A stretch of DNA of 64,000 nucleotides from Acidobacteria bacterium Ga0077534. GTDB lineage: Bacteria > Acidobacteriota > Blastocatellia > Pyrinomonadales > Pyrinomonadaceae. The notes beneath the pieces are model-generated. The model worked only from the letters and a program-made list of their open reading frames with translations, was not told where the DNA came from and made no database searches. Both the position numbers and the translations under genes were made by a program. The DNA is taken from NCBI GenBank assembly GCA_001464455.1, contig LNEI01000027.1:248001-312000 (forward strand). The letters are read 5' to 3'. This document shows, one piece after another, positions 1 to 64,000 of this stretch (position 1 is its first letter; the number at the start of each line of letters is the position of its first letter).

Positions 1-10
1 AGAAAGATCT

Positions 11-27
11 CGGGCTTTAGCCCAAGC
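11..27. repeat. Short hairpin beside a transposase fragment
   Basis: The arms GGGCT and AGCCC are separated by TT at 12-23. It lies just downstream of the IS200-type transposase fragment. Subterminal hairpins are the recognition sites of this transposase family, so this may be the remaining right end of the element. The window edge cuts off the context. Confidence 0.35.
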
Positions 28-34
28 CACAACA

Positions 35-415
35 CTATGCATCATCATCTTTATATCTCTCAAAGCCATACTTTTGGATCATTGCATCAAACTCATCCTC
101 GAACGCCCTCTTGCTGTGATGCTGTTCCTGATTCCTAATATAGTCTCGCGTTTTGTCCAAGATCGATTCACCGACACCAACGGCGAAGTACTCGTGCTGC
201 CATTGGAACTTCTGGGTCGTCAATCTCTGCTGATTTATCCAGTGAGACGACTCACCTTTGAACATTTTAACTATCCACGACAAAGTCTGTTCGGTTCCGA
301 GTGATACCAGACAATGGACGTGCTCACGATAACCGTTGATGTGATCGATGAAAATACCCTTCGCACGGGCATTCTCGACTAAAGTCGGAGGCAATTCAGT
401 GCACCAATTCCCCAC
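35..415 (-). pseudogene. IS200/IS605-type (Y1) transposase, 5'-truncated
   Basis: This is the remnant of a single-strand transposase (TnpA, HUH/Y1 family). The HUH histidines are seen in YREHVHCLVSL (about residues 29-39), the WINQQRL segment follows, and the catalytic tyrosine lies in RDYIRNQEQHH near residue 90. Full-length relatives have about 35 more N-terminal residues carrying the first beta strand; these are missing. The open frame begins with a GTG inside the last codons of the hexosaminidase gene (20-bp overlap), which suggests that the element is broken and its 5' end was lost or replaced at that junction. There is no ribosome-binding site. It is probably inactive. Confidence 0.75.
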
Positions 416-2693
416 CGCCGATCTGCCTTAAACCTTGGCCCTTCAGCCCGACGCGGAAGCGGAAGTGGGCGTCGCCTTCGCGGTGGTTGTAGCGGAGGGC
501 TATCTTGTGCAGGCCGGCTTTTAGCGGGACGACGACTGACTTCATTTTGCGGTCTTTTGTTCCGGCTTCGTCGATCAGGGTCTTACCGCCTAGATCGAGC
601 GATGCGTCCCATGTCGAATCGATCTGCAGCTCATAGATGCCGTCCTGTGCAATTCTTAGATATCCCTCAAATGCCACGCCGAACGACTTTTTGAGATCGA
701 TCTGTTTTTCAAATTGTGTGAGGAAAATGGAACGCGTTTCGCCCTTCCTGGCAGGCGGATCTTGTGCAAATTGCGCGCTCGGAACGACGAGGCTGTAGTT
801 CACACCCGGTTTTGTCTCGGCAAGGCTGATCGGTTCGAGCATTGCTCCGCGAACAATCGTAGCGGTGTAGATCACGCTCTTGCGGCCGGCCGCATTGATC
901 ACGATCGTCTTCAGGGTCGTGGACTTCCCGTCGTCAAGCGTGATCTCGACCGGCTTTGTATATAGCGTGGAACGCTCGTCCGGTGTCGAGCCGTCGATGG
1001 TGTACCTGACCTGCATTCCGGCCATCGGTTTGAGCGTGATCAGCGTTTTTTCTTTGTCGGTAATGACGTTTTGCAGGCCTTCGGGTTCGGGGATGCGGTA
1101 ATTTACGTTCTGCTTGTCGAGCAGCGGCAGATGAGCGGCGAGGCGGCGTTTGAAATCGGCGAAGTTCTTGTTTTCGGGCGTCGACCAGACGCTCTCGGCG
1201 ATCGCGAGCATTCGCGGGAAGGCCATGTATTCGACCTTGTCGCCGGTTTCCATGTACTCGGTCCAAATGTTTGCCTGGCCGCCGAGGACGTATTTGGCTT
1301 CGTCGGCACTGAGTTCCTTTGGAATCGGGTCGAATTGGTAGACCTTTTCGAGCGGAAGGTAGCCGCCGATGTTGAGCAGTTCGTATGCCGGGTCGCCCTG
1401 GCCGTAGTCGAGATAGGCAAAATCGGTCGGCGTCATGATCACGTCGTGTTTCTGCTTTGCGGCCTCGATGCCGCCTTTCATTCCACGCCAGCTCATGATC
1501 GTCGCATTTGGAGCGATGCCGCCCTCGAGGATCTCGTCCCAGCCGATGATCTTTTTGCCGCGTTTATTGACGTGTTTCTCGATACGCTGCACGAAATAGC
1601 TCTGCACTTCGTGCTCGTCCTTAAGGTTTTCGCGTTTTTTGAGTTCCTGAACGTACGCCGATTCTTTCCAATAATCCTTCAATACCTCGTCGCCGCCGAT
1701 GTGAATGTACGGCGAATCGGGAAAGAGGCTGATCGTCTCGTCGAGCACATCTTCCAGGAACTTAAACGTCTCGTCGGTCGGACAGAAGACCTCTTTGAAG
1801 ATGCCCCAGGTCTTCTTCACCTCGAACTTGTAGTCCGGTGCGGCGCATCCCCGCCCAAGCTCAGGATAAGCCGCCAAAGCCGCCGAAGCATGACCCGGCA
1901 GCTCGATCTCAGGGATCACATTGATATATCTGGCCTTAGCGTAAGCAACGACGTCCCTGATCTCAGCCTGCGTATAAAACCCCTCAACCGGCCGCCCATC
2001 GCCCTTAAAAACCGTCGAATAAACACCCTCATGGCTCTCGCTGCGATATTGGCCAACGGTCGTGAGCTTAGGATACTTCTTGATCTCGATCCGCCAACCC
2101 TGATCGTCAGTCAAATGCCAGTGGAACTGGTTAAATTTGTACTGAGCCAGCAGATCGATGTACCTCTTGACGAACGAGACAGGCATGAAATGCCGCGAAA
2201 CGTCGAGGTGCATGCCGCGGTATTTGAAACGTGGCTGGTCTTCTATAAAGACCGCTGGAATCTTAATACTCTTTCCACTTTTCGCCGGCAACAGCTGAAG
2301 AAACGTCTGCAAACTATGAAACAAGCTCTCGCGGCTACCCATTAAGCGAACCGTTTCCGATCTAACCGAAAGAGTGTGCTTTTGACCACTACCAGAATCT
2401 GACGATTCAAATTTAGTCCGAATGATTCCGATAGCATTCTTAAAGTCTGCACCTTGACCAACTACCTTAAGTCTTATGCCGTAGCTTCTAAATAATGCAT
2501 CGTTCAAAACCGTCGCAATATCCTTATCTTCGTCATCCCAAAGAACGATCTTCGTGCCTTTATTTATAGTGAAGGAACCCGATTCAGGCTTAACTAATAC
2601 CGGCTTCGGAATGATAATGATCTCGTCCGCCTGAGCGAACGCAAAAGAAGCGAAAAGGAGACAGAACGCGGCGGCGAATAATTTGTGGATCAT
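396..2693 (-). CDS. Secreted beta-N-acetylhexosaminidase (GH20)
   Basis: It removes terminal beta-linked N-acetylglucosamine or N-acetylgalactosamine from chitin-, peptidoglycan- or glycan-derived oligosaccharides, acting in the periplasm or outside. Residues 1-22 are a signal peptide ending in AFAQA. A GH20b-type N-terminal domain precedes the catalytic barrel, which contains HWHLTDDQGWR and HIGGDEV; D335-E336 are the expected catalytic pair for substrate-assisted catalysis. A chitobiase-like C-terminal segment (about 545-620) and a PA14-like beta domain (about 650-755) follow. The length of 765 residues fits the multidomain bacterial members. The final ten codons overlap a truncated transposase and may be altered. 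The start ATG abuts a REP element with no visible ribosome-binding site. Confidence 0.93.
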   Translation of the reverse strand: MIHKLFAAAFCLLFASFAFAQADEIIIIPKPVLVKPESGSFTINKGTKIVLWDDEDKDIATVLNDALFRSYGIRLKVVGQGADFKNAIGIIRTKFESSDSGSGQKHTLSVRSETVRLMGSRESLFHSLQTFLQLLPAKSGKSIKIPAVFIEDQPRFKYRGMHLDVSRHFMPVSFVKRYIDLLAQYKFNQFHWHLTDDQGWRIEIKKYPKLTTVGQYRSESHEGVYSTVFKGDGRPVEGFYTQAEIRDVVAYAKARYINVIPEIELPGHASAALAAYPELGRGCAAPDYKFEVKKTWGIFKEVFCPTDETFKFLEDVLDETISLFPDSPYIHIGGDEVLKDYWKESAYVQELKKRENLKDEHEVQSYFVQRIEKHVNKRGKKIIGWDEILEGGIAPNATIMSWRGMKGGIEAAKQKHDVIMTPTDFAYLDYGQGDPAYELLNIGGYLPLEKVYQFDPIPKELSADEAKYVLGGQANIWTEYMETGDKVEYMAFPRMLAIAESVWSTPENKNFADFKRRLAAHLPLLDKQNVNYRIPEPEGLQNVITDKEKTLITLKPMAGMQVRYTIDGSTPDERSTLYTKPVEITLDDGKSTTLKTIVINAAGRKSVIYTATIVRGAMLEPISLAETKPGVNYSLVVPSAQFAQDPPARKGETRSIFLTQFEKQIDLKKSFGVAFEGYLRIAQDGIYELQIDSTWDASLDLGGKTLIDEAGTKDRKMKSVVVPLKAGLHKIALRYNHREGDAHFRFRVGLKGQGLRQIGGGELVH

Positions 2694-2700
2694 AATGACT

Positions 2701-2837
2701 GGAACGCAGGCGCCCTCGCCTGCAACGCCGGTTCCTCCGGCGTGACGCTTGTTTGGTATCTTTCAAGTTGCACAATCACCAAGTACATCAGCGTCCACGA
2801 AGCGTGAACGCTTGCAGGCGAGGGCGCCTGCGTTCCC
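2701..2837. repeat. REPIN-type inverted repeat, copy 1
   Basis: Two REP-like arms face each other. Each contains GCAGGCG-CCCT-CGCCTGC; the left arm adds the hairpin ACGCCGG-TTCCT-CCGGCGT, and the right arm carries a degenerate AGCGT...AACGCTT stem. Copies 2 (3471-3604) and 3 (29727-29859) have the same layout in reverse orientation. This copy fills the space between the hexosaminidase start and the REP-associated transposase, so it lies next to its presumed mobiliser. Confidence 0.85.
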
Positions 2838-2858
2838 GGCTAAGGGCGTTTCCCTGCA

Positions 2859-3443
2859 TTAACGTTCCGTTTGTTTGAAGTATGCACTTCCGTATTGCCA
2901 TTCCTCGGGCGACTTGCAGAGTCTGGCTTTTACCGGATTATTCTCAATGTATTTTATCGTACTAGCAAAATGCTTGTAATCGCGAATGTAGCGGTCAAAA
3001 TATTCTTTTGCCCAGAATTGGCCATGGCGATTCAATATCTTGTTCGCCTCGTGAGCGGTGTAGGATTTTATCGAGTGCATGATGTCAGCCATCTCGACAC
3101 CAGGTTCAGGTGTGATTAGGATGTGGCCGTGATTCGGCATGATGACCCACGAGATGAGGTTGTATCGTTTACCATCCCATTTCAGGAGCGTTTCCTGTAG
3201 GACTTTGGCGATTCGCTCATCACTCAAACAGCACGAACCGTAATTCTGATCTAGATAATACTCAATCCTTTTTCGAAAATCCGCATCAGTGATCTTGTTT
3301 TCAGCCAGCTCAGCCCGCCATCTATCCAGCACTTCCTGCGGCATCGAATCTGCGAGCCGAAAGGTAATGAACTGAGTAAAACCCTCGGCGTCGAAGTGCG
3401 GCAGATAACCGCGACTATGCCAGTATCTGGGATCCTTGTTCAT
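2859..3443 (-). CDS. REP-associated tyrosine transposase (RAYT)
   Basis: This is a single-copy domesticated Y1 transposase of the kind that cuts and spreads REP/REPIN palindromes. The HUH motif appears as PNHGHILI, with HGH in place of the more usual HVH. The catalytic tyrosine region is EYFDRYIRDYKHF, followed by YIENNPVKARL, a hallmark of the family. The ATG at 3441-3443 was chosen over a TTG one codon upstream. The gene is flanked on both sides by inverted copies of one REPIN (2701-2837 and 3471-3604), the arrangement expected for a RAYT with its cognate repeats. It appears intact (about 194 residues). Confidence 0.9.
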   Translation of the reverse strand: MNKDPRYWHSRGYLPHFDAEGFTQFITFRLADSMPQEVLDRWRAELAENKITDADFRKRIEYYLDQNYGSCCLSDERIAKVLQETLLKWDGKRYNLISWVIMPNHGHILITPEPGVEMADIMHSIKSYTAHEANKILNRHGQFWAKEYFDRYIRDYKHFASTIKYIENNPVKARLCKSPEEWQYGSAYFKQTER

Positions 3444-3470
3444 CAAGGGAATAATACAAACACAACGGCC

Positions 3471-3604
3471 GGAACGCAGGCGCCCTCGCCTGCAAGCGTT
3501 CCGCTTCGGGACGCTGACGAACTTGGTTGTTACGCAGGTTGAACAATACTGGGCTTCGTCACGCCGGAGGAACCGGCGTTGCAGGCGAGGGCGCCTGCGT
3601 TCCC
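3471..3604. repeat. REPIN-type inverted repeat, copy 2
   Basis: It is the reverse orientation of copy 1. The left arm has GCAGGCG-CCCT-CGCCTGC followed by the AGCGTTCC-GCTTC-GGGACGCT stem. The right arm has ACGCCGG-AGGAA-CCGGCGT followed by the same GCAGGCG stem. Together with copy 1 it brackets the RAYT gene. It ends 25 bp from the stop codon of the pseudouridine synthase and may contribute a 3' stem-loop to that transcript. Confidence 0.85.
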
Positions 3605-3629
3605 GGCGATGGCGTTCCCGGGTATTGGT

Positions 3630-4688
3630 TTAGAGTAGATCCAAAAAATCTTTCAATTCCAAAGGTAATTCCTGTGTGAATTCGAGGCGTTCCTGGGTCT
3701 TTGGGTGGGTGAACGAGAGTTTTTCGGCGTGGAGGAAGAAGCGGGGCATTGAGGCGATGGCTTGGCGGACGGTGTGGTCCATGATGGTGTTGTCGCGGCC
3801 TTCGTTATAGATCTCGTCGCCGACGACAGGGTGATTGAGATATGCCATGTGGACGCGGATCTGGTGTGTGCGGCCAGTTTTGATCTCGATGTCGAGGAGC
3901 GTGAATTTGTCGTAGCGCTTTCGCACCTTCCACAGCGAAAGGGCACTGCGGCCATGCGTCGCAACCTTCATTCGAAGGCGGTTGTGCTTGTTGCGGCCTA
4001 TCGGGGCATCGACCTTGCCAAAGTTTTGTTCGAGCGTGCCGTGGACCAGGGCGACATAGGATTTGTAGACCTGCCGCTCGCGAAATTGCTCCGACAAAGC
4101 CTCATGCATTTCGTCGGATTTGGCGACGACGATCAGGCCCGAGGTGTCTTTGTCGAGGCGATGAACGATACCGATCCGATTCGAGTTCAGCGGTTCCGAG
4201 GGCGAGAGAACCACCCCGTCAGCCGAAGCGGCTTCCACCCCTCCTTCGTAAGGAGGGGAGTTTGCAAGGCCAAAATGGTATGCGATCGCATTCGCCAGCG
4301 TTCCGGTCTGAACTCCCGCTCCGGGGTGGACGACCATTCCGGCGGGTTTATTGATCACGGCCAGGAATTCGTCCTCGTATACGATATCGAGCGGGATGTT
4401 CTCGGGTTCGAAAACGGTGGCCTGGACCTCGACGAGTTCGACCTCGATCTCATCATTCTGGCGCACCTTGCGTGAGGGTTTCGCGGCCTTTTCATTGACC
4501 AGGACGTCTTCGTTCTCGATCAATTTCTGCAGCCGCGAACGCGACCAGCCCTCGATCCGCTCGGCAAGATAGCCGTCGAGCCGCATTCCGGCATCGTCGG
4601 CGTCGACTAAGAAAGTATGATGGGTTTCGGGCTCGCCGTTGTGTTCGTCTTGAGTTTCGTTCAATTGATATCCCCGGCGTGTATGCAC
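3630..4688 (-). CDS. rluD: RluA/RluD-family 23S rRNA pseudouridine synthase
   Basis: It isomerises uridines in large-subunit rRNA in the cytoplasm. An S4 RNA-binding domain (about residues 33-80, GMRLDGYLAERI onward) precedes the synthase domain. The catalytic aspartate is D179 in HRLDKDTSGLIVVAK, and TGRTHQIRVHMAY and HPVVGDEIY are typical later motifs. The frame starts at GTG 4688; the first 30 residues are poorly conserved, so a start further in is possible. About 20 extra residues just before the catalytic motif (SPPYEGGVEAASADGVV) are encoded by a palindromic repeat that sits in frame. Lipoprotein-processing genes lie upstream on the same strand, as is common for this family. Confidence 0.9.
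   Translation of the reverse strand: MHTRRGYQLNETQDEHNGEPETHHTFLVDADDAGMRLDGYLAERIEGWSRSRLQKLIENEDVLVNEKAAKPSRKVRQNDEIEVELVEVQATVFEPENIPLDIVYEDEFLAVINKPAGMVVHPGAGVQTGTLANAIAYHFGLANSPPYEGGVEAASADGVVLSPSEPLNSNRIGIVHRLDKDTSGLIVVAKSDEMHEALSEQFRERQVYKSYVALVHGTLEQNFGKVDAPIGRNKHNRLRMKVATHGRSALSLWKVRKRYDKFTLLDIEIKTGRTHQIRVHMAYLNHPVVGDEIYNEGRDNTIMDHTVRQAIASMPRFFLHAEKLSFTHPKTQERLEFTQELPLELKDFLDLL
4205..4262. repeat. Palindromic repeat inserted in frame inside rluD
   Basis: CCCCTCCTT (4238-4246) pairs with AAGGAGGGG (4250-4258) around a 3-nt loop, and AGCCG-AAG-CGGCT lies beside it at 4221-4233. The stretch encodes a low-complexity peptide in a loop where relatives of the enzyme are shorter. The reading frame is kept. 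It resembles a REP-like mobile palindrome that inserted into a tolerant loop. No second copy of this family was seen in the window. Confidence 0.65.
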
Positions 4689-4710
4689 ACAGCCATACTT
4701 GAGCGGTCCG

Positions 4711-5391
4711 CTAATCAGCGGGTTTTTCGCTCGGTAGTAGCTCCACGTATTTTGCGAGGGCCTTTACCATGTCGCGCATCTTGACTGATTCTTTTCTCGA
4801 GCGAACGACCACTACAACCTTCGATCCCCATTTTGTTCGATTTTCGTCGATGTACTGACGGCGAAGCGAGTCGGCACGTCTGAATGCCTCGCGGTTTCGT
4901 TCGTCCTGGGCGACGCGACGCTGGCGTTCATAGTCGAGCTCGCCGCGTAGTTGTGCCGCGTGGCTCGAATTGGTTTCGGAGAGCACTTGTCGTTCGAGCT
5001 CAGCTTCCCGGTCTGATCTTGCCAGTGGTTCGGGCTCGACCAGTTTTAGGCTGCCAACGACCCAGTCGCGGCTTGGCAGGCCGCCGCCGTCAAGGTCCAG
5101 TTCGATCCCTCGGTTAGAGATCCTGACGTTAGTTATCCTTGCCCGCGTCCCGCTTTTAACGGCAACGCCGTACTCCTTGAGCAGGTTGTTGCATTTTGCC
5201 GAGTTGTAGCTGACGTCGGTATTGTCCATAACAAAGTCAATACCCGAATTGATCGCCGGCAGGTCCATCTTGACGAGGACGAGACGCCCCATCAGGGCTT
5301 TTTTGATCGGATCGTCGCCGTTATCCTGACTGAAAGCGGCCTGCGTACAGATCGCAAATATCGCAATTATCAAAGAAATAGATCTTCGCAT
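4711..5391 (-). CDS. Secreted protein of unknown function
   Basis: No family was recognised. Residues 1-21 form a signal peptide (MRRSISLIIAIFAI then AAFSQ), so the product should be periplasmic. A globular part of roughly 110 residues follows. A highly charged stretch rich in Arg, Glu and Gln (about 125-185) is likely a helical coiled coil. A strong Shine-Dalgarno sequence, GGGGGGAGG, lies about 5 nt before the ATG. About 230 bp without recognisable features separate it from lgt, so it probably has its own promoter. The 19 bp to the pseudouridine synthase frame suggest that both may be cotranscribed. Confidence 0.75.
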   Translation of the reverse strand: MRRSISLIIAIFAICTQAAFSQDNGDDPIKKALMGRLVLVKMDLPAINSGIDFVMDNTDVSYNSAKCNNLLKEYGVAVKSGTRARITNVRISNRGIELDLDGGGLPSRDWVVGSLKLVEPEPLARSDREAELERQVLSETNSSHAAQLRGELDYERQRRVAQDERNREAFRRADSLRRQYIDENRTKWGSKVVVVVRSRKESVKMRDMVKALAKYVELLPSEKPAD

Positions 5392-5619
5392 TCTTTTCCT
5401 CCCCCCGAATTGAAATGCGGTTCACGGAATGCAAAAAACGAGTTTGCCGACTCTACAGACCGTGATCCTAGACCAAAAAACTGTCAGCGTTCGACGCGAA
5501 AAGAATTTTCCGCGGGTCGCCACCAACGTAACCAAATTGTTACAGACTCCAGGATTCCGATAATAGCCTAAGCCGGAGAGTTATGTCCAGAAATTTTGTA
5601 GGATGCGGAATAAGAGCAG

Positions 5620-6429
5620 CTAGTTTTCGAGCGGAGGCTCTTTGCGTACTCGGCCCAGCCGAACTATCAGAAAGACGACACAAGTCAGGGCGACGAGCAA
5701 GCTGATGCCCTGAGAGGTTGAAAGTCCCGTCAGCGTGGTGAACCCAAACAGGTCGCCCCGCGGATCGTCGCGGATGAACTCGATCGAGAAACGAACCAGC
5801 GAATAAATAAAGCCGTAAGCTATCAACACCTGGCCGTCGAACTTCTTTCGGCGGTGCAGCCAAAATAGAAAGCCGAAAACGGCGAGCATGATGAGCGATT
5901 CCATCATTTGGGTCGGCCAAAGGTAGAGATCGGCTCCGTCGGGCCCTATGATCGGAACGCCCGTGTATTCGTGGCCTTGGTCAGAAAAATGTACGCCGAG
6001 CGAATTATCACAAACCTTTCCCCAGCAGCAGCCGGCGGCAAAGCAGCCCTGACGGCCGAAAGCCTGCCCAAGAGCGAGGCCAGGTGCGAGAGCGTCGGTA
6101 ACCTTCCAAAATGGGAGCTTGTAGAGAGGAACGAGTATCGCCGCCGCCAAAAATCCGCCGATCAAACTGCCGTAAAAGACGCCGCCCGAACGCAGAAAAT
6201 CTAGCGAGAAGATGTTTACATTATCCTCGACCAGCAGCATCAGAAGCTTCGACCCGAGCAGCCCGCCGACCAGAACCCAAAGCCCGAGGTCATAGATCCG
6301 CTCGCTCGGCAACCCATCACGAGCTGCAAGCCGCGACGCAACGAACAGCGCAAGAAGCATCCCAACGGCGAGGAAGATGCCGTAAGTGGTTACCGGAAAA
6401 TCTCCGATCTTAAAAAGTTCTGGGTACAT
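5620..6429 (-). CDS. lgt: Prolipoprotein diacylglyceryl transferase
   Basis: Lgt transfers diacylglycerol from phosphatidylglycerol to the lipobox cysteine of prelipoproteins in the inner membrane, the first step of lipoprotein maturation. The 269-residue protein has about seven membrane segments and the family motifs GRQGCFAAGCCWG, WPTQMMES (HPTQ in many relatives) and SIEFIRDDPRG. The next step, signal peptidase II, is encoded directly upstream on the same strand, and the two genes are separated only by a repeat. Its clients in this window probably include the putative lipoprotein cytochromes and MsrB. Identification is secure. Confidence 0.96.
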   Translation of the reverse strand: MYPELFKIGDFPVTTYGIFLAVGMLLALFVASRLAARDGLPSERIYDLGLWVLVGGLLGSKLLMLLVEDNVNIFSLDFLRSGGVFYGSLIGGFLAAAILVPLYKLPFWKVTDALAPGLALGQAFGRQGCFAAGCCWGKVCDNSLGVHFSDQGHEYTGVPIIGPDGADLYLWPTQMMESLIMLAVFGFLFWLHRRKKFDGQVLIAYGFIYSLVRFSIEFIRDDPRGDLFGFTTLTGLSTSQGISLLVALTCVVFLIVRLGRVRKEPPLEN

Positions 6430-6431
6430 AG

Positions 6432-6532
6432 GTCAGAACCACCTGCGTGAGCGGGTGGCTAAAATTGCGGCATTCAATCAAGATTCACTCAAACTAGAGC
6501 TCGTACCACCCGCTAACGCAGGTGGTTCTGAC
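6432..6532. repeat. Inverted repeat pair spanning the lspA-lgt junction
   Basis: The arms at 6432-6459 and 6505-6532 are reverse complements with one or two mismatches. Each contains ACCACC...GCGGGTGG-type self-complementarity (for example CCACCTGCG and CGCAGGTGG). The right arm lies within lspA and encodes its C-terminal residues EPPALAGGTS; the left arm ends just before the lgt start. It is a different family from the GCAGGCG repeats. Insertion at a gene boundary has replaced or extended the natural end of lspA. Confidence 0.75.
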
Positions 6533-7017
6533 TGTCTCTTCGCAAAAAACATGTCGATCACGAGCAACCCTGCTCCGATGCAAATAGCCATATCGGCGAC
6601 ATTGAAGGTCGGGTAGTGCCAGTTGCCGAATTGGACGTCGATAAAATCAATCACAAAGCCGAAGCGGACCCGATCGACGACGTTCCCGACGATGCCGGCT
6701 AAGAGTAGGGCGAGTGCTCCGAGGACGCGGTCATCGGTTCGCGGCGTTCGCCAGAAAAAGTAGACGACCAGCATGGCGGCGACCATCGCGATCACCGACA
6801 AACCCCAGCGGCCGGCGTCACCGTAACCGTCGAGCATCGAAAACGCCACGCCCGTGTTCTGAGCGTAGGCGAAGTTAAGCAAACCCGGTATCACAGCCCG
6901 ATCGCCCTCGATGCGGACCACGCTAGCAGCCCAGGATTTTGTGACCTGGTCGATCATGAAGACCGCTCCAGCGATCGCCAGATACGCAAATTTCCAGATG
7001 AGATCCCGTTTTATCAC
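6478..7017 (-). CDS. lspA: Lipoprotein signal peptidase (signal peptidase II)
   Basis: This inner-membrane aspartic protease cleaves the signal peptide from lipid-modified prolipoproteins. It has four membrane segments, with the catalytic aspartates in GNVVDRVRFGFVIDF and FNVADMAICIG. The typical length is 155-170 residues; here 179, because the last 15-18 residues (after MFFAKRQ) are encoded by one arm of an inverted repeat. The stop codon overlaps nothing, and lgt begins 48 bp further on. The start ATG directly follows the stop of the upstream NTF2-like gene, so the two are translationally linked. Confidence 0.95.
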   Translation of the reverse strand: MIKRDLIWKFAYLAIAGAVFMIDQVTKSWAASVVRIEGDRAVIPGLLNFAYAQNTGVAFSMLDGYGDAGRWGLSVIAMVAAMLVVYFFWRTPRTDDRVLGALALLLAGIVGNVVDRVRFGFVIDFIDVQFGNWHYPTFNVADMAICIGAGLLVIDMFFAKRQSEPPALAGGTSSSLSES

Positions 7018-7467
7018 TTAGTTTTTCTTTAACTCCGGCATCAATTTTGGCTCAGCGAAGAACGATTTGTTCACGATCTTCCACTCGCCGTTTATCTTTA
7101 ACAGCGACATATAGTCGGTGAACTTAACCGACGGATAATCAAGGATGATAACAGCCATCGCGGCGTTGCCGACAACATGGACCGACTCGATCCAGCGCTT
7201 GCGCTTTGATTCGTCAGCCGGCGGCTTACCGGTCGCACCGGCGATGTAGTCTGCAAATGACCGCGTGGTATATTTGCCGTCACGCATATACATCATCACG
7301 CCCTCGGTATGAAATGCCTTCTTGAAATACTCGCCATCACCGGTCGCATGGCCTTTCAAATAATTCTCGAGCGGGACCTTAACGGCTTCGCCGTCAGGAT
7401 GCTGGGCACTCGCCGTACCAATGAAGATCATCAACAGAATTAAGGGCAACAAATTTCGCATTCTCAT
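7018..7467 (-). CDS. Secreted NTF2-like protein (putative lumazine-binding family)
   Basis: Residues 1-21 are a signal peptide ending in ASAQ. The remaining 128 residues resemble the NTF2-like Lumazine_bd_2 proteins: an alpha helix start (VKVPLENYLKGHATGD), FHTEGVMMYMRDGKY, AMAVIILDYPSVKFTDYMSLLKI cut across the middle, and the closing strand GEWKIVNKSFFAEP. These small cone-shaped folds often bind ligands, but no substrate can be named. It sits between ileS and lspA in the same transcription unit, an unusual neighbour for those housekeeping genes. Confidence 0.8.
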   Translation of the reverse strand: MRMRNLLPLILLMIFIGTASAQHPDGEAVKVPLENYLKGHATGDGEYFKKAFHTEGVMMYMRDGKYTTRSFADYIAGATGKPPADESKRKRWIESVHVVGNAAMAVIILDYPSVKFTDYMSLLKINGEWKIVNKSFFAEPKLMPELKKN

Positions 7468-7496
7468 AAAGCCTCCGGAAAGAATCTAAATTTCGA

Positions 7497-7922
7497 TTAT
7501 TCGGTATACGGAAAGATCGCCTTAGGCGCTTTGTGTCGCCGCCACCAGTCTGCGTAGCAAACGTCGGTGCAGCCGATGCCGTGGGTTACCAGCCGCCATT
7601 TACCGCCCGTTTTGCGAAGAAGGCCGAAAAAGTTGTTGTCATAGGCATCTTCGTAGCCTTCAAAGCCGGTTCCTTTGACCGACGGCGGGCCACCGGACGG
7701 AAGCATCGGCGTCGCGCTGATAAATGCCCAATTTCCCAGGACATTAAATTGCTCAACGACAAAAACGACCTTCTGTTTATATGCCTTTTCGACCGGGACG
7801 CGAATCACATTTAATATCGCAGCTCGATCAGGCGAGCCTTTGTCCGGCGAATAGACACGCTGGGCGTGGGCTGCCGCAGACACGCCCAACAAAAGAACCA
7901 GTGTGATTAGGAACCTTCGCAT
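7497..7922 (-). CDS. Small secreted protein of unknown function
   Basis: The frame is open further upstream into ileS, but the ATG at 7920-7922 is preferred because it starts a clean signal peptide (MRRFLITLVLLLGVSAAAHAQ cleaved near residue 21) and leaves 8 bp to the ileS stop. The mature part is about 120 residues, with several Trp and two Cys (GCTDVCYADWW), which may form a disulfide. The core alternates beta strands, with WAFISATPML and GKWRLVTHGIG. No known family was recognised. Its place between ileS and the NTF2-like gene suggests cotranscription. Confidence 0.75.
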   Translation of the reverse strand: MRRFLITLVLLLGVSAAAHAQRVYSPDKGSPDRAAILNVIRVPVEKAYKQKVVFVVEQFNVLGNWAFISATPMLPSGGPPSVKGTGFEGYEDAYDNNFFGLLRKTGGKWRLVTHGIGCTDVCYADWWRRHKAPKAIFPYTE

Positions 7923-7930
7923 AAGTTCAA

Positions 7931-10810
7931 TTATATACCCTTTACGATCTCGATCAGCGCTTCGTTGCACCTTTCGCAGACGGTCGGGAAGTCAGCAAAT
8001 TCGCCTACGCGGGTCGAATAGTTCCAACACCGCTCGCATTTTTCGCCGTCGGCCTTTCGGATCTCGACGCTTTGCGCGGCTCCTTCGTGGACCTCTACCT
8101 GCGAAACGATAAAGACATATCGAAGCTGCTCATAGTAATCGAGCAGAAAACGGGTCGTGTCGGAGTCGGTAGTGAGTACCACTTTGGCCTCGAGCGATGA
8201 GCCGATGTGCTTAGCGATGCGGGCCTCCTCGAGAGCCTTGAGTACCTCGTCTTTGATCGCAAAGATGCGTTCCCAATTGGACCGCAGGCTTCCAGCCTGC
8301 GTTTCACTCGCGGGCAGGATGCCCGCGGTCCGGCTTGGAAACTCCGCCATGTGTACCGAAGTTTCGCGTTTTCCCGGAAGATTTTCCCAAGCCTCGTCGG
8401 CGGTGAATGCAAGCAGCGGGGCCATCAGGCGAACGAGTGAGTCGACTACAACGTAAAGAGCCGTTTGCGCCGAGCGCCTGTCAAGACTTTTCGGAGCAAA
8501 GATGTAGAGCCGGTCTTTGATGATGTCGAAATAACGAGCCGACAGCGTGACCGTACAAAAGTTGTACAGAGCGTTATAAGCCGCCTGAAAATCGTACGTT
8601 TCGTAGCCGGCGAGGACGCGCGAGCTCATTTCATCGAGCTGAGCCAAAGCCCAGCGGTCGATCTCGAGCATCGCGGCGTGGTCGACCGAATCCGCTGCCG
8701 GATCAAAACCGTCGAGATTGCCTAGAGCGTAACGAAGCGTGTTTCGCATCTTGCGATACGCATCGACCACCCGCGAAAGGATCTCGTCCGAGCAGCGAAC
8801 ATCCTCGGTATAGTCGACTGCGGCCGCCCACAGTCGAAGAACATCGGCGCCCGATTTGTTAATGATCTCCTGCGGAGCGGTGACGTTGCCGAGGGATTTC
8901 GACTGCTTTTTACCCTCGCCATCGACGACCCAGCCGTGGGTGATGATCTGTTTGTACGGAGCACTATCGTGGGCCGCGATACCGCAGCTTAGGCTCGAAT
9001 TGAACCAACCGCGATATTGATCGCCGCCTTCGAGATAGACATCGGCGGGGAAACGCAGCGTATCGCCGCGAGTTTCAAGCACCGCGACGCAGCTCGACCC
9101 GGAATCGAACCAAACATCGAGAATATCTGTCTCTTTACGAAAATCCGAGCTTCCGCATTCGCACTTAAACCCATCCGGAAGCAGCTCGCTTTCAGGACGC
9201 GCGTACCATGCGTCGGCGGTTTCTTTTGCAAAAATGTCGGCGACATGATCGACGATCTTTGGGTCCGCGACCGATGCATCACATGCCTGGCAATAGAAAA
9301 CGGGTATTGGAACGCCCCACGAACGCTGACGGGAAACGCACCAGTCGGGGCGGCCTTTGAACATATTTGCCATGCGGCCTTCGCCCCATGATGGATGCCA
9401 TTTTACGTTCTTGATCTCATTCAGTGCTTGATTTCGAAGGCCATTTTCAGACGCCTCGCCGTGAAGCTCATCCATCGAGATGAACCACTGAGGAGTCGCT
9501 CGAAAGATCACGGGATTCTTGCACCGCCAGCAGTGCGGATAGCGATGACCGTATTTTTCGACGCTGAGCAGAGCTCCGCTTTCGCGGAGGAATTCGACGA
9601 TCTTCGGGTTTGCCTCAAAGACACTAAGGCCCGCGAAATGCTCGACCTCGGCGATGAATTTGCCTGCCGAATCGACCGGGGCATAAACCTCAAGACCGTA
9701 TTTCTTACCGACCGAAAAGTCGTCCGCCCCATGGCCTGGAGCCGTGTGAACACAGCCAGTACCGGACTTTCCGGCCGTTTTATTCTCATGACGCGCGTCA
9801 AGTTCAACCTCGGCATCTGCCTCGCCTAGCGTGACGTGATCGGCGTTCATTATCAGCGACGTTCGGTCGAGCCAAGCATGTTTTGCTTCGAGCCGGTCGA
9901 GCTTTGAGCCTTTGAAGCGGGCAAGCTCATTGATCGTTTCAAAACCACAAACTTCAGCAAATGACGCTGCCAATTCGGACGCGACGATATACACTGCGCC
10001 ATTGGCTTCAACGGCCGAATAATCGAAATCCGGGTGGACGGTGATGCCAAGATTCGCGGGCAAAGTCCACGGCGTCGTCGTCCAGATGACGACGAAAACA
10101 CTCTTGCCGACGAGGGCTTCATCGATCTCGGCCGGGTCAGATCTGAGCGGAAACTTCACATAGACGGATGGCGAAGTGTGCTCTTTATATTCCACTTCGG
10201 CTTCGGCGAGGGCTGTTTGATCGTGGATGCACCAGTAGACGGGACGCAGGCCTTTGTAGACGAAGCCTCGCTCGAGGAATTTGCCAAACAGGCGAGCCGT
10301 AGACGACTCGTACTCGGCCGACATAGTCAGATACGGATTCTCCCACTCGCCGAGGATGCCGAGGCGCTGAAAATCACGGGTCTGGTTATTCATCGCCGTC
10401 GAAGCATGTTCGCGGCAGATGCGGCGAAAGGTCGCGACCGGCAGGTCGTTCTTATTCTTGCCTTTCTCGTTCAGCTTTCGCTCGACGTGTGTCTCGATCG
10501 GCAGCCCGTGGCAGTCGTATCCTGGTACGTACGGAGCCTCAAAACCCATCATCGACCGAGTCTTTACGACAAAATCCTTGAGGATCTTGTTAAGCGCGGT
10601 TCCGATGTGAATATCCGCGTTCGCATACGGTGGGCCGTCGTGCAGGATGAACTTTTCTCGCCCGGCCCGAGCCTCAAGCACACGCTCATACAGCTTTTCG
10701 TCCTGCCATTTCTTCAAACGCGCAGGTTCCATCTGCCCCAGATTCGCCTTCTGGGCAAAATCTGTTTTGGGCAGGTTTACAGTTTTCTTCAGGTCTAGTT
10801 CTTCACTCAT
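7931..10810 (-). CDS. ileS: Isoleucyl-tRNA synthetase
   Basis: It charges tRNA-Ile with isoleucine in the cytoplasm and edits valine. The class I signature lies in [16 protein letters not shown] (H68-IGT, where HIGH is usual) and the second in residues 635-639, KQSKS, a variant of KMSKS. The large CP1 editing insertion (about 190-400) and the C-terminal zinc site CERCWNYST...CERCNEA are present. At 959 residues it has normal length, apart from about 18 residues (RTAGILPAS...AGSLRS) encoded by an intragenic palindromic repeat between the anticodon-binding and C-terminal parts. A terminator-like hairpin lies only 15 nt before the ATG. The gene heads the ileS - unknown - NTF2 - lspA - lgt run. 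Confidence 0.97.
8279..8331. repeat. Double-hairpin repeat inserted in frame inside ileS
   Basis: Two hairpins lie side by side: CGCAGGC-TTCCA-GCCTGCG (8283-8301) and CGCGGGCA-GGA-TGCCCGCG (8309-8327). The outer ends GGACCGC and GCGGTCC are also complementary. The element is within the C-terminal region of ileS and its translation keeps the frame. It is a repeat family different from those in rluD and lspA. Confidence 0.7.
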
Positions 10811-10825
10811 CGGTATAAATCAAAA

Positions 10826-10857
10826 GGCCCCCGAGCATTTTCGTTAGCTCGGGGACC
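10826..10857 (-). terminator. Terminator-like hairpin in the ileS leader
   Basis: On the minus strand CCCCGAGC pairs with GCTCGGGG around a 10-nt loop (up to 11 bp with one mismatch), followed by CCTTTTGATTT. Only 15 nt separate it from the ileS start codon, which leaves no room for a promoter after it. Transcripts of ileS must therefore cross it, so it may act as an attenuator rather than only as the end of the clpS transcript. Confidence 0.55.
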
Positions 10858-10867
10858 TAAAAAGCAA

Positions 10868-10932
10868 AATTTCGCCATCGCTCAAGCAATGTTGAGCTTC
10901 GATCCCGTGTTGGAGATTATAATTGGCGATGG
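10868..10932 (-). promoter_or_regulatory. Structured clpS-ileS intergenic region with possible ileS promoter
   Basis: Minus-strand segments GCCATCGC and GCGATGGC are complementary over 8 bp, and inside lies the hairpin GCTCAA-CATTGC-TTGAGC. A TATAAT box (about 10914-10919) sits between the arms without a good -35 box. If it is a promoter, the ileS leader would start near 10907 and contain the inner hairpin and then the terminator-like hairpin. No T-box consensus (GGTGG...ACCGCG) is present. Function is unproven. Confidence 0.35.
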
Positions 10933-10956
10933 CCTCCGCATTATTCTGATAATACA

Positions 10957-11274
10957 CTACTCCTCTTCAACCGTACAAAGCAGCGGATATTCTCTCGCCT
11001 TTGCGAGATTTATCGCCTTCTGCGATTTCGTCTGCGCGATCTCGTAGGGGTAAATTCCGGCGACGCCGACGCCCTCGTTGTGCACTTGCAGCATTATCGA
11101 GATGGCCTCGGTCTCGTCGCGGTTGAAGACAAACCGCAGGACAAAGACGACGAATTCCATCGTAGTAAAGTCGTCATTGTGCAGAAGCACCTTGAAGAGT
11201 TTCGGCTTTTCGAGTTTCGGCTTCCTTTCAAGCAAAACATCGCTGCCGCCATCTATGTCGGGAAATTCGGCCAC
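10957..11274 (-). CDS. clpS: ATP-dependent Clp protease adaptor ClpS
   Basis: ClpS hands N-end-rule substrates to the ClpA/ClpC unfoldase. After a charged N-terminal tail, the core begins KPKLFKVLLHNDDFTTMEFV, which carries the N-degron pocket motif HNDD, followed by the conserved helix VHNEGVGVAGIYPYEIAQTK cut at 20 residues. At 105 residues the size is normal. The start is GTG, and a TATAAT box ends only 7 nt before it, so the mRNA may be leaderless. No ClpA gene is adjacent. An Ate-like acyltransferase at 24466-25131 could supply N-degrons, but that link is inference only. Confidence 0.93.
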   Translation of the reverse strand: MAEFPDIDGGSDVLLERKPKLEKPKLFKVLLHNDDFTTMEFVVFVLRFVFNRDETEAISIMLQVHNEGVGVAGIYPYEIAQTKSQKAINLAKAREYPLLCTVEEE

Positions 11275-11281
11275 GAAGAAA

Positions 11282-11311
11282 ATTATAGACTTCGTCGATC
11301 TTTTTTGCTAA
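11282..11311 (-). promoter_or_regulatory. Probable clpS promoter
   Basis: TTAGCA (11306-11311) and TATAAT (11282-11287) are 18 bp apart on the minus strand. The -10 box ends 7 nt before the clpS GTG codon, which predicts a transcript starting at or next to the start codon. Confidence 0.45.
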
Positions 11312-11393
11312 GTTCTTGGTGCGCTGTTTACTTAGTATTCAATTAAGCGGTTTATTCAGGGTCCAATGCTGAAAGCGGGCTCCAATTCGGAGT

Positions 11394-14300
11394 TTGACTA
11401 TTCATCGACTAATGAAGAAAAGATCGTTAACCACCTCCGCGGCAGCGGTTGTTCGTACATTCGCTTTCGATAGTATCGACGAAGTGTTTCGCGCCGTCGG
11501 GCAAAAGCTCCGTGATGGGCTGTCGGGTGATGCTGAGGCGATCTTGCTCGATACCATCGGGCGGTTCGATCATACGCCGGATGATCTCGCCAACCTGACA
11601 CGGCTGCTCGCCTTTACACTCGAAACCGCCGGCCGCTATAAAGAGTCGCTCGAAACCATCAGGCCTTATGAATCCGAGGAAAAACTCGCGCCACTCGGTC
11701 TTGAAACACGCATAAAGGTTACGACCCAACTCGCGATCGCCTACAACAATACCGGTGACCACCCAAAAGCTGCGACTCTCTTAAAGGAAAATCTCGATCG
11801 GGCTGAGCACAACCACCTTAGAAACCTGTTTGGCAGCATAAATATCGGTCTTGCACGTGTTTATCGAAAGCTGGCGGAGTTTCCGATCAGCCGCGATTTT
11901 GCACAAAAGGCCCTTGATCATTTTCGCGACCACGGCGACTGGCTTGGCATGGCCGAGGCTTCGCGTGAGATCGCTAATAGTCTTCATCAGGGCGGCAACA
12001 GCGAAGAAGCCATCGAGCACTTCAAGCACGGGATCGGAATTATCGGCGAGAATAGCGCTCCGTTCATGCTCGGAAAGCTCTATACGGACATGTCCGGTGC
12101 CTACTGGTTCCTTCGTCGACCGCAGGATGGCATCGAATGTCTGGAAAAGTCGATCGAATTTTTTGACCGGACGGCACACGCTCTCAATTCGGTGATCGCG
12201 TACAACAATCTCGGCATAAATCTGGTACTGATCGGCGAATGGAACAAGGCCGAGCGGATGATCCGACGGGCACTGGAGATCGCGGAAAAAGAGGACTATG
12301 TTCACGTTGCCGGAATATATGACTCACTTGGTGAGCTCCACATCCTAAAAGATGATCTGGATGCCGCCGAAAAGTGGCTCGACAAGGCTGTTTCTTTTGC
12401 TGAAGAGCGAAAACATCAATGGTACACGGTCCAATCGATGCGGAACCTTGCCCGGTGCTACCTCGCTCAAGGCCGGTTAAAGAAGGCTGTCCAAAAGGCT
12501 ACTGAGACGATAACTCTTTGTGAGGAGATCGGCGATACTAACTACGCAAACATGGCCGGCCTGGTTCTGGCTGAGGCGTACGCGAATCAGGGCTTGATAG
12601 ACGAATGTGAAAAAGCCCTCACGCGGATAGAGGAAAGCGACCTTAATACGGATTTCTTCGTGCTCGGCAATATTCAGCGGATCCGCGGGATGGCCGCTCT
12701 CGATAGCTCGGATGTCGAGCTAGCTGTTCATCATTTCAGCCGCGGCTTGACGATATTTGAGACGGCTGAAGACGTGTTTCACACTGGCCTGATGCACCAT
12801 CTGCTCGGGGAAAATCTCGAAGTCCGCAATTCGTCGAGGGCGGTGCAGCATTTGGAATCTGCGGCTCAGATCTTTAAGAAGCTCGAGCTGAACGAACGTC
12901 TTGTCCGCATCACACAAGAGCTTCGAAAACTAAGGGCTGAAGCCGCAACCCAGGAAACAAAAACATCTGAAAAGCGTCCTAACTCCGTCGTCTCGCAGCT
13001 TTTGACCGTCCGCCTCGCCGAGGCTACAGCATCGCGGGAACTGCTGTTTCGTGAGCTCGTTTCGGTCCTCCAGCAGGAAAGCAACGCGAAAAAGATCATC
13101 ATCGCCCATTACAACGATCAGAAGCGACTTATCCCATTCATAACTCACGGTATTTCGCCGCAGGATAGCAACGAGATCGTCGTCAAACTAAGCGAAGCGC
13201 AGCACAAGGGGGACGAAAAGAACTTTGCACGCGTTAAAAATCTTGCGGTCTTTAACCTTCGCGGAGCTAACGTAACCCCGCCGGCGGTGGTTTTGATCTA
13301 TCCGCAATCGGGAGCTGTGCTAAACGATCAAAGTTCGCTTGCACCGCTTCTTCGCGTCGTGGAACTTGGGATGGACGTCATTGCTCTTAGGGAAAAGGAC
13401 AAGGCTCGCCCGGCGGAGTCAGAGGCGAAACTTAGCGCTTCGACTGGCGTGATGCCGGGCTTTATTCACTCATCACCCGCGATGACGACGCTCGTTGAGG
13501 AAGTCTATAAGATCCGCTCGTCCGACGTTACCGTGCTCGTCACCGGCGAGTCGGGAACTGGTAAAGAACTTGTTTCGCAGGCGATCCACAAACTGTCGAA
13601 TCGCAAAGATCAGGTCTTCCATCCCTTCAACTGTACAGGCCTGACAAAAGAGCTCGCCGATTCGACGCTGTTCGGTTACAAGAAGGGATCGTTTACGGGA
13701 GCGAACGCGGACAATCCCGGTATCATACGCTCTGCTAATCACGGAACGCTCTTTCTCGACGAGGTCGGCGACCTGCCGCTCGATTTTCAACCAAAACTTC
13801 TTAGATTCTTACAGGAAGGTGAGATACAACCGATCGGCGAAAACCGCCCGATCAAGGTTGATGTGAGAATAATCGCCGCAACGAACGTCTCGCTCGAAGA
13901 AATGGTCGCCAACGGAACGTTTCGAGAAGATCTATATTATCGCCTCAACGTTATCCGTCTCCACGTCCCGCCGCTTCGCGAACGAAGGTCTGAGATACCG
14001 CCGATGGTGAACTACTACATCAACCACTACTCCGAGCGGTTCAATAAACACGATCTGACGATCATGCCGCAGGCGGTGGACATGCTGATGGTCGCCAACT
14101 GGGAGGGGAACGTTCGGGAGCTTTGCAACGAGATCCAGCGAATAGTCGCCCGTGCCGTAGATGGCGAAACGATAACGCCTGACCATCTCTCGCCCGAACT
14201 GAAGCGAAATGCAAAACCGCTGACTCCGTTCGATACAAATTCAAACGTAAAGCCGATCGCCACATATGACGGATCGTTCTCGCCGTTCACTAACATACCA

Positions 14301-14468
14301 ACCGGCGGCACGCTCGAATCGGCCGTCTCGGAACTCGAAATGCAGCTCATTAAGGCCTCGTTAGCCCGCCACAGTTGGAACATATCGCGCGTGGCAAGTG
14401 AGTTAGGCCTGACAAGGCGAGGCTTGTATTTGAAGTTGTCGAGATATGGGATCGCGAAAGCAGCGTGA
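11394..14468 (+). CDS. Sigma-54-dependent activator with TPR and GAF sensory parts
   Basis: This is a transcription activator that opens sigma-54 promoters using ATP. Residues about 50-500 are tetratricopeptide-like helical repeats (for example AIAYNNTGDHPKAATLLKEN). A GAF-like region (about 530-650) follows, then the AAA+ domain: Walker A GESGTGKE near 716, the sigma-54 contact loop GSFTGA near 764 (GAFTGA in most), Walker B GTLFLDEVGDLP, and arginine-finger region REDLYYRLNVIRL. A Fis-type helix-turn-helix closes the protein (SRVASELGLTRRGLYLKL). There is no receiver domain, so the signal is probably sensed through protein partners or the GAF domain. The start is TTG 11394 or ATG 11412; neither has a well-spaced ribosome site. 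Confidence 0.92.
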   Translation: MTIHRLMKKRSLTTSAAAVVRTFAFDSIDEVFRAVGQKLRDGLSGDAEAILLDTIGRFDHTPDDLANLTRLLAFTLETAGRYKESLETIRPYESEEKLAPLGLETRIKVTTQLAIAYNNTGDHPKAATLLKENLDRAEHNHLRNLFGSINIGLARVYRKLAEFPISRDFAQKALDHFRDHGDWLGMAEASREIANSLHQGGNSEEAIEHFKHGIGIIGENSAPFMLGKLYTDMSGAYWFLRRPQDGIECLEKSIEFFDRTAHALNSVIAYNNLGINLVLIGEWNKAERMIRRALEIAEKEDYVHVAGIYDSLGELHILKDDLDAAEKWLDKAVSFAEERKHQWYTVQSMRNLARCYLAQGRLKKAVQKATETITLCEEIGDTNYANMAGLVLAEAYANQGLIDECEKALTRIEESDLNTDFFVLGNIQRIRGMAALDSSDVELAVHHFSRGLTIFETAEDVFHTGLMHHLLGENLEVRNSSRAVQHLESAAQIFKKLELNERLVRITQELRKLRAEAATQETKTSEKRPNSVVSQLLTVRLAEATASRELLFRELVSVLQQESNAKKIIIAHYNDQKRLIPFITHGISPQDSNEIVVKLSEAQHKGDEKNFARVKNLAVFNLRGANVTPPAVVLIYPQSGAVLNDQSSLAPLLRVVELGMDVIALREKDKARPAESEAKLSASTGVMPGFIHSSPAMTTLVEEVYKIRSSDVTVLVTGESGTGKELVSQAIHKLSNRKDQVFHPFNCTGLTKELADSTLFGYKKGSFTGANADNPGIIRSANHGTLFLDEVGDLPLDFQPKLLRFLQEGEIQPIGENRPIKVDVRIIAATNVSLEEMVANGTFREDLYYRLNVIRLHVPPLRERRSEIPPMVNYYINHYSERFNKHDLTIMPQAVDMLMVANWEGNVRELCNEIQRIVARAVDGETITPDHLSPELKRNAKPLTPFDTNSNVKPIATYDGSFSPFTNIPTGGTLESAVSELEMQLIKASLARHSWNISRVASELGLTRRGLYLKLSRYGIAKAA

Positions 14469-14470
14469 GT

Positions 14471-15616
14471 TCAGGGGTTGCTTATCGAACGCAGCTCATC
14501 CACGATCGTCGGCAGAACTTCAACAACTCTCTCAACATCAGATACCTGGTTAAACCTTCCTAGCGAAAATCGTATGGCTCCCATCGTCCGCGAATATGGG
14601 ACATTCATGGCCTGCAAAACGGCGGATGCCGTGTGGCCGTGGGCGTTGCAGGCGGAACCGGTAGATACGTAGATCTCTAGTTCGTTCAACCGGTGGAGGA
14701 TCATTTCGCCGTTTGTATTTTCGAAGCAGATATTTGAGGTGTTAGGAAGGCGTTTTGCCGGGTCAGCGGTTCCGGTAACGTAAGCGTTTGGGATGTTTTG
14801 CAGGATCTCGGTCTCAAGCCGATCTCGCAAAGCTTCTACTGTTTGCATCGGGGTCAGATCTCGTACAAATTCAGCTGCTGCGCCGATCCCGGCGATCTGG
14901 TGAACGGCTTCCGTCCCGGGCCGCAGTCCTCGTTCCTGACTGCCGCCTGTAAACATTGGAGCAATTTCGACGCCATCACGAACGTATAGTACTCCAATAC
15001 CTTTTGGCCCGTGAAACTTGTGTGCAGATAGCGAAAGCAGATCGACGCTCGACTTTTTCAGATCGACCGGGATCTTTCCGACAGCGTTTACGCCATCGAC
15101 GTGAAAGAGAGCGTTCGATCCCGCTTTGACGATCTCCCCGATCTCATTGATCGGGAACAAAATTCCTGTCTCATTATTTGCGAGCATCGTCGAAACGATC
15201 GCGGTGTCGTCGCAGAGTTCAGAACGAAGGGCATCGAGGTCTAGCGATCCCTCCTCGTCAACCTCGACCCAGCTTATCCGCACACCTTGCTTCCCAAGCT
15301 TTTGGCAGAGCTTTCGAATGGCGTCGTGTTCAACCGTCGTGGTGATGACGTGGTTCTTTCCGGTGGCTTCGAGAGCACCGAGGATCGCCCAGTTGTCACT
15401 CTCCGTTCCACAGGACGTAAATACGATCTCGCTGGCCGAGGCCGCGCCGATCAGGCCGGCGACCGAGAGGCGAGCTTCATCGACCATCTTTCTGGCTTCG
15501 ATTCCAAGCGAGTTTGCCGACGACGGGTTGCCAAAAGAGGCATCCAGAGCGGCTCGCATGGCGTCGAAAACCTCGGGTGCCGGCTTCGTGGTCGCATTAT
15601 TATCGAGATAGATCAT
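14471..15616 (-). CDS. Cysteine desulfurase (NifS/IscS family)
   Basis: This PLP enzyme removes sulfur from cysteine for Fe-S cluster or tRNA thiolation. It opens with the family start IYLDNNATTKPAPEV. K200 in SAHKFHGPKG should bind PLP, and C323 in STGSACNAHGH is the persulfide cysteine. At 381 residues it fits group I desulfurases of the NifS/IscS type. No scaffold (IscU/NifU) or regulator gene is adjacent. It converges on the sigma-54 activator with a 2-bp gap. The Fe-S proteins at 35-41 kb are possible clients, but the link is only by proximity. Confidence 0.93.
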   Translation of the reverse strand: MIYLDNNATTKPAPEVFDAMRAALDASFGNPSSANSLGIEARKMVDEARLSVAGLIGAASASEIVFTSCGTESDNWAILGALEATGKNHVITTTVEHDAIRKLCQKLGKQGVRISWVEVDEEGSLDLDALRSELCDDTAIVSTMLANNETGILFPINEIGEIVKAGSNALFHVDGVNAVGKIPVDLKKSSVDLLSLSAHKFHGPKGIGVLYVRDGVEIAPMFTGGSQERGLRPGTEAVHQIAGIGAAAEFVRDLTPMQTVEALRDRLETEILQNIPNAYVTGTADPAKRLPNTSNICFENTNGEMILHRLNELEIYVSTGSACNAHGHTASAVLQAMNVPYSRTMGAIRFSLGRFNQVSDVERVVEVLPTIVDELRSISNP

Positions 15617-15683
15617 GAAATAGTCTCTTTTCGAAACGCCGTCAATTTACCATTTACGGTTTAGCATTTACAATTACGATACC

Positions 15684-17390
15684 TTGGACGCGAGACTTAC
15701 CATAACCGAACCGACCGGCCGCAACTGGCAGACCGATATCGATCTCTCAAAAACGTTCACCATCGGGCGTGCGAAAGAGAATGACATTGTCCTGAACGAT
15801 CGCCGCGTTTCGCGCAAGCACGCGTTTATCCTCGCGGAGAATGGCAGATTCAAGATCGTCGACGGTTTTGTTGAAGGTGGCCAGCTTTTCCGCAGTGTCA
15901 ACCATATCTTCGTGAACGGCGCGATGCGGCTCGAACACATTCTCGAGGAGGGTGATGCCATCCTGATCGGTGAGAGCCGCGTCGAATTTCAGACTATCGA
16001 CCGGGCAAGCGAAACCATCATAACCATCCCACCCACGCAGAATGTCGTTGTCGTTCAGGAAGAGCGTCCTAAAACCGTAAATTTCGACGACGCCCCGCTC
16101 GGCCATACACAGGTAGAAATATCAGTCAACGAGATCATCGGCCGGCGTTCAAACCTGTCCCTGGAAACAGCGACCGCAACACCTGCCGAGATCAAGGAAC
16201 TTCGCCGGAAAGCAAAGGTACTCGAACTGCTGTTTGAGATGGGAAAAACGCTCGGCACTGTGTTCGAGCTCGAAGAGATCTTTGAGAAGGCGACCGAATT
16301 GATCTTTCGCGGAACGCCGGCCGACCGCGTAGTCGCGCTTCTTGCCGAAGAGGGAAAGGACGGAACGATCACGCCAAACGCTCTCTACACGGTCGGTTCG
16401 AAAACGCGTGACGCAAGTTTCGAGAAAATGACTGAGCGTCTCGCCGTCAGCCGGACGATCACCAATAAGGTGATGGCCAATCGTGTTGCGATCCTCTCGC
16501 AGGATGCGAAGACGGATGAGCAATTTCAGGGAGCAGAATCGATCGTTTCGCAAGGCGTTCGCTCGACCATCTGTGCTCCTCTTGTGACGCCGTCAAACGT
16601 ACATGGTGTGATCTACGCGGACAGGCTCGACCCCTTCGCGGCGTTTCTACCGGATCATCTCGAAATGATCAGTGCGATCGCTGCATTGACTGCGGTTACT
16701 GTTGAAACGGTCAAGGCCCATAAACGGCTCGCTCGCGAAGAGGTCGCTCGTGCGAATTACAGCCGCTTCATGCCGGAGTACGTTGTAAAACAATTGCTTG
16801 AGAATCCGGACTCGTTTCGCCTTGGCGGTGCGAATCAGTTGATCACAGTTCTCTTCGCCGATATTCGAGGATTCACAGCGATCTCAGAAAATGAAAATCC
16901 TGAGAATGTTGTTCGTCTTCTGAATCTATATTTTACGGCGATGTCAGAGATCATTTTCGAGCACGGCGGAACACTGGACAAATATATTGGCGACGGTCTC
17001 ATGGCTTTGTTCGGGGCGCCGACTGCGACGCCCGATGACGCGCAGAATGCTCTTAAGGCAGCGGTAGCAATGCAGCGTGAACTCATCGCCCTGAAGCGTA
17101 AACTGAACGAAGAGGGCTTTTCTAGTATCTCGGTCGGCATCGGATTACATACCGGTGTAGCGACGGTAGGATACATTGGCTCAGAGCGGCGTTCAGAATA
17201 TACTGCGATCGGCGATACGGTAAATCTCGCATCGCGGCTTGAGTCCAACACCAAAGGCGGCCAGATCCTTATCAGTGAAGCTACGGCTAGAGCCTCCGGA
17301 AATATTTTCCCCCTCATTCGCCGGGAACCGATGCTGGTGAAGAATAGGCAGCAGCCGGTCGACCTGTATGAGGTAAAATGGTCAGAATAG
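15684..17390 (+). CDS. FHA-GAF-adenylate cyclase (class III)
   Basis: The protein makes cAMP under control of two sensory domains. An N-terminal FHA domain (about 5-100, TIGRAKENDIVLNDRRVSRK) binds phosphothreonine. A GAF domain (about 185-350) follows. The catalytic domain (about 365-545) has FADIRGFTAI and YIGDGLMALFGAP for the metal aspartates, LDKYIGD with the lysine that favours adenine, and TAIGDTVNLASRLE with the transition-state Asn and Arg. The frame has no ATG; TTG at 15684 gives a sensible FHA start. The double cyclic-nucleotide-binding redox protein at 38683-41163 is a possible cAMP target elsewhere in the window. Confidence 0.92.
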   Translation: MDARLTITEPTGRNWQTDIDLSKTFTIGRAKENDIVLNDRRVSRKHAFILAENGRFKIVDGFVEGGQLFRSVNHIFVNGAMRLEHILEEGDAILIGESRVEFQTIDRASETIITIPPTQNVVVVQEERPKTVNFDDAPLGHTQVEISVNEIIGRRSNLSLETATATPAEIKELRRKAKVLELLFEMGKTLGTVFELEEIFEKATELIFRGTPADRVVALLAEEGKDGTITPNALYTVGSKTRDASFEKMTERLAVSRTITNKVMANRVAILSQDAKTDEQFQGAESIVSQGVRSTICAPLVTPSNVHGVIYADRLDPFAAFLPDHLEMISAIAALTAVTVETVKAHKRLAREEVARANYSRFMPEYVVKQLLENPDSFRLGGANQLITVLFADIRGFTAISENENPENVVRLLNLYFTAMSEIIFEHGGTLDKYIGDGLMALFGAPTATPDDAQNALKAAVAMQRELIALKRKLNEEGFSSISVGIGLHTGVATVGYIGSERRSEYTAIGDTVNLASRLESNTKGGQILISEATARASGNIFPLIRREPMLVKNRQQPVDLYEVKWSE

Positions 17391-17392
17391 TC

Positions 17393-17422
17393 TTGGAATG
17401 GCGACTCAATTGAGCATATAAT
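17393..17422 (+). promoter_or_regulatory. Probable promoter of mreB-dacA-ybbR
   Basis: TTGGAA (17393-17398) and TATAAT (17417-17422) are 18 bp apart. The expected start site lies about 19 nt before the mreB ATG. Confidence 0.5.
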
Positions 17423-17447
17423 TCCTTAATCTCTTTGAGCTCGGAAT

Positions 17448-18521
17448 ATGTTGAAGATCTCTTCACTTAAGAAGCTGGTGACAGATTCGATGGCGATCGA
17501 TCTCGGGACTGCGAGTACGATCATCGCGGTCAAGGGGCGAGGCGTGGTCCTTGATGAGCCATCCCTGGTCGCGATCAACGAGATGAACGAGGAGATCGTC
17601 GCATTCGGCCTCGAAGCAGCGGAGATGACGGGCCGCGAGGGCCGCGATGTCAATGTTCGTGCACCGCTGATCGGCGGGGTCGTGGCTGACTTTGAGCGGA
17701 CAAAGAAAATGCTCGCCTACTTTGTAAAAAAGGCGAAGACTGGCGGGTCGAACATTTCGCTTCAGGCCGTAATGAGCCTCGTTTCGGATGTTACACACGT
17801 CGAGCAACGTGCTCTGCTCCACGCCGCCGAGGAAGCTCATATTGGAAAGGTCTTTATGATGGAGGAAGGCCTGGCGGCCGCGTTCGGTGCTGGCGTACTT
17901 CCGACTGACAAGCGTGCAACAGCGATCGTGGATATAGGCGCGGGGACCACAAACATCGCGATCGTTGCAAAGGGGTCGATCGTTCATTCGACTTCCGAAC
18001 GTTACGGAAGCCACGCGATCAATGAAAGCATTGCAACGCATCTTCGTCGTCATCGGGGGCTGCAGGTCGGCGAAGAAACGACGGAATTGATCAAAACGAC
18101 ATTTGCCTCGACCTTTCTGCCGGATGACCTATCGAAATCAATGACCGTTCGCGGCCGGGATGTCCAGACCGGAAGCCCGGGTGCGGTCGAGGTCACTGCC
18201 GGTGAGGTATATCCGATCGTCGAGGGCATCGTCCGCCGGATCGCTCTACGCGTAAAGGACACGCTTACCGAACTTCGTCCCGAGGTCGCGGCCGACATCT
18301 ACGACCGCGGCGTAATCCTGACAGGCGGTGGTGCGTTGCTCGAAGGTATCGACCAATACTTGCGTTCATTCATCAACCTTCCAGTTACGATCGCCGACGA
18401 ACCTCGTTACGCGACCGTCAACGGCCTACTGAAAATGTTTGAGGACGAAAAGCTCCTCACTCGCGTTTCCCGCAATGAACTCGGCGTCTTCCAGAATGCC
18501 GAGATCCCATTCGAAGTTTAA
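17448..18521 (+). CDS. mreB: MreB/Mbl-family actin-like cell-shape protein
   Basis: It forms membrane-associated filaments that guide cell-wall synthesis in rod-shaped cells. Actin-fold signatures are AIDLGTASTIIAVKGRGVV (phosphate 1), AIVDIGAGTTNIAIVAKG (phosphate 2) and GVILTGGGALLEGIDQYL (adenosine site). At 357 residues it is slightly longer than typical MreB (335-350). Neither mreC nor mreD follows; instead the diadenylate cyclase and its regulator come next. This may be a second MreB paralogue, so the symbol denotes the family. Confidence 0.92.
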   Translation: MLKISSLKKLVTDSMAIDLGTASTIIAVKGRGVVLDEPSLVAINEMNEEIVAFGLEAAEMTGREGRDVNVRAPLIGGVVADFERTKKMLAYFVKKAKTGGSNISLQAVMSLVSDVTHVEQRALLHAAEEAHIGKVFMMEEGLAAAFGAGVLPTDKRATAIVDIGAGTTNIAIVAKGSIVHSTSERYGSHAINESIATHLRRHRGLQVGEETTELIKTTFASTFLPDDLSKSMTVRGRDVQTGSPGAVEVTAGEVYPIVEGIVRRIALRVKDTLTELRPEVAADIYDRGVILTGGGALLEGIDQYLRSFINLPVTIADEPRYATVNGLLKMFEDEKLLTRVSRNELGVFQNAEIPFEV

Positions 18522-18586
18522 TGTTTCCGACAGTTCAATAATCGGTCGCCTCGTTCGAGGTGTGATATTCTTTTCGCAATCGGCCG

Positions 18587-19435
18587 ATGCCGGAAGCGAT
18601 GCAGATCGACAGCTACATACCCACGATCAGTACCCTGCGCAATGTCGTTGACGTTGCGTTGGTTTTCGTCATCGTGTATGTCGTTCTCAAGCTTTTTCGT
18701 GGCACGCGCGCGGTACCGACGCTAGTTGGTATCGTGATCCTGTCCCTGCTTTACTGGTTTTCGGTTACGCAGGAATTGTCCACACTTGAGTTTGTTTTAC
18801 GCTACGCGGTCGGCTTTATAGGCATAGCGATCATTGTCTTATTTCAGTCAGAGATCCGACAGGCTCTGATGTATTTTGCTAACCGGTTTAGATTTCCGAT
18901 ACTCAAGCGGCAGCGGGGGCAGTTCGGCGGCAGTGTTTACGATGAGATCGTTCTCGCGGTGACGACGCTCGCAACTGAGAAGACCGGCGCATTGATCGTG
19001 ATCGAGCGGAACGTCGGACTGCGAAATTTTATTGATGCGGGCGTACAGCTTGATGCGCGGATCAGCTACGATCTGCTGGTGTCGATCTTTCATCCGGAAA
19101 CTCCGCTGCACGATGGTGCGGTCGTCATACAAAATGAACGGATCGCGGCGGCTTCGGTCTTCCTTCCCTTGACCAAGAACCCGGCAGTTTCACGCGAGCT
19201 CGGTACGCGACACCGTGCTGCCATAGGAATTACGGAAGGTTCTGACGCGATCTCGCTCGTTGTTTCCGAGGAAACCGGCCTTGTCACTTATGTCGAAGCC
19301 GGACAAGTTCATCGAAATATCGAAACGACACAGCTTAGGAAACTACTGCTTGATGCCCTAGACATTCCGCTTGTCGAGGCCCGAAATCCAAAAGCATTCG
19401 CCGCGGATAGCACCGAAACGCCGGAAAGGCTTTGA
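18587..19435 (+). CDS. dacA: Membrane diadenylate cyclase (CdaA/DacA)
   Basis: It joins two ATP into cyclic di-AMP, a messenger in cell-wall and potassium/osmotic control. Three N-terminal membrane helices (about 20-100) precede the DAC domain. The catalytic motifs are D176-G-A (PLHDGAVVIQ) and R208-H-R (GTRHRAAIGITE). At 282 residues this is the CdaA-type architecture. A YbbR-domain gene directly follows, as in the conserved cdaA-cdaR pair; glmM, the usual third gene, is absent. ATG at 18599 is an alternative start. Confidence 0.95.
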   Translation: MPEAMQIDSYIPTISTLRNVVDVALVFVIVYVVLKLFRGTRAVPTLVGIVILSLLYWFSVTQELSTLEFVLRYAVGFIGIAIIVLFQSEIRQALMYFANRFRFPILKRQRGQFGGSVYDEIVLAVTTLATEKTGALIVIERNVGLRNFIDAGVQLDARISYDLLVSIFHPETPLHDGAVVIQNERIAAASVFLPLTKNPAVSRELGTRHRAAIGITEGSDAISLVVSEETGLVTYVEAGQVHRNIETTQLRKLLLDALDIPLVEARNPKAFAADSTETPERL

Positions 19436-19523
19436 AACCCAATTTTCAGGCAAATGGGGCTTCAACTTTTGGGTGATCCCGCACGGGCGGCGCTTTTCGC
19501 CGCGTTGTGATAAAAATAAGACA

Positions 19524-20420
19524 GTGGCCGAAAAGATTTTTGTCAGACATATCCTGCGAAAGATCTTCCTCGAGGATTGGGGGTTGAAACTGCTCGCGCT
19601 CGCGATAACGCTTGGCCTGTGGCTCGGCGTGACCGGACTCAGCACTCACTCGCGTCGCAGCCTTACAGTTCCGCTCAACACGATCATTTCAAACGACGCT
19701 ATCGTCACAAATACCCTTCGCCAGGATGTCGAGGTCGTGCTTAGCGGCGACAAGCGGCGGCTCGATCAGATAAATCGCTCTGAGATCTCGGCTTCCCTCG
19801 ACCTGACCCGGATAGCACCGGGCGATTGGGTCATCCCCCTGTCACCCGATACGATCTGGATCGACAATCTGCCGCAGGGGATCGTGCTGGATGAGATCAG
19901 GCCGAGCAACATGGCCGTAAAACTTGATTCGGTTGCCGAAAAGGACGTGATAGTAAAGGTCGAAACTGTTGGCACGGTAGCCAGTGGTTTTGAGGTCTAT
20001 TCGACCACCGTCATGCCGCCGCGGATCCGTGTTCGAGGGCCGGCTAACTTGATGAAACTTGTGGATTACGTAAAAACCGACGAGATCGATCTAACCGGCA
20101 AACGAGAAGGATTCTCGGTAAGGCAGATCGCCGTAAATTCACCCGACCCAAATGCGGCGGTCCTCAGCACCGTCGTTGATGTTTTTGTCGTCATCGGGGA
20201 GCGCCGTATCGAACGTACCTTTACGGTCAAGGTTGAAGGCGAAGGAGACAGATCGGCCATTTTTACGCTTTTTGCCCCACGTACGCTTCTGCAGGAAGCT
20301 TCGGTAGCGGACTTCAAAGTGGATGTCTATTTGGACGATGCTGGTGAAATAAAGCCGCGTCTGATACTGCCGGACTCCCTGGAAAGGGTCTCGGAGGTTC
20401 GCTCTTTGAGATTCAAATAG
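19524..20420 (+). CDS. YbbR-domain protein (CdaR-like regulator of diadenylate cyclase)
   Basis: CdaR proteins sit in the membrane and modulate CdaA. After a short cytoplasmic start comes one membrane helix (LKLLALAITLGLWLGVTGL), then YbbR-type beta domains outside (DVEVVLSGDKRRLDQI, GFEVYSTTVMPPRIRVRGP and similar repeats). The frame is open back to 19371, overlapping dacA, but the upstream 50 residues look non-coding, and GTG 19524 gives the usual distance to the helix. The 3' end meets the phosphodiester glycosidase head-on with a 1-bp gap and no visible terminator. Confidence 0.85.
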   Translation: MAEKIFVRHILRKIFLEDWGLKLLALAITLGLWLGVTGLSTHSRRSLTVPLNTIISNDAIVTNTLRQDVEVVLSGDKRRLDQINRSEISASLDLTRIAPGDWVIPLSPDTIWIDNLPQGIVLDEIRPSNMAVKLDSVAEKDVIVKVETVGTVASGFEVYSTTVMPPRIRVRGPANLMKLVDYVKTDEIDLTGKREGFSVRQIAVNSPDPNAAVLSTVVDVFVVIGERRIERTFTVKVEGEGDRSAIFTLFAPRTLLQEASVADFKVDVYLDDAGEIKPRLILPDSLERVSEVRSLRFK

Positions 20421-20421
20421 A

Positions 20422-21597
20422 TCATCTCCGACGTCGTAATGTAACGACAAGCGCGTCGCTGACCTTACGTTCGCCTCCCGGATCCGAAGGCTGATTAACG
20501 ATCTTTCCGTTCAGGAACATCGTAGTTGAACCACCGCCGTCAAGATTGATCGCGTCGATCGCACCAAGCTCAACAAGGTATGCGGCCAGGTCCTCGAGCC
20601 CAACGCCCGCACTTTGTTCCGTCCTGCCGTCGACCGTCAAAAAGAGAAATTTTCCGTCCCTGAGCCGCGCAACCGCCGTTCGCGGGTGGCGAGTGTCGAC
20701 GAAAGCGCGGTTCGACTTTTCCAGTTCCCAGGTGATGTCGACGGCTCCATTGCGGACCAGCTGCGGCACGCCGGTGACGATGTCGATACGCGTACGATCT
20801 CCTTGAAACTCCGGCGGTATACCTTCCCACGTTCGAACAAGCGTCAGCGTCGAGGAATTTCGAGCTGCTGAGAGCATCCCGTCCTTTCGCGGCCCTGAAA
20901 CCGATATCACATATCCATTGCGTGGGATCACGGCGTTTCCGACTCCGTCAGCGATACTGGTGATCACGCCTTTTATCACAACTAGTTCGAGCCCTTCGAC
21001 ATTCGTTTGTGTCGTCGCCCCAAACTCAGGAGTGTAGACGACAACATCGTCAGATCTTCTCTCGCGGTTGATGCCCACGAGCTCAAAACTTTCCTTGCCG
21101 ATCGTTACCGACTGGCTGATCTTGGCACGGGCAAATCGCACATCTGTTCGGGTCGGCATATTGTTTACGATCATCTGGATCCGCTCGTTCGTCGGCTCGC
21201 TGAGCGGCGTGCCGTCTATCATGAACAGCCCGACCGGGTCGCCGGCGAAAGGCGTACGGTCGAGGCGGAAAAAACCGGCATTAATGGCGGCGATCGCTTT
21301 GCTGCGTTTGGCGATCGATGATGTGGTCTCGGTCCCGATCGCTGCGTCGTTGGCGTGCTTGACGTCGATCCGTACCTTCTTCAGGTCGAGCCGCAGCAGA
21401 TCGACGTCGACCTGCTTTCCGCTAAACTCTCGCCGCACCTCGGCATGCTCGACACCACTCGCGACCGCTTTCCACTGCTGTGCCCCAAGATCGCCAGAGG
21501 AGACAAAGAGAGTACAGAGAGCAAAAACTAAAAAGCGATAGTGGCCGAATTGTCTAGTGAGCGTGCTTTGCTGGCGGGATCTCTGAATGATCTTCAT
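20422..21597 (-). CDS. Secreted phosphodiester glycosidase (NAGPA domain)
   Basis: Proteins with this domain hydrolyse phosphodiester-linked sugars, as in the human uncovering enzyme and bacterial exopolysaccharide-associated proteins. The motifs are AINAGFFRLDRTP and, near the C-terminus, AINLDGGGSTTMFLNG, with NQPSDPGGERKVSDALVV closing the domain. The ATG at 21595-21597 is chosen because upstream codons overlap the divergent photolyase promoter; it is followed by a signal-peptide-like stretch (FLVFALCTLFVSSGDLGAQ). The substrate is unknown. Confidence 0.85.
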   Translation of the reverse strand: MKIIQRSRQQSTLTRQFGHYRFLVFALCTLFVSSGDLGAQQWKAVASGVEHAEVRREFSGKQVDVDLLRLDLKKVRIDVKHANDAAIGTETTSSIAKRSKAIAAINAGFFRLDRTPFAGDPVGLFMIDGTPLSEPTNERIQMIVNNMPTRTDVRFARAKISQSVTIGKESFELVGINRERRSDDVVVYTPEFGATTQTNVEGLELVVIKGVITSIADGVGNAVIPRNGYVISVSGPRKDGMLSAARNSSTLTLVRTWEGIPPEFQGDRTRIDIVTGVPQLVRNGAVDITWELEKSNRAFVDTRHPRTAVARLRDGKFLFLTVDGRTEQSAGVGLEDLAAYLVELGAIDAINLDGGGSTTMFLNGKIVNQPSDPGGERKVSDALVVTLRRRR

Positions 21598-21636
21598 AAA
21601 CTCTGTGACCTCCGTGTCTCTGTCGTAAAACACTCT

Positions 21637-21642
21637 TATAAT
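21637..21642 (+). promoter_or_regulatory. Probable -10 box of the photolyase gene
   Basis: TATAAT ends 7 nt before the photolyase ATG, which predicts a leaderless or nearly leaderless mRNA. No convincing -35 hexamer is seen at 16-18 bp. Confidence 0.35.
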
Positions 21643-21649
21643 ACAACCA

Positions 21650-23029
21650 ATGCGAATCAACGAAAGAGTCGTCGCTCTGAACGAACAGCCAGTCAACCCA
21701 AAAGCTCGCTACGTTCTGTATTGGATGCAGATGTTCAAGCGTGTGGAGCACAACCATTCGCTGATCTGGGCGATCCGCAGGGCAAACGAATTGAGGCTGC
21801 CGCTCGTCGTTTACGAAGGGCTGAAATACTACTACCCGTGGGCGAGCGACCGCATTCACACCTTCATTCTGGAGGGCGTCGAGGAAAAGCGAAAGGCATT
21901 CGAAGAGCTCGGTATTCGCTATATTTTCTACCTTCAAAAGGACAGTGATTCGCCGAAACAAACTGTCGCAAAGCTCGCCAAAGACGCTGCGTTGATCGTC
22001 ACCGACGATTTCCCATGCTTTATCATTCCCGAACACAATCGCCGGATTGCAGAACGAGCATCGATCGCAGTTCACGCTGTCGATTCGAATGGGATCATTC
22101 CGATGTCGAAGTTTGAAAAGGAAGAATACGCCGCCTACACCATCAGGCCAAAGATCAAGAAAATGCTCGATCGATATCTGGTTCCGCTGGCAAGTGAGGC
22201 GGTCGACATTCCAAGTATCGGAATAGATATCGATGACAGCTTCGAAACGATTGTAACTTCAGAAACTATTCCCGAACTCGTCGCTGCATGCGATATCGAT
22301 CACAGCGTCACACCAAGCGAGGTTTACAAGGGGGGAACGGGCAATGGGCGGAAAAGACTAGAGCATTTCGTCTCGGACATACTTTGTAATTACGACGCGG
22401 CCCGAAGCAAACCGGACCGTGATGGATCTTCGCGGCTTTCTGCGTATCTGCATTTCGGCTTCCTGTCGCCGCTCGAGATCGCTCTTGCTGTGCGTGACAG
22501 CGATGCTCCGCAGGAGTCGAAGGATGCGTATCTCGAAGAATTGATCGTCCGCCGTGAGCTTTCCTACAACATGACGCGGTTCAACGCTAAGTATGATTCG
22601 CTCGAAGCCCTGCCAACCTGGGTTCACAAAACGATGCGTGAACACGCCGATGACACGCGTCAGTTTCTTTACTCGCTCGAGGAACTCGAGCGTGGCGAGA
22701 CGCACGATGAGCTTTGGAACGCCGCCCAACGAGAGATGGTCGTCACGGGCGAAATGCACAACTATGTGCGCATGCTCTGGGGGAAAAATGTTATAGCGTG
22801 GACGCCGTCATACGAGGTTGCCTTTGAAACTCTCGTTCACCTCAACAATAAATACTGCCTCGACGGCCGCAACCCGAACAGCTACGCGGGAATCCTGTGG
22901 TGCTTCGGCAAACACGACCGCCCGTGGATGGAACGCGAAGTCTTTGGAACTATCCGCTATATGACCAGCGGAAGTACGGGGAAGAAGTTCGATTCGAAGA
23001 AGTATATTGCGTGGACAAAAAGGCTCTGA
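21650..23029 (+). CDS. phr: Class II deoxyribodipyrimidine photolyase
   Basis: This FAD enzyme uses blue light to split cyclobutane pyrimidine dimers in DNA. The Rossmann-like N-terminal part contains YVLYWMQMFKRVEHNHSLIWA cut near its end, a class II hallmark. The C-terminal FAD domain has WNAAQREMVVTGEMHNYVRM, GKNVIAWTPSYEVAFETLV and LDGRNPNSYAGILWCFGKHD, all typical of class II rather than the Escherichia coli class I type. The length of 459 residues is normal. It is divergent from the phosphodiester glycosidase, with 52 bp between starts. Confidence 0.95.
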   Translation: MRINERVVALNEQPVNPKARYVLYWMQMFKRVEHNHSLIWAIRRANELRLPLVVYEGLKYYYPWASDRIHTFILEGVEEKRKAFEELGIRYIFYLQKDSDSPKQTVAKLAKDAALIVTDDFPCFIIPEHNRRIAERASIAVHAVDSNGIIPMSKFEKEEYAAYTIRPKIKKMLDRYLVPLASEAVDIPSIGIDIDDSFETIVTSETIPELVAACDIDHSVTPSEVYKGGTGNGRKRLEHFVSDILCNYDAARSKPDRDGSSRLSAYLHFGFLSPLEIALAVRDSDAPQESKDAYLEELIVRRELSYNMTRFNAKYDSLEALPTWVHKTMREHADDTRQFLYSLEELERGETHDELWNAAQREMVVTGEMHNYVRMLWGKNVIAWTPSYEVAFETLVHLNNKYCLDGRNPNSYAGILWCFGKHDRPWMEREVFGTIRYMTSGSTGKKFDSKKYIAWTKRL

Positions 23030-23087
23030 TATGGATACCGACCTAGTTTTTTGATGGTCTGCGGTGACTTGCTGTACTATCTCTCTA

Positions 23088-23597
23088 ATGGTCCGAAAAT
23101 CCTTCCCAGTTGTAGCATTGATCGTTTCGGTATTGTTCCTCCTAACCAGCGAGGCCGTCGCGTGCGAATGTCGTGCGGGCGATCGAACTGCAAGCACTTC
23201 TACCGCATTCGAAAAAGCTGAGACGGTCATCGTTGGAACGGTTGTCGACATAACGCAGCCAAGTCCGGAAAGACAAGATTTTGATGATCAGAACGTTAGC
23301 ATCAGAGCTGAAACTGTCTATAAAGGAAAAGAACAAGCTGGCGTGATACTGCATTTTGGCCAGGGACAAAAGACCGACTGCCTTTGGTATTTCAGCAAAC
23401 AGATGATCGGAAAGAAATTTCTCCTCTACCTCAGCAAGCCGACAAAAGCTCGGCCCTACCGAACCACGCCGGAGATCGAAGCATCCGATGCCCCAGCCAA
23501 ATATTACGTTTCTACATGTGGCCGATCGGAAGCGATCGAGAAAGCTGCCGATGATCTCGAATGGCTAAACCAAGTCAAGAGCAAGAACACCAAATAG
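23088..23597 (+). CDS. Secreted cysteine-containing protein, TIMP/netrin-like
   Basis: The ATG at 23088 begins a signal peptide (VALIVSVLFLLTSEAVA) that would be cut to leave Cys-Glu-Cys at the mature N-terminus. That arrangement, the FEKAETVIVGTVVDI strand, the VYKGKEQAGVILHFG segment and further cysteines (TDCLWYF, VSTCGRSE) resemble bacterial NTR/TIMP-like domains. An upstream GTG at 23064 is less likely. Function is unknown; it is probably extracytoplasmic and disulfide-bonded. It follows the photolyase gene in the same direction with a 58-bp gap. Confidence 0.75.
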   Translation: MVRKSFPVVALIVSVLFLLTSEAVACECRAGDRTASTSTAFEKAETVIVGTVVDITQPSPERQDFDDQNVSIRAETVYKGKEQAGVILHFGQGQKTDCLWYFSKQMIGKKFLLYLSKPTKARPYRTTPEIEASDAPAKYYVSTCGRSEAIEKAADDLEWLNQVKSKNTK

Positions 23598-23615
23598 ATA
23601 AATAATACTTAGGTA

Positions 23616-23663
23616 TTGACCTCACTGTACACTACCTGTATAGTTAGGTATATGCCTAACTAT
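23616..23663 (+). promoter_or_regulatory. Promoter and likely operator of the ArsR-SRPBCC pair
   Basis: TTGACC (23616-23621) and TATAGT (23639-23644) are 17 bp apart. An inverted repeat with 9-bp arms, ATAGTTAGG (23640-23648) and CCTAACTAT (23655-23663), overlaps the -10 box and the start codon. The half motif TTAGGTAT also occurs at 23609-23616. The layout fits autorepression by the ArsR-type product, and the start site would fall at or next to the ATG. Confidence 0.7.
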
Positions 23664-23981
23664 GCGAGACAAATTGACACGGTGTTCCACGCTCTTGGCG
23701 ACCCTACACGCCGTGCGGTTGTAGGGCGGTTGAGTTCGGGTCCGGCGGCGGTCAGTGAATTGGCCAAGGGGTTCGCGATGGCATTGCCGTCCTTCACACA
23801 ACACCTTGGCGTGTTGGAAAAGTGCGGATTGGTGAGATCTGAAAAATCCGGGCGTGTTCGAACCTATTACCTGGTTCCCCAGCCACTTAAAGCCGCCGAG
23901 AATTGGATGGTCGAGCAGCGGAAACTGTGGGAACGACGCTTGGATCAACTGGACAACTATTTATTAAGTATCAAGGAGTAA
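23652..23981 (+). CDS. ArsR-family winged-helix repressor
   Basis: It is a small DNA-binding repressor of the type paired with SRPBCC genes. ATG 23652 gives the typical N-terminus (QIDTVFHALGDPTRRAVVGRL). The recognition helix region is AVSELAKGFAMALPSFTQHL, followed by the wing SEKSGRVRTYYLVP. No metal-binding cysteine pair is present, so it is unlikely to sense arsenic. The start codon lies within an inverted repeat that is probably its own operator. The partner gene begins 9 bp after its stop. Confidence 0.9.
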   Translation: MPNYARQIDTVFHALGDPTRRAVVGRLSSGPAAVSELAKGFAMALPSFTQHLGVLEKCGLVRSEKSGRVRTYYLVPQPLKAAENWMVEQRKLWERRLDQLDNYLLSIKE

Positions 23982-23989
23982 TCGCAAGA

Positions 23990-24484
23990 ATGAGTAAGTT
24001 TGATTTTGAATTTGATCCCCGATTTGACCTGACCTTCGAACGCACGGTCGATGTGAAACCCGCACTTGTCTGGGCCGCGTGGACACAGCCGCAGCACATA
24101 GTTCACTGGTTCACACCCGCACCTTGGAAGACGAACCACTGCGAGATCGATTTGCGACCCGGCGGATTGTTTCGGACGGTTATGCAGTCGCCAGAAGGGC
24201 AGGAATTTCCGGGTGACGGCTGCTATCTCGATGTGGTTGAAAACCAGCGACTCGTCTGGACGAGCGCTCTCGGACCCGGTTATCGGCCGACGAACGAGTC
24301 AGGACCCGATGCGATGATGTTCACGGGGGTGATCCTAATGGAGCCGTCGGGTGAAGGAACGAAGTACACGGCGATCGCGATCCATAGGAACGAAGAAGAC
24401 AAGAAGAAACACGAAGATATGGGTTTTGAACACGGATGGGGAGCGGCTCTCGATCAGTTGGTCGCCTATATGAAAGCCGTCTGA
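23990..24484 (+). CDS. SRPBCC/AHSA1-family protein
   Basis: It has a START-like helix-grip fold that binds hydrophobic ligands; the biochemical role of most bacterial members is unknown. Typical elements are FERTVDVKPALVWAAWTQP, WFTPAPWKT, DLRPGGLFRTVM and the C-terminal helix HGWGAALDQLVAYM. ATG 23990 has an AAGGAG site 11 nt upstream; the open frame continues upstream into the ArsR gene but is not needed. The ArsR-SRPBCC pair is a common module. Its 3' end overlaps the convergent Ate-like gene by 19 bp. Confidence 0.9.
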   Translation: MSKFDFEFDPRFDLTFERTVDVKPALVWAAWTQPQHIVHWFTPAPWKTNHCEIDLRPGGLFRTVMQSPEGQEFPGDGCYLDVVENQRLVWTSALGPGYRPTNESGPDAMMFTGVILMEPSGEGTKYTAIAIHRNEEDKKKHEDMGFEHGWGAALDQLVAYMKAV

Positions 24485-25131
24485 GTCCAGCTTTCGTTCC
24501 AGTCGAAGACCTCGAGAGCATTAAATCGCTTCTTATAATCGTAAAAACTCTCTCCCTCGTAAGCGTAACCGTGGTAGAGAAGGGACTTACCTGTTTCGCG
24601 GGCGTGCTCGATCTCTTTAAGCATTGTGAATATTCCGAGTCTGCGTGATGCGAGTTCGGGTTCAAAAATGCCGTAGACGCTCGAAAGCGAATCGTGCCCG
24701 ATGTCGAAAAAGCTCGCGGCAACGAGGTCTCCGTTTTGGCGAACTATGACCGACCGGCAATCGGTCGGTGACTCGCCATCGCGGGCGAGGAAGTCGTAGA
24801 TCGAATCAGGGATACCCGATCTGAATCGCAGTTTATGCCGATGAAAAAGACTTTCGATCTCCTGCGTGATCGTGAGATCGCGGATCTCGACTTGCAGATC
24901 ATGGTTTTGTCTAATCGTTCTTCGCTGTGATTTTGAGAGCTCGAAATCGCTGACGCGTATCCTGAGCGGGAGAACGCGACGGAGTTCATTGTGATAAATA
25001 CCGTAATTGTAGCGATAAAAATACCGACCAAAATGCCGCCAACCGTCAGCGAGCAGCACATCAAGAACTTCGGGCGATATCTCGCTGGCGTGAAATTCTT
25101 CGTTAATGATTCGCGGTCGTTCGAGTATCAT
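24466..25131 (-). CDS. Arginyl/leucyl-tRNA-protein transferase-like acyltransferase
   Basis: The fold is GNAT-like, as in Ate1/Bpt enzymes that move an amino acid from tRNA to protein N-termini. Recognisable pieces are FGRYFYRYNYGIY, RRTIRQNHDLQVEIRD, SVYGIFEPELASRRLGIFTM and YHGYAYEGESFYDYKKRF, the last close to the conserved Ate C-terminal motif. The N-terminal cysteine cluster of Ate1 is absent, and at 221 residues it is shorter than Bpt (about 250). Substrate specificity cannot be told. The start is 8 bp from that of the divergent DUF2256 gene. Confidence 0.75.
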   Translation of the reverse strand: MILERPRIINEEFHASEISPEVLDVLLADGWRHFGRYFYRYNYGIYHNELRRVLPLRIRVSDFELSKSQRRTIRQNHDLQVEIRDLTITQEIESLFHRHKLRFRSGIPDSIYDFLARDGESPTDCRSVIVRQNGDLVAASFFDIGHDSLSSVYGIFEPELASRRLGIFTMLKEIEHARETGKSLLYHGYAYEGESFYDYKKRFNALEVFDWNESWTQTAFI

Positions 25132-25138
25132 CTAAAAA

Positions 25139-25288
25139 GTGAAGAAGCAGATAAAAAAATCCGACCTTCCCGAAAAGATATGTCCTCGCTGCAGCCGTCC
25201 ATTCTCGTGGCGCAAACGCTGGGAAAAGGTCTGGGACGAGGTCAAATACTGCTCGGAACGCTGTCGTCGTGCGAAAGCCCGCGCGTAA
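25139..25288 (+). CDS. DUF2256 small zinc-finger-like protein
   Basis: This 49-residue protein matches the DUF2256 pattern: SDLPEKICPRCSRPFSWRKR, then WEKVWDEVKYCSERCRRAK. Four cysteines in two pairs (CPRC and CSERC) suggest a zinc ribbon. An in-frame stop at 25133 forces a start at GTG 25139. The last residues and the stop codon are supplied by the left arm of a long inverted repeat. The family is often found near photolyase/cryptochrome-type genes (one lies 2 kb away), but its role is unknown. It is divergent from the Ate-like gene. Confidence 0.8.
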   Translation: MKKQIKKSDLPEKICPRCSRPFSWRKRWEKVWDEVKYCSERCRRAKARA

Positions 25289-25342
25289 GCAAGGGCATGA
25301 TATTCAACTTGAGTGATTCGCCCTTGCTTACGCGCGGGCTTT
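25274..25342. repeat. Long perfect inverted repeat between two convergent genes
   Basis: Two 23-bp arms, 25274-25296 and 25320-25342, are perfect reverse complements around a 23-nt spacer. The core of the left arm is GCCCGCGCGTAAGCAAGGGC. The left arm runs into the 3' end of the DUF2256 gene and supplies its TAA stop. The right arm ends 6 bp before the stop of the molybdopterin oxidoreductase. It is probably a REPIN-like element and could also act as a bidirectional transcript end. Confidence 0.85.
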
Positions 25343-25348
25343 TGCAGC

Positions 25349-26284
25349 TTAGTGCCCTGAGTACCAATCATAACCGTATTCAGCCCAGAAATCTTTTGGG
25401 CGTTCGCTCGTGAACTCGATCCGCCCGAGGCGTTTTATCTGTTTGATGCCGTATTTGGTTGGCGACGCGATGCGCAGCGGCGCTCCGTTCTCGGGGCGAA
25501 GCGGTTCGCCGTTCATCTCGTATGCGAGCAGCGTCTGCGGGTGCATCACGCTTGGCATGTCCCAGCCGACGTAGTATTTTTCGTCCGGCGTGGACATGGC
25601 GACATATGGCACCAGATCTTCAGGCTTTCCCGCCACGTCCGGAGGAGCACCGCTCGTGGTCTTTGGATTGTACACAGCGGCAAAATCTGAGAACTTCACG
25701 CCAGCCCAATGCACGATCGTGCTCCAGCCCTCGATACATTTGAATTCGGTGATCATCTCGGTTCGCGGCAGTTTTTTGATGTCCGCCATGGTGAGGACAA
25801 GATCGTCGACACGTCCGGCGAGCCCGGCGACGGTGAGCGTCCACGAGTTAATATCTATCTCTTGTTCGAGGCCCTCGAAGCCGTTGGTTCTGATCGGCGT
25901 CACTTGTTCCGGCGGAAATTCAGGAGCCAGTTTAGTCGGACGAAAGAAGAACTGACTTACTTTTTCATTAAACTCGAACGTTTTTAGAAGTAGTCGATCT
26001 TTCGACTTGAAAAGAAGATCTTTAGTTTCATCAGACAATGACCGCCATCCCACGATCCCAAGGAATACAGTCGCACCAATCGAGAGAAAATGTCGTCTTG
26101 ATTTGGCAAACATTTGTTTCTTCGCCGCTTCTGCCGACATCGGTTCGCTAAGATAGCGATGCTCGCCAAGGATCGATGCCGTGTTGTTCGGGTCACCCGG
26201 AAATGAATCGACGGTGTGACCAGTACGCCGTTCAAACTCACGTACCTTTTCCAGCAACACTTCCCTGTCTTTGTTCTCGCTCAT
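25349..26284 (-). CDS. Molybdopterin-dependent oxidoreductase (sulfite oxidase/YedY-MsrP family)
   Basis: The enzyme should carry Mo-molybdopterin and work in the periplasm or attached to the membrane. C183 in TEFKCIEGWSTIVHWAGV is the expected Mo ligand, and PVLVP-like segments (LVPYVAMSTPDEKYYVGWD) and APLRIASPTKYGIKQIK are typical. A twin-arginine motif (SRRHFLS, R63-R64) and a hydrophobic stretch follow an unusually long 60-residue N-terminal tail, so it may remain anchored. The gene overlaps the cytochrome b gene by 4 bp. With an ECF sigma operon and MsrB nearby, methionine-sulfoxide repair (MsrP role) is plausible; sulfite oxidation is the alternative. Confidence 0.85.
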   Translation of the reverse strand: MSENKDREVLLEKVREFERRTGHTVDSFPGDPNNTASILGEHRYLSEPMSAEAAKKQMFAKSRRHFLSIGATVFLGIVGWRSLSDETKDLLFKSKDRLLLKTFEFNEKVSQFFFRPTKLAPEFPPEQVTPIRTNGFEGLEQEIDINSWTLTVAGLAGRVDDLVLTMADIKKLPRTEMITEFKCIEGWSTIVHWAGVKFSDFAAVYNPKTTSGAPPDVAGKPEDLVPYVAMSTPDEKYYVGWDMPSVMHPQTLLAYEMNGEPLRPENGAPLRIASPTKYGIKQIKRLGRIEFTSERPKDFWAEYGYDWYSGH

Positions 26285-27051
26285 GACGCACTCTCCTCCT
26301 CGCGAGCGGTTGCCGGTTCGGCAACCGGTTCGACCGCATCGATGATGTCATAACCTGTTATCATCGATCTGAAATTACTCCAACCCGCTAAAATTACCTG
26401 AAAGACATGGACCAAAAAGAACAGCACGAACAATATCGTCAGCCAAAAATGAATCCAGCGTGCCCATTCGTAGCCGCCAAACATCGCCGTCAGAAATGAC
26501 AATTGCAGCGGTTTGTAGATGGCGAGGCCGGACAGGAGCGAACCGACGCCCATCAGGATCACGCTTGTGTAAGCGATTCGCTGTGCATCGTTGTATTTGC
26601 CCTGTGGCGGTTTGACCTTGACGATATGGGCGTCATGCAGGGCTACGAGCGGGGCACGTTTCAGTGAGCTTGGAACTGGCAGTATCGAACGCCATTCGCC
26701 AGAAACGATCGTATAAATGACATAGATCAGGCCGTTTATCGCAAAAAGCCACATGAAGAAAAAATGGAGCTGCATGCCCTCGGCGAGACGCTGAGGCATG
26801 TTTGTCCATTCGTAAGACCATGCGGGCAGATAGTCGGGTATCTTGTAGCCCCAAAAATCGACCTTGGATATCTCAAAAAACCACGGCGGGAAGAACTTAA
26901 AAAGCTCGTACCCAAATATCCGAATGCCATAAACCTGATTTGCCCAATAGATCAGCAGGCCGCTCCAGATCATGATCGTCAGGAGGGGAAAATTGATCCA
27001 GTGCATCCATCGGATCGCGAGCGGATGTTTTTTTTCGAGCTGTTTTTTCAT
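26281..27051 (-). CDS. Cytochrome b561-type membrane subunit
   Basis: It is a di-haem b membrane protein that likely passes quinol electrons to the molybdopterin enzyme next to it. Histidines suitable for haem occur in HPLAIRWMHWINFPLL, GMQLHFFFMWLF, HDAHIVKV and WIHFWLTILFVLFFLVHVFQ. Four to five membrane helices are seen in 256 residues. This is the family of hydrogenase/thiosulfate-reductase cytochrome b subunits, not MsrQ, so the pair differs from the E. coli MsrPQ system. It overlaps the downstream gene by 4 bp and starts 1 bp after the anti-sigma gene ends. Confidence 0.88.
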   Translation of the reverse strand: MKKQLEKKHPLAIRWMHWINFPLLTIMIWSGLLIYWANQVYGIRIFGYELFKFFPPWFFEISKVDFWGYKIPDYLPAWSYEWTNMPQRLAEGMQLHFFFMWLFAINGLIYVIYTIVSGEWRSILPVPSSLKRAPLVALHDAHIVKVKPPQGKYNDAQRIAYTSVILMGVGSLLSGLAIYKPLQLSFLTAMFGGYEWARWIHFWLTILFVLFFLVHVFQVILAGWSNFRSMITGYDIIDAVEPVAEPATAREEESAS

Positions 27052-27052
27052 C

Positions 27053-27967
27053 CTAGCCTTTTATTCGTTTATACGAGACGACCGGTTTCTCGACATGAGT
27101 GCGGATCGCCGGTGCTACCGCGTTTGCCAAAGCGACGTTGTCGTTGTCCGCAAGCTGCGAAACGACAAACACCGCATGGTGGCCTACGATAAACCCGGCA
27201 GCACGAACCGCTCCGTCATACAAAGCTGTCTCGACACTGGAATTATCGCCCGGCAGATCTGTATCGGTCATGAGCAGCGAGACCATTTTCCCTTTGTGCC
27301 TGACGACCACATGAGCAAACCGGCGGCCCTCATACACGCATGAGTGGGACTCGATAAACTCGACATCGCCCGCGACCTCCGCATTCGGCCTCGTCTTGAA
27401 TGCCGCCATCATCACGTTATCAAGATCTTTATTATACGTCCCAAATTTAGTTGCGGCTTCGTCGAGCGTTATCGGATCTTCTTTGAGATTATATTTGACC
27501 GCGCAATTTTCGTGATCGCCCACGGCGAGCGACGTCAGCTCGTCCCATGATGCACGAATTGCTTTGACGATGTCGGTATTATTATTTAGAGCAACGAAAA
27601 TATCATTCTGCGAGCGATTCATCCAAACCATCGCCCCCGTCACCACAAGAATAAGGCATGCAAAGCTAACCGCAACCATTCGCGCCGGAAGATATACGCC
27701 GCCCGTCAAAGTCTCGAACCAACCCGGATTTAATGCCGATTCTTTAAGCTGTGCGACCGTTCGGCCATAGAACACTGAGTCCAACTGCGTCTCAGCCGAA
27801 CCTTTAACAGCTTGTCTCAACTGATCCTTCAGGGAACGGCGCGTAGCCATTTCGCCTCGGCAAGCGGGGCAATTCTCGAGGTGCCGCAGCACCTCGTGAT
27901 TGGTCTCGATCAGCAGTTCGTCGCTGATATACGATTCCATCATTGCTTTTAATTCTCTGCAATCCAT
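27053..27967 (-). CDS. Zinc-finger anti-sigma factor with membrane helix and sensor domain
   Basis: The N-terminal zf-HC2 domain (MDCRELKAMMESYISDE, then HEVLRHLENCPACRGE) binds ECF sigma factors in the cytoplasm. A single helix (about 93-113, MVAVSFACLILVVTGAMVWM) leads to a periplasmic domain of about 190 residues. That part has two cysteines (NCAVKY and HSCVYEGR), which could respond to redox state, but this is inference. The gene follows the sigma-factor gene by 11 bp and precedes the redox pair, so it likely controls the expression of that operon. Confidence 0.9.
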   Translation of the reverse strand: MDCRELKAMMESYISDELLIETNHEVLRHLENCPACRGEMATRRSLKDQLRQAVKGSAETQLDSVFYGRTVAQLKESALNPGWFETLTGGVYLPARMVAVSFACLILVVTGAMVWMNRSQNDIFVALNNNTDIVKAIRASWDELTSLAVGDHENCAVKYNLKEDPITLDEAATKFGTYNKDLDNVMMAAFKTRPNAEVAGDVEFIESHSCVYEGRRFAHVVVRHKGKMVSLLMTDTDLPGDNSSVETALYDGAVRAAGFIVGHHAVFVVSQLADNDNVALANAVAPAIRTHVEKPVVSYKRIKG

Positions 27968-27978
27968 AACAAACCTTC

Positions 27979-28527
27979 CTATCCCTCAGCGGCGATCCTT
28001 CCTTGTGCGTTAAAGCCCGATAATTCCTGTCTCAACAACCGCCGTCCACGATGCAATCGCGACATAACGGTCCCGATCGGCACCTGCAGCAACTCAGCCG
28101 CCTCTTTGTACGAGAATTCCTCGACATCCGTCAGCAAAACAACTTGGGCAAACTTCACCGGCACCCGCCGGATCGCCGCAATTATGTCTTCGTCGTTTAG
28201 GTTCTGTGGTATCGGCGGTTCAAACGCGACCGTTTGGGCGATCTGTTCTTCCGTATCTTCGACGAGCTTTAACTGGCCGAGCTTCATCCGCCGCTTTCCG
28301 TTTAGACGATATAGGATCGTGACGAGCCACGCTCTGCAGTTCGTATCGGGCGTATAGCGGTGAAATGAACGCAGGCCCTCGGCAAATGTTTCCTGGGTAA
28401 GGTCCTCCGCCGTCTCCTTGTCACGGACGAGCCAGTACGCGACGCGATACACGTCGGGCATCAGCGGCAAGGCCTCAGCCTCAAATGCCGCCCAATCTTT
28501 TTCTCGTTCTCGGCCGAATCCGAACAT
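27979..28527 (-). CDS. ECF RNA polymerase sigma factor
   Basis: It has region 2 (DVYRVAYWLVRDKETAEDLT, QETFAEGLRSFHRY) and region 4 (VLLTDVEEFSYKEAAELLQV, GTVMSRLHRGRRLLR). ATG at 28525-28527 gives the usual length (182 residues); the open frame continues upstream to 28629 but that part resembles promoter DNA. It is first in the operon sigma - anti-sigma - cytochrome b - molybdopterin enzyme, and is divergent from the MsrB gene. Autoregulation and control of msrB are likely but not shown. Confidence 0.92.
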   Translation of the reverse strand: MFGFGREREKDWAAFEAEALPLMPDVYRVAYWLVRDKETAEDLTQETFAEGLRSFHRYTPDTNCRAWLVTILYRLNGKRRMKLGQLKLVEDTEEQIAQTVAFEPPIPQNLNDEDIIAAIRRVPVKFAQVVLLTDVEEFSYKEAAELLQVPIGTVMSRLHRGRRLLRQELSGFNAQGRIAAEG

Positions 28528-28632
28528 CGTCAGAAGTGTAATGCCACCATTGTCCGCCGTTATTCCCGGCGACGGCAAACTGAATCTGGAATATTTCGCG
28601 GGGCGAAACGAATAATACGTACGCCGCACGGC

Positions 28633-28658
28633 GAAACTTTCTGCTACCTTTTTATAAG
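28633..28658 (+). promoter_or_regulatory. Possible ECF-type promoter of msrB
   Basis: GAAAC (28633-28637), a frequent ECF -35 core, lies 15 bp before TATAAG (28653-28658). The msrB ATG follows after 3 nt, which is too close for this -10 box unless translation starts further in, so the assignment is weak. Confidence 0.25.
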
Positions 28659-28661
28659 ACC

Positions 28662-29228
28662 ATGAAAAAAATTCATATCAATTCGATACTTTTCTTACTC
28701 GCGGGAAGTTTCGTCATGCTCGGCGCCGGATGTGCGGATAAGATGACATCTGAAGCCGCGAAGACCGAGCCGGTTGCGGTATCTACGCCTGCAGTCGTCA
28801 AGGCGCCGTCGGCCGCGGACGAGGTGTTTGACGGGCAAAAGTTGGTAAAATCGGACGAGGAATGGAAAAAAGAGCTTTCACCGGAAGCATTCTACGTGCT
28901 CCGTCAGGAAGGCACCGAACGGCCGTACACCGGAAAGTACGACAAACACAAGGAAACCGGCGACTATCACTGTGCCGCGTGTAACCTTAAGCTTTTTAGC
29001 TCGAAGACAAAGTTTGATTCGGGAACCGGCTGGCCTAGTTTCTATGAACCGATCAACGCAAAAAACGTCGTCGATGTAAAAGATACTTCACTTGGAATGG
29101 AGCGGATCGAGGTCGAATGTGCTCGCTGCGGCTCACACCTTGGCCACGTCTTTGACGATGGGCCGAAGCCGACGGGACTGAGGTATTGTATAAATTCGCT
29201 CTCATTGAAATTCGAGCAGGCCAAATAA
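28662..29228 (+). CDS. msrB: Secreted or lipid-anchored methionine sulfoxide reductase B
   Basis: MsrB reduces the R form of methionine sulfoxide in proteins. A hydrophobic leader ends in LGAGC (Cys24), a lipobox-like site, so the enzyme should act in the periplasm, unlike the usual cytoplasmic MsrB. The domain (about 65-185) has the zinc pairs CAAC and [14 protein letters not shown] and the catalytic C176 in GLRYCINS. A Pro/Ala/Val-rich linker connects anchor and domain. It is transcribed divergently from the ECF sigma operon and converges on a small membrane-protein gene. Confidence 0.94.
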
Positions 29229-29235
29229 ATTTTGA

Positions 29236-29403
29236 TCACTTTCGCCGCATCCGGAAGACAGCGTACGCGATAAGAAGAATTCCAACGACGATCTCGGAAA
29301 CTCGCCCGAAACCGTGTCCACTCGGCAGCAAGCCGTCGGTCGTAGCCGCACTGGCGAGGAACCAAATACCGGCGAGCAAAAGCACTATCCACAAAAGACG
29401 CAT
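29236..29403 (-). CDS. Small membrane protein, 55 residues
   Basis: ATG at 29401-29403 gives two hydrophobic helices (LLWIVLLLAGIWFLASAAT and IVVGILLIAYAVFRM) joined by a short polar loop and ending in basic residues. An upstream start would overlap the YggX-like gene. No family was recognised. It is the last gene of a minus-strand run that includes a peroxiredoxin and meets msrB end to end with 7 bp between. Confidence 0.6.
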   Translation of the reverse strand: MRLLWIVLLLAGIWFLASAATTDGLLPSGHGFGRVSEIVVGILLIAYAVFRMRRK

Positions 29404-29410
29404 AACTCGT

Positions 29411-29704
29411 TCACCAATTAACGCTGCCTTCTTTCGAAGTATCGATCTGAGCAAGTTCGACACCTTCGTCGTAGAAGAAGATCTTCATATTGTCGAAAAG
29501 AAACTCATGCGAATCCGGATTAGAAACGTCGATGCCGAAGTGATTGATTAGCTGATTCTGCTTCTGTAGCCACTCTTTCCAGCATCCCTGACACATCTCA
29601 GCACCTATCTTCTGCCCAAGCTCGGTCGGAATCGGAGCGTAACCCATCGGCTCAGTCTTCTGCCCACAACGCCCGCATTGAAATTTTTCACCAAATAACG
29701 CCAT
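29411..29704 (-). CDS. YggX-like Fe(II)-trafficking family protein with N-terminal zinc ribbon
   Basis: The C-terminal 70 residues match the YggX family, which protects Fe-S proteins from oxidation: PIPTELGQKIGAEMCQGCWK, WLQKQNQLINHFGIDVSNPD and FLFDNMKIFF. Unlike YggX, the N-terminus carries CGRCG and the middle carries CQGC, so together they could bind a metal. At 97 residues it is a little longer than YggX (about 90). It lies 22 bp downstream of a REPIN that separates it from the peroxiredoxin gene. Confidence 0.75.
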   Translation of the reverse strand: MALFGEKFQCGRCGQKTEPMGYAPIPTELGQKIGAEMCQGCWKEWLQKQNQLINHFGIDVSNPDSHEFLFDNMKIFFYDEGVELAQIDTSKEGSVNW

Positions 29705-29726
29705 AAGCGAATTTTACCACAAAGCC

Positions 29727-29859
29727 GGGAACGCGGGCGCCCCGCCTGCAAGCGGCCCGCTTCGGGACGCTGAAGAACGAACTGATTATTCAAGTTGGAC
29801 ACACCGCGACATCGTCACGCCGGAGGAACCGGCGTTGCAGGCGAGGGCGCCTGCGGTCC
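29727..29859. repeat. REPIN-type inverted repeat, copy 3
   Basis: It has the same layout and orientation as copy 2 at 3471-3604. The left arm is slightly degenerate (GCGGGCG-CCC-CGCCTGC) with AGCGGCCC-GCTTC-GGGACGCT; the right arm carries ACGCCGG-AGGAA-CCGGCGT and GCAGGCG. It is wedged between the peroxiredoxin stop (2 bp away) and the YggX-like start, inside what looks like one operon. Confidence 0.85.
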
Positions 29860-29861
29860 AG

Positions 29862-30317
29862 TCAGTAGCCCTTCGCCAGCAAAATAGCAGCCAAAACATC
29901 ATCATCCGACGGTTTGAACAGGCTGACGGTTTGCACCTTATGATAGACGGCCTTTCCGTCCCCATCGATAACGACCACACCACGAGCCGACCGCCCGGGT
30001 ATCCATGATTTCATGCCGTAGGTCGCGGATACTTTTCCATCCGCATCAGCCAGCAAACGCAGTGGCAGCTCATTTTTCTCGGCAAACCCCTTATGCGACT
30101 CAACAGAGTCAGTCGAGATCCCCACAACCTCAGCCCCCGTCGCCTGATACTCCGACCAATGGTCCCGCACCGAACACAACTGCGCCGTACAAACCGGCGA
30201 ATTATCCGCCGGATAAAAGAGCAGAACAACAGGTTTGCCTTTGTGATCGCTGAACGTCCAGTTATTTCCGTCGCCATCGACAAGGGTAAAATCAGGAGCT
30301 AAAGCACCATTCTTCAT
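29862..30317 (-). CDS. Peroxiredoxin, Bcp/PrxQ type
   Basis: It reduces hydrogen peroxide and organic hydroperoxides with thiol donors in the cytoplasm. The peroxidatic C43 and the likely resolving C48 are five residues apart in ADNSPVCTAQLCSVRD, as in the atypical two-cysteine Bcp group. VVGISTDSVESHKGFAEKN and GRSARGVVVIDGDGKAVY are typical later parts. No signal peptide is present. It starts 4 bp after the preceding gene's end. Confidence 0.93.
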   Translation of the reverse strand: MKNGALAPDFTLVDGDGNNWTFSDHKGKPVVLLFYPADNSPVCTAQLCSVRDHWSEYQATGAEVVGISTDSVESHKGFAEKNELPLRLLADADGKVSATYGMKSWIPGRSARGVVVIDGDGKAVYHKVQTVSLFKPSDDDVLAAILLAKGY

Positions 30318-30321
30318 ATTC

Positions 30322-30651
30322 TCACGTATTCCCGTCTATTGGACTAAATGTCGATTCGAAGTCGCCTCTTTCGAGCAAATCTAAAACCACGGATTCTATC
30401 CGTGGCCGTGTAACTTCATCGATCAGGATCATATCGGTTGCCCAAAAGTAAGCCCCGCCTAGGCATTCTCCCGTCGCTTTGTTCTTTTCCGACAAAGACA
30501 ATATATTTCTATAAGTGAAGAAACTGGCAATCCATTTTTTACCGGACGCGTGCGTAACGATTACATCTGTATTGTCGTCTGCGGGGGTCCATTCCCCGTC
30601 AGCCCAAGTTTCGGCTTCAATCCAAATATCTTTCACCAGTTGTTTTGTCAC
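30322..30651 (-). CDS. Conserved-looking cytoplasmic protein of unknown function
   Basis: The 109-residue product has no signal peptide or membrane helix. It has an acidic N-terminal half with several Trp (KDIWIEAETWADGEWTP), a central beta-rich part (KKWIASFFTYRNILSL) and a C-terminal helix (RIESVVLDLLERGDFESTF). No family was recognised; it is reminiscent of small immunity- or toxin-antidote-like proteins, but nothing supports that further. It overlaps the radical SAM gene by 4 bp, so the two are translationally coupled. Confidence 0.65.
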   Translation of the reverse strand: MTKQLVKDIWIEAETWADGEWTPADDNTDVIVTHASGKKWIASFFTYRNILSLSEKNKATGECLGGAYFWATDMILIDEVTRPRIESVVLDLLERGDFESTFSPIDGNT

Positions 30652-31655
30652 TGAAAATCCCTAATATCCTTAAACGGCTTCTCCGCATCTGTAAAATCCG
30701 GCCGGTAGTAGTGCGAGGCCGATTCGTATTCCTGCATGAAGCCTTCTTCCATTCCGAGGTCTTCTAATAGTGAAACGGCTTCGAACCACTCGCCCTCGCT
30801 GATACGACGTGACAATAAAATGTAACGGTCGTCGGTCGCGGCTTTGTTGGTGGCGTAGTATTGGGCCATGAGGGAGATGGCGGTTTTGGGGGAGAGTTCG
30901 TCGCGGATCCAGCGGAGGTTTGATTCGATGTCGGCAATGCCGTTTGGTAGGACGAGCAGGCGGATCATGAGGCCGCGTTTTAGCAGGCCGTCTTCGCCAA
31001 ACTCGAGCGTGTCGCCCATTTGACGGTGCATTTCCTTGATGGCGGCGCGGGCGTATTCCTTGTAATCGCGGACCTTGGAATATTGAAAACCGGCGTCCGA
31101 ATCAGCGTATTTTAGATCAGGCAGATAGATATCAACGATGCCGTCGAGCAGCCGCAGGACTTCGACCGAGTCGTAAGCGTTCGTGTTGTAAACGATCGGC
31201 AGCGTAAGGCCTTGCTGAGCCGCAAGCAAAATACCGCGAGCCATCTGCGGTGCAAAATGCGTGGGCGAGACGAAGCCGATGTTGTGCACGCCTTTTGCTT
31301 GCAGCTCAAGCATCATTTCAGCGAGGCGTTCGTGGGTTACCTCGTTCTTTTTCTGCGTTTTCCAGGTTTGCGAGATCTGGTAATTCTGACAGTAAACGCA
31401 GCGGAGGTTACAGTTGCCGAAGAAGATATTTCCGGCCCCGTTCGAGCCGGACAGACACGGCTCCTCGCCGAAATGAGCCGTATAACTCGAAACGATCGGC
31501 AACCGGCCCGAATAGCACGCCGCGATCTCATCATTGAGCCGGTCATTGCCGCAGTCTTTCGGGCAGACGGTACATGAACGGAGCAATTCTTCGAGAGCGA
31601 GTACGCGTTCTTCGAGCTTATTCTCCGCCAAGAGTGTTAGATACCTTGCGTTCAC
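30648..31655 (-). CDS. Radical SAM protein (PflX-like, pyruvate-formate-lyase-activase related)
   Basis: It should use S-adenosylmethionine and a 4Fe-4S cluster to make a radical. The cluster motif is C82-x3-C86-x2-C89 in GNCNLRCVYCQNYQIS. An N-terminal cysteine set (SCTVCPKDCG and ACYSG) is shared with the PflX/COG1313 group, whose substrate is unknown. The rest forms the partial TIM barrel (HNIGFVSPTHFAPQMARGIL). The GTG start at 31655 lies within the 3' end of the DUF2721 gene (38-bp overlap). Confidence 0.88.
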   Translation of the reverse strand: MNARYLTLLAENKLEERVLALEELLRSCTVCPKDCGNDRLNDEIAACYSGRLPIVSSYTAHFGEEPCLSGSNGAGNIFFGNCNLRCVYCQNYQISQTWKTQKKNEVTHERLAEMMLELQAKGVHNIGFVSPTHFAPQMARGILLAAQQGLTLPIVYNTNAYDSVEVLRLLDGIVDIYLPDLKYADSDAGFQYSKVRDYKEYARAAIKEMHRQMGDTLEFGEDGLLKRGLMIRLLVLPNGIADIESNLRWIRDELSPKTAISLMAQYYATNKAATDDRYILLSRRISEGEWFEAVSLLEDLGMEEGFMQEYESASHYYRPDFTDAEKPFKDIRDFQ

Positions 31656-32253
31656 GTTTTTCCTTTAGCTTGGCGAGATTCCTGCCGTGGTGCTTTCCTT
31701 GAGCGGCATATTTGCTGGTGACGTCGAGAGGGGCGACGTTACGGGCGAGTTCCCAGGTGAAATCCATCTCGGCATTCACAGTTGCCGTCGCCATTCTGGT
31801 CTCTTTGATCATCAAAAGGCTGCCGTAGAACAAGCACATGATCCCGATTATTCCGATACCGATCGGCAGCAGTTGGAGTGAGCGATACGTGGAAAAAAAT
31901 GCGGCGGCGGCGATCAACACGCTGGTCAAAACGAAAGCTCCGATCCCGTAATAAAATGTACCGAGGGCTCGCTGCAGTATTCGCGACCGGCTAGTTACCT
32001 TGTCCAATAGGTCGACGACGACCTCGACTCGTTTGTCGTAGAGAGGGATCTCGTCGCGGTCCTCGACATATATCAATTCGCCAAGCCTTACCTCAAGCTG
32101 CCGAACGCGATCGACAACACGGCCGAGCCGTGTCGACGTAGAAAGCACAAGCGAACCCGTTGCCGAGATCAGAAGGGCAGGCGTGACCATCGCGGTTAGA
32201 AACTCGATGGTCGAGTTTAGAGCATTAGGATTTACGATATCGCCAGCCGCCAT
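31618..32253 (-). CDS. DUF2721 membrane protein
   Basis: The ATG at 32251-32253 gives a protein with three hydrophobic segments (FLTAMVTPALLISATGSLVL, YYGIGAFVLTSVLIAAAAFF, LLPIGIGIIGIMCLFYGSLL) and a cytoplasmic loop STRLGRVVDRVRQLEVRL that is characteristic of DUF2721. The basic C-terminal tail overlaps the radical SAM gene. No function is known for the family. An upstream start at 32340 would run into the divergent esterase gene. It heads the minus-strand run through the peroxiredoxin. Confidence 0.85.
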   Translation of the reverse strand: MAAGDIVNPNALNSTIEFLTAMVTPALLISATGSLVLSTSTRLGRVVDRVRQLEVRLGELIYVEDRDEIPLYDKRVEVVVDLLDKVTSRSRILQRALGTFYYGIGAFVLTSVLIAAAAFFSTYRSLQLLPIGIGIIGIMCLFYGSLLMIKETRMATATVNAEMDFTWELARNVAPLDVTSKYAAQGKHHGRNLAKLKEKRERKVSNTLGGE

Positions 32254-32292
32254 AAGATGGAAGTTTACGCTATAATCGGGCAAATTTGAATT

Positions 32293-33285
32293 ATGATCCG
32301 AGACAATATTCCCCGCGGTTCTACGGTTACGCTCCGGCATGAGAGCGAGGTCCTAAAAGACAATCCCCTTTGCGATCCGCACGTTCGTGACCTGATCGTT
32401 TATCTCCCGCCGGGTTACGACCGCTCGGATGAACGCTATCCAAGTGTGTATGTTCTGACCGGGTTTACCGGCCGCGGGCAGATGCTGCTCAACGATGCGG
32501 CATTTGCACCAAATTTTGCTGAGCGGATGGATCGCCTGATCGCCGCGGGCACGATCCGGCCGATGGTTGCTGTAATGCCTGATTGCTTTACTTATTTCGG
32601 CGGTTCTCAATACATCAACTCAACGGCAACGGGACGATACGAAGACTATCTGACCGATGAGATCGTTCCGTTTGTAGATGAACACTTCCGAACCCTTGCC
32701 CAGCGCGACGCACGAGCCGTTATGGGCAAATCATCGGGCGGCTATGGCTCGCTGATCATGGGAATGCGGCACTCAGATATCTTCTCGATGGTTTGCTCCA
32801 TCGCGGGAGACGCGTATTTCGAATACTGCTATCCGATGGATTTTGCCAAAGCCTTTCGCACCATCAAGGGCGATCCGATGCTGTTTATGGAGAAGGTTTG
32901 GTCGACGGAAAAACAAGGCCGTGATGCCCATGCTGCAATAAATACCATCGGCATGGCCGCGTGCTATTCACCACGGGGAACCGGTTTTGAACTGCCCTTT
33001 GACCTGGAAACCGGCATTATCCGCGAGGACGTTTGGAAGCAGTGGCTTTCTCACGATCCCGTACGACTTGTTGATAATCGCATCGATGATCTTCGATCGC
33101 TAAAACTACTGTTTCTTGATGCCGGAAAGAGCGACGAGTTCAACCTCGACATCGGTGCGAGGATACTATCGCGCAAACTCCGAGAACGCGGGATTGATCA
33201 CATTCACGAAGAATTCGATGGCGGCCATTTTAGTATTTCCTATCGCTTTGACCGTTCACTGGAGCTTATTGACTCCGTACTGTAA
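32293..33285 (+). CDS. Esterase of the alpha/beta hydrolase fold (esterase D/Fes-like)
   Basis: It probably hydrolyses acyl or feruloyl esters in the cytoplasm, as no signal peptide is visible. The nucleophile serine is in MGKSSGGYGSLIMG (GxSxG). RDLIVYLPPGYDRSDERYPS and SVYVLTGFTGRG-like starting strands and the likely acid and histidine (FLDAGKSDEFNLD, EEFDGGHFSISYR) complete the triad. At 330 residues it fits the putative-esterase family. TATAAT at 32271-32276 lies 16 nt before the ATG and could be its -10 box. Confidence 0.85.
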   Translation: MIRDNIPRGSTVTLRHESEVLKDNPLCDPHVRDLIVYLPPGYDRSDERYPSVYVLTGFTGRGQMLLNDAAFAPNFAERMDRLIAAGTIRPMVAVMPDCFTYFGGSQYINSTATGRYEDYLTDEIVPFVDEHFRTLAQRDARAVMGKSSGGYGSLIMGMRHSDIFSMVCSIAGDAYFEYCYPMDFAKAFRTIKGDPMLFMEKVWSTEKQGRDAHAAINTIGMAACYSPRGTGFELPFDLETGIIREDVWKQWLSHDPVRLVDNRIDDLRSLKLLFLDAGKSDEFNLDIGARILSRKLRERGIDHIHEEFDGGHFSISYRFDRSLELIDSVL

Positions 33286-33344
33286 TTAAAGCTTCACCGC
33301 CGGATCGACACGCTAACGCGTAAAAATCAGATATATTTGTGTTC

Positions 33345-34646
33345 ATGAGATCAGTTTGTGTTTGGTTTGTTTTTGTTTTGGCGTTCGCGGCGACGAGCCT
33401 CGCAAATACTTCGGGTTTTGTAGAGGTAAGAGGACACCAATTGGCTCGCGACGGAAAGCCTTATTTCTTTGTCGGTACGAATTACTGGTATGGAGGTCTG
33501 CTTGGGCTGGAGAAGGACAAGAAACGTGGGATCGACCGGCTTCGGAGAGAACTGGATTTTCTCAAGGCAAATGGGGTCAAGAATTTGCGTCTGATGGCAG
33601 GAGCCGAAGGTTCGGGGTTGCTCAATGGCGTTTTCCGGGTCGGCCCATCGTTGCAGCCCGAACGCGGGCGCTTTGATGAGGATGTGCTGAAAGGCCTGGA
33701 TGTCGTACTGCACGAAATGTCAAAACGCGACATGACCGCCGTCATTTTCTTCAGCAATAACTGGGAATGGAGCGGTGGCTTTCAGCAGTATCTGATCTGG
33801 AACGGCGTGATCTCGCGAGAGTGGCTGACAAAGAAGCCCTCCTGGGATGAGCTGCGAGACAACGTCGCAAAATTTTACTCATGCCGTCCTTGTATCGAGG
33901 ATTACAATAAGCAGCTTCGCCTGGTCGTTAGCAGGCAGAACAGCATTACGGGCGGACGGTATATTGACGATCCGACGATCATGGCTTGGGAGCTTGCTAA
34001 TGAACCGAGGCCGATGCGGCCAGCCGCGGACGACGATTACAAGAGATGGATCCGGGAAACCTCCGAGCTGATCCGCTCGCTCGACAAGCGGCATTTGATC
34101 ACGACGGGGCACGAGGGCTGGATCGGGACACAGGACATCGAACTTTTCGAGGCGGTTCACGCCTACCCAAATATCGACTATCTGACGATCCACATTTGGC
34201 CAAAAAACTGGCAATGGTTTGCAGACCAGCGGCTTGCAGAAGATTTTCCAAAAGCGGTCGCGGAAACCGAGAAATATATCAATGAAAATCTCGCGGTCGC
34301 TCGAAAACTAAGTAAACCTGCCGTTATCGAAGAGTTTGGCCTGCCGCGAGACGGACAGTCATTCTCGCCGACTTCAACAACGCGTTTCCGCGATGAGTAT
34401 TACGCAAGAGTTTTCCGTTTTCTCGATATCCAACCGGCGGGCAAAAGGCACGTCGCAGGAGCCAATTTCTGGGCCTTCGGCGGCTCAGCGAGGCCGAGAT
34501 CAGGTCAACTGTTCTGGAAAGAAGGCGACGAGTTCATGGGAGATCCGCCAATGGAGGAGCAGGGACTAAATACCGTATTCGACACAGACCGAACGACCTG
34601 GCAGGTAATACGTCGTTCGGCCGCACGGATCTCAAAGTTTAAGTAG
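33345..34646 (+). CDS. Secreted glycoside hydrolase family 5-type beta-mannanase
   Basis: After a signal peptide (VCVWFVFVLAFAATSLA), the barrel begins FVEVRGHQLARDGKPYFFVG. The acid/base glutamate lies in MAWELANEPRPM (about E220) and the nucleophile in VIEEFGLPRDG (about E328), the GH5 layout of endo-1,4-beta-mannosidases. At about 434 residues it has no additional binding module. ATG 33345 is preferred to GTG 33339; TATATT ends 7 nt before it. Its last base directly adjoins the last base of the convergent TPR gene. It may add hemicellulose to the pectin capacity at 53-64 kb. Confidence 0.9.
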   Translation: MRSVCVWFVFVLAFAATSLANTSGFVEVRGHQLARDGKPYFFVGTNYWYGGLLGLEKDKKRGIDRLRRELDFLKANGVKNLRLMAGAEGSGLLNGVFRVGPSLQPERGRFDEDVLKGLDVVLHEMSKRDMTAVIFFSNNWEWSGGFQQYLIWNGVISREWLTKKPSWDELRDNVAKFYSCRPCIEDYNKQLRLVVSRQNSITGGRYIDDPTIMAWELANEPRPMRPAADDDYKRWIRETSELIRSLDKRHLITTGHEGWIGTQDIELFEAVHAYPNIDYLTIHIWPKNWQWFADQRLAEDFPKAVAETEKYINENLAVARKLSKPAVIEEFGLPRDGQSFSPTSTTRFRDEYYARVFRFLDIQPAGKRHVAGANFWAFGGSARPRSGQLFWKEGDEFMGDPPMEEQGLNTVFDTDRTTWQVIRRSAARISKFK

Positions 34647-35363
34647 CTACTGAAGTGCGGATTCCAGGCGTGCCAGAGCCGGATTCTGCGGGTTGACTGA
34701 TTTGAGCTTATCGAAGGTAGAACTCAGATTCTCTTTGTCCTTTATCTCAGAATAGGCCAGTGCGAGGTTTTGGAGCGTGATCTCGTGATTCGGATCTATA
34801 GCTAAAGCCGCCTTGTATTCCTTGATCGCACGCTCAACATCGCGAGGCGTGCGGAGATAAAACGTCAGCCCGTAGTCCGTCCGAACTCCCAGATTCTTAG
34901 GTTCCTTTTCAAGGGCTTTTGCATACCATGTTTCTGCGATCTCGTACTTCTCTGCGTCGAAATGCGCGTTGCCGGCTTTGATCATCGGTTCGGCTTCGGC
35001 GGGCTTGATCTTGCTGGCCGCCTCGTAATATTTAGCCGCATCCTCAAACCGCTGGATCTGGTAATAAAGATCGGCGGCGGTCATCTGAGCTTCGTAATTC
35101 TCAGGCTGCTGTTTGGCCTTTTCGATCGACTCCATTACCTGCGGTATCGCTCCCGCGTTTGGATTCGAGGTGCCCGACTGTGTACCGAGCGGCGGATGGT
35201 CGGAGGGTAATGCCGGATTGCCGGGTGCAGCACCTGGAGTAGTGCCGGCGACCTGCGTTTGCTTGTCCGGTGTTGTCCTATTTACGCTGTTAGCGAATAC
35301 AAAACCGACCACGAGCCCCACTATCAGACCAAAAACGCCGAAAAGGATGTTCTCTTTTTTCAT
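34647..35363 (-). CDS. Membrane-anchored TPR protein
   Basis: An N-terminal helix (ILFGVFGLIVGLVVGFVFA) is followed by a Pro/Gly/Thr-rich linker and four to five tetratricopeptide repeats (for example FEDAAKYYEAASKIKPAEAE, AETWYAKALEKEPKNLGV). TPR proteins scaffold complexes; a related use is in cytochrome c assembly (CcmI/NrfG-like), which fits its place as the last gene of the multihaem array. It starts 2 bp after the flavoprotein gene ends. A specific partner cannot be named. Confidence 0.82.
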   Translation of the reverse strand: MKKENILFGVFGLIVGLVVGFVFANSVNRTTPDKQTQVAGTTPGAAPGNPALPSDHPPLGTQSGTSNPNAGAIPQVMESIEKAKQQPENYEAQMTAADLYYQIQRFEDAAKYYEAASKIKPAEAEPMIKAGNAHFDAEKYEIAETWYAKALEKEPKNLGVRTDYGLTFYLRTPRDVERAIKEYKAALAIDPNHEITLQNLALAYSEIKDKENLSSTFDKLKSVNPQNPALARLESALQ

Positions 35364-35365
35364 TA

Positions 35366-37261
35366 CTACTTAATAGTAATACCTATCGACTCAAGAAATC
35401 TATTCGGCCGCTCGCCGCCGATGAGTGCAAAGATAAAATCATTCTCGATCGTCCCAAGTTCTTCTTTCGTAACGACGTTTTCGATCACCACCTCGTTCTC
35501 ACGCATTTCCTTGATACCGACTCCAAAACGCAGGTCGAGAAGCCCGTCCTCAGCACAACTGTAGAGCTGGTATTTGTTGCCAAATTTAACTGTCGGGGCG
35601 AGGAAATCGCGAACGAGAACGGTCACGCGGTTCATATCCTCCGGCTTTCGCGGCGATATCGCAGCACCATCGCGTACGGCGACAAGGTCAACCGCAGCTT
35701 CGACCGCGACATTTCCGCCTCCGACGACGATCAAATGCTTTCCGCGAAAATCCATCGGATTCGACAGGCCATAGATGACCTTCTGCTGTTCGCGGCCATC
35801 GATTATCGCTTTCAGATCCTCGTTCGGAAGGCGAAGCTTGTTTGGGGCTCCGCGCAGTCCAATGGCGATGATGACGCGGCGTGAGCGATACTCACGGGGC
35901 GTTTTATCGGCACCTTGTTCGGTCTTGATTATGAAATAATCACCATCCTCAGCCTTATTAACGGCCTTGCAGCTTTCGTTCTCGTTGATGACAACGCCAT
36001 TTGCCGCCAGGCTTCCAAGCCAAACGTCGAGGATATTCTCACGCTGATCGCCTGGGATCTTCGTCTGAAGCTGGTCGACGATGTCATCGACGAACCCGGA
36101 GACTAGCGAGGCGCTATTAGGAATAAACTGAGTTCGAAATGCGGTCGCCCAATCACCACTGCCTTTATTCTGTAGAAAGTATGCTATCCGTTTTTTTAGC
36201 TCTTTCTCGACCTTCTCGGTCAAAAGCGGAGCGAGTTCTTCGCGAAGCCCCTGCGGAATGCCGGCGATCACACGGTCGAATGCCGCTTTCGAATTCGCGT
36301 GCGCAAAATCTACAATCGCCGGCCCGATCGCGTCTATCACTTCCTGCGTTCCATCCGACGAATCACCGCCGTATTTTGCTTTTGCCAAGCCCAGGCCGGT
36401 GACTGGAATACCGCCGAACCAGTCTTTAGTGTCGGGCTTAAAGAAGATGTATTTACCTTTAGGATAAAGATCGATCGTAGACAGGATCTTGTCCTGTTCG
36501 ATCCCGACGTACCTTAAATTCGCCTGCTTTGCCGCGGCTGCTGCCGAAGCTCCGCCCGGGCCGATGCCGATGATAGCTACATCGTAATCCGCCTTTGCCT
36601 CGGGCTGGGCGGTTGCGAGTTCCGCTTTGATGGCGGCGATGACCTCGGCACCTTCTTTTACTGCGTTCTTGATCAAAGGAACGCCCGAAACGTCGCCGAT
36701 AATGAAGCAGCCGGGGACGTTTGTTTGGTACGTTCCGCCGTCACGTGTCGGTGTCGGCATCGAGCGTACTTCTTTTGCCGTGTTGATGACGATGCACGCT
36801 TTAGGATTCACGGGACACTCAGCCTGGCAGGCCGTGTCCTCCATACAGAGGTCAGGTGCAACGGCGGCAGCGGTTCCGTCAACGATCGCGAGAACGTCGT
36901 GCGGGCATGCATCAACGCAAGCCTGGCAGCCGATGCATCGCTCGGCGAAGATCACCGGGTGCGGGTAATCAGGGCCGCGATACTTGTCCATGCCGAGTTC
37001 GCCTAGCTCTGAGCTGGTGAGTGTCCTCAGCTTTGCGGGCGGCTTAGCTTTTTCATCTCGCTTTCGAAAAAAACCAAACGAACGGGCCGAATCTGTGACC
37101 AGTACGAACAGGCCGGAGGCAACACCGACCAGCAGCAGGCTCGTCCAGCCGACCCACGTCAAGCCGCCATATCGCGGCATATTTTCCGGCGCGACGAATC
37201 GGTTCAGCCAAATGAGCAGGCCGATAACGACAAGGCAGGAAATTAGGTGAAAGATCCTCAT
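35366..37261 (-). CDS. Membrane-anchored ferredoxin-flavoprotein oxidoreductase
   Basis: This is a likely NAD(P)H-dependent electron entry protein. Two membrane helices (about 5-24 and 36-56) precede a ferredoxin-like domain with C109-IGCQACVDACP and further cysteines (CMEDTACQAECPVNPKAC). The FAD motif IGIGPGGASAAAAA is near 231, and the second nucleotide motif is VVGGGNVAVEAAVDL. Unusually, the FAD-contact segment YQTNVPGCFIIGDVSG, normally C-terminal in thioredoxin-reductase-like enzymes, lies before the first Rossmann motif, while the protein ends at PNRFLESIGITIK. A helical insertion of about 140 residues splits the FAD part. It overlaps the FHA-cytochrome gene by 4 bp. Confidence 0.85.
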   Translation of the reverse strand: MRIFHLISCLVVIGLLIWLNRFVAPENMPRYGGLTWVGWTSLLLVGVASGLFVLVTDSARSFGFFRKRDEKAKPPAKLRTLTSSELGELGMDKYRGPDYPHPVIFAERCIGCQACVDACPHDVLAIVDGTAAAVAPDLCMEDTACQAECPVNPKACIVINTAKEVRSMPTPTRDGGTYQTNVPGCFIIGDVSGVPLIKNAVKEGAEVIAAIKAELATAQPEAKADYDVAIIGIGPGGASAAAAAKQANLRYVGIEQDKILSTIDLYPKGKYIFFKPDTKDWFGGIPVTGLGLAKAKYGGDSSDGTQEVIDAIGPAIVDFAHANSKAAFDRVIAGIPQGLREELAPLLTEKVEKELKKRIAYFLQNKGSGDWATAFRTQFIPNSASLVSGFVDDIVDQLQTKIPGDQRENILDVWLGSLAANGVVINENESCKAVNKAEDGDYFIIKTEQGADKTPREYRSRRVIIAIGLRGAPNKLRLPNEDLKAIIDGREQQKVIYGLSNPMDFRGKHLIVVGGGNVAVEAAVDLVAVRDGAAISPRKPEDMNRVTVLVRDFLAPTVKFGNKYQLYSCAEDGLLDLRFGVGIKEMRENEVVIENVVTKEELGTIENDFIFALIGGERPNRFLESIGITIK

Positions 37262-38682
37262 TTGCTATTCAGTTCATTGATCTCTCTAACCACAGCGTCG
37301 CGTCTTCGTTTCAGCGCGTCATCGGTCAGGAATTCGCTCCAGCGTCCTCCGCTGAACGGGTGCTGAACGTGACAGGAGATACAGTTTGCCGAGACAGCCC
37401 CGAACCTCTGGTCGCGGTCGGTGGCACCCGCAGCGGTTGTATGACATGCGGCGCATGTTGCCTTCGGCGTTTCCACGTCAATTGGACTAAAGCTATTGTG
37501 ACAAGTTGAGCACGATACCAATCCGTTCGAGTCTCCCTTTATGCCAGCGGGAGCCTTGAGACGCGCGACGTGGATCGTATGAAATTCCCGACTGAGCCTT
37601 GCCTGCTCGTCCTTATCTCCCGTCGCTGAGCTGTTTATTTCCGGGATCGCCGCCGCGACTTCGCGGTAAACGCCACCCCATTTCCACTCGCCGCCTACTA
37701 TCGGATAACCGTAGGACCCCTCATGGGCAGTTCTAACGGCTCGTCCGTTGTAGGTATTTTTGTTGTAGTCGTTATGACATTCCGCACAACTGGCGATCGC
37801 GGTCGCTGTGATGTCAAAATCGCTGCCCTGATGCTCTTTGTGACAAGCTGTGCAGGTAATACCCGATTCCTCGTGTGCCCTTGTGTTCGATGCGTGAAAT
37901 TCCGTCGCCTGGTGACATTTGATGCACGCATTCTCGAGCGGCTCATTCGCTGTATGACAGGTCGTGCAGGAATCGGAATTTGAACGGTTAGCTATCGTCG
38001 AATTTTCAAAAGTTGCGGCGTGCGGATTCGATAACGGCTTTGGAGCGTATGATTGCGGATATCGCAAAAACGCAAAAACGCCTACCGCCCCAACGACGAG
38101 AAATGCCCAAACAAAAAGGCCAAATCGCCATGGCCGCCGCAGGTCGCCGGTCGGCCGCCAGTTGAACATAGCCTTGCCGGGCTTAGGTTTTTCGGTTGGA
38201 CGAAGCCGTGTTCCCCAGTCTTCTTTCTGCCTGTTTCGCTTTGACCAAAAGACCTTTAGTACGCCCTCCGATGACTGTTGCACCCTCGGCGGCACTGCTC
38301 GAGGGGCGAGGTCGCCGGTTTTTTTCGGAACATGCTCCGTGAAGCGCGATTCGACTATCAGGACTATCTCGTCTTCGAGGCGCCCAACCTCTATCGTAAA
38401 GGGACCGATCTGGATCGTGTCGCCATCGGCCAGAACGTCGCCTCGCTGTGCGGCGATCTTGCGTCCATTTATAGTTAAAATGTTTGACGATGAAAGATTT
38501 GAAAGAACGTATTTACCGTCGCGGAAATTGATGCTCGCGTGGATCCGCGAAACTGCCTTGTGGTCGAGAACTATCTCGCACGAATCCAGACGGCCGATAA
38601 ATATGCCATCTTTCTCCACGATCTGAGTTGGCCGCTCGAGATCGGCGAATGAGATCGTGAATTTTCCAGTCTCCTGACTCAT
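37258..38682 (-). CDS. FHA domain fused to a heptahaem c-type cytochrome
   Basis: Residues about 20-100 form a cytoplasmic FHA domain (GRLDSCEIVLDHKAVSRIHA), which binds phosphothreonine. A basic linker leads to one helix (about 187-206, FGLFVWAFLVVGAVGVFAFL). The periplasmic part has seven CXXCH haem sites: CTTCH, CIKCH, CTACH, CAECH, CSTCH, CAACH and CISCH, resembling c7/c3-type domains. The helix should act as an uncleaved anchor that carries the C-terminus outside. Such a link between a phosphorylation-reading domain and a multihaem wire is rare. The gene starts 1 bp before the end of the upstream gene and overlaps the downstream flavoprotein gene. Confidence 0.9.
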   Translation of the reverse strand: MSQETGKFTISFADLERPTQIVEKDGIFIGRLDSCEIVLDHKAVSRIHASINFRDGKYVLSNLSSSNILTINGRKIAAQRGDVLADGDTIQIGPFTIEVGRLEDEIVLIVESRFTEHVPKKTGDLAPRAVPPRVQQSSEGVLKVFWSKRNRQKEDWGTRLRPTEKPKPGKAMFNWRPTGDLRRPWRFGLFVWAFLVVGAVGVFAFLRYPQSYAPKPLSNPHAATFENSTIANRSNSDSCTTCHTANEPLENACIKCHQATEFHASNTRAHEESGITCTACHKEHQGSDFDITATAIASCAECHNDYNKNTYNGRAVRTAHEGSYGYPIVGGEWKWGGVYREVAAAIPEINSSATGDKDEQARLSREFHTIHVARLKAPAGIKGDSNGLVSCSTCHNSFSPIDVETPKATCAACHTTAAGATDRDQRFGAVSANCISCHVQHPFSGGRWSEFLTDDALKRRRDAVVREINELNSK

Positions 38683-41163
38683 TTATCTCACGTTAAAATA
38701 GATCACTTGTACGATGTGTATCAACATCAAAACGAGCATCAATGATGTAAAAAGCACGTGCGGAGCGAGCCAGAGTTTTAGCAGCTTATGCAGCAGGACC
38801 AAAGCGTCGACCCGGCGGAGAGTCGCGGCGTTTTCGACCGCTTCCATTAGCCTGGCATCATCGGAACGCTCCATGTTTTTCGCCGCGTCGCGAAATTCTT
38901 CGCGGGCGGCGGCGAGCATCGTCGGCAGGTCTTCCTGTTTCAAATACTGCCTGAACAAATAACGGAAACCGAGGAACCGTCGACGGACCTTGCCGTGGAT
39001 CAATCGGCTTAGGTCTTTGTTTTCAGTAGCATCTGCGGCCCGGACAAGTTCGGCCCGCAGCTCACCCCGCCGGGCTTGAAGGTCCTCGATCAGCAGAGGC
39101 TCGCGCTCGATACGGGTCATAAACCACGGCACTATCAGGTAACACGCAGCCCCAAAGATGCCAGTCGCGATGACCAGGTCAAATGTGATCATCAGAGATG
39201 TCGTCATCAATCCGCCGGAACTCGTTCCGCCGTGGACGAGCAGCACGACACCCGCCAAAACGCCCAGATACACATGCGATAGAAGCCAATAACGCAAGGC
39301 TCCAGCGCGCCGCCGATAGATCTGTTTGCGCGCCGGGTAGGCCATTACCCAAACTATTCCGGCAAGGCCGACAAGGCCCGTGATCCAACGCATCGTTACC
39401 CATGATCCAGGACTTAGAGCAACATCTTGAGAAAAACGCTGCGTCGCCCATATCGCCGCTCCGCCACCCGCCAGCACGATCAGAACGCCGAATACATGCC
39501 ACAAAGCGGACCAAAGGTCGAACTTGTGAATATTCACGCCTATCGCATGAGTCTGACTTTTCTGGATCAAGCCCAGCGTTTCATTGATCTCGCCGAAATA
39601 CTCACGCGGGTTTACACGAACAAGCGCCCCGGTTGGACAGTTTTCCTCGCAGGAATACGCCGGAGTCTTTGCTCCGGGTTTGTTTAGGCCGGTATCTTTG
39701 CAGAGATTGCATTTAACTGCCAGCAGATTCTCCGTCTGCTCGACCGGCTCAGGCAGCTTTGTTTTGCCTAGCGAAAATGCTGAAAATGCCGTTTTGATTA
39801 CGCCGTTGCCTGACTGATTCTTGGGATCGGGTCGAACGATCATCGAGATCGCGTCGTAAGGACATTGGGTCGCGCAGTCACTGCAGCCGATGCACGTCGC
39901 CGAATTGATATCGATCTCGCCGTCCGGAAACCGAGCGATGGCGCCTGTCGGGCATCCTGTCAGACATTCCGGGTCCTGACAATGCATGCAAACGGTCGGG
40001 GCGAGAACGCTCTGCGTGCGCCGAGAGTTTGGCTTTACCGGCCTTTCGATGTGGATGCCGCGTCGCACGAGGCGAGAATTACCGTGAACCTTATGGCAAG
40101 CGAGCGAGCAATTGCCGCAGCGAATGCACTTCGCCATGTCCATCACCAGCAGATTTACCCCGTCCACGACGCCCGTCTCGATCTCTCTGCTGGTTGCGGT
40201 AAGAGTTCTTGTATCCTCGGGGTGTAACGGGACAGTGGATGCTGGGGAAGCAGAAGATTCGAGAAACGGAATGAGAGACGACCTCAATTGTTCATCCTCT
40301 CTCAGCCGCGAGATCGCAACCTCGACAACCTCGCTGCGGCCGCGAACGGTGGCGGTGTACTTCCATTCTCCCGGAGTATTGACCGCGTCCAGACCAAGGC
40401 ATGTTCCCGAACCAACAAAGTCGAGCCCGACCGACTCGTCGGTTTCGATCAGAAGGTCAGCGGCCTTTGGATTGAATTCGATGCCGGAAACACGCTGGAT
40501 CCAGCCGCTGCGAACAAAAACGAGACGATTCACCGGATCGCCTTCGCGAAAAAGGATATGGTCCTTCTCGTAAACCGCGAATCTCGCAGCATCGGCAAGC
40601 CTTTTCAACAGGTCCTTATCGAGCGATATTCCGGAAACGTCGCGAAGGTCATTGATGGATAGCGTTAGTCCGTAGTTTCTGTAATTTCGATCTAATGCCC
40701 GTCCGAACTTCGGCAGTTTTCTGAGCAGCCGTATTGCTGGGCGCGTGAGTTCGAGGACATACGCCGAACCTTGATCCCCAGCTACGGAAACTGTCGCGGT
40801 TCGTGGAGTGCCGGAAAGCAGTGCCATTTCACCGAACGAGTTGCCGGGCGGGATCTCACCGACCTTTTTACGGTTCCCTGACGGATCTGTGACCGAGGCG
40901 TCGAGCTTTCCGCTTACCAGAATGTAAAAAATGCTGCTTTCCCAGGTATTTTCCTGGACAATGGTTTCTCCGGGTTGGAATTCGAGAAGCCTGCAATACG
41001 GGCCGACCTGTTTTCCGCGATAGCTGCGGCCAAACAGAATAATATCCATGTCGAGCTCATTGCGAAACTCGCCATTAGGGAGCTTTTCGACCAGTTCCGA
41101 GACGATGTCGACCTTGCGAAAAGCCTCGATTATCTGTTCGTGCTTGTCGACCTCACGTGGCAT
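38683..41163 (-). CDS. Double cNMP-binding domain, polyferredoxin and cytochrome b fusion
   Basis: Two cyclic-nucleotide-binding domains occupy about 50-160 and 190-300 (IPPGNSFGEMALLSGTPRTA is a classic phosphate-binding cassette). An HybA-like ferredoxin region (about 340-530) has CIRCGNCSLAC, CMHCQDPECLTGC, CIGCSDCATQC and CNLCKDTG...CEENC, enough for four 4Fe-4S clusters. The C-terminal 280 residues have about five membrane helices, with histidine pairs 14 residues apart in SHVYLGVLAGVVLLVHG and PHVLFTSLMLVLMLIH, the spacing for two b haems. It probably exchanges electrons between the quinone pool and the periplasmic haem chain, gated by cAMP or cGMP. Gating is inference. Confidence 0.88.
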   Translation of the reverse strand: MPREVDKHEQIIEAFRKVDIVSELVEKLPNGEFRNELDMDIILFGRSYRGKQVGPYCRLLEFQPGETIVQENTWESSIFYILVSGKLDASVTDPSGNRKKVGEIPPGNSFGEMALLSGTPRTATVSVAGDQGSAYVLELTRPAIRLLRKLPKFGRALDRNYRNYGLTLSINDLRDVSGISLDKDLLKRLADAARFAVYEKDHILFREGDPVNRLVFVRSGWIQRVSGIEFNPKAADLLIETDESVGLDFVGSGTCLGLDAVNTPGEWKYTATVRGRSEVVEVAISRLREDEQLRSSLIPFLESSASPASTVPLHPEDTRTLTATSREIETGVVDGVNLLVMDMAKCIRCGNCSLACHKVHGNSRLVRRGIHIERPVKPNSRRTQSVLAPTVCMHCQDPECLTGCPTGAIARFPDGEIDINSATCIGCSDCATQCPYDAISMIVRPDPKNQSGNGVIKTAFSAFSLGKTKLPEPVEQTENLLAVKCNLCKDTGLNKPGAKTPAYSCEENCPTGALVRVNPREYFGEINETLGLIQKSQTHAIGVNIHKFDLWSALWHVFGVLIVLAGGGAAIWATQRFSQDVALSPGSWVTMRWITGLVGLAGIVWVMAYPARKQIYRRRAGALRYWLLSHVYLGVLAGVVLLVHGGTSSGGLMTTSLMITFDLVIATGIFGAACYLIVPWFMTRIEREPLLIEDLQARRGELRAELVRAADATENKDLSRLIHGKVRRRFLGFRYLFRQYLKQEDLPTMLAAAREEFRDAAKNMERSDDARLMEAVENAATLRRVDALVLLHKLLKLWLAPHVLFTSLMLVLMLIHIVQVIYFNVR

Positions 41164-41177
41164 TTATACCTCGGCAG

Positions 41178-41594
41178 TCAAGAGGTCACTGCGCTTAAAT
41201 TGATCGGATAATAAAAGATAACGACGGCCGCAGCCACGACGACCAGGATGCCCAGAAAAACTAGTAGGGCCAGGATGATCCCGATGACCACCCATTTGTT
41301 GACTCCTTTTTTCGCCGGCTTTTCAGCGCCCTTCGCGGCAGGCTGAGATGCCGGGGCGGCAACAGGCTCGAGCGTTGCCTTGACTGGATCGGGGGTTTTT
41401 GAAATATTCAGCCCCATATCCGTAAGCATCTGATTGTACATCGTTTGCCCGAGCTGAACGGTGTGGCCCATGGCCTCAAAATCAGTCTGCTTACCCCTTA
41501 ATTTTTCATCTACAAATGCATTGCCGCAACCGGGACAAAAGGCCTTGGCCTCGTCGACCATTTCCGAACACTGCTCGCACTGCTTCAACGCCAT
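41178..41594 (-). CDS. Zinc-ribbon membrane protein
   Basis: An N-terminal zinc ribbon (CEQCSEMVDEAKAFCPGCG) is followed by about 70 mostly polar residues with an Ala/Pro/Lys-rich stretch, then one long hydrophobic helix near the C-terminus (VVIGIILALLVFLGILVVVA). It should be a tail-anchored protein with the ribbon in the cytoplasm. No specific family. It lies 4 bp after the tetrahaem cytochrome gene ends and 14 bp before the next, so it belongs to the operon. A role in assembly or regulation is only guessed from position. Confidence 0.75.
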   Translation of the reverse strand: MALKQCEQCSEMVDEAKAFCPGCGNAFVDEKLRGKQTDFEAMGHTVQLGQTMYNQMLTDMGLNISKTPDPVKATLEPVAAPASQPAAKGAEKPAKKGVNKWVVIGIILALLVFLGILVVVAAAVVIFYYPINLSAVTS

Positions 41595-41598
41595 TTGA

Positions 41599-42246
41599 TC
41601 AATTCTTAACGTGACAGATCAGGCAATCCTTCGATGTCGCAAACCCCTTTTTCCCTTTTAGCTCAGGGCGGGCCTTGAATGCTGCGTCGTGACACGTGTT
41701 GCAGTTAACATGGTACGAATATTCGTTATTAAGGTCCTTGCCGCCGAGCACGGGCATCTCCTTACCATCAGGAACATTGCCATCCTGAAAATGGCAGTCG
41801 CGACAGCTGCTCACCTTCTGATTTGAAGCCTGCCACGTTTCCATCGTTAAGACCACATCACGTTCTGAAGTAACGAGAGGCGGTTTCAAAGCAGATTTTG
41901 GCTGATCCGTGTGATGGCACTCTACACAGCCAAGGACAGATTTTCCATCCGGACTGTATTTAGCAAAGGCGTGCGTGTCGTGATCGAACGGAACCTCGCC
42001 ATGAACGGCATCCAGGCTATCCTTTCCGAGGACAAAATCCTTGGGGATCTTCTTGCCGCCGGCAGGGGGCTTTGCGGCATTTGCATTAGAGTTTGCGGCA
42101 GTATTCGCGGCAGTATTCGCCGGTGTCGGCGACGCGGAAGCGAGATAAGCTGAGCCGTTTCCGGTATTTGAGATCCCACAGGCAAAAGCGAATGCCGTTA
42201 GAGACGCGAATAACGATACCACGATTAGTTTAGCCAGATTCTTCAT
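41599..42246 (-). CDS. Tetrahaem c-type cytochrome, probable lipoprotein
   Basis: The leader ends in AFAFACG, a lipobox, so Cys23 may be lipidated. After an Ala/Asn/Thr-rich linker, four haem sites follow: CVECH, CRDCH, CNTCH and CLICH, with additional His residues (HDTHAF, YSYHVNC) for the sixth ligands. The pattern fits class III/c7-like cytochromes that relay electrons in the periplasm. Lgt and LspA at 5.6-7 kb would process it. The gap of 73 bp to the upstream nonahaem gene holds no recognisable signal. Confidence 0.92.
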   Translation of the reverse strand: MKNLAKLIVVSLFASLTAFAFACGISNTGNGSAYLASASPTPANTAANTAANSNANAAKPPAGGKKIPKDFVLGKDSLDAVHGEVPFDHDTHAFAKYSPDGKSVLGCVECHHTDQPKSALKPPLVTSERDVVLTMETWQASNQKVSSCRDCHFQDGNVPDGKEMPVLGGKDLNNEYSYHVNCNTCHDAAFKARPELKGKKGFATSKDCLICHVKN

Positions 42247-42319
42247 ATCAGTGTGCCCACTATTAAACTCTCATTCATAACCCAATGTCAATGTTTTTAC
42301 GGAGATAGACGGCACATCG

Positions 42320-43267
42320 CTAACCACCCGGAGAGCCCGACGGGGCGGGCAGAGTTTCATCCTCTTGATACGTCTCGGCCGGCAGATTGAGCGTTCCCAT
42401 GTTTTTGTGACATTGAGCGCAAGTTTGAGGCCGGGTAAGATCGTTACCCGAAAAGGCACGGCGGCCGTTGTGACACTGCAGGCAGTTGTTTCCCGGCGTA
42501 GTCCGGTGCTGCAAGATAGCGATGTTTGTCACCTGCCGTCCCTGCGGGGCACCGTTGACGACGCGATGGCATTCGCTGCAGTTAACACCCTGCCGGGCGG
42601 TATGATCGGAATGTCGAAAAATCGCTTTGAAGTTATATTGCGAGACGAGCGTACGGCGGTAAGGCGCGATCTCATGGCAAACATTACAGCTGCCGATCTG
42701 GCTCTCGGGCGTATGGCATGTGTAGCAATTGTTATGGGTATCGATCCCGGATGGGATGGTTTGGGCTGCTCCTGCAGGTTGGTGGCAGAACGCACAACCT
42801 TGAGCAGGGCGTCCGGCACCGCTGTCATGAGCGCCGTGCTCAAACTTCATGTTGAAACCTTCCTTAAACTTGGCTGGGAAGGCACGCATCGGCGGGTCGT
42901 TCGACTCGACATTCTCATGGCAGATCGCACAAAATGCCCGATTTTCGTCAGTTACCGTGTTGTCGATAAACTGGTTCAAGTGACATCCGACGCAGGATTC
43001 ATGGCCCGCAAACTCCAGCTCACGCTGCTTTCCTTCACGCCGATGACAAGCGATACAGTCGAATTCCTTGTGCTCAGGAACTGTGTGTGAGAATTTGTCG
43101 AATTTTGAGTCTGATGCCTTTTGAGCGACGGGTTCGGGCCTTTCCGAAGACGTTATCGCCGGCGGTGTCCGTGCTGCCTGCTGGATGCAGCTTACGACAA
43201 ACACAACCGTTCCCAGCAATAGCAGGGCGAGTTTTAATCTTGTAAATTTGTCGGCAGAGATCGACAT
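42320..43267 (-). CDS. Nonahaem c-type cytochrome, probable lipoprotein
   Basis: The leader LALLLLGTVVFVVSC has a lipobox cysteine near residue 27. Nine CXXCH sites are present: CIACH, CVGCH, CAICH, CAFCH, CYTCH, CNVCH, CSECH, CLQCH and CAQCH, spaced 15-45 residues apart, as in long periplasmic or outer-membrane haem wires. There is no other domain. It starts 7 bp after the preceding nonahaem gene ends and is clearly cotranscribed. Confidence 0.93.
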   Translation of the reverse strand: MSISADKFTRLKLALLLLGTVVFVVSCIQQAARTPPAITSSERPEPVAQKASDSKFDKFSHTVPEHKEFDCIACHRREGKQRELEFAGHESCVGCHLNQFIDNTVTDENRAFCAICHENVESNDPPMRAFPAKFKEGFNMKFEHGAHDSGAGRPAQGCAFCHQPAGAAQTIPSGIDTHNNCYTCHTPESQIGSCNVCHEIAPYRRTLVSQYNFKAIFRHSDHTARQGVNCSECHRVVNGAPQGRQVTNIAILQHRTTPGNNCLQCHNGRRAFSGNDLTRPQTCAQCHKNMGTLNLPAETYQEDETLPAPSGSPGG

Positions 43268-43274
43268 TTATTAG

Positions 43275-44363
43275 CTAAGGCTTCTTATGGCTCACGGGTA
43301 TTTCAAACCGGCCCACCGCGGATGTATGGCAGTACGTGCACTGGAACGGGGCCGTTTTGTTCGAGATGCTCGCTTCGCGGGCGGCTATCTCGTCTAACAA
43401 TACTCTCCGTGATTTGCCCTCTTCCTGGGTTGCGTGACAGCGCCAACAGGTCGAGATCGGCACATCGGCGTCTTTCATCAACTTGACCTGCGAATTTTGC
43501 GTTATTCGAACATGACACGAAGCGCAGTCATTTTCGACGTGTCCGGTGCGGGTATGGTCAAACTTTGTCGAATACCGTTCTAACGTTCGCCTTTCGATAT
43601 ACGGGCTGGTCATTTCGTGACAGCCTGCACAATTCTGCTTGCCCTTTGGCAGATATTGATACTGATAGTGGCAATTAAAGCACGACGCGTGACCATCGGG
43701 CGAATCCTTAAAGAAGGCCGGTGTTAACGGGCGTTCGAATGTATCGGCAACTACGTCCCCCAGAGGTTTAAGGCCTGTCAAAGTCCGTGCACGGTTTCGC
43801 GGCATCTGCGAACTTGTCTCGTGGCACACTGCGCAGCTGTAAGGATCCTCTGCCGCGGCTACGGGGGTCGGTGAATAAGACGCCCGAACAAAATGAGCGA
43901 CTGCGACATCAGGGAATTTTTCGTTTTTGGCGATCAGGTCCTGATGAACGTCGTGTGGAAAGATGATGTTGAACTGTCTTGCCCTGCCCTGAACCGGAAA
44001 TGGCAGCACGGCCCTCGCCCTCATCGACGGAACTGTATGGCAAGTGCCGCAAAATACGCCGCCGCCGGAAAACGCTGCGTCGGTGTGGCAAGCGAAGCAA
44101 ACATTGCCCGCTCCCTGACGGTGCGGATTGGGGAACGTAGTTACGTCTGGAAAAGATGGCTCCTTGTGTCGTCTGGGAGAGGTCCAGTTCGGCGTTGGGA
44201 GCTGGTGACAAACACTGCAATCGGCATATCGACCGGTCTTATGTTCCTTGGTGTTATGCGAGAAGGCCTGAGCTCGGCGTTGTGCCGAGGAACGCGTAAT
44301 GAATACCGAGCCGTAAATGACACAGCCGATCGTGATCAAAAGAATTGTGATGTACGTCTTCAC
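43275..44363 (-). CDS. Nonahaem c-type cytochrome
   Basis: An N-terminal hydrophobic segment (ITILLITIGCVIYGSVFI) without a clear cleavage site may anchor the protein in the inner membrane. Nine haem sites follow: CSVCH, CFACH, CGTCH, CAVCH, CFNCH, CAGCH, CASCH, CWRCH and CTYCH. Free histidines (HNTKEHK, HDVHQDL, HARTL-like areas) can serve as distal ligands. It overlaps the upstream unknown gene by 4 bp. The pairing with a second nonahaem protein suggests a periplasm-spanning chain. Confidence 0.93.
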   Translation of the reverse strand: MKTYITILLITIGCVIYGSVFITRSSAQRRAQAFSHNTKEHKTGRYADCSVCHQLPTPNWTSPRRHKEPSFPDVTTFPNPHRQGAGNVCFACHTDAAFSGGGVFCGTCHTVPSMRARAVLPFPVQGRARQFNIIFPHDVHQDLIAKNEKFPDVAVAHFVRASYSPTPVAAAEDPYSCAVCHETSSQMPRNRARTLTGLKPLGDVVADTFERPLTPAFFKDSPDGHASCFNCHYQYQYLPKGKQNCAGCHEMTSPYIERRTLERYSTKFDHTRTGHVENDCASCHVRITQNSQVKLMKDADVPISTCWRCHATQEEGKSRRVLLDEIAAREASISNKTAPFQCTYCHTSAVGRFEIPVSHKKP

Positions 44364-45136
44364 TTTTTACACGAATCGGTCGAGCAAACTTTCAGCTCTT
44401 TCTCGACAAGGACGCAGTTCTTACGTTTCGGGTCGAGCGGCAAGGCCAGGATCAACGTAGTAGGCTTGGCCGGCTGCACGTCGATCTCGCACGCCCATGT
44501 ATACGCCTTATTCCCGATCTCAACGGGGACAATATTGGACACAAAATACTTGGTCGACTTGCCGGTGACCGGAACACCTGCAAAGTTCGCTTCCGCCCCG
44601 GTCGCAGTAGAAAGGATCGTTTGAAGCGGTTTTTTGGCCCGGGTTACCTTTTCGACGAAGCTTCGCTGCTGCCGATAATAGCCTGAAGCGAGATCACTGG
44701 GCAGGTTATTGATCATCCAGCTTAGGGCAAGGTCCGGTTTGTTGCGGTAAGTCGTAAGTCCCTTTGCATAAGCTACCTCGAACTCTTTGACGCCTGCTAT
44801 GTCCTCGCGTTTCACGGCCCTGCAGAATGGCGATTCACAGTTGCCCTCGTGCAGCCAGGCGATAAAGCACGGGCTGGCCTTTAGATTCGAATAAAAACAA
44901 TCTCTCGACGTCGTCTCGGCCGCACGAATACCCTCGATCAAGTCAGCGTTGTCGGCTAGACCCCCCGGGAAAAGATAAAAACGTTTCCGCGACAGGGGGA
45001 TCTTCGCTTTATCAGGGCCTTTTACGTTCCTACCGCGAACGACGATCGAGCCGACCGACGTATCAGCCTGGGCGAACGCGAAGGACGAAGCCGTCAAGAT
45101 CAAACCCAGACATATGCAGACGGTTTTGAGACGCAT
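44360..45136 (-). CDS. Secreted cysteine-containing protein of the cytochrome operon
   Basis: A signal peptide (VCICLGLILTASSFAFAQA) precedes about 235 residues with eight or more cysteines (TSRDCFYSN, SPCFIAW, GNCESPFC, TWACEIDV, KNCVLV, KVCSTDSCKK), none in CXXCH form. The fold seems mixed alpha/beta and is probably disulfide-stabilised. No family was recognised. It is placed between the HbpS-like gene (7-bp gap) and the nonahaem gene (4-bp overlap), so it likely works with them, for example as a partner or structural subunit. Confidence 0.75.
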   Translation of the reverse strand: MRLKTVCICLGLILTASSFAFAQADTSVGSIVVRGRNVKGPDKAKIPLSRKRFYLFPGGLADNADLIEGIRAAETTSRDCFYSNLKASPCFIAWLHEGNCESPFCRAVKREDIAGVKEFEVAYAKGLTTYRNKPDLALSWMINNLPSDLASGYYRQQRSFVEKVTRAKKPLQTILSTATGAEANFAGVPVTGKSTKYFVSNIVPVEIGNKAYTWACEIDVQPAKPTTLILALPLDPKRKNCVLVEKELKVCSTDSCKK

Positions 45137-45143
45137 GGCTTAA

Positions 45144-46814
45144 TTAGTCCACGAACGGCCGTGCCGGAAACTTGAGGAAAGGCAATCTAACGCCACGGAC
45201 AAAAGTTCGATCAGAACGCATATTTGCAGGCGAAGGGAATAGGTTTGCCCCACCCGCACTGATCAGATCATCCTGGTCGATCCCATCACCGCTAACGCCG
45301 ATCGCGCCGATAAGGGTCGAGCCTCGGTAAAGCGGCTGTCCGCCCGCAAAGGTCTGAACGCCGTTGGGCAACTCAGGGATGGATGTGCACGGGCACGGTG
45401 CCAGGAGGAAGTCCTTCTTCTTGAACTGAGCTCCCCGGCAGGCAGGAGGATTTGGCGACAAAGCTGCCAACAATGCAGGACGGATGAGATCCAGTTGAAA
45501 CCCGACATTGAATGGACTCCAATCTCCGAGGGGCGTGCTAAACGGCCCTGCCTGAGTGTTATTTATACCGTCGGGAAATAACGGACGATGCAAGAATCCA
45601 AAGCCACGGTCGCTGAACGCAATGCTTCCATTGAGGGTGATACCGTCCGCCACGCCGCGAGTCACATACGACCCCAGGCCTGCTGCGGTCAACTTTGCCC
45701 CCGCGTCGGAGCGGGCGAGAAAGTTGGTCGTTCGAGCCTTCTGAACTGCGACATCGAGACCGAATACCGGAGCATCCTGCTGTCGGAATAATCCGACGAC
45801 CTTACCGTCGATATCGACGACGGCGATCGTAACACGGGCGTTAGTGCCTATTGGTTGCCTAATTGCGGCTCGGGTAACGTTTGCAATAGCGACGGCTCCA
45901 CCGAGGATCTGCTGAACTTCAGCGACGGAAAGTGTCGAGCCGGCGACGATCGGGAACCTGGAGCTGAATTGGCCGTTTACGCCGCCCAGCGTGCCTGGTA
46001 TAAAGTCCGATGCCGGGGCCGCTCGCAGAGCCGAGGTGACAACACCGGGAAGCGAGCCAAATGCTGGGGCGGTAACGCTCTCTGTGGTCGAGAAGTTTGC
46101 AAACGGAAAACGTATGCCTTCGACCAAGATATTATCGCCGCGAATCAAAGGCGGGGCTTCAAAACCTCGCGTTCCAACAACTGCTATCTGTTCTTCGAAC
46201 GACTGGTCGCTGTCCGTAGGGTCGCGGTCGATCGTGTACAGTCCGTCACCTTCGACACCGATGCCGCCAACGGCGACGCCGTTTTTGTAGAGCGGAAGGC
46301 CACCGGGATCGCCCGAAAGCCCTAACGGGAGAGCCGCGATCGCGATATCAGAGCACACAAGTGTCGAGAACTGGACGCCGTAGAGCGGTCCGCCGGGGCG
46401 GTTATCATCCTTTGGCGGGAAATGTTCCTGGATGATGAATGATGCGGTCCGGGTCGTGAAAGCATTTCCGCCGGTTGAAAATATTCCAGCCGTCCCAGCT
46501 TTGGAATGTGCGGCCAGGGCCGCGGGAACGGTCAGATTTTCGAGTCCCTGGCCAGCTCTGCCAACGCTGCGGATCAGCGTATTGGCGTTCGCACCGGTCA
46601 TTTGGAACGTTCCCAGCAGGTTTCCTTCCTTGTCGGTCACTGAAATAGTGACACGCTGGTTTATCGAAACGGCCTTTGAAACGGCCTGAGCGATGACCGT
46701 CTGCACGTCGGTGAGCGTCAGGCTCTGCGACCTAGCGGCCACGGCCATGAAGACAATCACAACAAAGCAGGCAAAAAATTGACGTCTTTTAACCACTGTT
46801 CTTAGATTGTCCAT
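45144..46814 (-). CDS. Secreted tandem GlcG/HbpS-like protein (putative haem-binding)
   Basis: After a signal peptide (FACFVVIVFMAVAARS), two GlcG/HbpS-type domains follow, about 30-245 and 295-545. Each has the family opening (LTLTDVQTVIAQAVSKAV; STLSVAEVQQILGGAVAIAN), the strand RVTISVTDKEGNLLGTFQM or RVTIAVVDIDGKVVGLFRQQ, and the late motif IGGIGVEGDG or IGAIGVSGDG. Relatives bind haem or sense redox state as oligomers, but binding residues cannot be assigned here. It is the first gene of the minus-strand multihaem operon and has a promoter close to its start. Confidence 0.85.
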   Translation of the reverse strand: MDNLRTVVKRRQFFACFVVIVFMAVAARSQSLTLTDVQTVIAQAVSKAVSINQRVTISVTDKEGNLLGTFQMTGANANTLIRSVGRAGQGLENLTVPAALAAHSKAGTAGIFSTGGNAFTTRTASFIIQEHFPPKDDNRPGGPLYGVQFSTLVCSDIAIAALPLGLSGDPGGLPLYKNGVAVGGIGVEGDGLYTIDRDPTDSDQSFEEQIAVVGTRGFEAPPLIRGDNILVEGIRFPFANFSTTESVTAPAFGSLPGVVTSALRAAPASDFIPGTLGGVNGQFSSRFPIVAGSTLSVAEVQQILGGAVAIANVTRAAIRQPIGTNARVTIAVVDIDGKVVGLFRQQDAPVFGLDVAVQKARTTNFLARSDAGAKLTAAGLGSYVTRGVADGITLNGSIAFSDRGFGFLHRPLFPDGINNTQAGPFSTPLGDWSPFNVGFQLDLIRPALLAALSPNPPACRGAQFKKKDFLLAPCPCTSIPELPNGVQTFAGGQPLYRGSTLIGAIGVSGDGIDQDDLISAGGANLFPSPANMRSDRTFVRGVRLPFLKFPARPFVD

Positions 46815-46826
46815 GATGGCTTAAGA

Positions 46827-46854
46827 ATATTATACAAACGGCTTAGCTAGTCAA
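46827..46854 (-). promoter_or_regulatory. Probable promoter of the multihaem operon
   Basis: TTGACT (46849-46854) is 16 bp from TAATAT (46827-46832) on the minus strand, overlapping TATAAT at 46829-46834. The start site would be about 46820, a few nucleotides before the ATG of the HbpS-like gene. The rest of the 138-bp divergent region is AT-rich and must also hold the promoter of the beta-barrel gene. Confidence 0.5.
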
Positions 46855-46952
46855 GTTTTTAATTAAAATGTTTGAGGTTAGAGACAAACTGTGCTAATAA
46901 CTCTGTAGTTAGTTTTAAAAGTAAGTGAGAGTTTTCTCCCGCCGGATCAAGT

Positions 46953-49058
46953 ATGGTGATGTGTTTTCGCAACCTGACCATGTTGATCGCGATTTCAGTA
47001 CTCGGATCGCTCGTTACCCTTGCGCAAACCTCTTCAGGAAGTCTAACTGGAAAAGTGACCGATGCCGAAGGCAAGCCGGTCGCCGGTGTGACCGTTGTTA
47101 TCACGAATCAAACAAACTCTGAGAGTACCTCGAAAAGAACGTCGTCGGATGGGTCTTATTCAACCAAACTGCGTGCAGGTGCGTATCGCATCTCGGTCTT
47201 GGCCCCATACGAGGCCAGATTCGACCGCGGCAAGGCTACGGCATACGGGATCTTCTCAAATTTCATTTGCGACGAGACCAAGAGCAAGTGTCCGACACTA
47301 GAGAACGTAATAATTGACGGCGGCGAACGGAAGATCGATTTTGTGGTGACGCAGGCAGAAAAAGATAAGCCTGCTGCCGGCCAGACTGCGGCAAAAGAGG
47401 TCGTCGAAGAAACTCGCGAAGTTCGCGACAGATGGCGGATAGGATTTCCGGAATATGACCGGTACGGAGACCAAGGGGCTCGCGGCCGCGATGTGCCGTT
47501 CAAGCGCGGTAGTTGGTATAACCCGTACGATCAAAATGTCCTCAAAGGCGATCTCCCGATCATCGGCGATGATTACTTTCTGATCTTGTCCGGAGTTAGT
47601 ACGACGGGCGTAGAGCTGCGTCGCACACCGTCGTCAACCAGCGTCAGTTCGGCCAATGAGGACAGTAATAATTTCCTCGGACGACCTGAGAGTTTTTCGT
47701 TTAACCAGACGATCCAGGTCTCGTTTGAATTCTTTAAGGGCCAGACCGTTTTCCGGCCGCGTTCGTGGGCGATCAAGTTTTCGCCGACATTCAGCATACC
47801 GAACTACCTTAATGCCCGCGAAAACGGGATTGTAAATATCGACGTTCGCCGCGGTACCACGCGAACGGATTTTCAGGTTTCGCTGGAGGAGGCTTTCGCC
47901 GAGGTCAAGCTTTTTGACACCAACGACAACTTCGATGCCGTCTCGTTGCGTGCGGGCATCCAGCCGTTTAATGCTGATTTCAGGGGATTTCTGTTTTCCG
48001 ACAATAATCTCGGAGCGCGAGTGTTCGGAGCATTTTCGAATAACAAGACGCAGTTTAACCTCGCGTATTTTCGTCAGATCGAAAAGGATACCAACAGCGG
48101 GTTGAACTCAATGCGTTCGCTGCGGCCGCAGGATATATACATTGCAAATTTCTTCCGTCAGGATTTCTTGACCAAGGGTTACACGCTTCAGCTTGTCGGT
48201 GCGTACAACCACGACAGAGCCGATGTTCATTATGATCAGAACGGGTTTTTAGTTCGCCCTGCGGTCGTCGGCAATGCCAGAAGGCATAGCGTCAAAGCCG
48301 GATATTTTGGTGTGAACGGGGACGGACACATCGGTATTTTGAATCTGACAAATTCATATTATTTTGCCTTTGGCGAGGACGATTTTAATCCGATCGCGGG
48401 TAAAGCGACGGATATTCGGGCGCACATGGGTGCGGTCGAGGCGTCCATCGATAAGAATTGGCTACGATTTCGCGGCTCGTTATTTTTTGCCTCGGGCGAT
48501 GACGACCCCACCGATGACAAGGCAACCGGTTTTGACGCGATCTTTGACGATCCCAATTTTGCCGGCGGACAGTTTTCGTACTGGAGCCGTCAGGGGATCA
48601 AGCTGGTCTCGACCGATATTGGCCTCAACCAGCCGAACAGCCTGCTGCCGAGCCTTAGGTCGAGCAAGATCGAAGGGCAGGCAAATTTCGTCAATCCGGG
48701 GATCTTCATTTTCAACGCCGGTGTTGATGCCGAGCTGACCCAGACCGTAAAGGCCATATTTAACGCAAATTACTTGCGCTTCCATAAGACCCAGCCGTTG
48801 GAATATGTGCTGTTCCAGCCAAATGTCAGGCGGGAAATAGGTTACGATCTAAGCCTCGGCGTTATCTACCGGCCGTTTCTCATAAACAATCTGACATTTA
48901 CTTTTGGCGGCAACGTTCTTTTCACCGGTAAGGGCTTTCGCGATATCTTTACCGATCGTGCACGAAACTGCCCGATACCAAATTTCTGCAACGGCGATAT
49001 TCCTAATCCAAGCAAGCCGCAATACTCTGTGTTCAGCCAGATGAAGCTTATTTTTTAG
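46953..49058 (+). CDS. Outer-membrane beta-barrel protein with carboxypeptidase-like regulatory domain
   Basis: A signal peptide ([18 protein letters not shown]) is followed by a CarboxypepD_reg-like domain ([20 protein letters not shown]) and then about 480 residues of alternating amphipathic strands that end in MKLIF, with the terminal Phe of outer-membrane barrels. Segments such as [15 protein letters not shown] and [14 protein letters not shown] look like porin or alginate-export-type strands. No TonB box or plug was seen. Between two sets of multihaem genes it is a good candidate for the porin part of a porin-cytochrome conduit. Confidence 0.85.
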
Positions 49059-49081
49059 TTCCGCGGGGGAGTTGTTTAGAG

Positions 49082-52000
49082 ATGACTGCAAATTCCAGAT
49101 CGGTTGTTCGTATCAAGCTCGTTGTCGTTGCGGCTTGTGCCGTGCTGCTTGTCGCAGGGTTGTGGAAAGCCGGGTCGGTCATCGAAACAAGTGTTAGCGC
49201 TCAGCAGCCGACGCCAACTGCAGCAGCTAACTCGGCCCCAACAGCGGCCGCCACGCCAGACACTGCGGCACCTCAGATGGAAGGCTGTCTGAAATGTCAC
49301 AACAATATCGAGCCGATGCACCGGTACAGTTCGACCGGCGAGGTATACGAGACCATTAAGGAGGGCCGTGACGCAGCAGGGCTTACATGCACGTCCTGCC
49401 ACGGCGGAAACCCTGCGGCGATAACGGCGAAGGATGCTCATGTTCGACCCCGATTTCCTAAGGAATGGGGCTGTAAAGAGGGCGGCGATTGCTCCAGCCG
49501 GAACCCGGAACGCACCAACACCCTGCTCGCGAAAGAAAGCAATGAGTTCGTCCGGTTTGTGAATCCAGGCGATTTCCGTGTCATTCAGCAATCCTGCGGA
49601 GAGTGCCATGCCGACGAGAACCGTAATGTCTCGCAGGGAATGATGGCCCACGGAGCGATGCTCTGGGGAGCGGCTCTGTACAACAATGGCGGCTATCACG
49701 TAAAAGACACTCAGTTCGGCGAAAGCTACAACGCAGACGGTAAACCGCAGGCCCTTTATCAAAATCCGAAACCGACCCGCGAACAGCAGGCTAAGAAGGG
49801 ATTTCTCGAATCGCTTAAGCCGCTTCCCCGATGGGAACTGGCCCAGCCGGGTAATGTTCTTCGTGTCTTTGAGCGTGGCGGGAAACGTCGTCTCGAGGTC
49901 GGGCTTCCTGACAAAGAGGAAGAGCCCGGTAAGCCCGATAAGGGGCTCAGCCCGAGAGGCCTTGGAACGAATAACCGTATCGATCCGGTCTATCTCGGCC
50001 TTCAAAAGACACGCCTTCTGGATCCGACGCTAAACTTCATGGGCACGAATGACCATGCCGGTGATTATCGTGCGGCGGGCTGCAGTGCATGCCATGTGGT
50101 CTACGCGAACGATACGAGCATCGCCGCCTCGGCGAAATATGCGCAGGCGGGCAATCAGGGCTTCACGCAGTCGGCCGATACGAGTATTCCGCGTCGCGAG
50201 TCGGGCCACCCGATCAAGCACCAGTTCACGTCGCAGATACCGACCGCGCAGTGTATGACATGTCATATGCATCCAGGCACGAACATGGTCGCGACATATC
50301 TCGGCCGGACGTGGTGGGACAACGAAAGTGACGGCAAATTCATGTACCCGCAGGACAAGCAGATCAACCCGTCACAAAGCGAGGAGATCAAGAAGCTTGA
50401 TAAGAATCCCGAAGGGTCTTCTGTTCGCGGATTGTGGTCTGATTCCGTTTTTCTGCAAAAAACCGGCACCGAAGATTTCAACAAACAGCTCAAAAACGTC
50501 CAGTTTGCTGATTCGCACGGTCATGGCTGGGTTTATAAGAACGTGTATAAAAAAGACCGCAAAGGGAATCTTCTAGATGCCGAGGACAAGATAGTTCCGG
50601 CTGACGACCCCAACAAATTTCAAAAAGCCGTGCATTTGCAGGACATTCACCTTGAAAAAGGAATGCACTGCGTAGACTGCCATTTCCGGCAGGACAGCCA
50701 TGGTACAGGGATCTTGTACAACGAACCGCGCGCTGCGGTTGAGGTTGGCTGTATAGATTGTCACGGAACGCTAAAGAATAAAGCGAATACCATCACCAGC
50801 GGACCGGCGGCAATGCCCGTCACCGCTCGAGGTGAAATAACCCTCCGCGAAAGGGCAAATAAACCGCTGGTCGGGCGCGACCTGACGCGCCTGCAGTTTC
50901 GCGGGATCGACGGACGAAGGCTTCCGGTCCTGCAGGTTCTGACGACAGCGCAAGCCAATTCCAAAAAGTGTACCGACGAGAAAGGAAACCCCATCCCTCT
51001 GAAACAAGGCGATGTCGTTCAGAATTCGATCGTTGAGCCAGGTAAATGCTGGAAAGTGACCCAGACGGCGGACACCGTAACGCCGGGCAACACTGACTAT
51101 AACGAAAAGAGCGCTTACGCCAAGACGATGCAGCGGGACAATTCCACTTGGGGCGATCCGAAGGCGACCGAAGAAATGCTCGCCCACCGCGAGAGCAGTA
51201 TGACCTGCTATGCGTGCCACACATCGTGGGTAACGAGCTGTTTCGGCTGTCACCTTTCGATGGAAGCCAACCGGAAAATGCCCAATCGGCATAACGAGGG
51301 CGGCGACTCGCGCAATTTTACTTCCTACAATTTCCAGGTTCTGCGTGACGATGTTTTCATGCTCGGAAAGGACGGAACGGTGACCGGCCACATGGTCGCT
51401 CCGGTCCGGTCGAGTTCGGCGGTGCTTGTCAGTTCGCGAAACCAAAACCGTGAGTGGATATATTCGCAGCAGCAGACCGTTTCCGCGGAGGGTTTCTCGG
51501 GTCAGGCGTTTAATACGCACGTTCCGCATACGGTTCGCGGTAAAGAGACCCAGACGTGTTCGGATTGCCACGTTTCTAAGAACGAGGACAACAACGCCTG
51601 GCTCGCCCAGGTCCTTCTTCAAGGAACAAATTTCGTCAATTTCATGGGCCGTTACGTCTACGTCGCGGCGACTGACGCTCTCGAGGCCGTCGTAGTGACC
51701 GAGCATACCGAGCCGCAAGCGGTTTTGGGCAGTAATCTTCACAAGCTTGCATATAAAGACAATTACGAAAAATTCGTTAACGGCGGCCGCGAACTGAAAG
51801 AGGTCTACGAAAACAAGGGGCGTCCCGAGGCCTTGCAGGTGCAGGTTCGCGGCGAGTACGCGTATGTTGCCGCAGGCAAAGGCGGATTGCGCGTCTACGA
51901 CGTAGCTCAGATCGACCACAAAGGATTTTCAGAGCGCATCGTGACCGCACCGGTTTCGCCGCTCGGACAAAAGTTCTACGTACCGTCGAAGTACGCGACC

Positions 52001-53056
52001 GCTATCGCCGCCCCGTCGACGCTCGCGGTCGACCCGGCGCGTTGGAGAACAGTAATAAAAGAAGACGGCACGTATGCCCAGGTGCCGCCCGATGAGGCCT
52101 TGAAACTCAATGCGGAAGCGAAAGCAGCCGGCAAACCCGCCGTTGCGATCAACGAGGAAGGCCCGATCCATCCGATCTACGCGTACCTGTTTGTCGCAGA
52201 CAAATTTGAGGGGTTGATACTCGTCAATGCAGCGACGCTGCTCGACGGCGATCCTCAGAACAACTTCCTCAAACGCTCCCTTACTTTTAATCCGAACGGT
52301 GTTCTGAACGGCGCAAACAACATTACGCTTGCCGGAAATTTTGCGTACATTACTACGGATCGAGAGTTAGTGATCCTTGACCTCTCGACGCCGCTGCAGC
52401 CAAGGATCGTCAAGCAAATACCATTCGATAATCCGAAAGCGGTCGCCGTCCAGTTCCTTTACGCTTTCGTCGTCGATAGCGCCGGGATGCATACGCTCGA
52501 CATCAAGGATGTGCAGACGAAAGGCGAAGCGGTCCGCGTCGAAGGAGCGTCTATTCCGCTTAGCGACGCGCATAATATTTACGTCGCCAGAACCTACGCC
52601 TACATCGCGAACGGCAAAGATGGCATTGCGATAGTTGACGTGGAAAGGCCGCGACAACCGAAACTGGATCAGACGTTTAACGCCGGCGGTTCTATCACCG
52701 ACGCTCATGACATCAAGGTGGGGATGACTAACGCCAGCCTCTACGGATACGTCGCGGATGGGAAGAACGGCCTAAAGATCCTGCAGCTCACCGATCCTGA
52801 GACCATGCCAAACTACGCCGGTTTCAGCCCGCGGCCTGAGCCAAGACTCATTGCGACCTTCAAAACCAAGGGCGAAGCTCTTGCCGTCTCAAAGGGGCTC
52901 GACCGTGACCGGGCTGTTGATGAAAGCGGTAATCAGGTCGCGGTCTTCGGACGCCGCGGAGCCCGTCCGTTCGGTTTCGAAGATGTCATGCGTATGCTGA
53001 AGACGAATAGCGGCACCGGCGATTTCTTTACCGTCTCAGATCAGCCGACAAAGTGA
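49082..53056 (+). CDS. Giant decahaem cytochrome with LVIVD repeat propeller
   Basis: The 1324-residue protein has a signal sequence or anchor ([19 protein letters not shown]) with a possible cut after SVSA. Ten haem sites lie between residues about 70 and 830: CLKCH, CTSCH, CGECH, CSACH, CMTCH, CVDCH, CIDCH, CYACH, CFGCH and CSDCH. The remaining 480 residues hold LVIVD-type repeats ([58 protein letters not shown]), which form beta propellers on cell surfaces. It begins 23 bp after the barrel gene, with a GGGGAG site upstream. It is probably exported to the outer surface as terminal electron donor or acceptor. Confidence 0.9.
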
Positions 53057-53080
53057 CAAAGTGGACAGGATGTTTTGCGA

Positions 53081-53109
53081 TGCCCGGCCTTAAACGCCGG
53101 GCATTTTTT
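53081..53109 (+). terminator. Intrinsic terminator after the decahaem gene
   Basis: TGCCCGGC (53081-53088) pairs with GCCGGGCA (53096-53103) around a 7-nt loop and is followed by TTTTTT. It lies 25 bp after the stop codon and separates the electron-transfer pair from the pectin locus. Confidence 0.92.
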
Positions 53110-53123
53110 CGTGGATCCTTTAT

Positions 53124-53300
53124 ATTGGTAAAACCCATCGAAGCTAATCAAGAAATTGGTCAACATATTCTTGACATTCTAAGCTTTACGCCTCGATAAT
53201 AAAGGAGCGTTTTTGCAACAAAACATAGAGAAAATACAAAGTTTCCCTTTCGCTCTTGCAAATACCGGTATATTTAAGGATAATTATTGGTCATACCAAT
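53124..53300 (+). promoter_or_regulatory. Promoter and repeated ATTGGT motifs upstream of the pectin locus
   Basis: TTGACA (53171-53176) and GATAAT (53195-53200) are 18 bp apart; the start site would be near 53207, giving an untranslated leader of about 130 nt. ATTGGT occurs at 53124-53129, 53155-53160 (31 bp apart, both upstream of the -35 box) and 53286-53291, where it faces ACCAAT (53295-53300) as a perfect inverted repeat with a 3-nt centre. These may be binding sites of a regulator of the pectin genes. The leader is otherwise AT-rich and featureless. Confidence 0.55.
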
Positions 53301-53338
53301 TAGTTAGAATTCGGAAAGCAGTAGAGGTTTAGAAGTAT

Positions 53339-56300
53339 ATGAGAGTTAGAACCAGACTGGTTTGTTGTTTGATATCGATCTTTGTATTAACGGCGACGGC
53401 TTTCAGTCAGGAGTTTCGCGGTACGATAAACGGCACCGTCACCGACCCTAACGGGGCACCCGTGCCAAATGCGACCGTGACCGTTCGCAATATAGGTACG
53501 AATATTACCGCAACCGTTACGGCAAACGGCGAAGGCTCATACGTCGTGCCGCTGCTGCAGCCCGGAATGTACGCCATTACCGCGAGGGCGGATGGGTTCA
53601 AGACCTCGATCCGCGAAAACATCGAAGTCCGGATCGATGACCGCATAACTGCAGATCTTCGCCTCGAGATCGGCACGACAGCCGAGGTAAACGTGATTGC
53701 GGAGAACGAAGTTCTCGAACGCGGTAATGTGACAACCGGTACGGTCGTTACGGCCAGAGAGATCAGCGAACTGCCCCTGAGCGAAGGAGCTGCGTACAAT
53801 CTGGCGACGCAGGCGCCGGGTGTTTCATACACCGGCAACCCAAATTTCTCCGGCCCAACCGCAAACGGCAACCTGGCAGCGTTCCGTTCAAACGGCGTCG
53901 GCGGCAACCAGATCACGCTTGACGGTTCGCCAAACTCAGCCATCGACGGAGGCGTTGCCTACACTCCGCCGGCAGATTCGCTTTCTCAGTTCAAGATCCA
54001 GACAAACGCTTTTGATGCTCAGAGCGGATACACTGCCGGAGCGACGGTTAACGTTGCTGTAAAATCCGGAACCAACAAACTTCACGGCTCGGCTTATTAC
54101 TTCGACCGCAGCAAGGCCTTTACCTCAAATAATTTCTTTTCCAATCGTGCCGGTGCGGATCGGCCGGATCGCAAATATTACCGATACGGCGGCCAATTAA
54201 ACGGCCCGGTCAAACTCCCTGGCATTTATGACGGTAGGGATAAGACCTTCTTCATGTTTTCTTACGAGAAGCAATATAATAAGCGGCCCGAACCTGAGAT
54301 CTTCACGGTGCCGACCGAGCTGATGCGAAGCGGAAACTTTTCCGAACTGCTCGCTTTGCCTACGCCGGTTCAGATCTTCGATCCTGCAACGGCAGTGCTC
54401 AGAAATACGTCGTGTGCGGCGGGCAGCACGGGGACCACGGTTTGCCGAACGGCATTCGCCGGTAACATCATCCCAACGGCCCGTCTGAATCAGGCCGCCG
54501 TTCGTTTCCTGAACCTTTATCCGCGGCCCAACCAGACGGGACTTGGTAATGGAACCGTCGATAACTACTTCTCGAATCAAACGAACATCCAGCCTTACGA
54601 TTCATATCTGGCCCGCATCGATCACAACATCAATCCGAACAACCGTCTGTTTGCAAAGTTCTTTTACAGTAAGAGCGACGAGGATCGGTACAATTGGCTG
54701 GACACGCCGGGATCGATCACGCAGGGTTATGAGATCAGGCGCAACATCGGTGGCAACCTGAACTACACCGCTATCCTATCCAACAGCATCGTGCTCGACA
54801 TCCGCTCGAGCTATAACAGCTTTCTCCAGGAGCGCATTTCTCCTAACGCCGTTTCAGCGGCAGATCTTGGATTTGCAGGGATTGCGAGCGTGACAGACTC
54901 GCCGGTTTTTCCGCGTTTCGATTTTACCAATTACGACACTCTCGGAGCAGAAAGAGCTGACTTTAATGAGGGGTTGAACCGTGAGTATGAATTATTATCG
55001 ATCCAGCCCGTTTTAACTCAGATCTGGGGCAATCACACGCTGAAGTATGGCTACGATTTTCGTAACATTACCGAAAACAGGTTTTCAAACGGATACAACG
55101 CTGGCAGGTTTCTCTTTAACGGAACTTACACTTCACCAGCGTCAAATTCGAATGCCGCTACGGTTAATCAGACCGGGCGTGAACTTGCTGCATTTCTTCT
55201 GGGTATTCCCTCGGCGAATGCTAACAGCCTTATCGAGCAGGCTTCACCTTACGACGTAAGCGGTATGTATCATGGCTTTTTCATTCAGGATGACTGGCGT
55301 GTGACTTCGCGATTGACCCTGAATCTAGGGTTGCGGTATGAGCTTGAGACCGGGCTCCGCGAAGCTGAGGGACGAATAGTCGTTGGTTTTGATAACGCTG
55401 CGGCGAGCCCTCTGCGATCGGCTGTCCTCGCAAATTACGACGCAAGTGTGCCGGCCAGCGTGCCAAGAGCAACTTTTGCCAATCTCAGCGGCGGACTAAG
55501 GTTCGCGTCCGGGGCAGACGATCGAAATCAGGCTACGGATAAGAACAATTTTCAGCCCAGGGTCGGCATCTCGTATGCCCTTGGCAACAAGACGGTTCTT
55601 CGCGGTGGTTTCGGTATCTTCACCGCCCCATTTCAGATACAGCCAATAAATCAGGCAGGCTTTACGGCATCGACCGCGTTTGTCCCGACCACGAACAACG
55701 GTCTAACGTTCATCGCCGACATTAACAATCCGTTTCCTACCGGTCTAAACCCTGCGGTTGGTTCCTCGCTTGGGCTCAATACTCTTTTGGGGACAACGCT
55801 CGGCACGACAAACGCAACTGGGCCGACTGAAACGACGATACACACCTTTGAACGAAAGAATGCCAATTACACGCGATTTGTAGTCGGTGTTCAGCACGAA
55901 CTTCCTTTTCAGATCGGGCTTGAGGCAAATTTGATCTTCTCGCGTGGACGCGATCTGCCCGTGCTTCGTCAGCTGAACTATCTCCCTCGAGAAGTGCTGA
56001 ATAACTTCAACGGCGTTGACACAGCGACGATCGCTTCGACGATCACGGCCACCACGACGTTTTTGAATCAAACTGTTGCTAACCCGTTTCGCGGGCTCGT
56101 GCCTACAAACGCGACGCTCAATGCTGCAACGATCCAGCGACGCTTTTTGCTCACACAGAATCCTCAGTTCCAGGATCTGATCGTTACCGAGTACAACGGT
56201 TCGAGCAAATATTCGTCGCTGCAACTACAGATGTCCAAGCGTTTCGGTCGCGGCATCTCGATCAATGCGTCTTATACTTACAACGATGAGACCGAAACCA

Positions 56301-56938
56301 CACGCCGCCTCAACCCGCAAGACGCGGACCTGACCGAGATGATCTCGACCTTTAGCCGTCCGCACCGATTTGCGATCTCATCGGTATTTGAACTGCCGTT
56401 CGGCCGTAAGCGAGCTTTCTTGTCGGATCTTCATCCGGTGGCCGATGCCATCCTGGGCGGCTGGCAGTTGAACACCGTTTTCGAGCGTCAGTCGGGCGAA
56501 CCGCTGCTACTGCCTAATCTGTACTATGGCGGTGACATCACGCAGCTTCGTGCCCGTATCGGCGATCGTGATGAGCAGGGACGGCGTTACGGCGTTGATA
56601 TTCCGGCATTCGACATTTCGGCGTTCCGGGTTAACGGCGTAGTTCCCGGATTTTCGAATAACTACACAGTCTCGAGCCAGAATGCCTTGCGAATTATCCC
56701 TTACACGATGGATAACTTCCGCAACCAGACTTTCCAGAAATTTGACGTCGGCCTGACGAAGAATTTCCGCATCAGCGAGCAAGCGAGGCTGCAGGTCCGT
56801 GTCGAGGGAATAAATGCACTCAACTGGGTGTACTTTTCAGGCATCCAACTTGCCGCGACCAATGCTGCGTTTGGTTTCGTAAACACTCAGCGAAATCTGC
56901 CGCGTGATATTCAGCTTGGGGCGAGATTTACATTCTAG
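53339..56938 (+). CDS. TonB-dependent receptor with carboxypeptidase-like N-terminal domain (Oar-like)
   Basis: It probably imports pectin-derived oligosaccharides across the outer membrane using TonB energy. A signal peptide (LVCCLISIFVLTATAFSQ) precedes a CarboxypepD_reg domain (GTINGTVTDPNGAPVPNATV), then a plug region (ISELPLSEGAAYNLATQAPG, GNQITLDGSPNSAIDGG) and a long barrel that ends LGARFTF. At 1199 residues it is typical of the large acidobacterial receptors. The gene has its own promoter with ATTGGT motifs, and the polysaccharide enzyme genes follow on the same strand after 111 bp without a clear terminator. Confidence 0.9.
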   Translation: MRVRTRLVCCLISIFVLTATAFSQEFRGTINGTVTDPNGAPVPNATVTVRNIGTNITATVTANGEGSYVVPLLQPGMYAITARADGFKTSIRENIEVRIDDRITADLRLEIGTTAEVNVIAENEVLERGNVTTGTVVTAREISELPLSEGAAYNLATQAPGVSYTGNPNFSGPTANGNLAAFRSNGVGGNQITLDGSPNSAIDGGVAYTPPADSLSQFKIQTNAFDAQSGYTAGATVNVAVKSGTNKLHGSAYYFDRSKAFTSNNFFSNRAGADRPDRKYYRYGGQLNGPVKLPGIYDGRDKTFFMFSYEKQYNKRPEPEIFTVPTELMRSGNFSELLALPTPVQIFDPATAVLRNTSCAAGSTGTTVCRTAFAGNIIPTARLNQAAVRFLNLYPRPNQTGLGNGTVDNYFSNQTNIQPYDSYLARIDHNINPNNRLFAKFFYSKSDEDRYNWLDTPGSITQGYEIRRNIGGNLNYTAILSNSIVLDIRSSYNSFLQERISPNAVSAADLGFAGIASVTDSPVFPRFDFTNYDTLGAERADFNEGLNREYELLSIQPVLTQIWGNHTLKYGYDFRNITENRFSNGYNAGRFLFNGTYTSPASNSNAATVNQTGRELAAFLLGIPSANANSLIEQASPYDVSGMYHGFFIQDDWRVTSRLTLNLGLRYELETGLREAEGRIVVGFDNAAASPLRSAVLANYDASVPASVPRATFANLSGGLRFASGADDRNQATDKNNFQPRVGISYALGNKTVLRGGFGIFTAPFQIQPINQAGFTASTAFVPTTNNGLTFIADINNPFPTGLNPAVGSSLGLNTLLGTTLGTTNATGPTETTIHTFERKNANYTRFVVGVQHELPFQIGLEANLIFSRGRDLPVLRQLNYLPREVLNNFNGVDTATIASTITATTTFLNQTVANPFRGLVPTNATLNAATIQRRFLLTQNPQFQDLIVTEYNGSSKYSSLQLQMSKRFGRGISINASYTYNDETETTRRLNPQDADLTEMISTFSRPHRFAISSVFELPFGRKRAFLSDLHPVADAILGGWQLNTVFERQSGEPLLLPNLYYGGDITQLRARIGDRDEQGRRYGVDIPAFDISAFRVNGVVPGFSNNYTVSSQNALRIIPYTMDNFRNQTFQKFDVGLTKNFRISEQARLQVRVEGINALNWVYFSGIQLAATNAAFGFVNTQRNLPRDIQLGARFTF

Positions 56939-57049
56939 TGTTCCATGATTCTCGGTTTGTTCCGTGGTTGATCTTTTATCGGTTAGCCGCAGAACAAACG
57001 AGAAAACCAAGGACCGAAGAGGCAAGAACAACGGGTTGAGTCTTAAATA

Positions 57050-59071
57050 ATGAGAGTGGTTTGGCGGGTTTTTTTCAGCTTGTTCGTGTTATGCGGCTTT
57101 GCTTATGGCGGCAACATCACAGTTGCCGCCGATGGCACTGGCGACGTGCGAACCGTCATGGCCGCTATCGAACGCGTGCCTGAGAATAATCCGAAACGCT
57201 TCGTGATCACGATCAAGCCCGGAACATACAAAGAACAGATCAGGGTTCCCGCGAACAAGCCTTACGTCTCGTTTATCGGAACGGACGCGGCAACGACCGT
57301 GCTGACGTTCAGCATTTCAAATAAAGAAGCTGGTTCGACCTCAGCCGCGTACGCGACCTACATCGGTGGTCACGATTTCTACGCCGAGAATATAACGTTT
57401 GAAAATTCGTTTGGCGTTGGCTCTCAGGCTGTTGCGATCCTTGTTGAGGCCGACCGTTCGGTATTCAAGAAGTGCCGCTTTCTTGGCTGGCAGGACACGC
57501 TTTATGCGAAGAATGGACGGCAATTCTACGTTGACAGCTACATCGAGGGAAGCGTCGATTACATCTTTGGCCAGGCTGCCGCTGTTTTTGAGAACTCGCA
57601 CATTCATACGAAAGGCGATGGCTACGTTACCGCTCCGATGCGTTTCGCAGCGGACGAGCCCGCAGGTTTTGTTTTCAATAAATGCCGTTTGACCAGCAGC
57701 GACACAAAGAACGGCGTTTACCTCGGGCGGCCATGGCGTGACTTTGGCCGCACCGTGTTTTTGAACACCCACATGGATGCCCATATTCGGCCCGAAGGCT
57801 GGCACCGTTGGGAACCGCAGCGTGAAAAGACCGCCTACCTTGCCGAATACGGCTCGACCGGAAAAGGGGCATCGCCCGAGACCCGGGTTGCTTGGGCTCG
57901 AAGGTTAAGCGACACTGACGTGAAGCAGTTTTCGGTCGAGAATTTTCTTAGCGGCCGCGACGGTTGGAACCCGTACAAATCGAATAATTTTGCCTGGCAG
58001 GAAAAGACGCAGCCGGACTTTAAGCTCGTCACATGGAATGATGCCCTGAGGCAGAAGCCCCTGTGGTATCAAACCGACGAAGCGGCACGCATCGGCGATC
58101 AACTGCTGTTGTATCAGAAGTCGAACGGTGGCTTTGAAAAGAATATTGACATGGCTTTGATGCTTACCGCGACCGAGCGAGCTAAGCTTGCTGCGTCAAA
58201 GGATGTCATTAAAGATACGACGATCGACAACAAAGCGACCTTCACTCAGATCGAGTACCTTGGCAAACTGATCACGGCGAGCTTGCTCAAGGCCTCGCCG
58301 CCCCGTAATTTTCCGGGTTACAAGGAAGCCTATTTCAAGGGCCTCGACTATCTGCTGTCATCTCAGTATGAAAATGGTGGATTTCCGCAATTTTTCCCGC
58401 TGAAGAAAGGGTATTACACGCACATAACCTACAACGACGGCGCAATGACCGGCGTGCTCGAGCTTTTCCGTGACGTAGCCGAGCGAGCACCCGATCATCA
58501 GTTCGTTGACGAAGAGCGAAGAAAAAAATGCGAAGCCGCAGTATCAAAGGGCCTCGCTCTTACGCTCAAGTTACAGATCCTGATCAAGGGAACCCCGACC
58601 ATCTGGGCGGCCCAATACGACGAGGTGACGCTAAAGCCGGCGAATGCTCGCGCGTTTGAACCCGCATCGCTGTCCGGCGGCGAGTCCGTCGCGATCGTCA
58701 GGTTTCTGATGGGCGTCAAGAACCCTACAAAAGAAGTCGTCGACGCTGTCGAGAACGCTATCGCATGGTATCGGAAAAACAAGATCACAGGACACAAACT
58801 AGAACGCAAGGCTTCGCCGGAAGGGTGGAAATACTCGCTCGTCAAAGACCCCGCGGGAGTACCTCTGTGGGGACGGTTTTACGAGATGGAAACGATGCGC
58901 CCGATCTTCATCGGGCGTGACGCGGTGATCAAGTACGACATTAAGGAACTCGACGCTGAACGCGCAGGCGGCTACACCTGGTACGTCTCAAACCCGGAAA
59001 GCCTGATCGAAAAAGACTATCCGAAATGGAAGAAAGCGATCACGGGTGGGGCGAAAGATTACGCAAAGTAG
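57050..59071 (+). CDS. Pectin methylesterase-pectate lyase fusion (CE8-PL10)
   Basis: The N-terminal half (about 20-300) is a pectinesterase: VGSQAVAILVEADRS, GWQDTLYAKNG, GSVDYIFGQAAAVFEN and VYLGRPWRDFGRT hold the catalytic aspartates and arginine. The C-terminal half (about 310-673) is a family 10 pectate lyase (LLLYQKSNGGFEKNIDMAL, SSQYENGGFPQFFPLK, GVPLWGRFYEME). A signal peptide (VFFSLFVLCGFAYG) exports it. Removing methyl groups and cutting the exposed polygalacturonate in one protein is efficient, since lyases prefer demethylated chains. The polygalacturonase gene starts 5 bp later. Confidence 0.92.
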   Translation: MRVVWRVFFSLFVLCGFAYGGNITVAADGTGDVRTVMAAIERVPENNPKRFVITIKPGTYKEQIRVPANKPYVSFIGTDAATTVLTFSISNKEAGSTSAAYATYIGGHDFYAENITFENSFGVGSQAVAILVEADRSVFKKCRFLGWQDTLYAKNGRQFYVDSYIEGSVDYIFGQAAAVFENSHIHTKGDGYVTAPMRFAADEPAGFVFNKCRLTSSDTKNGVYLGRPWRDFGRTVFLNTHMDAHIRPEGWHRWEPQREKTAYLAEYGSTGKGASPETRVAWARRLSDTDVKQFSVENFLSGRDGWNPYKSNNFAWQEKTQPDFKLVTWNDALRQKPLWYQTDEAARIGDQLLLYQKSNGGFEKNIDMALMLTATERAKLAASKDVIKDTTIDNKATFTQIEYLGKLITASLLKASPPRNFPGYKEAYFKGLDYLLSSQYENGGFPQFFPLKKGYYTHITYNDGAMTGVLELFRDVAERAPDHQFVDEERRKKCEAAVSKGLALTLKLQILIKGTPTIWAAQYDEVTLKPANARAFEPASLSGGESVAIVRFLMGVKNPTKEVVDAVENAIAWYRKNKITGHKLERKASPEGWKYSLVKDPAGVPLWGRFYEMETMRPIFIGRDAVIKYDIKELDAERAGGYTWYVSNPESLIEKDYPKWKKAITGGAKDYAK

Positions 59072-59076
59072 GATTT

Positions 59077-60483
59077 ATGCAAAACAGACGGGATTTTATT
59101 GTTAACTTTGCTATTGGTGCTGCAGGATTTGCCATCGCGCCTAGAATTGCTTTTGGCCAGTCCGATCCTTGGACGACTGAGTATCCAAAGGTACTGGCTC
59201 GTATCAAGCCTCCTAAGTTCCCTAAGCGAGACTTTAGCATTCTGAAATACGGGGCGAAAGCTGACGGGAAAACGCTGGCGACAGATGCGATCGCCAAGGC
59301 AATTGCCGCCGCTAACAAGGCTGGCGGCGGACGCGTTATTGTTCCCGCCGGTGAATTTCTTACCGGGGCGATCCATCTCAAATCGAACGTGAATCTACAC
59401 GTCGCAAAAGGTGCGACACTTAAGTTCACGACCGATACGAAAGCGTATCCGAACGTTTTCTCACGGTGGGAAGGCATGGAGTTGATGAACTTTTCCCCGT
59501 TTATCTACGCTTACGAGCAAAGGAACATCGCTGTCACCGGGGAAGGCACGCTTGACGGACAAGCCGACAATATTCATTGGTGGCCCTGGAAAGGCAACAC
59601 TCGCGACGGCTGGGTACAGGGTGCTCCGCGACAGCATGGCGACCGTGACCAGCTTCATAAAATGATGGCTGTTCCGGTGCCGGTAACGGAACGGGTTTTT
59701 GGTGAAGGCCACTATCTGCGGCCGCAGTTTATTCAGCCTTACAAGTGTAAAAATATCCTGATCGAGGGCGTGACAATACTTCGTTCACCGATGTGGGAAG
59801 TGCACCCCGTTTTGTGTGAGAACGTAACGGTGCGCAGGATCCGTGTCGAGACCCACGGCCCAAACAACGACGGCTGCAATCCCGAAAGCTGCAAGGACGT
59901 GCTGATCGACGAATGCTATTTCGACACCGGCGATGACTGCATCGCGATCAAATCCGGCCGAAACGAGGACGGGAGAAGGCTAAACACTCCAAGCGAGAAC
60001 ATCATCATCCGCAACTGCATAATGAAAGAAGGCCACGGCGGCATTACGCTTGGCAGCGAGATCTCGGGAGGCGTACGGAATGTTTTTGCCATCGGCAATA
60101 AGCTCGACAGCCCCGATCTGTGGACCGCTCTGCGTGTCAAAAACAATGCTTCTCGCGGCGGGGTTCTCGAGAATATCTTTTTGAAAGACACGACCGTCGG
60201 CACGGTTTCACGCTCGGTGATCGAGGTCGATTTTAATTACGAAGAAGGTGCGAAAGGCGGTCATACGCCGGTCGTCCGCAATTATGTCGTGGAGAATCTG
60301 ACATGTTTGACGCCAAACATGGCGGTTGACCTTCAGGGGCTCGACAATGCTCCTATTTACGATGTGAAGCTCATCAACTGTGACTTCGGCACAGTCAAAA
60401 AGCCGAGCATCATCAAGAATGTTAAGAACCTGAAGCTTCAAAGGGTTAAGGTCGCAGGGAAACAGGTAACGGAGTTGACATGA
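59077..60483 (+). CDS. Polygalacturonase (GH28)
   Basis: It hydrolyses galacturonan chains in the periplasm or outside. The four GH28 motifs are visible: NNDGCNPESC (NxD), DTGDDCIAIKSG (DD), EGHGGITLGSE (GHG) and LRVKNNASRGG (RxK). The N-terminus NRRDFIVNFAIGAAGFAIA resembles a twin-arginine signal. ATG 59077 is chosen because an AGGA site lies just upstream; the open frame extends back into the CE8-PL10 gene. It overlaps the next gene by 4 bp (ATGA). Confidence 0.94.
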   Translation: MQNRRDFIVNFAIGAAGFAIAPRIAFGQSDPWTTEYPKVLARIKPPKFPKRDFSILKYGAKADGKTLATDAIAKAIAAANKAGGGRVIVPAGEFLTGAIHLKSNVNLHVAKGATLKFTTDTKAYPNVFSRWEGMELMNFSPFIYAYEQRNIAVTGEGTLDGQADNIHWWPWKGNTRDGWVQGAPRQHGDRDQLHKMMAVPVPVTERVFGEGHYLRPQFIQPYKCKNILIEGVTILRSPMWEVHPVLCENVTVRRIRVETHGPNNDGCNPESCKDVLIDECYFDTGDDCIAIKSGRNEDGRRLNTPSENIIIRNCIMKEGHGGITLGSEISGGVRNVFAIGNKLDSPDLWTALRVKNNASRGGVLENIFLKDTTVGTVSRSVIEVDFNYEEGAKGGHTPVVRNYVVENLTCLTPNMAVDLQGLDNAPIYDVKLINCDFGTVKKPSIIKNVKNLKLQRVKVAGKQVTELT

Positions 60484-61883
60484 AAAGACGCGAGTTTCTA
60501 GAAACGTCGGCAGCGGCAATGTTCGGAGCGATCCTGAGCACTTATGCGAACGCAAATGGCGTGGTAGCCAAAAAACGCATAGCGATGGTTGGCACCGGTG
60601 TGCGCGGGATGAATTTTTGGGGCGTGGCCGTGCTCGAGAGATTCGGCGAACACGTTGATTTTGTCGGCCTGTGTGATATCAATCCGGGCCGGGTCGAATA
60701 CGCGAAGCAGGTGATGAAGGTCAGTTGTCCGACGTTCACTGACTTCGACAAGATGATGGCCGCAGTCAAGCCTGAGATCGTGCTCGTTATGACGACCGAC
60801 AGCGAGCACGACAAGCAGATCGTCCGGGCTCTCGAGATGGGTGCCGATGTCATCACCGAAAAACCTATGACGACGGACGAGGTCAAATGCCGTTCGATAC
60901 TCGCTGCCGAGAAAAAGACTGGCCGCAAGGTCCACGTTGCATTTAACTATCGTTTCAGCCCGTATTTTACGCGTCTCAAGCAGCTTTTATCAGAAAACAG
61001 GATCGGCAAAGTCACCTCGGTCGACTTTAACTGGTTTCTCAATGTCTATCACGGAGCGAGCTATTTCCGACGTTGGCACGGGCTGAAGGCCAAGGGCGGG
61101 TCGCTGTGGGTTCACAAGGCGACGCATCATTTCGACCTAATGAACTGGTGGCTCGATTCCGACCCGGTTCAGGTTACGGCTTACGGTGCACTTGAGCATT
61201 ACGGCAAGAACGGAAAGGTTCGCGGTGCGAGCTGCCGTTCGTGCGACCACAAATCGTCGTGCAAATTCTTTTGGGATATTACGAAAGATGCGGGGGCGAT
61301 GAAGCTCTATGTCGATCACGAAAAGCACGATGGATACATTCGCGACGGCTGTGTCTTCAGCCCCGCGATCGATATCTACGACAAGATGTCGGCACAGGTG
61401 ATCTATGCGAACGGAGTGACGCTTAACTATTCGCTGACGACCTATTCGCCATACGAAGGCCATCGGTTGACGTTTAACGGTTTCGACGGAAAGATCGACA
61501 CATGGCAGGGCATCCCGTACCAACGCGGTACTTTCGATAAGATCGACCAGGCGGCCCGCCACGCTCTCGAGATGGAGCAGGGAAACGAAGCGGCCGACGG
61601 TTTTGAAGAGATCATTCTGCACAAGAATTTTGAACCAAACCCCGAATCGATCCGCGTTCCGCGCTACCGCGGGGGGCACGGCGGCGGGGATATTCGTATG
61701 CATCGCAAAATGTTCCAGAACGAGCCCGCTACAGAGCCGTTTCGCCATTCGGCCGGAACTCGCGATGGCGCGATGTCGATATTGATCGGTATCGCGGCCA
61801 GAAAGAGCATCGATGAAAAACGCACCGTTCGTATCGAGGAGTTAACCGATATCAAGCCGATGGCAAAACGACCTGTCGCATGA
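60480..61883 (+). CDS. Gfo/Idh/MocA-family oxidoreductase with Tat-like signal
   Basis: The NAD(P)-binding Rossmann part starts IAMVGTGVRGMNFWG, and the family motif EKP is in VITEKPMTTDE. Members oxidise or rearrange sugars, some as glycosidases. The signal MKRREFLETSAAAMFGA has twin arginines, so it may be exported folded with its cofactor. An unusual cysteine set, CRSCDHKSSC (about residues 251-260), might bind a metal and is not needed for the standard reaction. Its position between GH28 and an acetylesterase suggests a role on pectin side-chain sugars. The precise substrate is unknown. Confidence 0.88.
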   Translation: MKRREFLETSAAAMFGAILSTYANANGVVAKKRIAMVGTGVRGMNFWGVAVLERFGEHVDFVGLCDINPGRVEYAKQVMKVSCPTFTDFDKMMAAVKPEIVLVMTTDSEHDKQIVRALEMGADVITEKPMTTDEVKCRSILAAEKKTGRKVHVAFNYRFSPYFTRLKQLLSENRIGKVTSVDFNWFLNVYHGASYFRRWHGLKAKGGSLWVHKATHHFDLMNWWLDSDPVQVTAYGALEHYGKNGKVRGASCRSCDHKSSCKFFWDITKDAGAMKLYVDHEKHDGYIRDGCVFSPAIDIYDKMSAQVIYANGVTLNYSLTTYSPYEGHRLTFNGFDGKIDTWQGIPYQRGTFDKIDQAARHALEMEQGNEAADGFEEIILHKNFEPNPESIRVPRYRGGHGGGDIRMHRKMFQNEPATEPFRHSAGTRDGAMSILIGIAARKSIDEKRTVRIEELTDIKPMAKRPVA

Positions 61884-62629
61884 AATTTGTATTGGCCACA
61901 CTTTTTCTGCTTTCGAGTGCCGCAATGATCGCGGCGCAGCAGCAGCAGCCGACCACGATCTTTCTCGCGGGCGATTCGACCATGGCGCCAAAGGCGGCGG
62001 ACAAACGTCCCGAGACGGGCTGGGGCGAAATGCTTGAAAGTAAGTTTAAGCCCGGAACTGTAAAGGTGGACAACCGGGCGATGAACGGACGCAGCACAAC
62101 CTCGTTCATTGCCGAAGGGCGTTGGAAAGCCTTGATCGATTCGGTTCAAAAAGGTGATTTCGTCTATATCCAGTTCGGCCATAACGACCAGAAGAAAGAC
62201 AAAGCAAGTGTTTACGCGGCACCCGACGCATATAGGACGAACCTGGCGGGTTTTGTAAAAGATGTTCGAGCAAAACGGGCTACGCCGATCCTGATGACTT
62301 CGATCGCACGGCGAAGGTTTGAGGCGGGACGCGTCGTCCAAACTCACGGCGAGTATCCCGAGCTTGTAAAATCGGTCGCCAAGGAACTAAATGTCGTGCT
62401 CATCGACATGGAACGCAAGACCGACGCGATGCTCGTTAAATATGGCGAAGAAGGTTCGAGAAGATTGTTTCTGCACCTAAAACCGGGCGAGCACGTTAAT
62501 TACCCGAAAGGTGTCGAGGACAACACACATCTTTCGCCATACGGCGCCGATATTATTGCGGGACTCGCGTTGGACGGGATAAGGGAGTCGCTGCTTCTCG
62601 ATCTGGCTAAGCTCATTATTTATCGATGA
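61880..62629 (+). CDS. Rhamnogalacturonan acetylesterase (SGNH hydrolase)
   Basis: It removes acetyl groups from the rhamnogalacturonan backbone of pectin. The SGNH blocks are visible: FLAGDSTMAPK (nucleophile serine), NRAMNGRST, QFGHNDQKKDK and the acid-histidine motif DNTHLSPYGADII. A signal peptide (FVLATLFLLSSAAMIAA) exports it, and 249 residues is the usual size. It overlaps its neighbours on both sides by 4 bp, placing it firmly in the pectin operon. Confidence 0.92.
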   Translation: MKFVLATLFLLSSAAMIAAQQQQPTTIFLAGDSTMAPKAADKRPETGWGEMLESKFKPGTVKVDNRAMNGRSTTSFIAEGRWKALIDSVQKGDFVYIQFGHNDQKKDKASVYAAPDAYRTNLAGFVKDVRAKRATPILMTSIARRRFEAGRVVQTHGEYPELVKSVAKELNVVLIDMERKTDAMLVKYGEEGSRRLFLHLKPGEHVNYPKGVEDNTHLSPYGADIIAGLALDGIRESLLLDLAKLIIYR

Positions 62630-63690
62630 AATTGTTTGCGTCGACAATCAAATACGTCCTGTTGATCGGCCTTTTGGCTGTCGCGATCCCCGCGCAGACG
62701 AACGAATTTCACGATCAGCTGCTTCCCGCTCCGCTCGACAGCGGATTTCGGATGGGCGGTTATTGGGTATGGTGCGGTTCGGTTATCAAGGGCGAGGACG
62801 GCAAATATCATATGTTTGCCTCGCGCTGGCCGAAGCCGCCGGGTTTCGGGCCGTATTGGCTGACGAATTCCGAGATCGTCCACGCAATTTCCGATAAACC
62901 CGAAGGGCCGTACAAGTTCGTGAGCGTCGCTCTGCCCGCTCGCGGCGAACAGTACTGGGACGGCCAGATGACGCACAATCCAGCGATCCGAAAGTATAAA
63001 GACACTTATCTGCTCTATTACACCGGCACGACCTACACCGGCCCGCGGCCCGGGATGGATTTTCGCATATCGGAAACTCATCCAAAAAAACTCGAGGCTC
63101 ATCGGCAGGAACGGATCGGGCTCGCGACCTCGAAATCGCCATACGGCCCATGGAAACGGCTCGACAAGCCGATCCTCGATGTCGTTCCCGGTGCGTGGGA
63201 TCAATATCTCACAAGCAACGCCGCACCCGTCGTGATGAAGGACGGCCGCGTGATGCTCTATTACAAGGGTGTGACGCGGTTGACCGTTCACGCGATCGGC
63301 CTCGCGATAGCGGACCGTTTTGATAAACCGTACAAACGGGTCTCGAACGAGCCTTTGAACATGGGCATCGGTGCGGAAGACCCATTCATCTGGGTCGAGA
63401 GTGGAAAGTTCAAGGCACTGATGCTCGATCACGAGAGGAAATATTCGCCTGATAAAGAGATCTTCTACGCCACCTCTGACAACGGATTGCAATGGACGAC
63501 ACCGCCAAATGCGATAGCGGTTTCGCGAAACGTTAAGATGGCTGATGGCTCGACCCAGCGATTTGGGAAGACCGAGCGGCCGCACGTCCTGATCGAGAAC
63601 GGCAGGCCGACGACCGTCTTTTTTGCCGTCAGCGGCACTTTGAATGGCCAGGGTGCGAGTTGGAATGTGGCGGTACCACTTAAAAAATAA
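62626..63690 (+). CDS. Secreted five-bladed-propeller glycosidase, GH43-like
   Basis: After a signal peptide (YVLLIGLLAVAIPAQ), the sequence shows propeller-type repeats with acidic residues: GSVIKGEDGKYHMFASRW, DGQMTHNPAIRKYKDTYLL, APVVMKDGRVMLYYKG and GAEDPFIWVESGKFKAL. The NPAIRKYKDTYLLYY and ED-PFIW parts resemble the GH43/GH117-like group, which act on arabinan, galactan or similar side chains. The family is assigned by pattern only and specificity is open. It overlaps the esterase gene by 4 bp, with the GH105 gene 5 bp downstream. Confidence 0.78.
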   Translation: MKLFASTIKYVLLIGLLAVAIPAQTNEFHDQLLPAPLDSGFRMGGYWVWCGSVIKGEDGKYHMFASRWPKPPGFGPYWLTNSEIVHAISDKPEGPYKFVSVALPARGEQYWDGQMTHNPAIRKYKDTYLLYYTGTTYTGPRPGMDFRISETHPKKLEAHRQERIGLATSKSPYGPWKRLDKPILDVVPGAWDQYLTSNAAPVVMKDGRVMLYYKGVTRLTVHAIGLAIADRFDKPYKRVSNEPLNMGIGAEDPFIWVESGKFKALMLDHERKYSPDKEIFYATSDNGLQWTTPPNAIAVSRNVKMADGSTQRFGKTERPHVLIENGRPTTVFFAVSGTLNGQGASWNVAVPLKK

Positions 63691-63695
63691 ATCAT

Positions 63696-64000
63696 ATGAA
63701 AAAGCTGTTTCTATTTTTGTTGATCTTGTCCTCGACCTTGGGTATAGCTGCTCAAACGCAGCCCGATTCGGAGCGTCTCGCCGAGATCGCCATGAAACGG
63801 CTATGGCTCGATGAGCGAAATCAGCCCGGGATACCGCCGAAATGGACCTACGAACAGGGCGTCGTTCATAAAGGCATCGAGGCGATGTGGTATGCGACCG
63901 GTGACGCGAAGTATTTCGACCATATCAAGAAAGGTATGGACCATTGGATCGATGAGAAGGGCAATCACAAAAATTACGACATCGAGGAGTACAATATCGA
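63696..64000 (+). CDS. Unsaturated rhamnogalacturonyl hydrolase (GH105), N-terminal part
   Basis: ATG 63696 begins a signal peptide (KKLFLFLLILSSTLGIAAQ). The next residues, ERLAEIAMKRLW, PPKWTYEQGVVHKGIEAMWY and KYFDHIKKGMDHWIDEKG, match the start of GH105 enzymes (YteR type), which remove the unsaturated galacturonyl unit left by pectate or rhamnogalacturonan lyases. The window ends after about 101 codons, so the catalytic aspartate lies outside. It continues the pectin operon. Confidence 0.88.
   Translation, partial: MKKLFLFLLILSSTLGIAAQTQPDSERLAEIAMKRLWLDERNQPGIPPKWTYEQGVVHKGIEAMWYATGDAKYFDHIKKGMDHWIDEKGNHKNYDIEEYNI

Follow-up and report, generated by a model that had tools for sequence, protein, structure and literature searches.

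A candidate porin-cytochrome electron conduit with a predicted AlgE-type barrel and a decahaem LVIVD protein in an acidobacterium

A gene cluster of Acidobacteria bacterium Ga0077534 (GCA_001464455.1) probably encodes a porin-cytochrome conduit for moving electrons across the cell envelope. On our best reading, it would be a regulated conduit leading from NAD(P)H and quinol to the cell surface, and a variant of the tentative PCC4 described in 2017 and of the 'group 1' PCCs described in 2026. The cluster occupies positions 35,366-53,056 of the window, the 64,000-nt stretch of contig LNEI01000027.1 (forward strand, 248,001-312,000) whose coordinates we use throughout. Translation of the cluster's open reading frames (ORFs) yields 39 CXXCH motifs over five proteins, which carry 7, 4, 9, 9 and 10, and the genes form two divergent units separated by 138 bp (46815-46952); both features agree with the original prediction for this DNA. 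That prediction also listed a ferredoxin-flavoprotein, an Fe-S/cytochrome b protein and a haem-free barrel, which domain matches and modelling bear out. It spoke of seven redox-active or porin-like proteins while naming eight; the proteins are present and the count was off by one. The AlgE-type barrel, the LVIVD domain and the FHA and cyclic-nucleotide domains were absent from it.

The outer part of the putative conduit is encoded on the forward strand. The haem-free barrel protein (46953-49058, +) comprises a Pfam CarboxypepD_reg domain (residues 30-85) and, in an AlphaFold2 model with a mean pLDDT of 80, a barrel of about 18 strands (residues ~205-701). Its best fold match is the alginate export barrel AlgE (Foldseek E 8.3e-15; Z 29.2, rmsd 3.0 over 362 residues), and we predict an 18-strand barrel of the AlgE type. 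The likeness is one of fold (Z up to 29), whereas identity is 10-12%, the partners are cytochromes, and the window barrel has no match to PF13372 (Alginate_exp) at 0.01, a profile that matches 3 of 43 barrel family members (best 2.2e-5). Nor does the MtrB/PioB profile TIGR03509 match the barrel at E 0.01, and MtrB is absent among the 50 fold matches listed for the model, a listing that does not exclude it. A genome-wide TIGR03509 search also gave no match but was uninformative, the control genomes having given none either. MtrB is a 26-strand barrel. A prediction of 28 strands is published for it (PMC7096707), and against these 26-28 the window barrel has 18 predicted strands; because it is that much narrower, it should have no room for an entire MtrA-like wire.

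Starting 23 bp after the barrel gene, a 3975-bp gene (49082-53056, +) encodes a 1324-residue c-type cytochrome with ten CXXCH motifs and a C-terminal LVIVD domain (3.9e-18). Its structure model is moderately confident (pLDDT 69), and a fold search returned beta-propellers at low TM-score and little on the haem part. CXXCH counts would make many LVIVD cytochromes nonahaem; we rejected this reading because all 15 proteins that we aligned have ten sites, and in 8 of them the third site reads CX4CH.

The barrel and the decahaem protein are fixed partners. We named 80 loci, the best 80 of at least 547 confirmed among 590 candidates (more exist), so that close relatives are over-represented among them. 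The two genes are adjacent in 76, where we counted as adjacent a decahaem gene whose start lies at most 500 bp ahead of the barrel's end or 1500 bp beyond it. In the other four genomes, a decahaem match lies on another contig (partial in G335); two of these loci (L054 and L072) have the barrel 428 and 537 bp from the locus end, and in two (L114 and L117) the available 1.7 and 3.0 kb of sequence contain no decahaem partner. Relatives of the barrel without cytochromes, which the original prediction had held to count against it, were thus not found among the 80. The genes are also side by side in all 26 class loci, a set that shares at least nine contigs with the named loci. As the pair is conserved in loci titled to several phyla, chance clustering is excluded.

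Outer and inner modules are inherited together. In a panel of 60 genomes (that of Ga0077534 and 59 relatives), the barrel, the decahaem protein and the cyclic-nucleotide-binding/Fe-S/cytochrome b protein described below occur in the identical 28, and in several of these (e.g., two-contig G046, G050 and G054) they are divided between contigs. G001, matched solely by the small N-terminal domain, was left out of the barrel count. An HbpS/GlcG-like protein encoded in the cluster occurs in 25 of the 28 barrel genomes and in none of the 32 others, and the ferredoxin-flavoprotein is present in 26 of the 28 and in G016, a 75% complete genome without the barrel. Two genomes, G039 and G055, retain both outer partners, yet their matches to the Fe-S/cytochrome b protein are partial, with two stops in G055, and the flavoprotein was not found in either at 1e-20. 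A similar set lies on plasmid pMSHV of Sphingobium herbicidovorans MH. The set is not unique: many poorly studied bacteria of soil and water carry close relatives of it.

Three genes on the reverse strand encode the predicted inner-membrane module. One product combines a 4Fe-4S ferredoxin with an NAD(P)H/FAD oxidoreductase (35366-37261, -; Fer4 9.8e-8, Pyr_redox_3 1.9e-23), has two hydrophobic segments at its N-terminus and is YpdA-like (104.5 bits against a cut-off of 339.9). Another joins an FHA domain (1.9e-15) to seven c-haems matching cytochrome c3/c7 families, with one hydrophobic segment at residues 188-206 (37258-38682, -). The third carries two cyclic-nucleotide-binding stretches (PF00027, 3e-25), a 4Fe-4S domain (PF13247, 6.3e-8) and a five-helix b-type cytochrome (38683-41163, -); its hydrophobic regions number five (one of them called as a pair of segments that overlap), and it has the motif WX3HX13H at W626..H644 and W798..H816, and TGIFG at 667. 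The double WX3HX13H occurs in 23 of 4987 distinct ORFs (25 of 5406 including duplicates), in every one with [ST]GxxG between the copies. FAD, cyclic-nucleotide-binding and Fe-S parts are fused as one protein in Sphingobium and in L124, and a NuoE/F-like protein adjoins the cluster in 10 loci; going by their domains, these are NADH-linked inputs of other designs in relatives. The predicted link from NAD(P)H and quinol to the surface is supported in so far as a porin-cytochrome set is tied to an NAD(P)H-flavin/Fe-S/cytochrome b inner-membrane module; its surface exposure, direction and substrate are what we infer.

Between these modules lie three smaller cytochromes. The 4-haem protein (41599-42246, -; 4 CXXCH) has an N-terminal signal and is possibly a lipoprotein, given an AFAC lipobox seen by eye only and not flagged by our script. 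Beyond its orthologues, it resembles another unfused 4-haem protein (6e-10) as well as N-termini of fused barrels (5e-8 to 2e-3), with similarity to multihaem ORFs outside the 4-haem family at 0.02 or worse. Such a 4-haem domain is fused onto the barrel N-terminus in nine distinct relatives, including other Blastocatellia, and is unfused in the window. Of the two 9-haem proteins (9 CXXCH each), one has a lipobox-like VVSC (42320-43267, -) and the other an N-terminal signal (43275-44363, -).

We infer the following carrier order and membrane sidedness for the conduit. The FAD/ferredoxin protein would oxidise cytoplasmic NAD(P)H, and 4Fe-4S clusters would relay the electrons to the di-haem b cytochrome with its five helices; this cytochrome may exchange electrons with quinones as well. 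From there they would reach the membrane-anchored 7-haem domain and then the two 9-haem cytochromes and the 4-haem one, the last docking at the periplasmic mouth of the 18-strand barrel. The barrel's constant partner, the decahaem LVIVD protein, is probably the outer terminal, and the cyclic-nucleotide-binding and FHA domains are probably cytoplasmic and would gate flow. Several observations count against a conduit: the predicted barrel is much narrower than MtrB, its nearest fold is a polysaccharide exporter, G039 and G055 have a reduced inner module, the cyclase discussed below does not track the system, the decahaem model has a pLDDT of only 69, and the genome probably respires oxygen, since it encodes a protein like cytochrome c oxidase subunit I (660.9 bits, cut-off 670.75).

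Comparison with published systems places the cluster near two of them. In the available text of He et al. (2017, PMC5566968), the inner-membrane protein of PCC3 and PCC4 has five helices, with WX3HX13H on helices 3 and 5 and SGxxG on helix 4; tentative PCC4 has multihaem cytochromes of 4, 5 and 10 haems and reportedly no extracellular cytochrome, and in its subgroup II the inner-membrane protein is accompanied by an Fe-S protein of family PF13247. The window protein shows this helix and motif pattern, with T for S in TGIFG, and has PF13247, but fused into the same chain. With its porin and several multihaem cytochromes, the set is PCC4-like by published description. The haem numbers differ in the window; a Planctomycetota relative (L126) has 10, 5 and 4 beside the barrel, as in PCC4. 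The word stem Acidobacteri- is absent from the main text of that paper. 'Group 1' PCCs of cave and groundwater metagenome-assembled genomes (MAGs) have a 4-5 kb decahaem gene by a porin of about 20 strands, with a ferredoxin-NADP reductase nearby in 7 of 11, and 21 of the 36 PCC-bearing MAGs in that study are Gammaproteobacteria or Acidobacteriota (PMC13264449, June 2026). Going by that description, the window likewise has a large decahaem gene adjoining its porin, though at 3975 bp it falls slightly short of the published size range; the available text on 'group 1' makes no mention of LVIVD, FHA or cyclic-nucleotide-binding domains, an AlgE fold or a 4-haem fusion. Given the PCC3/PCC4 b-cytochrome signature, the 10, 5 and 4 haems of L126 and the 'group 1' arrangement, the original claim of a layout unlike the named clusters is not supported.

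MtrCAB, MtoAB and PioAB share a haem-free barrel with decahaem partners, a functional analogy; membership was rejected on profile scores, the barrel having no TIGR03509 match and no protein passing the cut-off of 192.2 for TIGR03508 (MtrA/DmsE-type; the 7-haem protein scores 40.2 bits and one of the 9-haem proteins 24.5). The barrel fusions of relatives recall the cytochrome-porin Cyc2, which has one haem, unlike their four. The Verrucomicrobia porin system has an 8-haem partner and so a different haem count (He et al. 2017, PMC5615132, available text), the Manganitrophus PCCs were set aside as dodecahaem systems (PMC9040806), and the acidobacterium Holophaga has MtrB- and ExtB/E-type PCCs, another porin kind (PMC7399161). 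Searches of open-licence PMC text returned nothing on such a system for LVIVD with cytochrome, nothing joining an FHA domain to a multiheme cytochrome, nothing joining cyclic nucleotide-binding, multiheme, porin and extracellular electron, and nothing on a Sphingobium multiheme cytochrome with a porin.

The same conduit might run inward, with the decahaem protein taking electrons from an extracellular donor, for example reduced humics, Fe(II) or Mn(II), and the electrons passing to the quinone pool or NAD(P)+. He et al. indeed proposed that PCC3 and PCC4 let Fe(II) oxidisers take up electrons (PMC5566968), but NAD(P)H-linked modules suit outward flow at least equally and export is favoured for most PCC-bearing MAGs (PMC13264449); we regard inward flow as unlikely. 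Less likely still, the LVIVD decahaem protein may be an enzyme that reduces a specific extracellular or periplasmic compound (e.g., selenite, tellurite or another oxyanion) instead of the terminal of a wire. It resembles three proteins encoded in Geobacter 'selenite/tellurite reduction' clusters, namely ExtM (1.4e-17), ExtN (9.4e-7) and ExtO (2.4e-6), and over 58 residues it is similar to octahaem nitrite reductase (1.3e-5). However, the Ext scores of 63.2, 28 and 26.6 bits fall below NCBIfam cut-offs of 800, 200 and 200, on which we rejected Geobacter Ext membership, and CXXCK is absent from all 15 aligned decahaem proteins, suggesting that they have no catalytic haem of the CXXCK-marked kind. 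That the barrel is an AlgE-like polymer exporter with cytochromes as chance neighbours is very improbable, for despite its AlgE fold, the three PF13372 matches in its family and pectin-type genes seen by eye downstream of the cluster in the window, it is paired with the decahaem protein in loci titled to several phyla, inherited jointly with the other modules and fused to a 4-haem domain in relatives, and the neighbour families recurring in at least 6 of the 80 loci are redox proteins, cyclases, HbpS-like proteins, TonB-type receptors and one unknown.

Should the set prove to be a conduit, the ability to exchange electrons with other cells, minerals or humics would be common among Acidobacteriota, Planctomycetota and further groups that have been little studied. 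It would also follow that so slender a barrel, compared with MtrB, can serve in a conduit and that electron export can be coupled to second-messenger and phosphorylation signals. The cultured Sphingobium with its plasmid-borne set makes this directly testable. Tentatively, and with more doubt than conviction, we speculate that these systems form a distinct, very widespread conduit class of soil and water bacteria, defined by a narrow AlgE-type barrel, a 4-haem inner cap, a decahaem beta-propeller protein and, at the inner membrane, an end linked to NAD(P)H that cyclic nucleotides and the binding of phosphoproteins would switch.

The genome's single match to the cyclase family PF00211 (16836-17354) belongs to an FHA-GAF-cyclase protein in the window, about 17 kb from the cluster. 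PF00211 is found in 55 of the 60 genomes. Most of the genomes that lack the barrel are among them, whereas barrel-bearing G053 is not; PF00211 does not track the barrel, and we found no tie between this cyclase and the conduit. Elsewhere, CHASE2-cyclase genes lie within the fetched stretch of 6 of the 80 loci (two being near-copies) and on pMSHV. This cyclase is the sole PF00211 match in the genomes of L095, L098 and L124; the L112 genome has 17.

The left unit contains further genes. It reaches a TPR gene (34647-35363, -), whose product has an N-terminal hydrophobic segment, matches TPR_2 (2.9e-12) and, below cut-off, TPR_CcmH_CycH (1.6e-5), and is a possible helper in cytochrome c maturation; the Sphingobium cluster is flanked by a TPR gene of weak similarity to it (9e-5). 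A zinc-ribbon protein with one hydrophobic segment (41178-41594, -; DZR 0.0011, below cut-off) is kept in the cluster within the genus. An exported protein of 258 residues without a Pfam or NCBIfam match (44360-45136, -) is present in 6 of the 80 named loci and in genus loci, and the exported HbpS/GlcG-like protein (45144-46814, -; PF03928, 1.6e-20) in 43 of the 80. A sigma-70 consensus scan of 46600-47100 gave three weak sites against 0.5 in shuffles, and the sites in the divergent intergenic region face the left unit.

The cluster extends from about 34647 to 53056 and consists of two units. The minus-strand genes of the left unit specify a TPR protein, a ferredoxin-NAD(P)H/FAD flavoprotein (35366-37261), a protein with an FHA domain, a helix and seven haems, a protein combining cNMP, 4Fe-4S and cytochrome-b parts (38683-41163), a zinc-ribbon protein, a 4-haem cytochrome (41599-42246), two cytochromes of nine haems each, an exported protein of unknown function and a protein resembling HbpS. 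The exported protein (44360-45136; 258 residues) has no Pfam or NCBIfam match, and its position between the HbpS and 9-haem genes is kept in several Pyrinomonadaceae-type loci. The right unit, on the plus strand, encodes an outer-membrane barrel (46953-49058) and a decahaem protein carrying an LVIVD domain at its C-terminus (49082-53056). Translation yields 39 CXXCH motifs across five proteins, the number given by the original prediction. Its proposal of a transmembrane electron conduit describes a real and mostly well-read feature, albeit one member of a broad class. We favor, with some reserve, a trans-envelope conduit of this design that runs outwards.

Barrel and decahaem genes lie side by side in all 26 loci from class relatives. 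Scanning named genomes for the barrel gave at least 547 confirmed encoding stretches, of which the best 80 were analyzed; at least nine contigs are common to both sets. In 76 of these best 80, the decahaem gene adjoins the barrel and shares its strand, with a median of 13 bp between them; in the other four, the decahaem match is on another contig of the same genome, limited in genome G335 to residues 697-1313. Titles among the best 80 of at least 547 are mostly Acidobacteriota, the others being Planctomycetota, Verrucomicrobiota, Methylomirabilota, Nitrospirota, KSB1, Binatia, Desulfobacterota, Actinomycetota and Betaproteobacteria. The barrel phylogeny puts Verrucomicrobiota in a single group and needs two changes for Planctomycetota; the locus titled Betaproteobacteria and one of the two titled Actinomycetota are closely nested inside Acidobacteriota and are perhaps misbinned. 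Across the phylum, the barrel was detected in 31 of 297 sampled genomes.

Both genes also occur on 13 Sphingobium/Sphingopyxis plasmids. In Sphingobium herbicidovorans MH, the conjugative plasmid pMSHV (locus L137; NZ_CP020539.1 790375-826160) carries a similar set: a 4-haem c554-like protein, HbpS, barrel, decahaem protein, FHA-like 10-haem protein (its FHA-like domain below cut-off), b cytochrome and FAD-cNMP-FeS protein. A CHASE2-cyclase and genes of two-partner-secretion type are in the vicinity.

Inner and outer modules are also linked by their inheritance. Among 60 genomes (the window's own included), the barrel is present in 28, a count that leaves out G001. The decahaem and cNMP/Fe-S/b proteins occur in exactly those 28, the latter as partial matches in G039 and G055; the flavoprotein is found in 26 of them plus G016 (75% complete), and HbpS in 25 of 28 versus none of the other 32. 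Because the cNMP/Fe-S/b gene is often on a different contig from the barrel (in three two-contig genomes, the other contig), this association goes beyond gene order. These relatives are non-independent samples, and only nine of 37 genomes of the genus, the window's own included, carry the set. The inner-membrane module match in G055 (C2:19618-21222) has two in-frame TGA codons and is possibly a decaying copy.

In the b-type part of the cNMP/Fe-S/b protein, WX3HX13H occurs twice, at 626 and 798, on either side of TGIFG. This doubled motif occurs in 23 of 4987 distinct ORFs of the fetched loci (25 of 5406 including duplicates), always with [ST]GxxG between. According to He et al. (PMC5566968), a double WX3HX13H with a GxxG-type motif is the signature of inner-membrane proteins of porin-cytochrome clusters PCC3 and PCC4. 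Input linked to NAD(P)H turns up repeatedly, in differing designs: a single protein combines FAD, cNMP and Fe-S domains in Sphingobium and locus L124, and a NuoE/F-like protein lies in the cluster surroundings of ten loci, Terriglobia-type Acidobacteriota wherever the title tells. In one of these ten (L110), the examined cNMP protein also bears NuoG-like Fe-S domains. Elsewhere in the window's own genome is a COX1-family protein of 748 aa (L139:691-2937) without an NCBIfam match at 1e-10; the CtaD-like subunit I is located separately (L138).

The closest barrels are in loci titled Chloracidobacterium, Pyrinomonadaceae and Acidobacteria. Pfam recognizes only an N-terminal CarboxypepD_reg domain in the window barrel; PF13372 is matched by three of 43 family members (best, 2.2e-5), and the barrel profile had no match at 0.01 among PDB sequences. 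A model from 43 input sequences predicts 18 long strands (mean pLDDT 80). Its top PDB fold matches are AlgE structures (Foldseek E 8.3e-15; Z 29.2 over 362 residues), with OprD-type barrels close behind (Z up to 27).

Eleven barrel sequences, nine of them distinct as two contigs were seen twice, carry four haem motifs N-terminal to the barrel. Outside its own orthologues, the window 4-haem protein has matches in a free 4-haem protein (6e-10) and in fused barrel N-termini (5e-8 to 2e-3), a modest likeness of 26-30% identity; multihaem ORFs outside this family score 0.02 or worse. A barrel with an even strand number has a periplasmic N-terminus, and the fusions would therefore place the 4-haem protein at the barrel's inner mouth.

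All ten haem sites are retained in 15 of 15 aligned decahaem sequences, one as CX4CH in eight; none contains CXXCK. A lipobox-like VAAC lies within the signal segment of the window protein and in none of the other 14. The structure model reaches moderate confidence only, and similarity to ExtM is significant yet far under cut-off. In the KSB1 locus L116 (2939-5462), FHA domain and decahaem protein are separate adjoining genes; the window has a fused form.

Judging from its cNMP and FHA domains, the conduit may be controlled by cyclic nucleotides and phosphoproteins. CHASE2-cyclase genes, present in the fetched stretch of six of the best 80 of at least 547 named loci and on pMSHV, point in the same direction; two lie a short distance from the barrel, at L092:7255-9627 and L124:17494-19728. 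Two observations count against cyclic-nucleotide gating: PF00211 occurs in 55 of 60 genomes regardless of the conduit's presence, and no PF00211 match was obtained in G053, a genome that carries the conduit. The window genome's only PF00211 match, an FHA-GAF-adenylate/guanylate cyclase (15684-17390), is encoded near the genes of MreB (17448-18521) and of a CdaA-like diadenylate cyclase (18587-19435).

PMC13264449 reports eleven clusters in which a decahaem gene of 4-5 kb stands beside a porin with about 20 strands, and seven of these clusters include a ferredoxin-NADP reductase; judged by description, these are very probably of the same kind. The relative L126 matches the 10, 5 and 4 haems of PCC4. 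Together, these indicate that this kind was probably reported before, unnamed in 2026 (PMC13264449) and tentatively as PCC4 in 2017. The main text of open-licence papers yielded no account of such clusters with LVIVD, FHA or cNMP domains.

The next gene after the decahaem gene encodes an OMP_b-brl_4/CarboxypepD_reg protein by Pfam (53339-56938) and was left out of the cluster. Behind it, pectinesterase/pectate lyase- and polygalacturonase-like genes were recognized by eye, and 53339-60483 is probably a pectin-use cluster adjoining the conduit.
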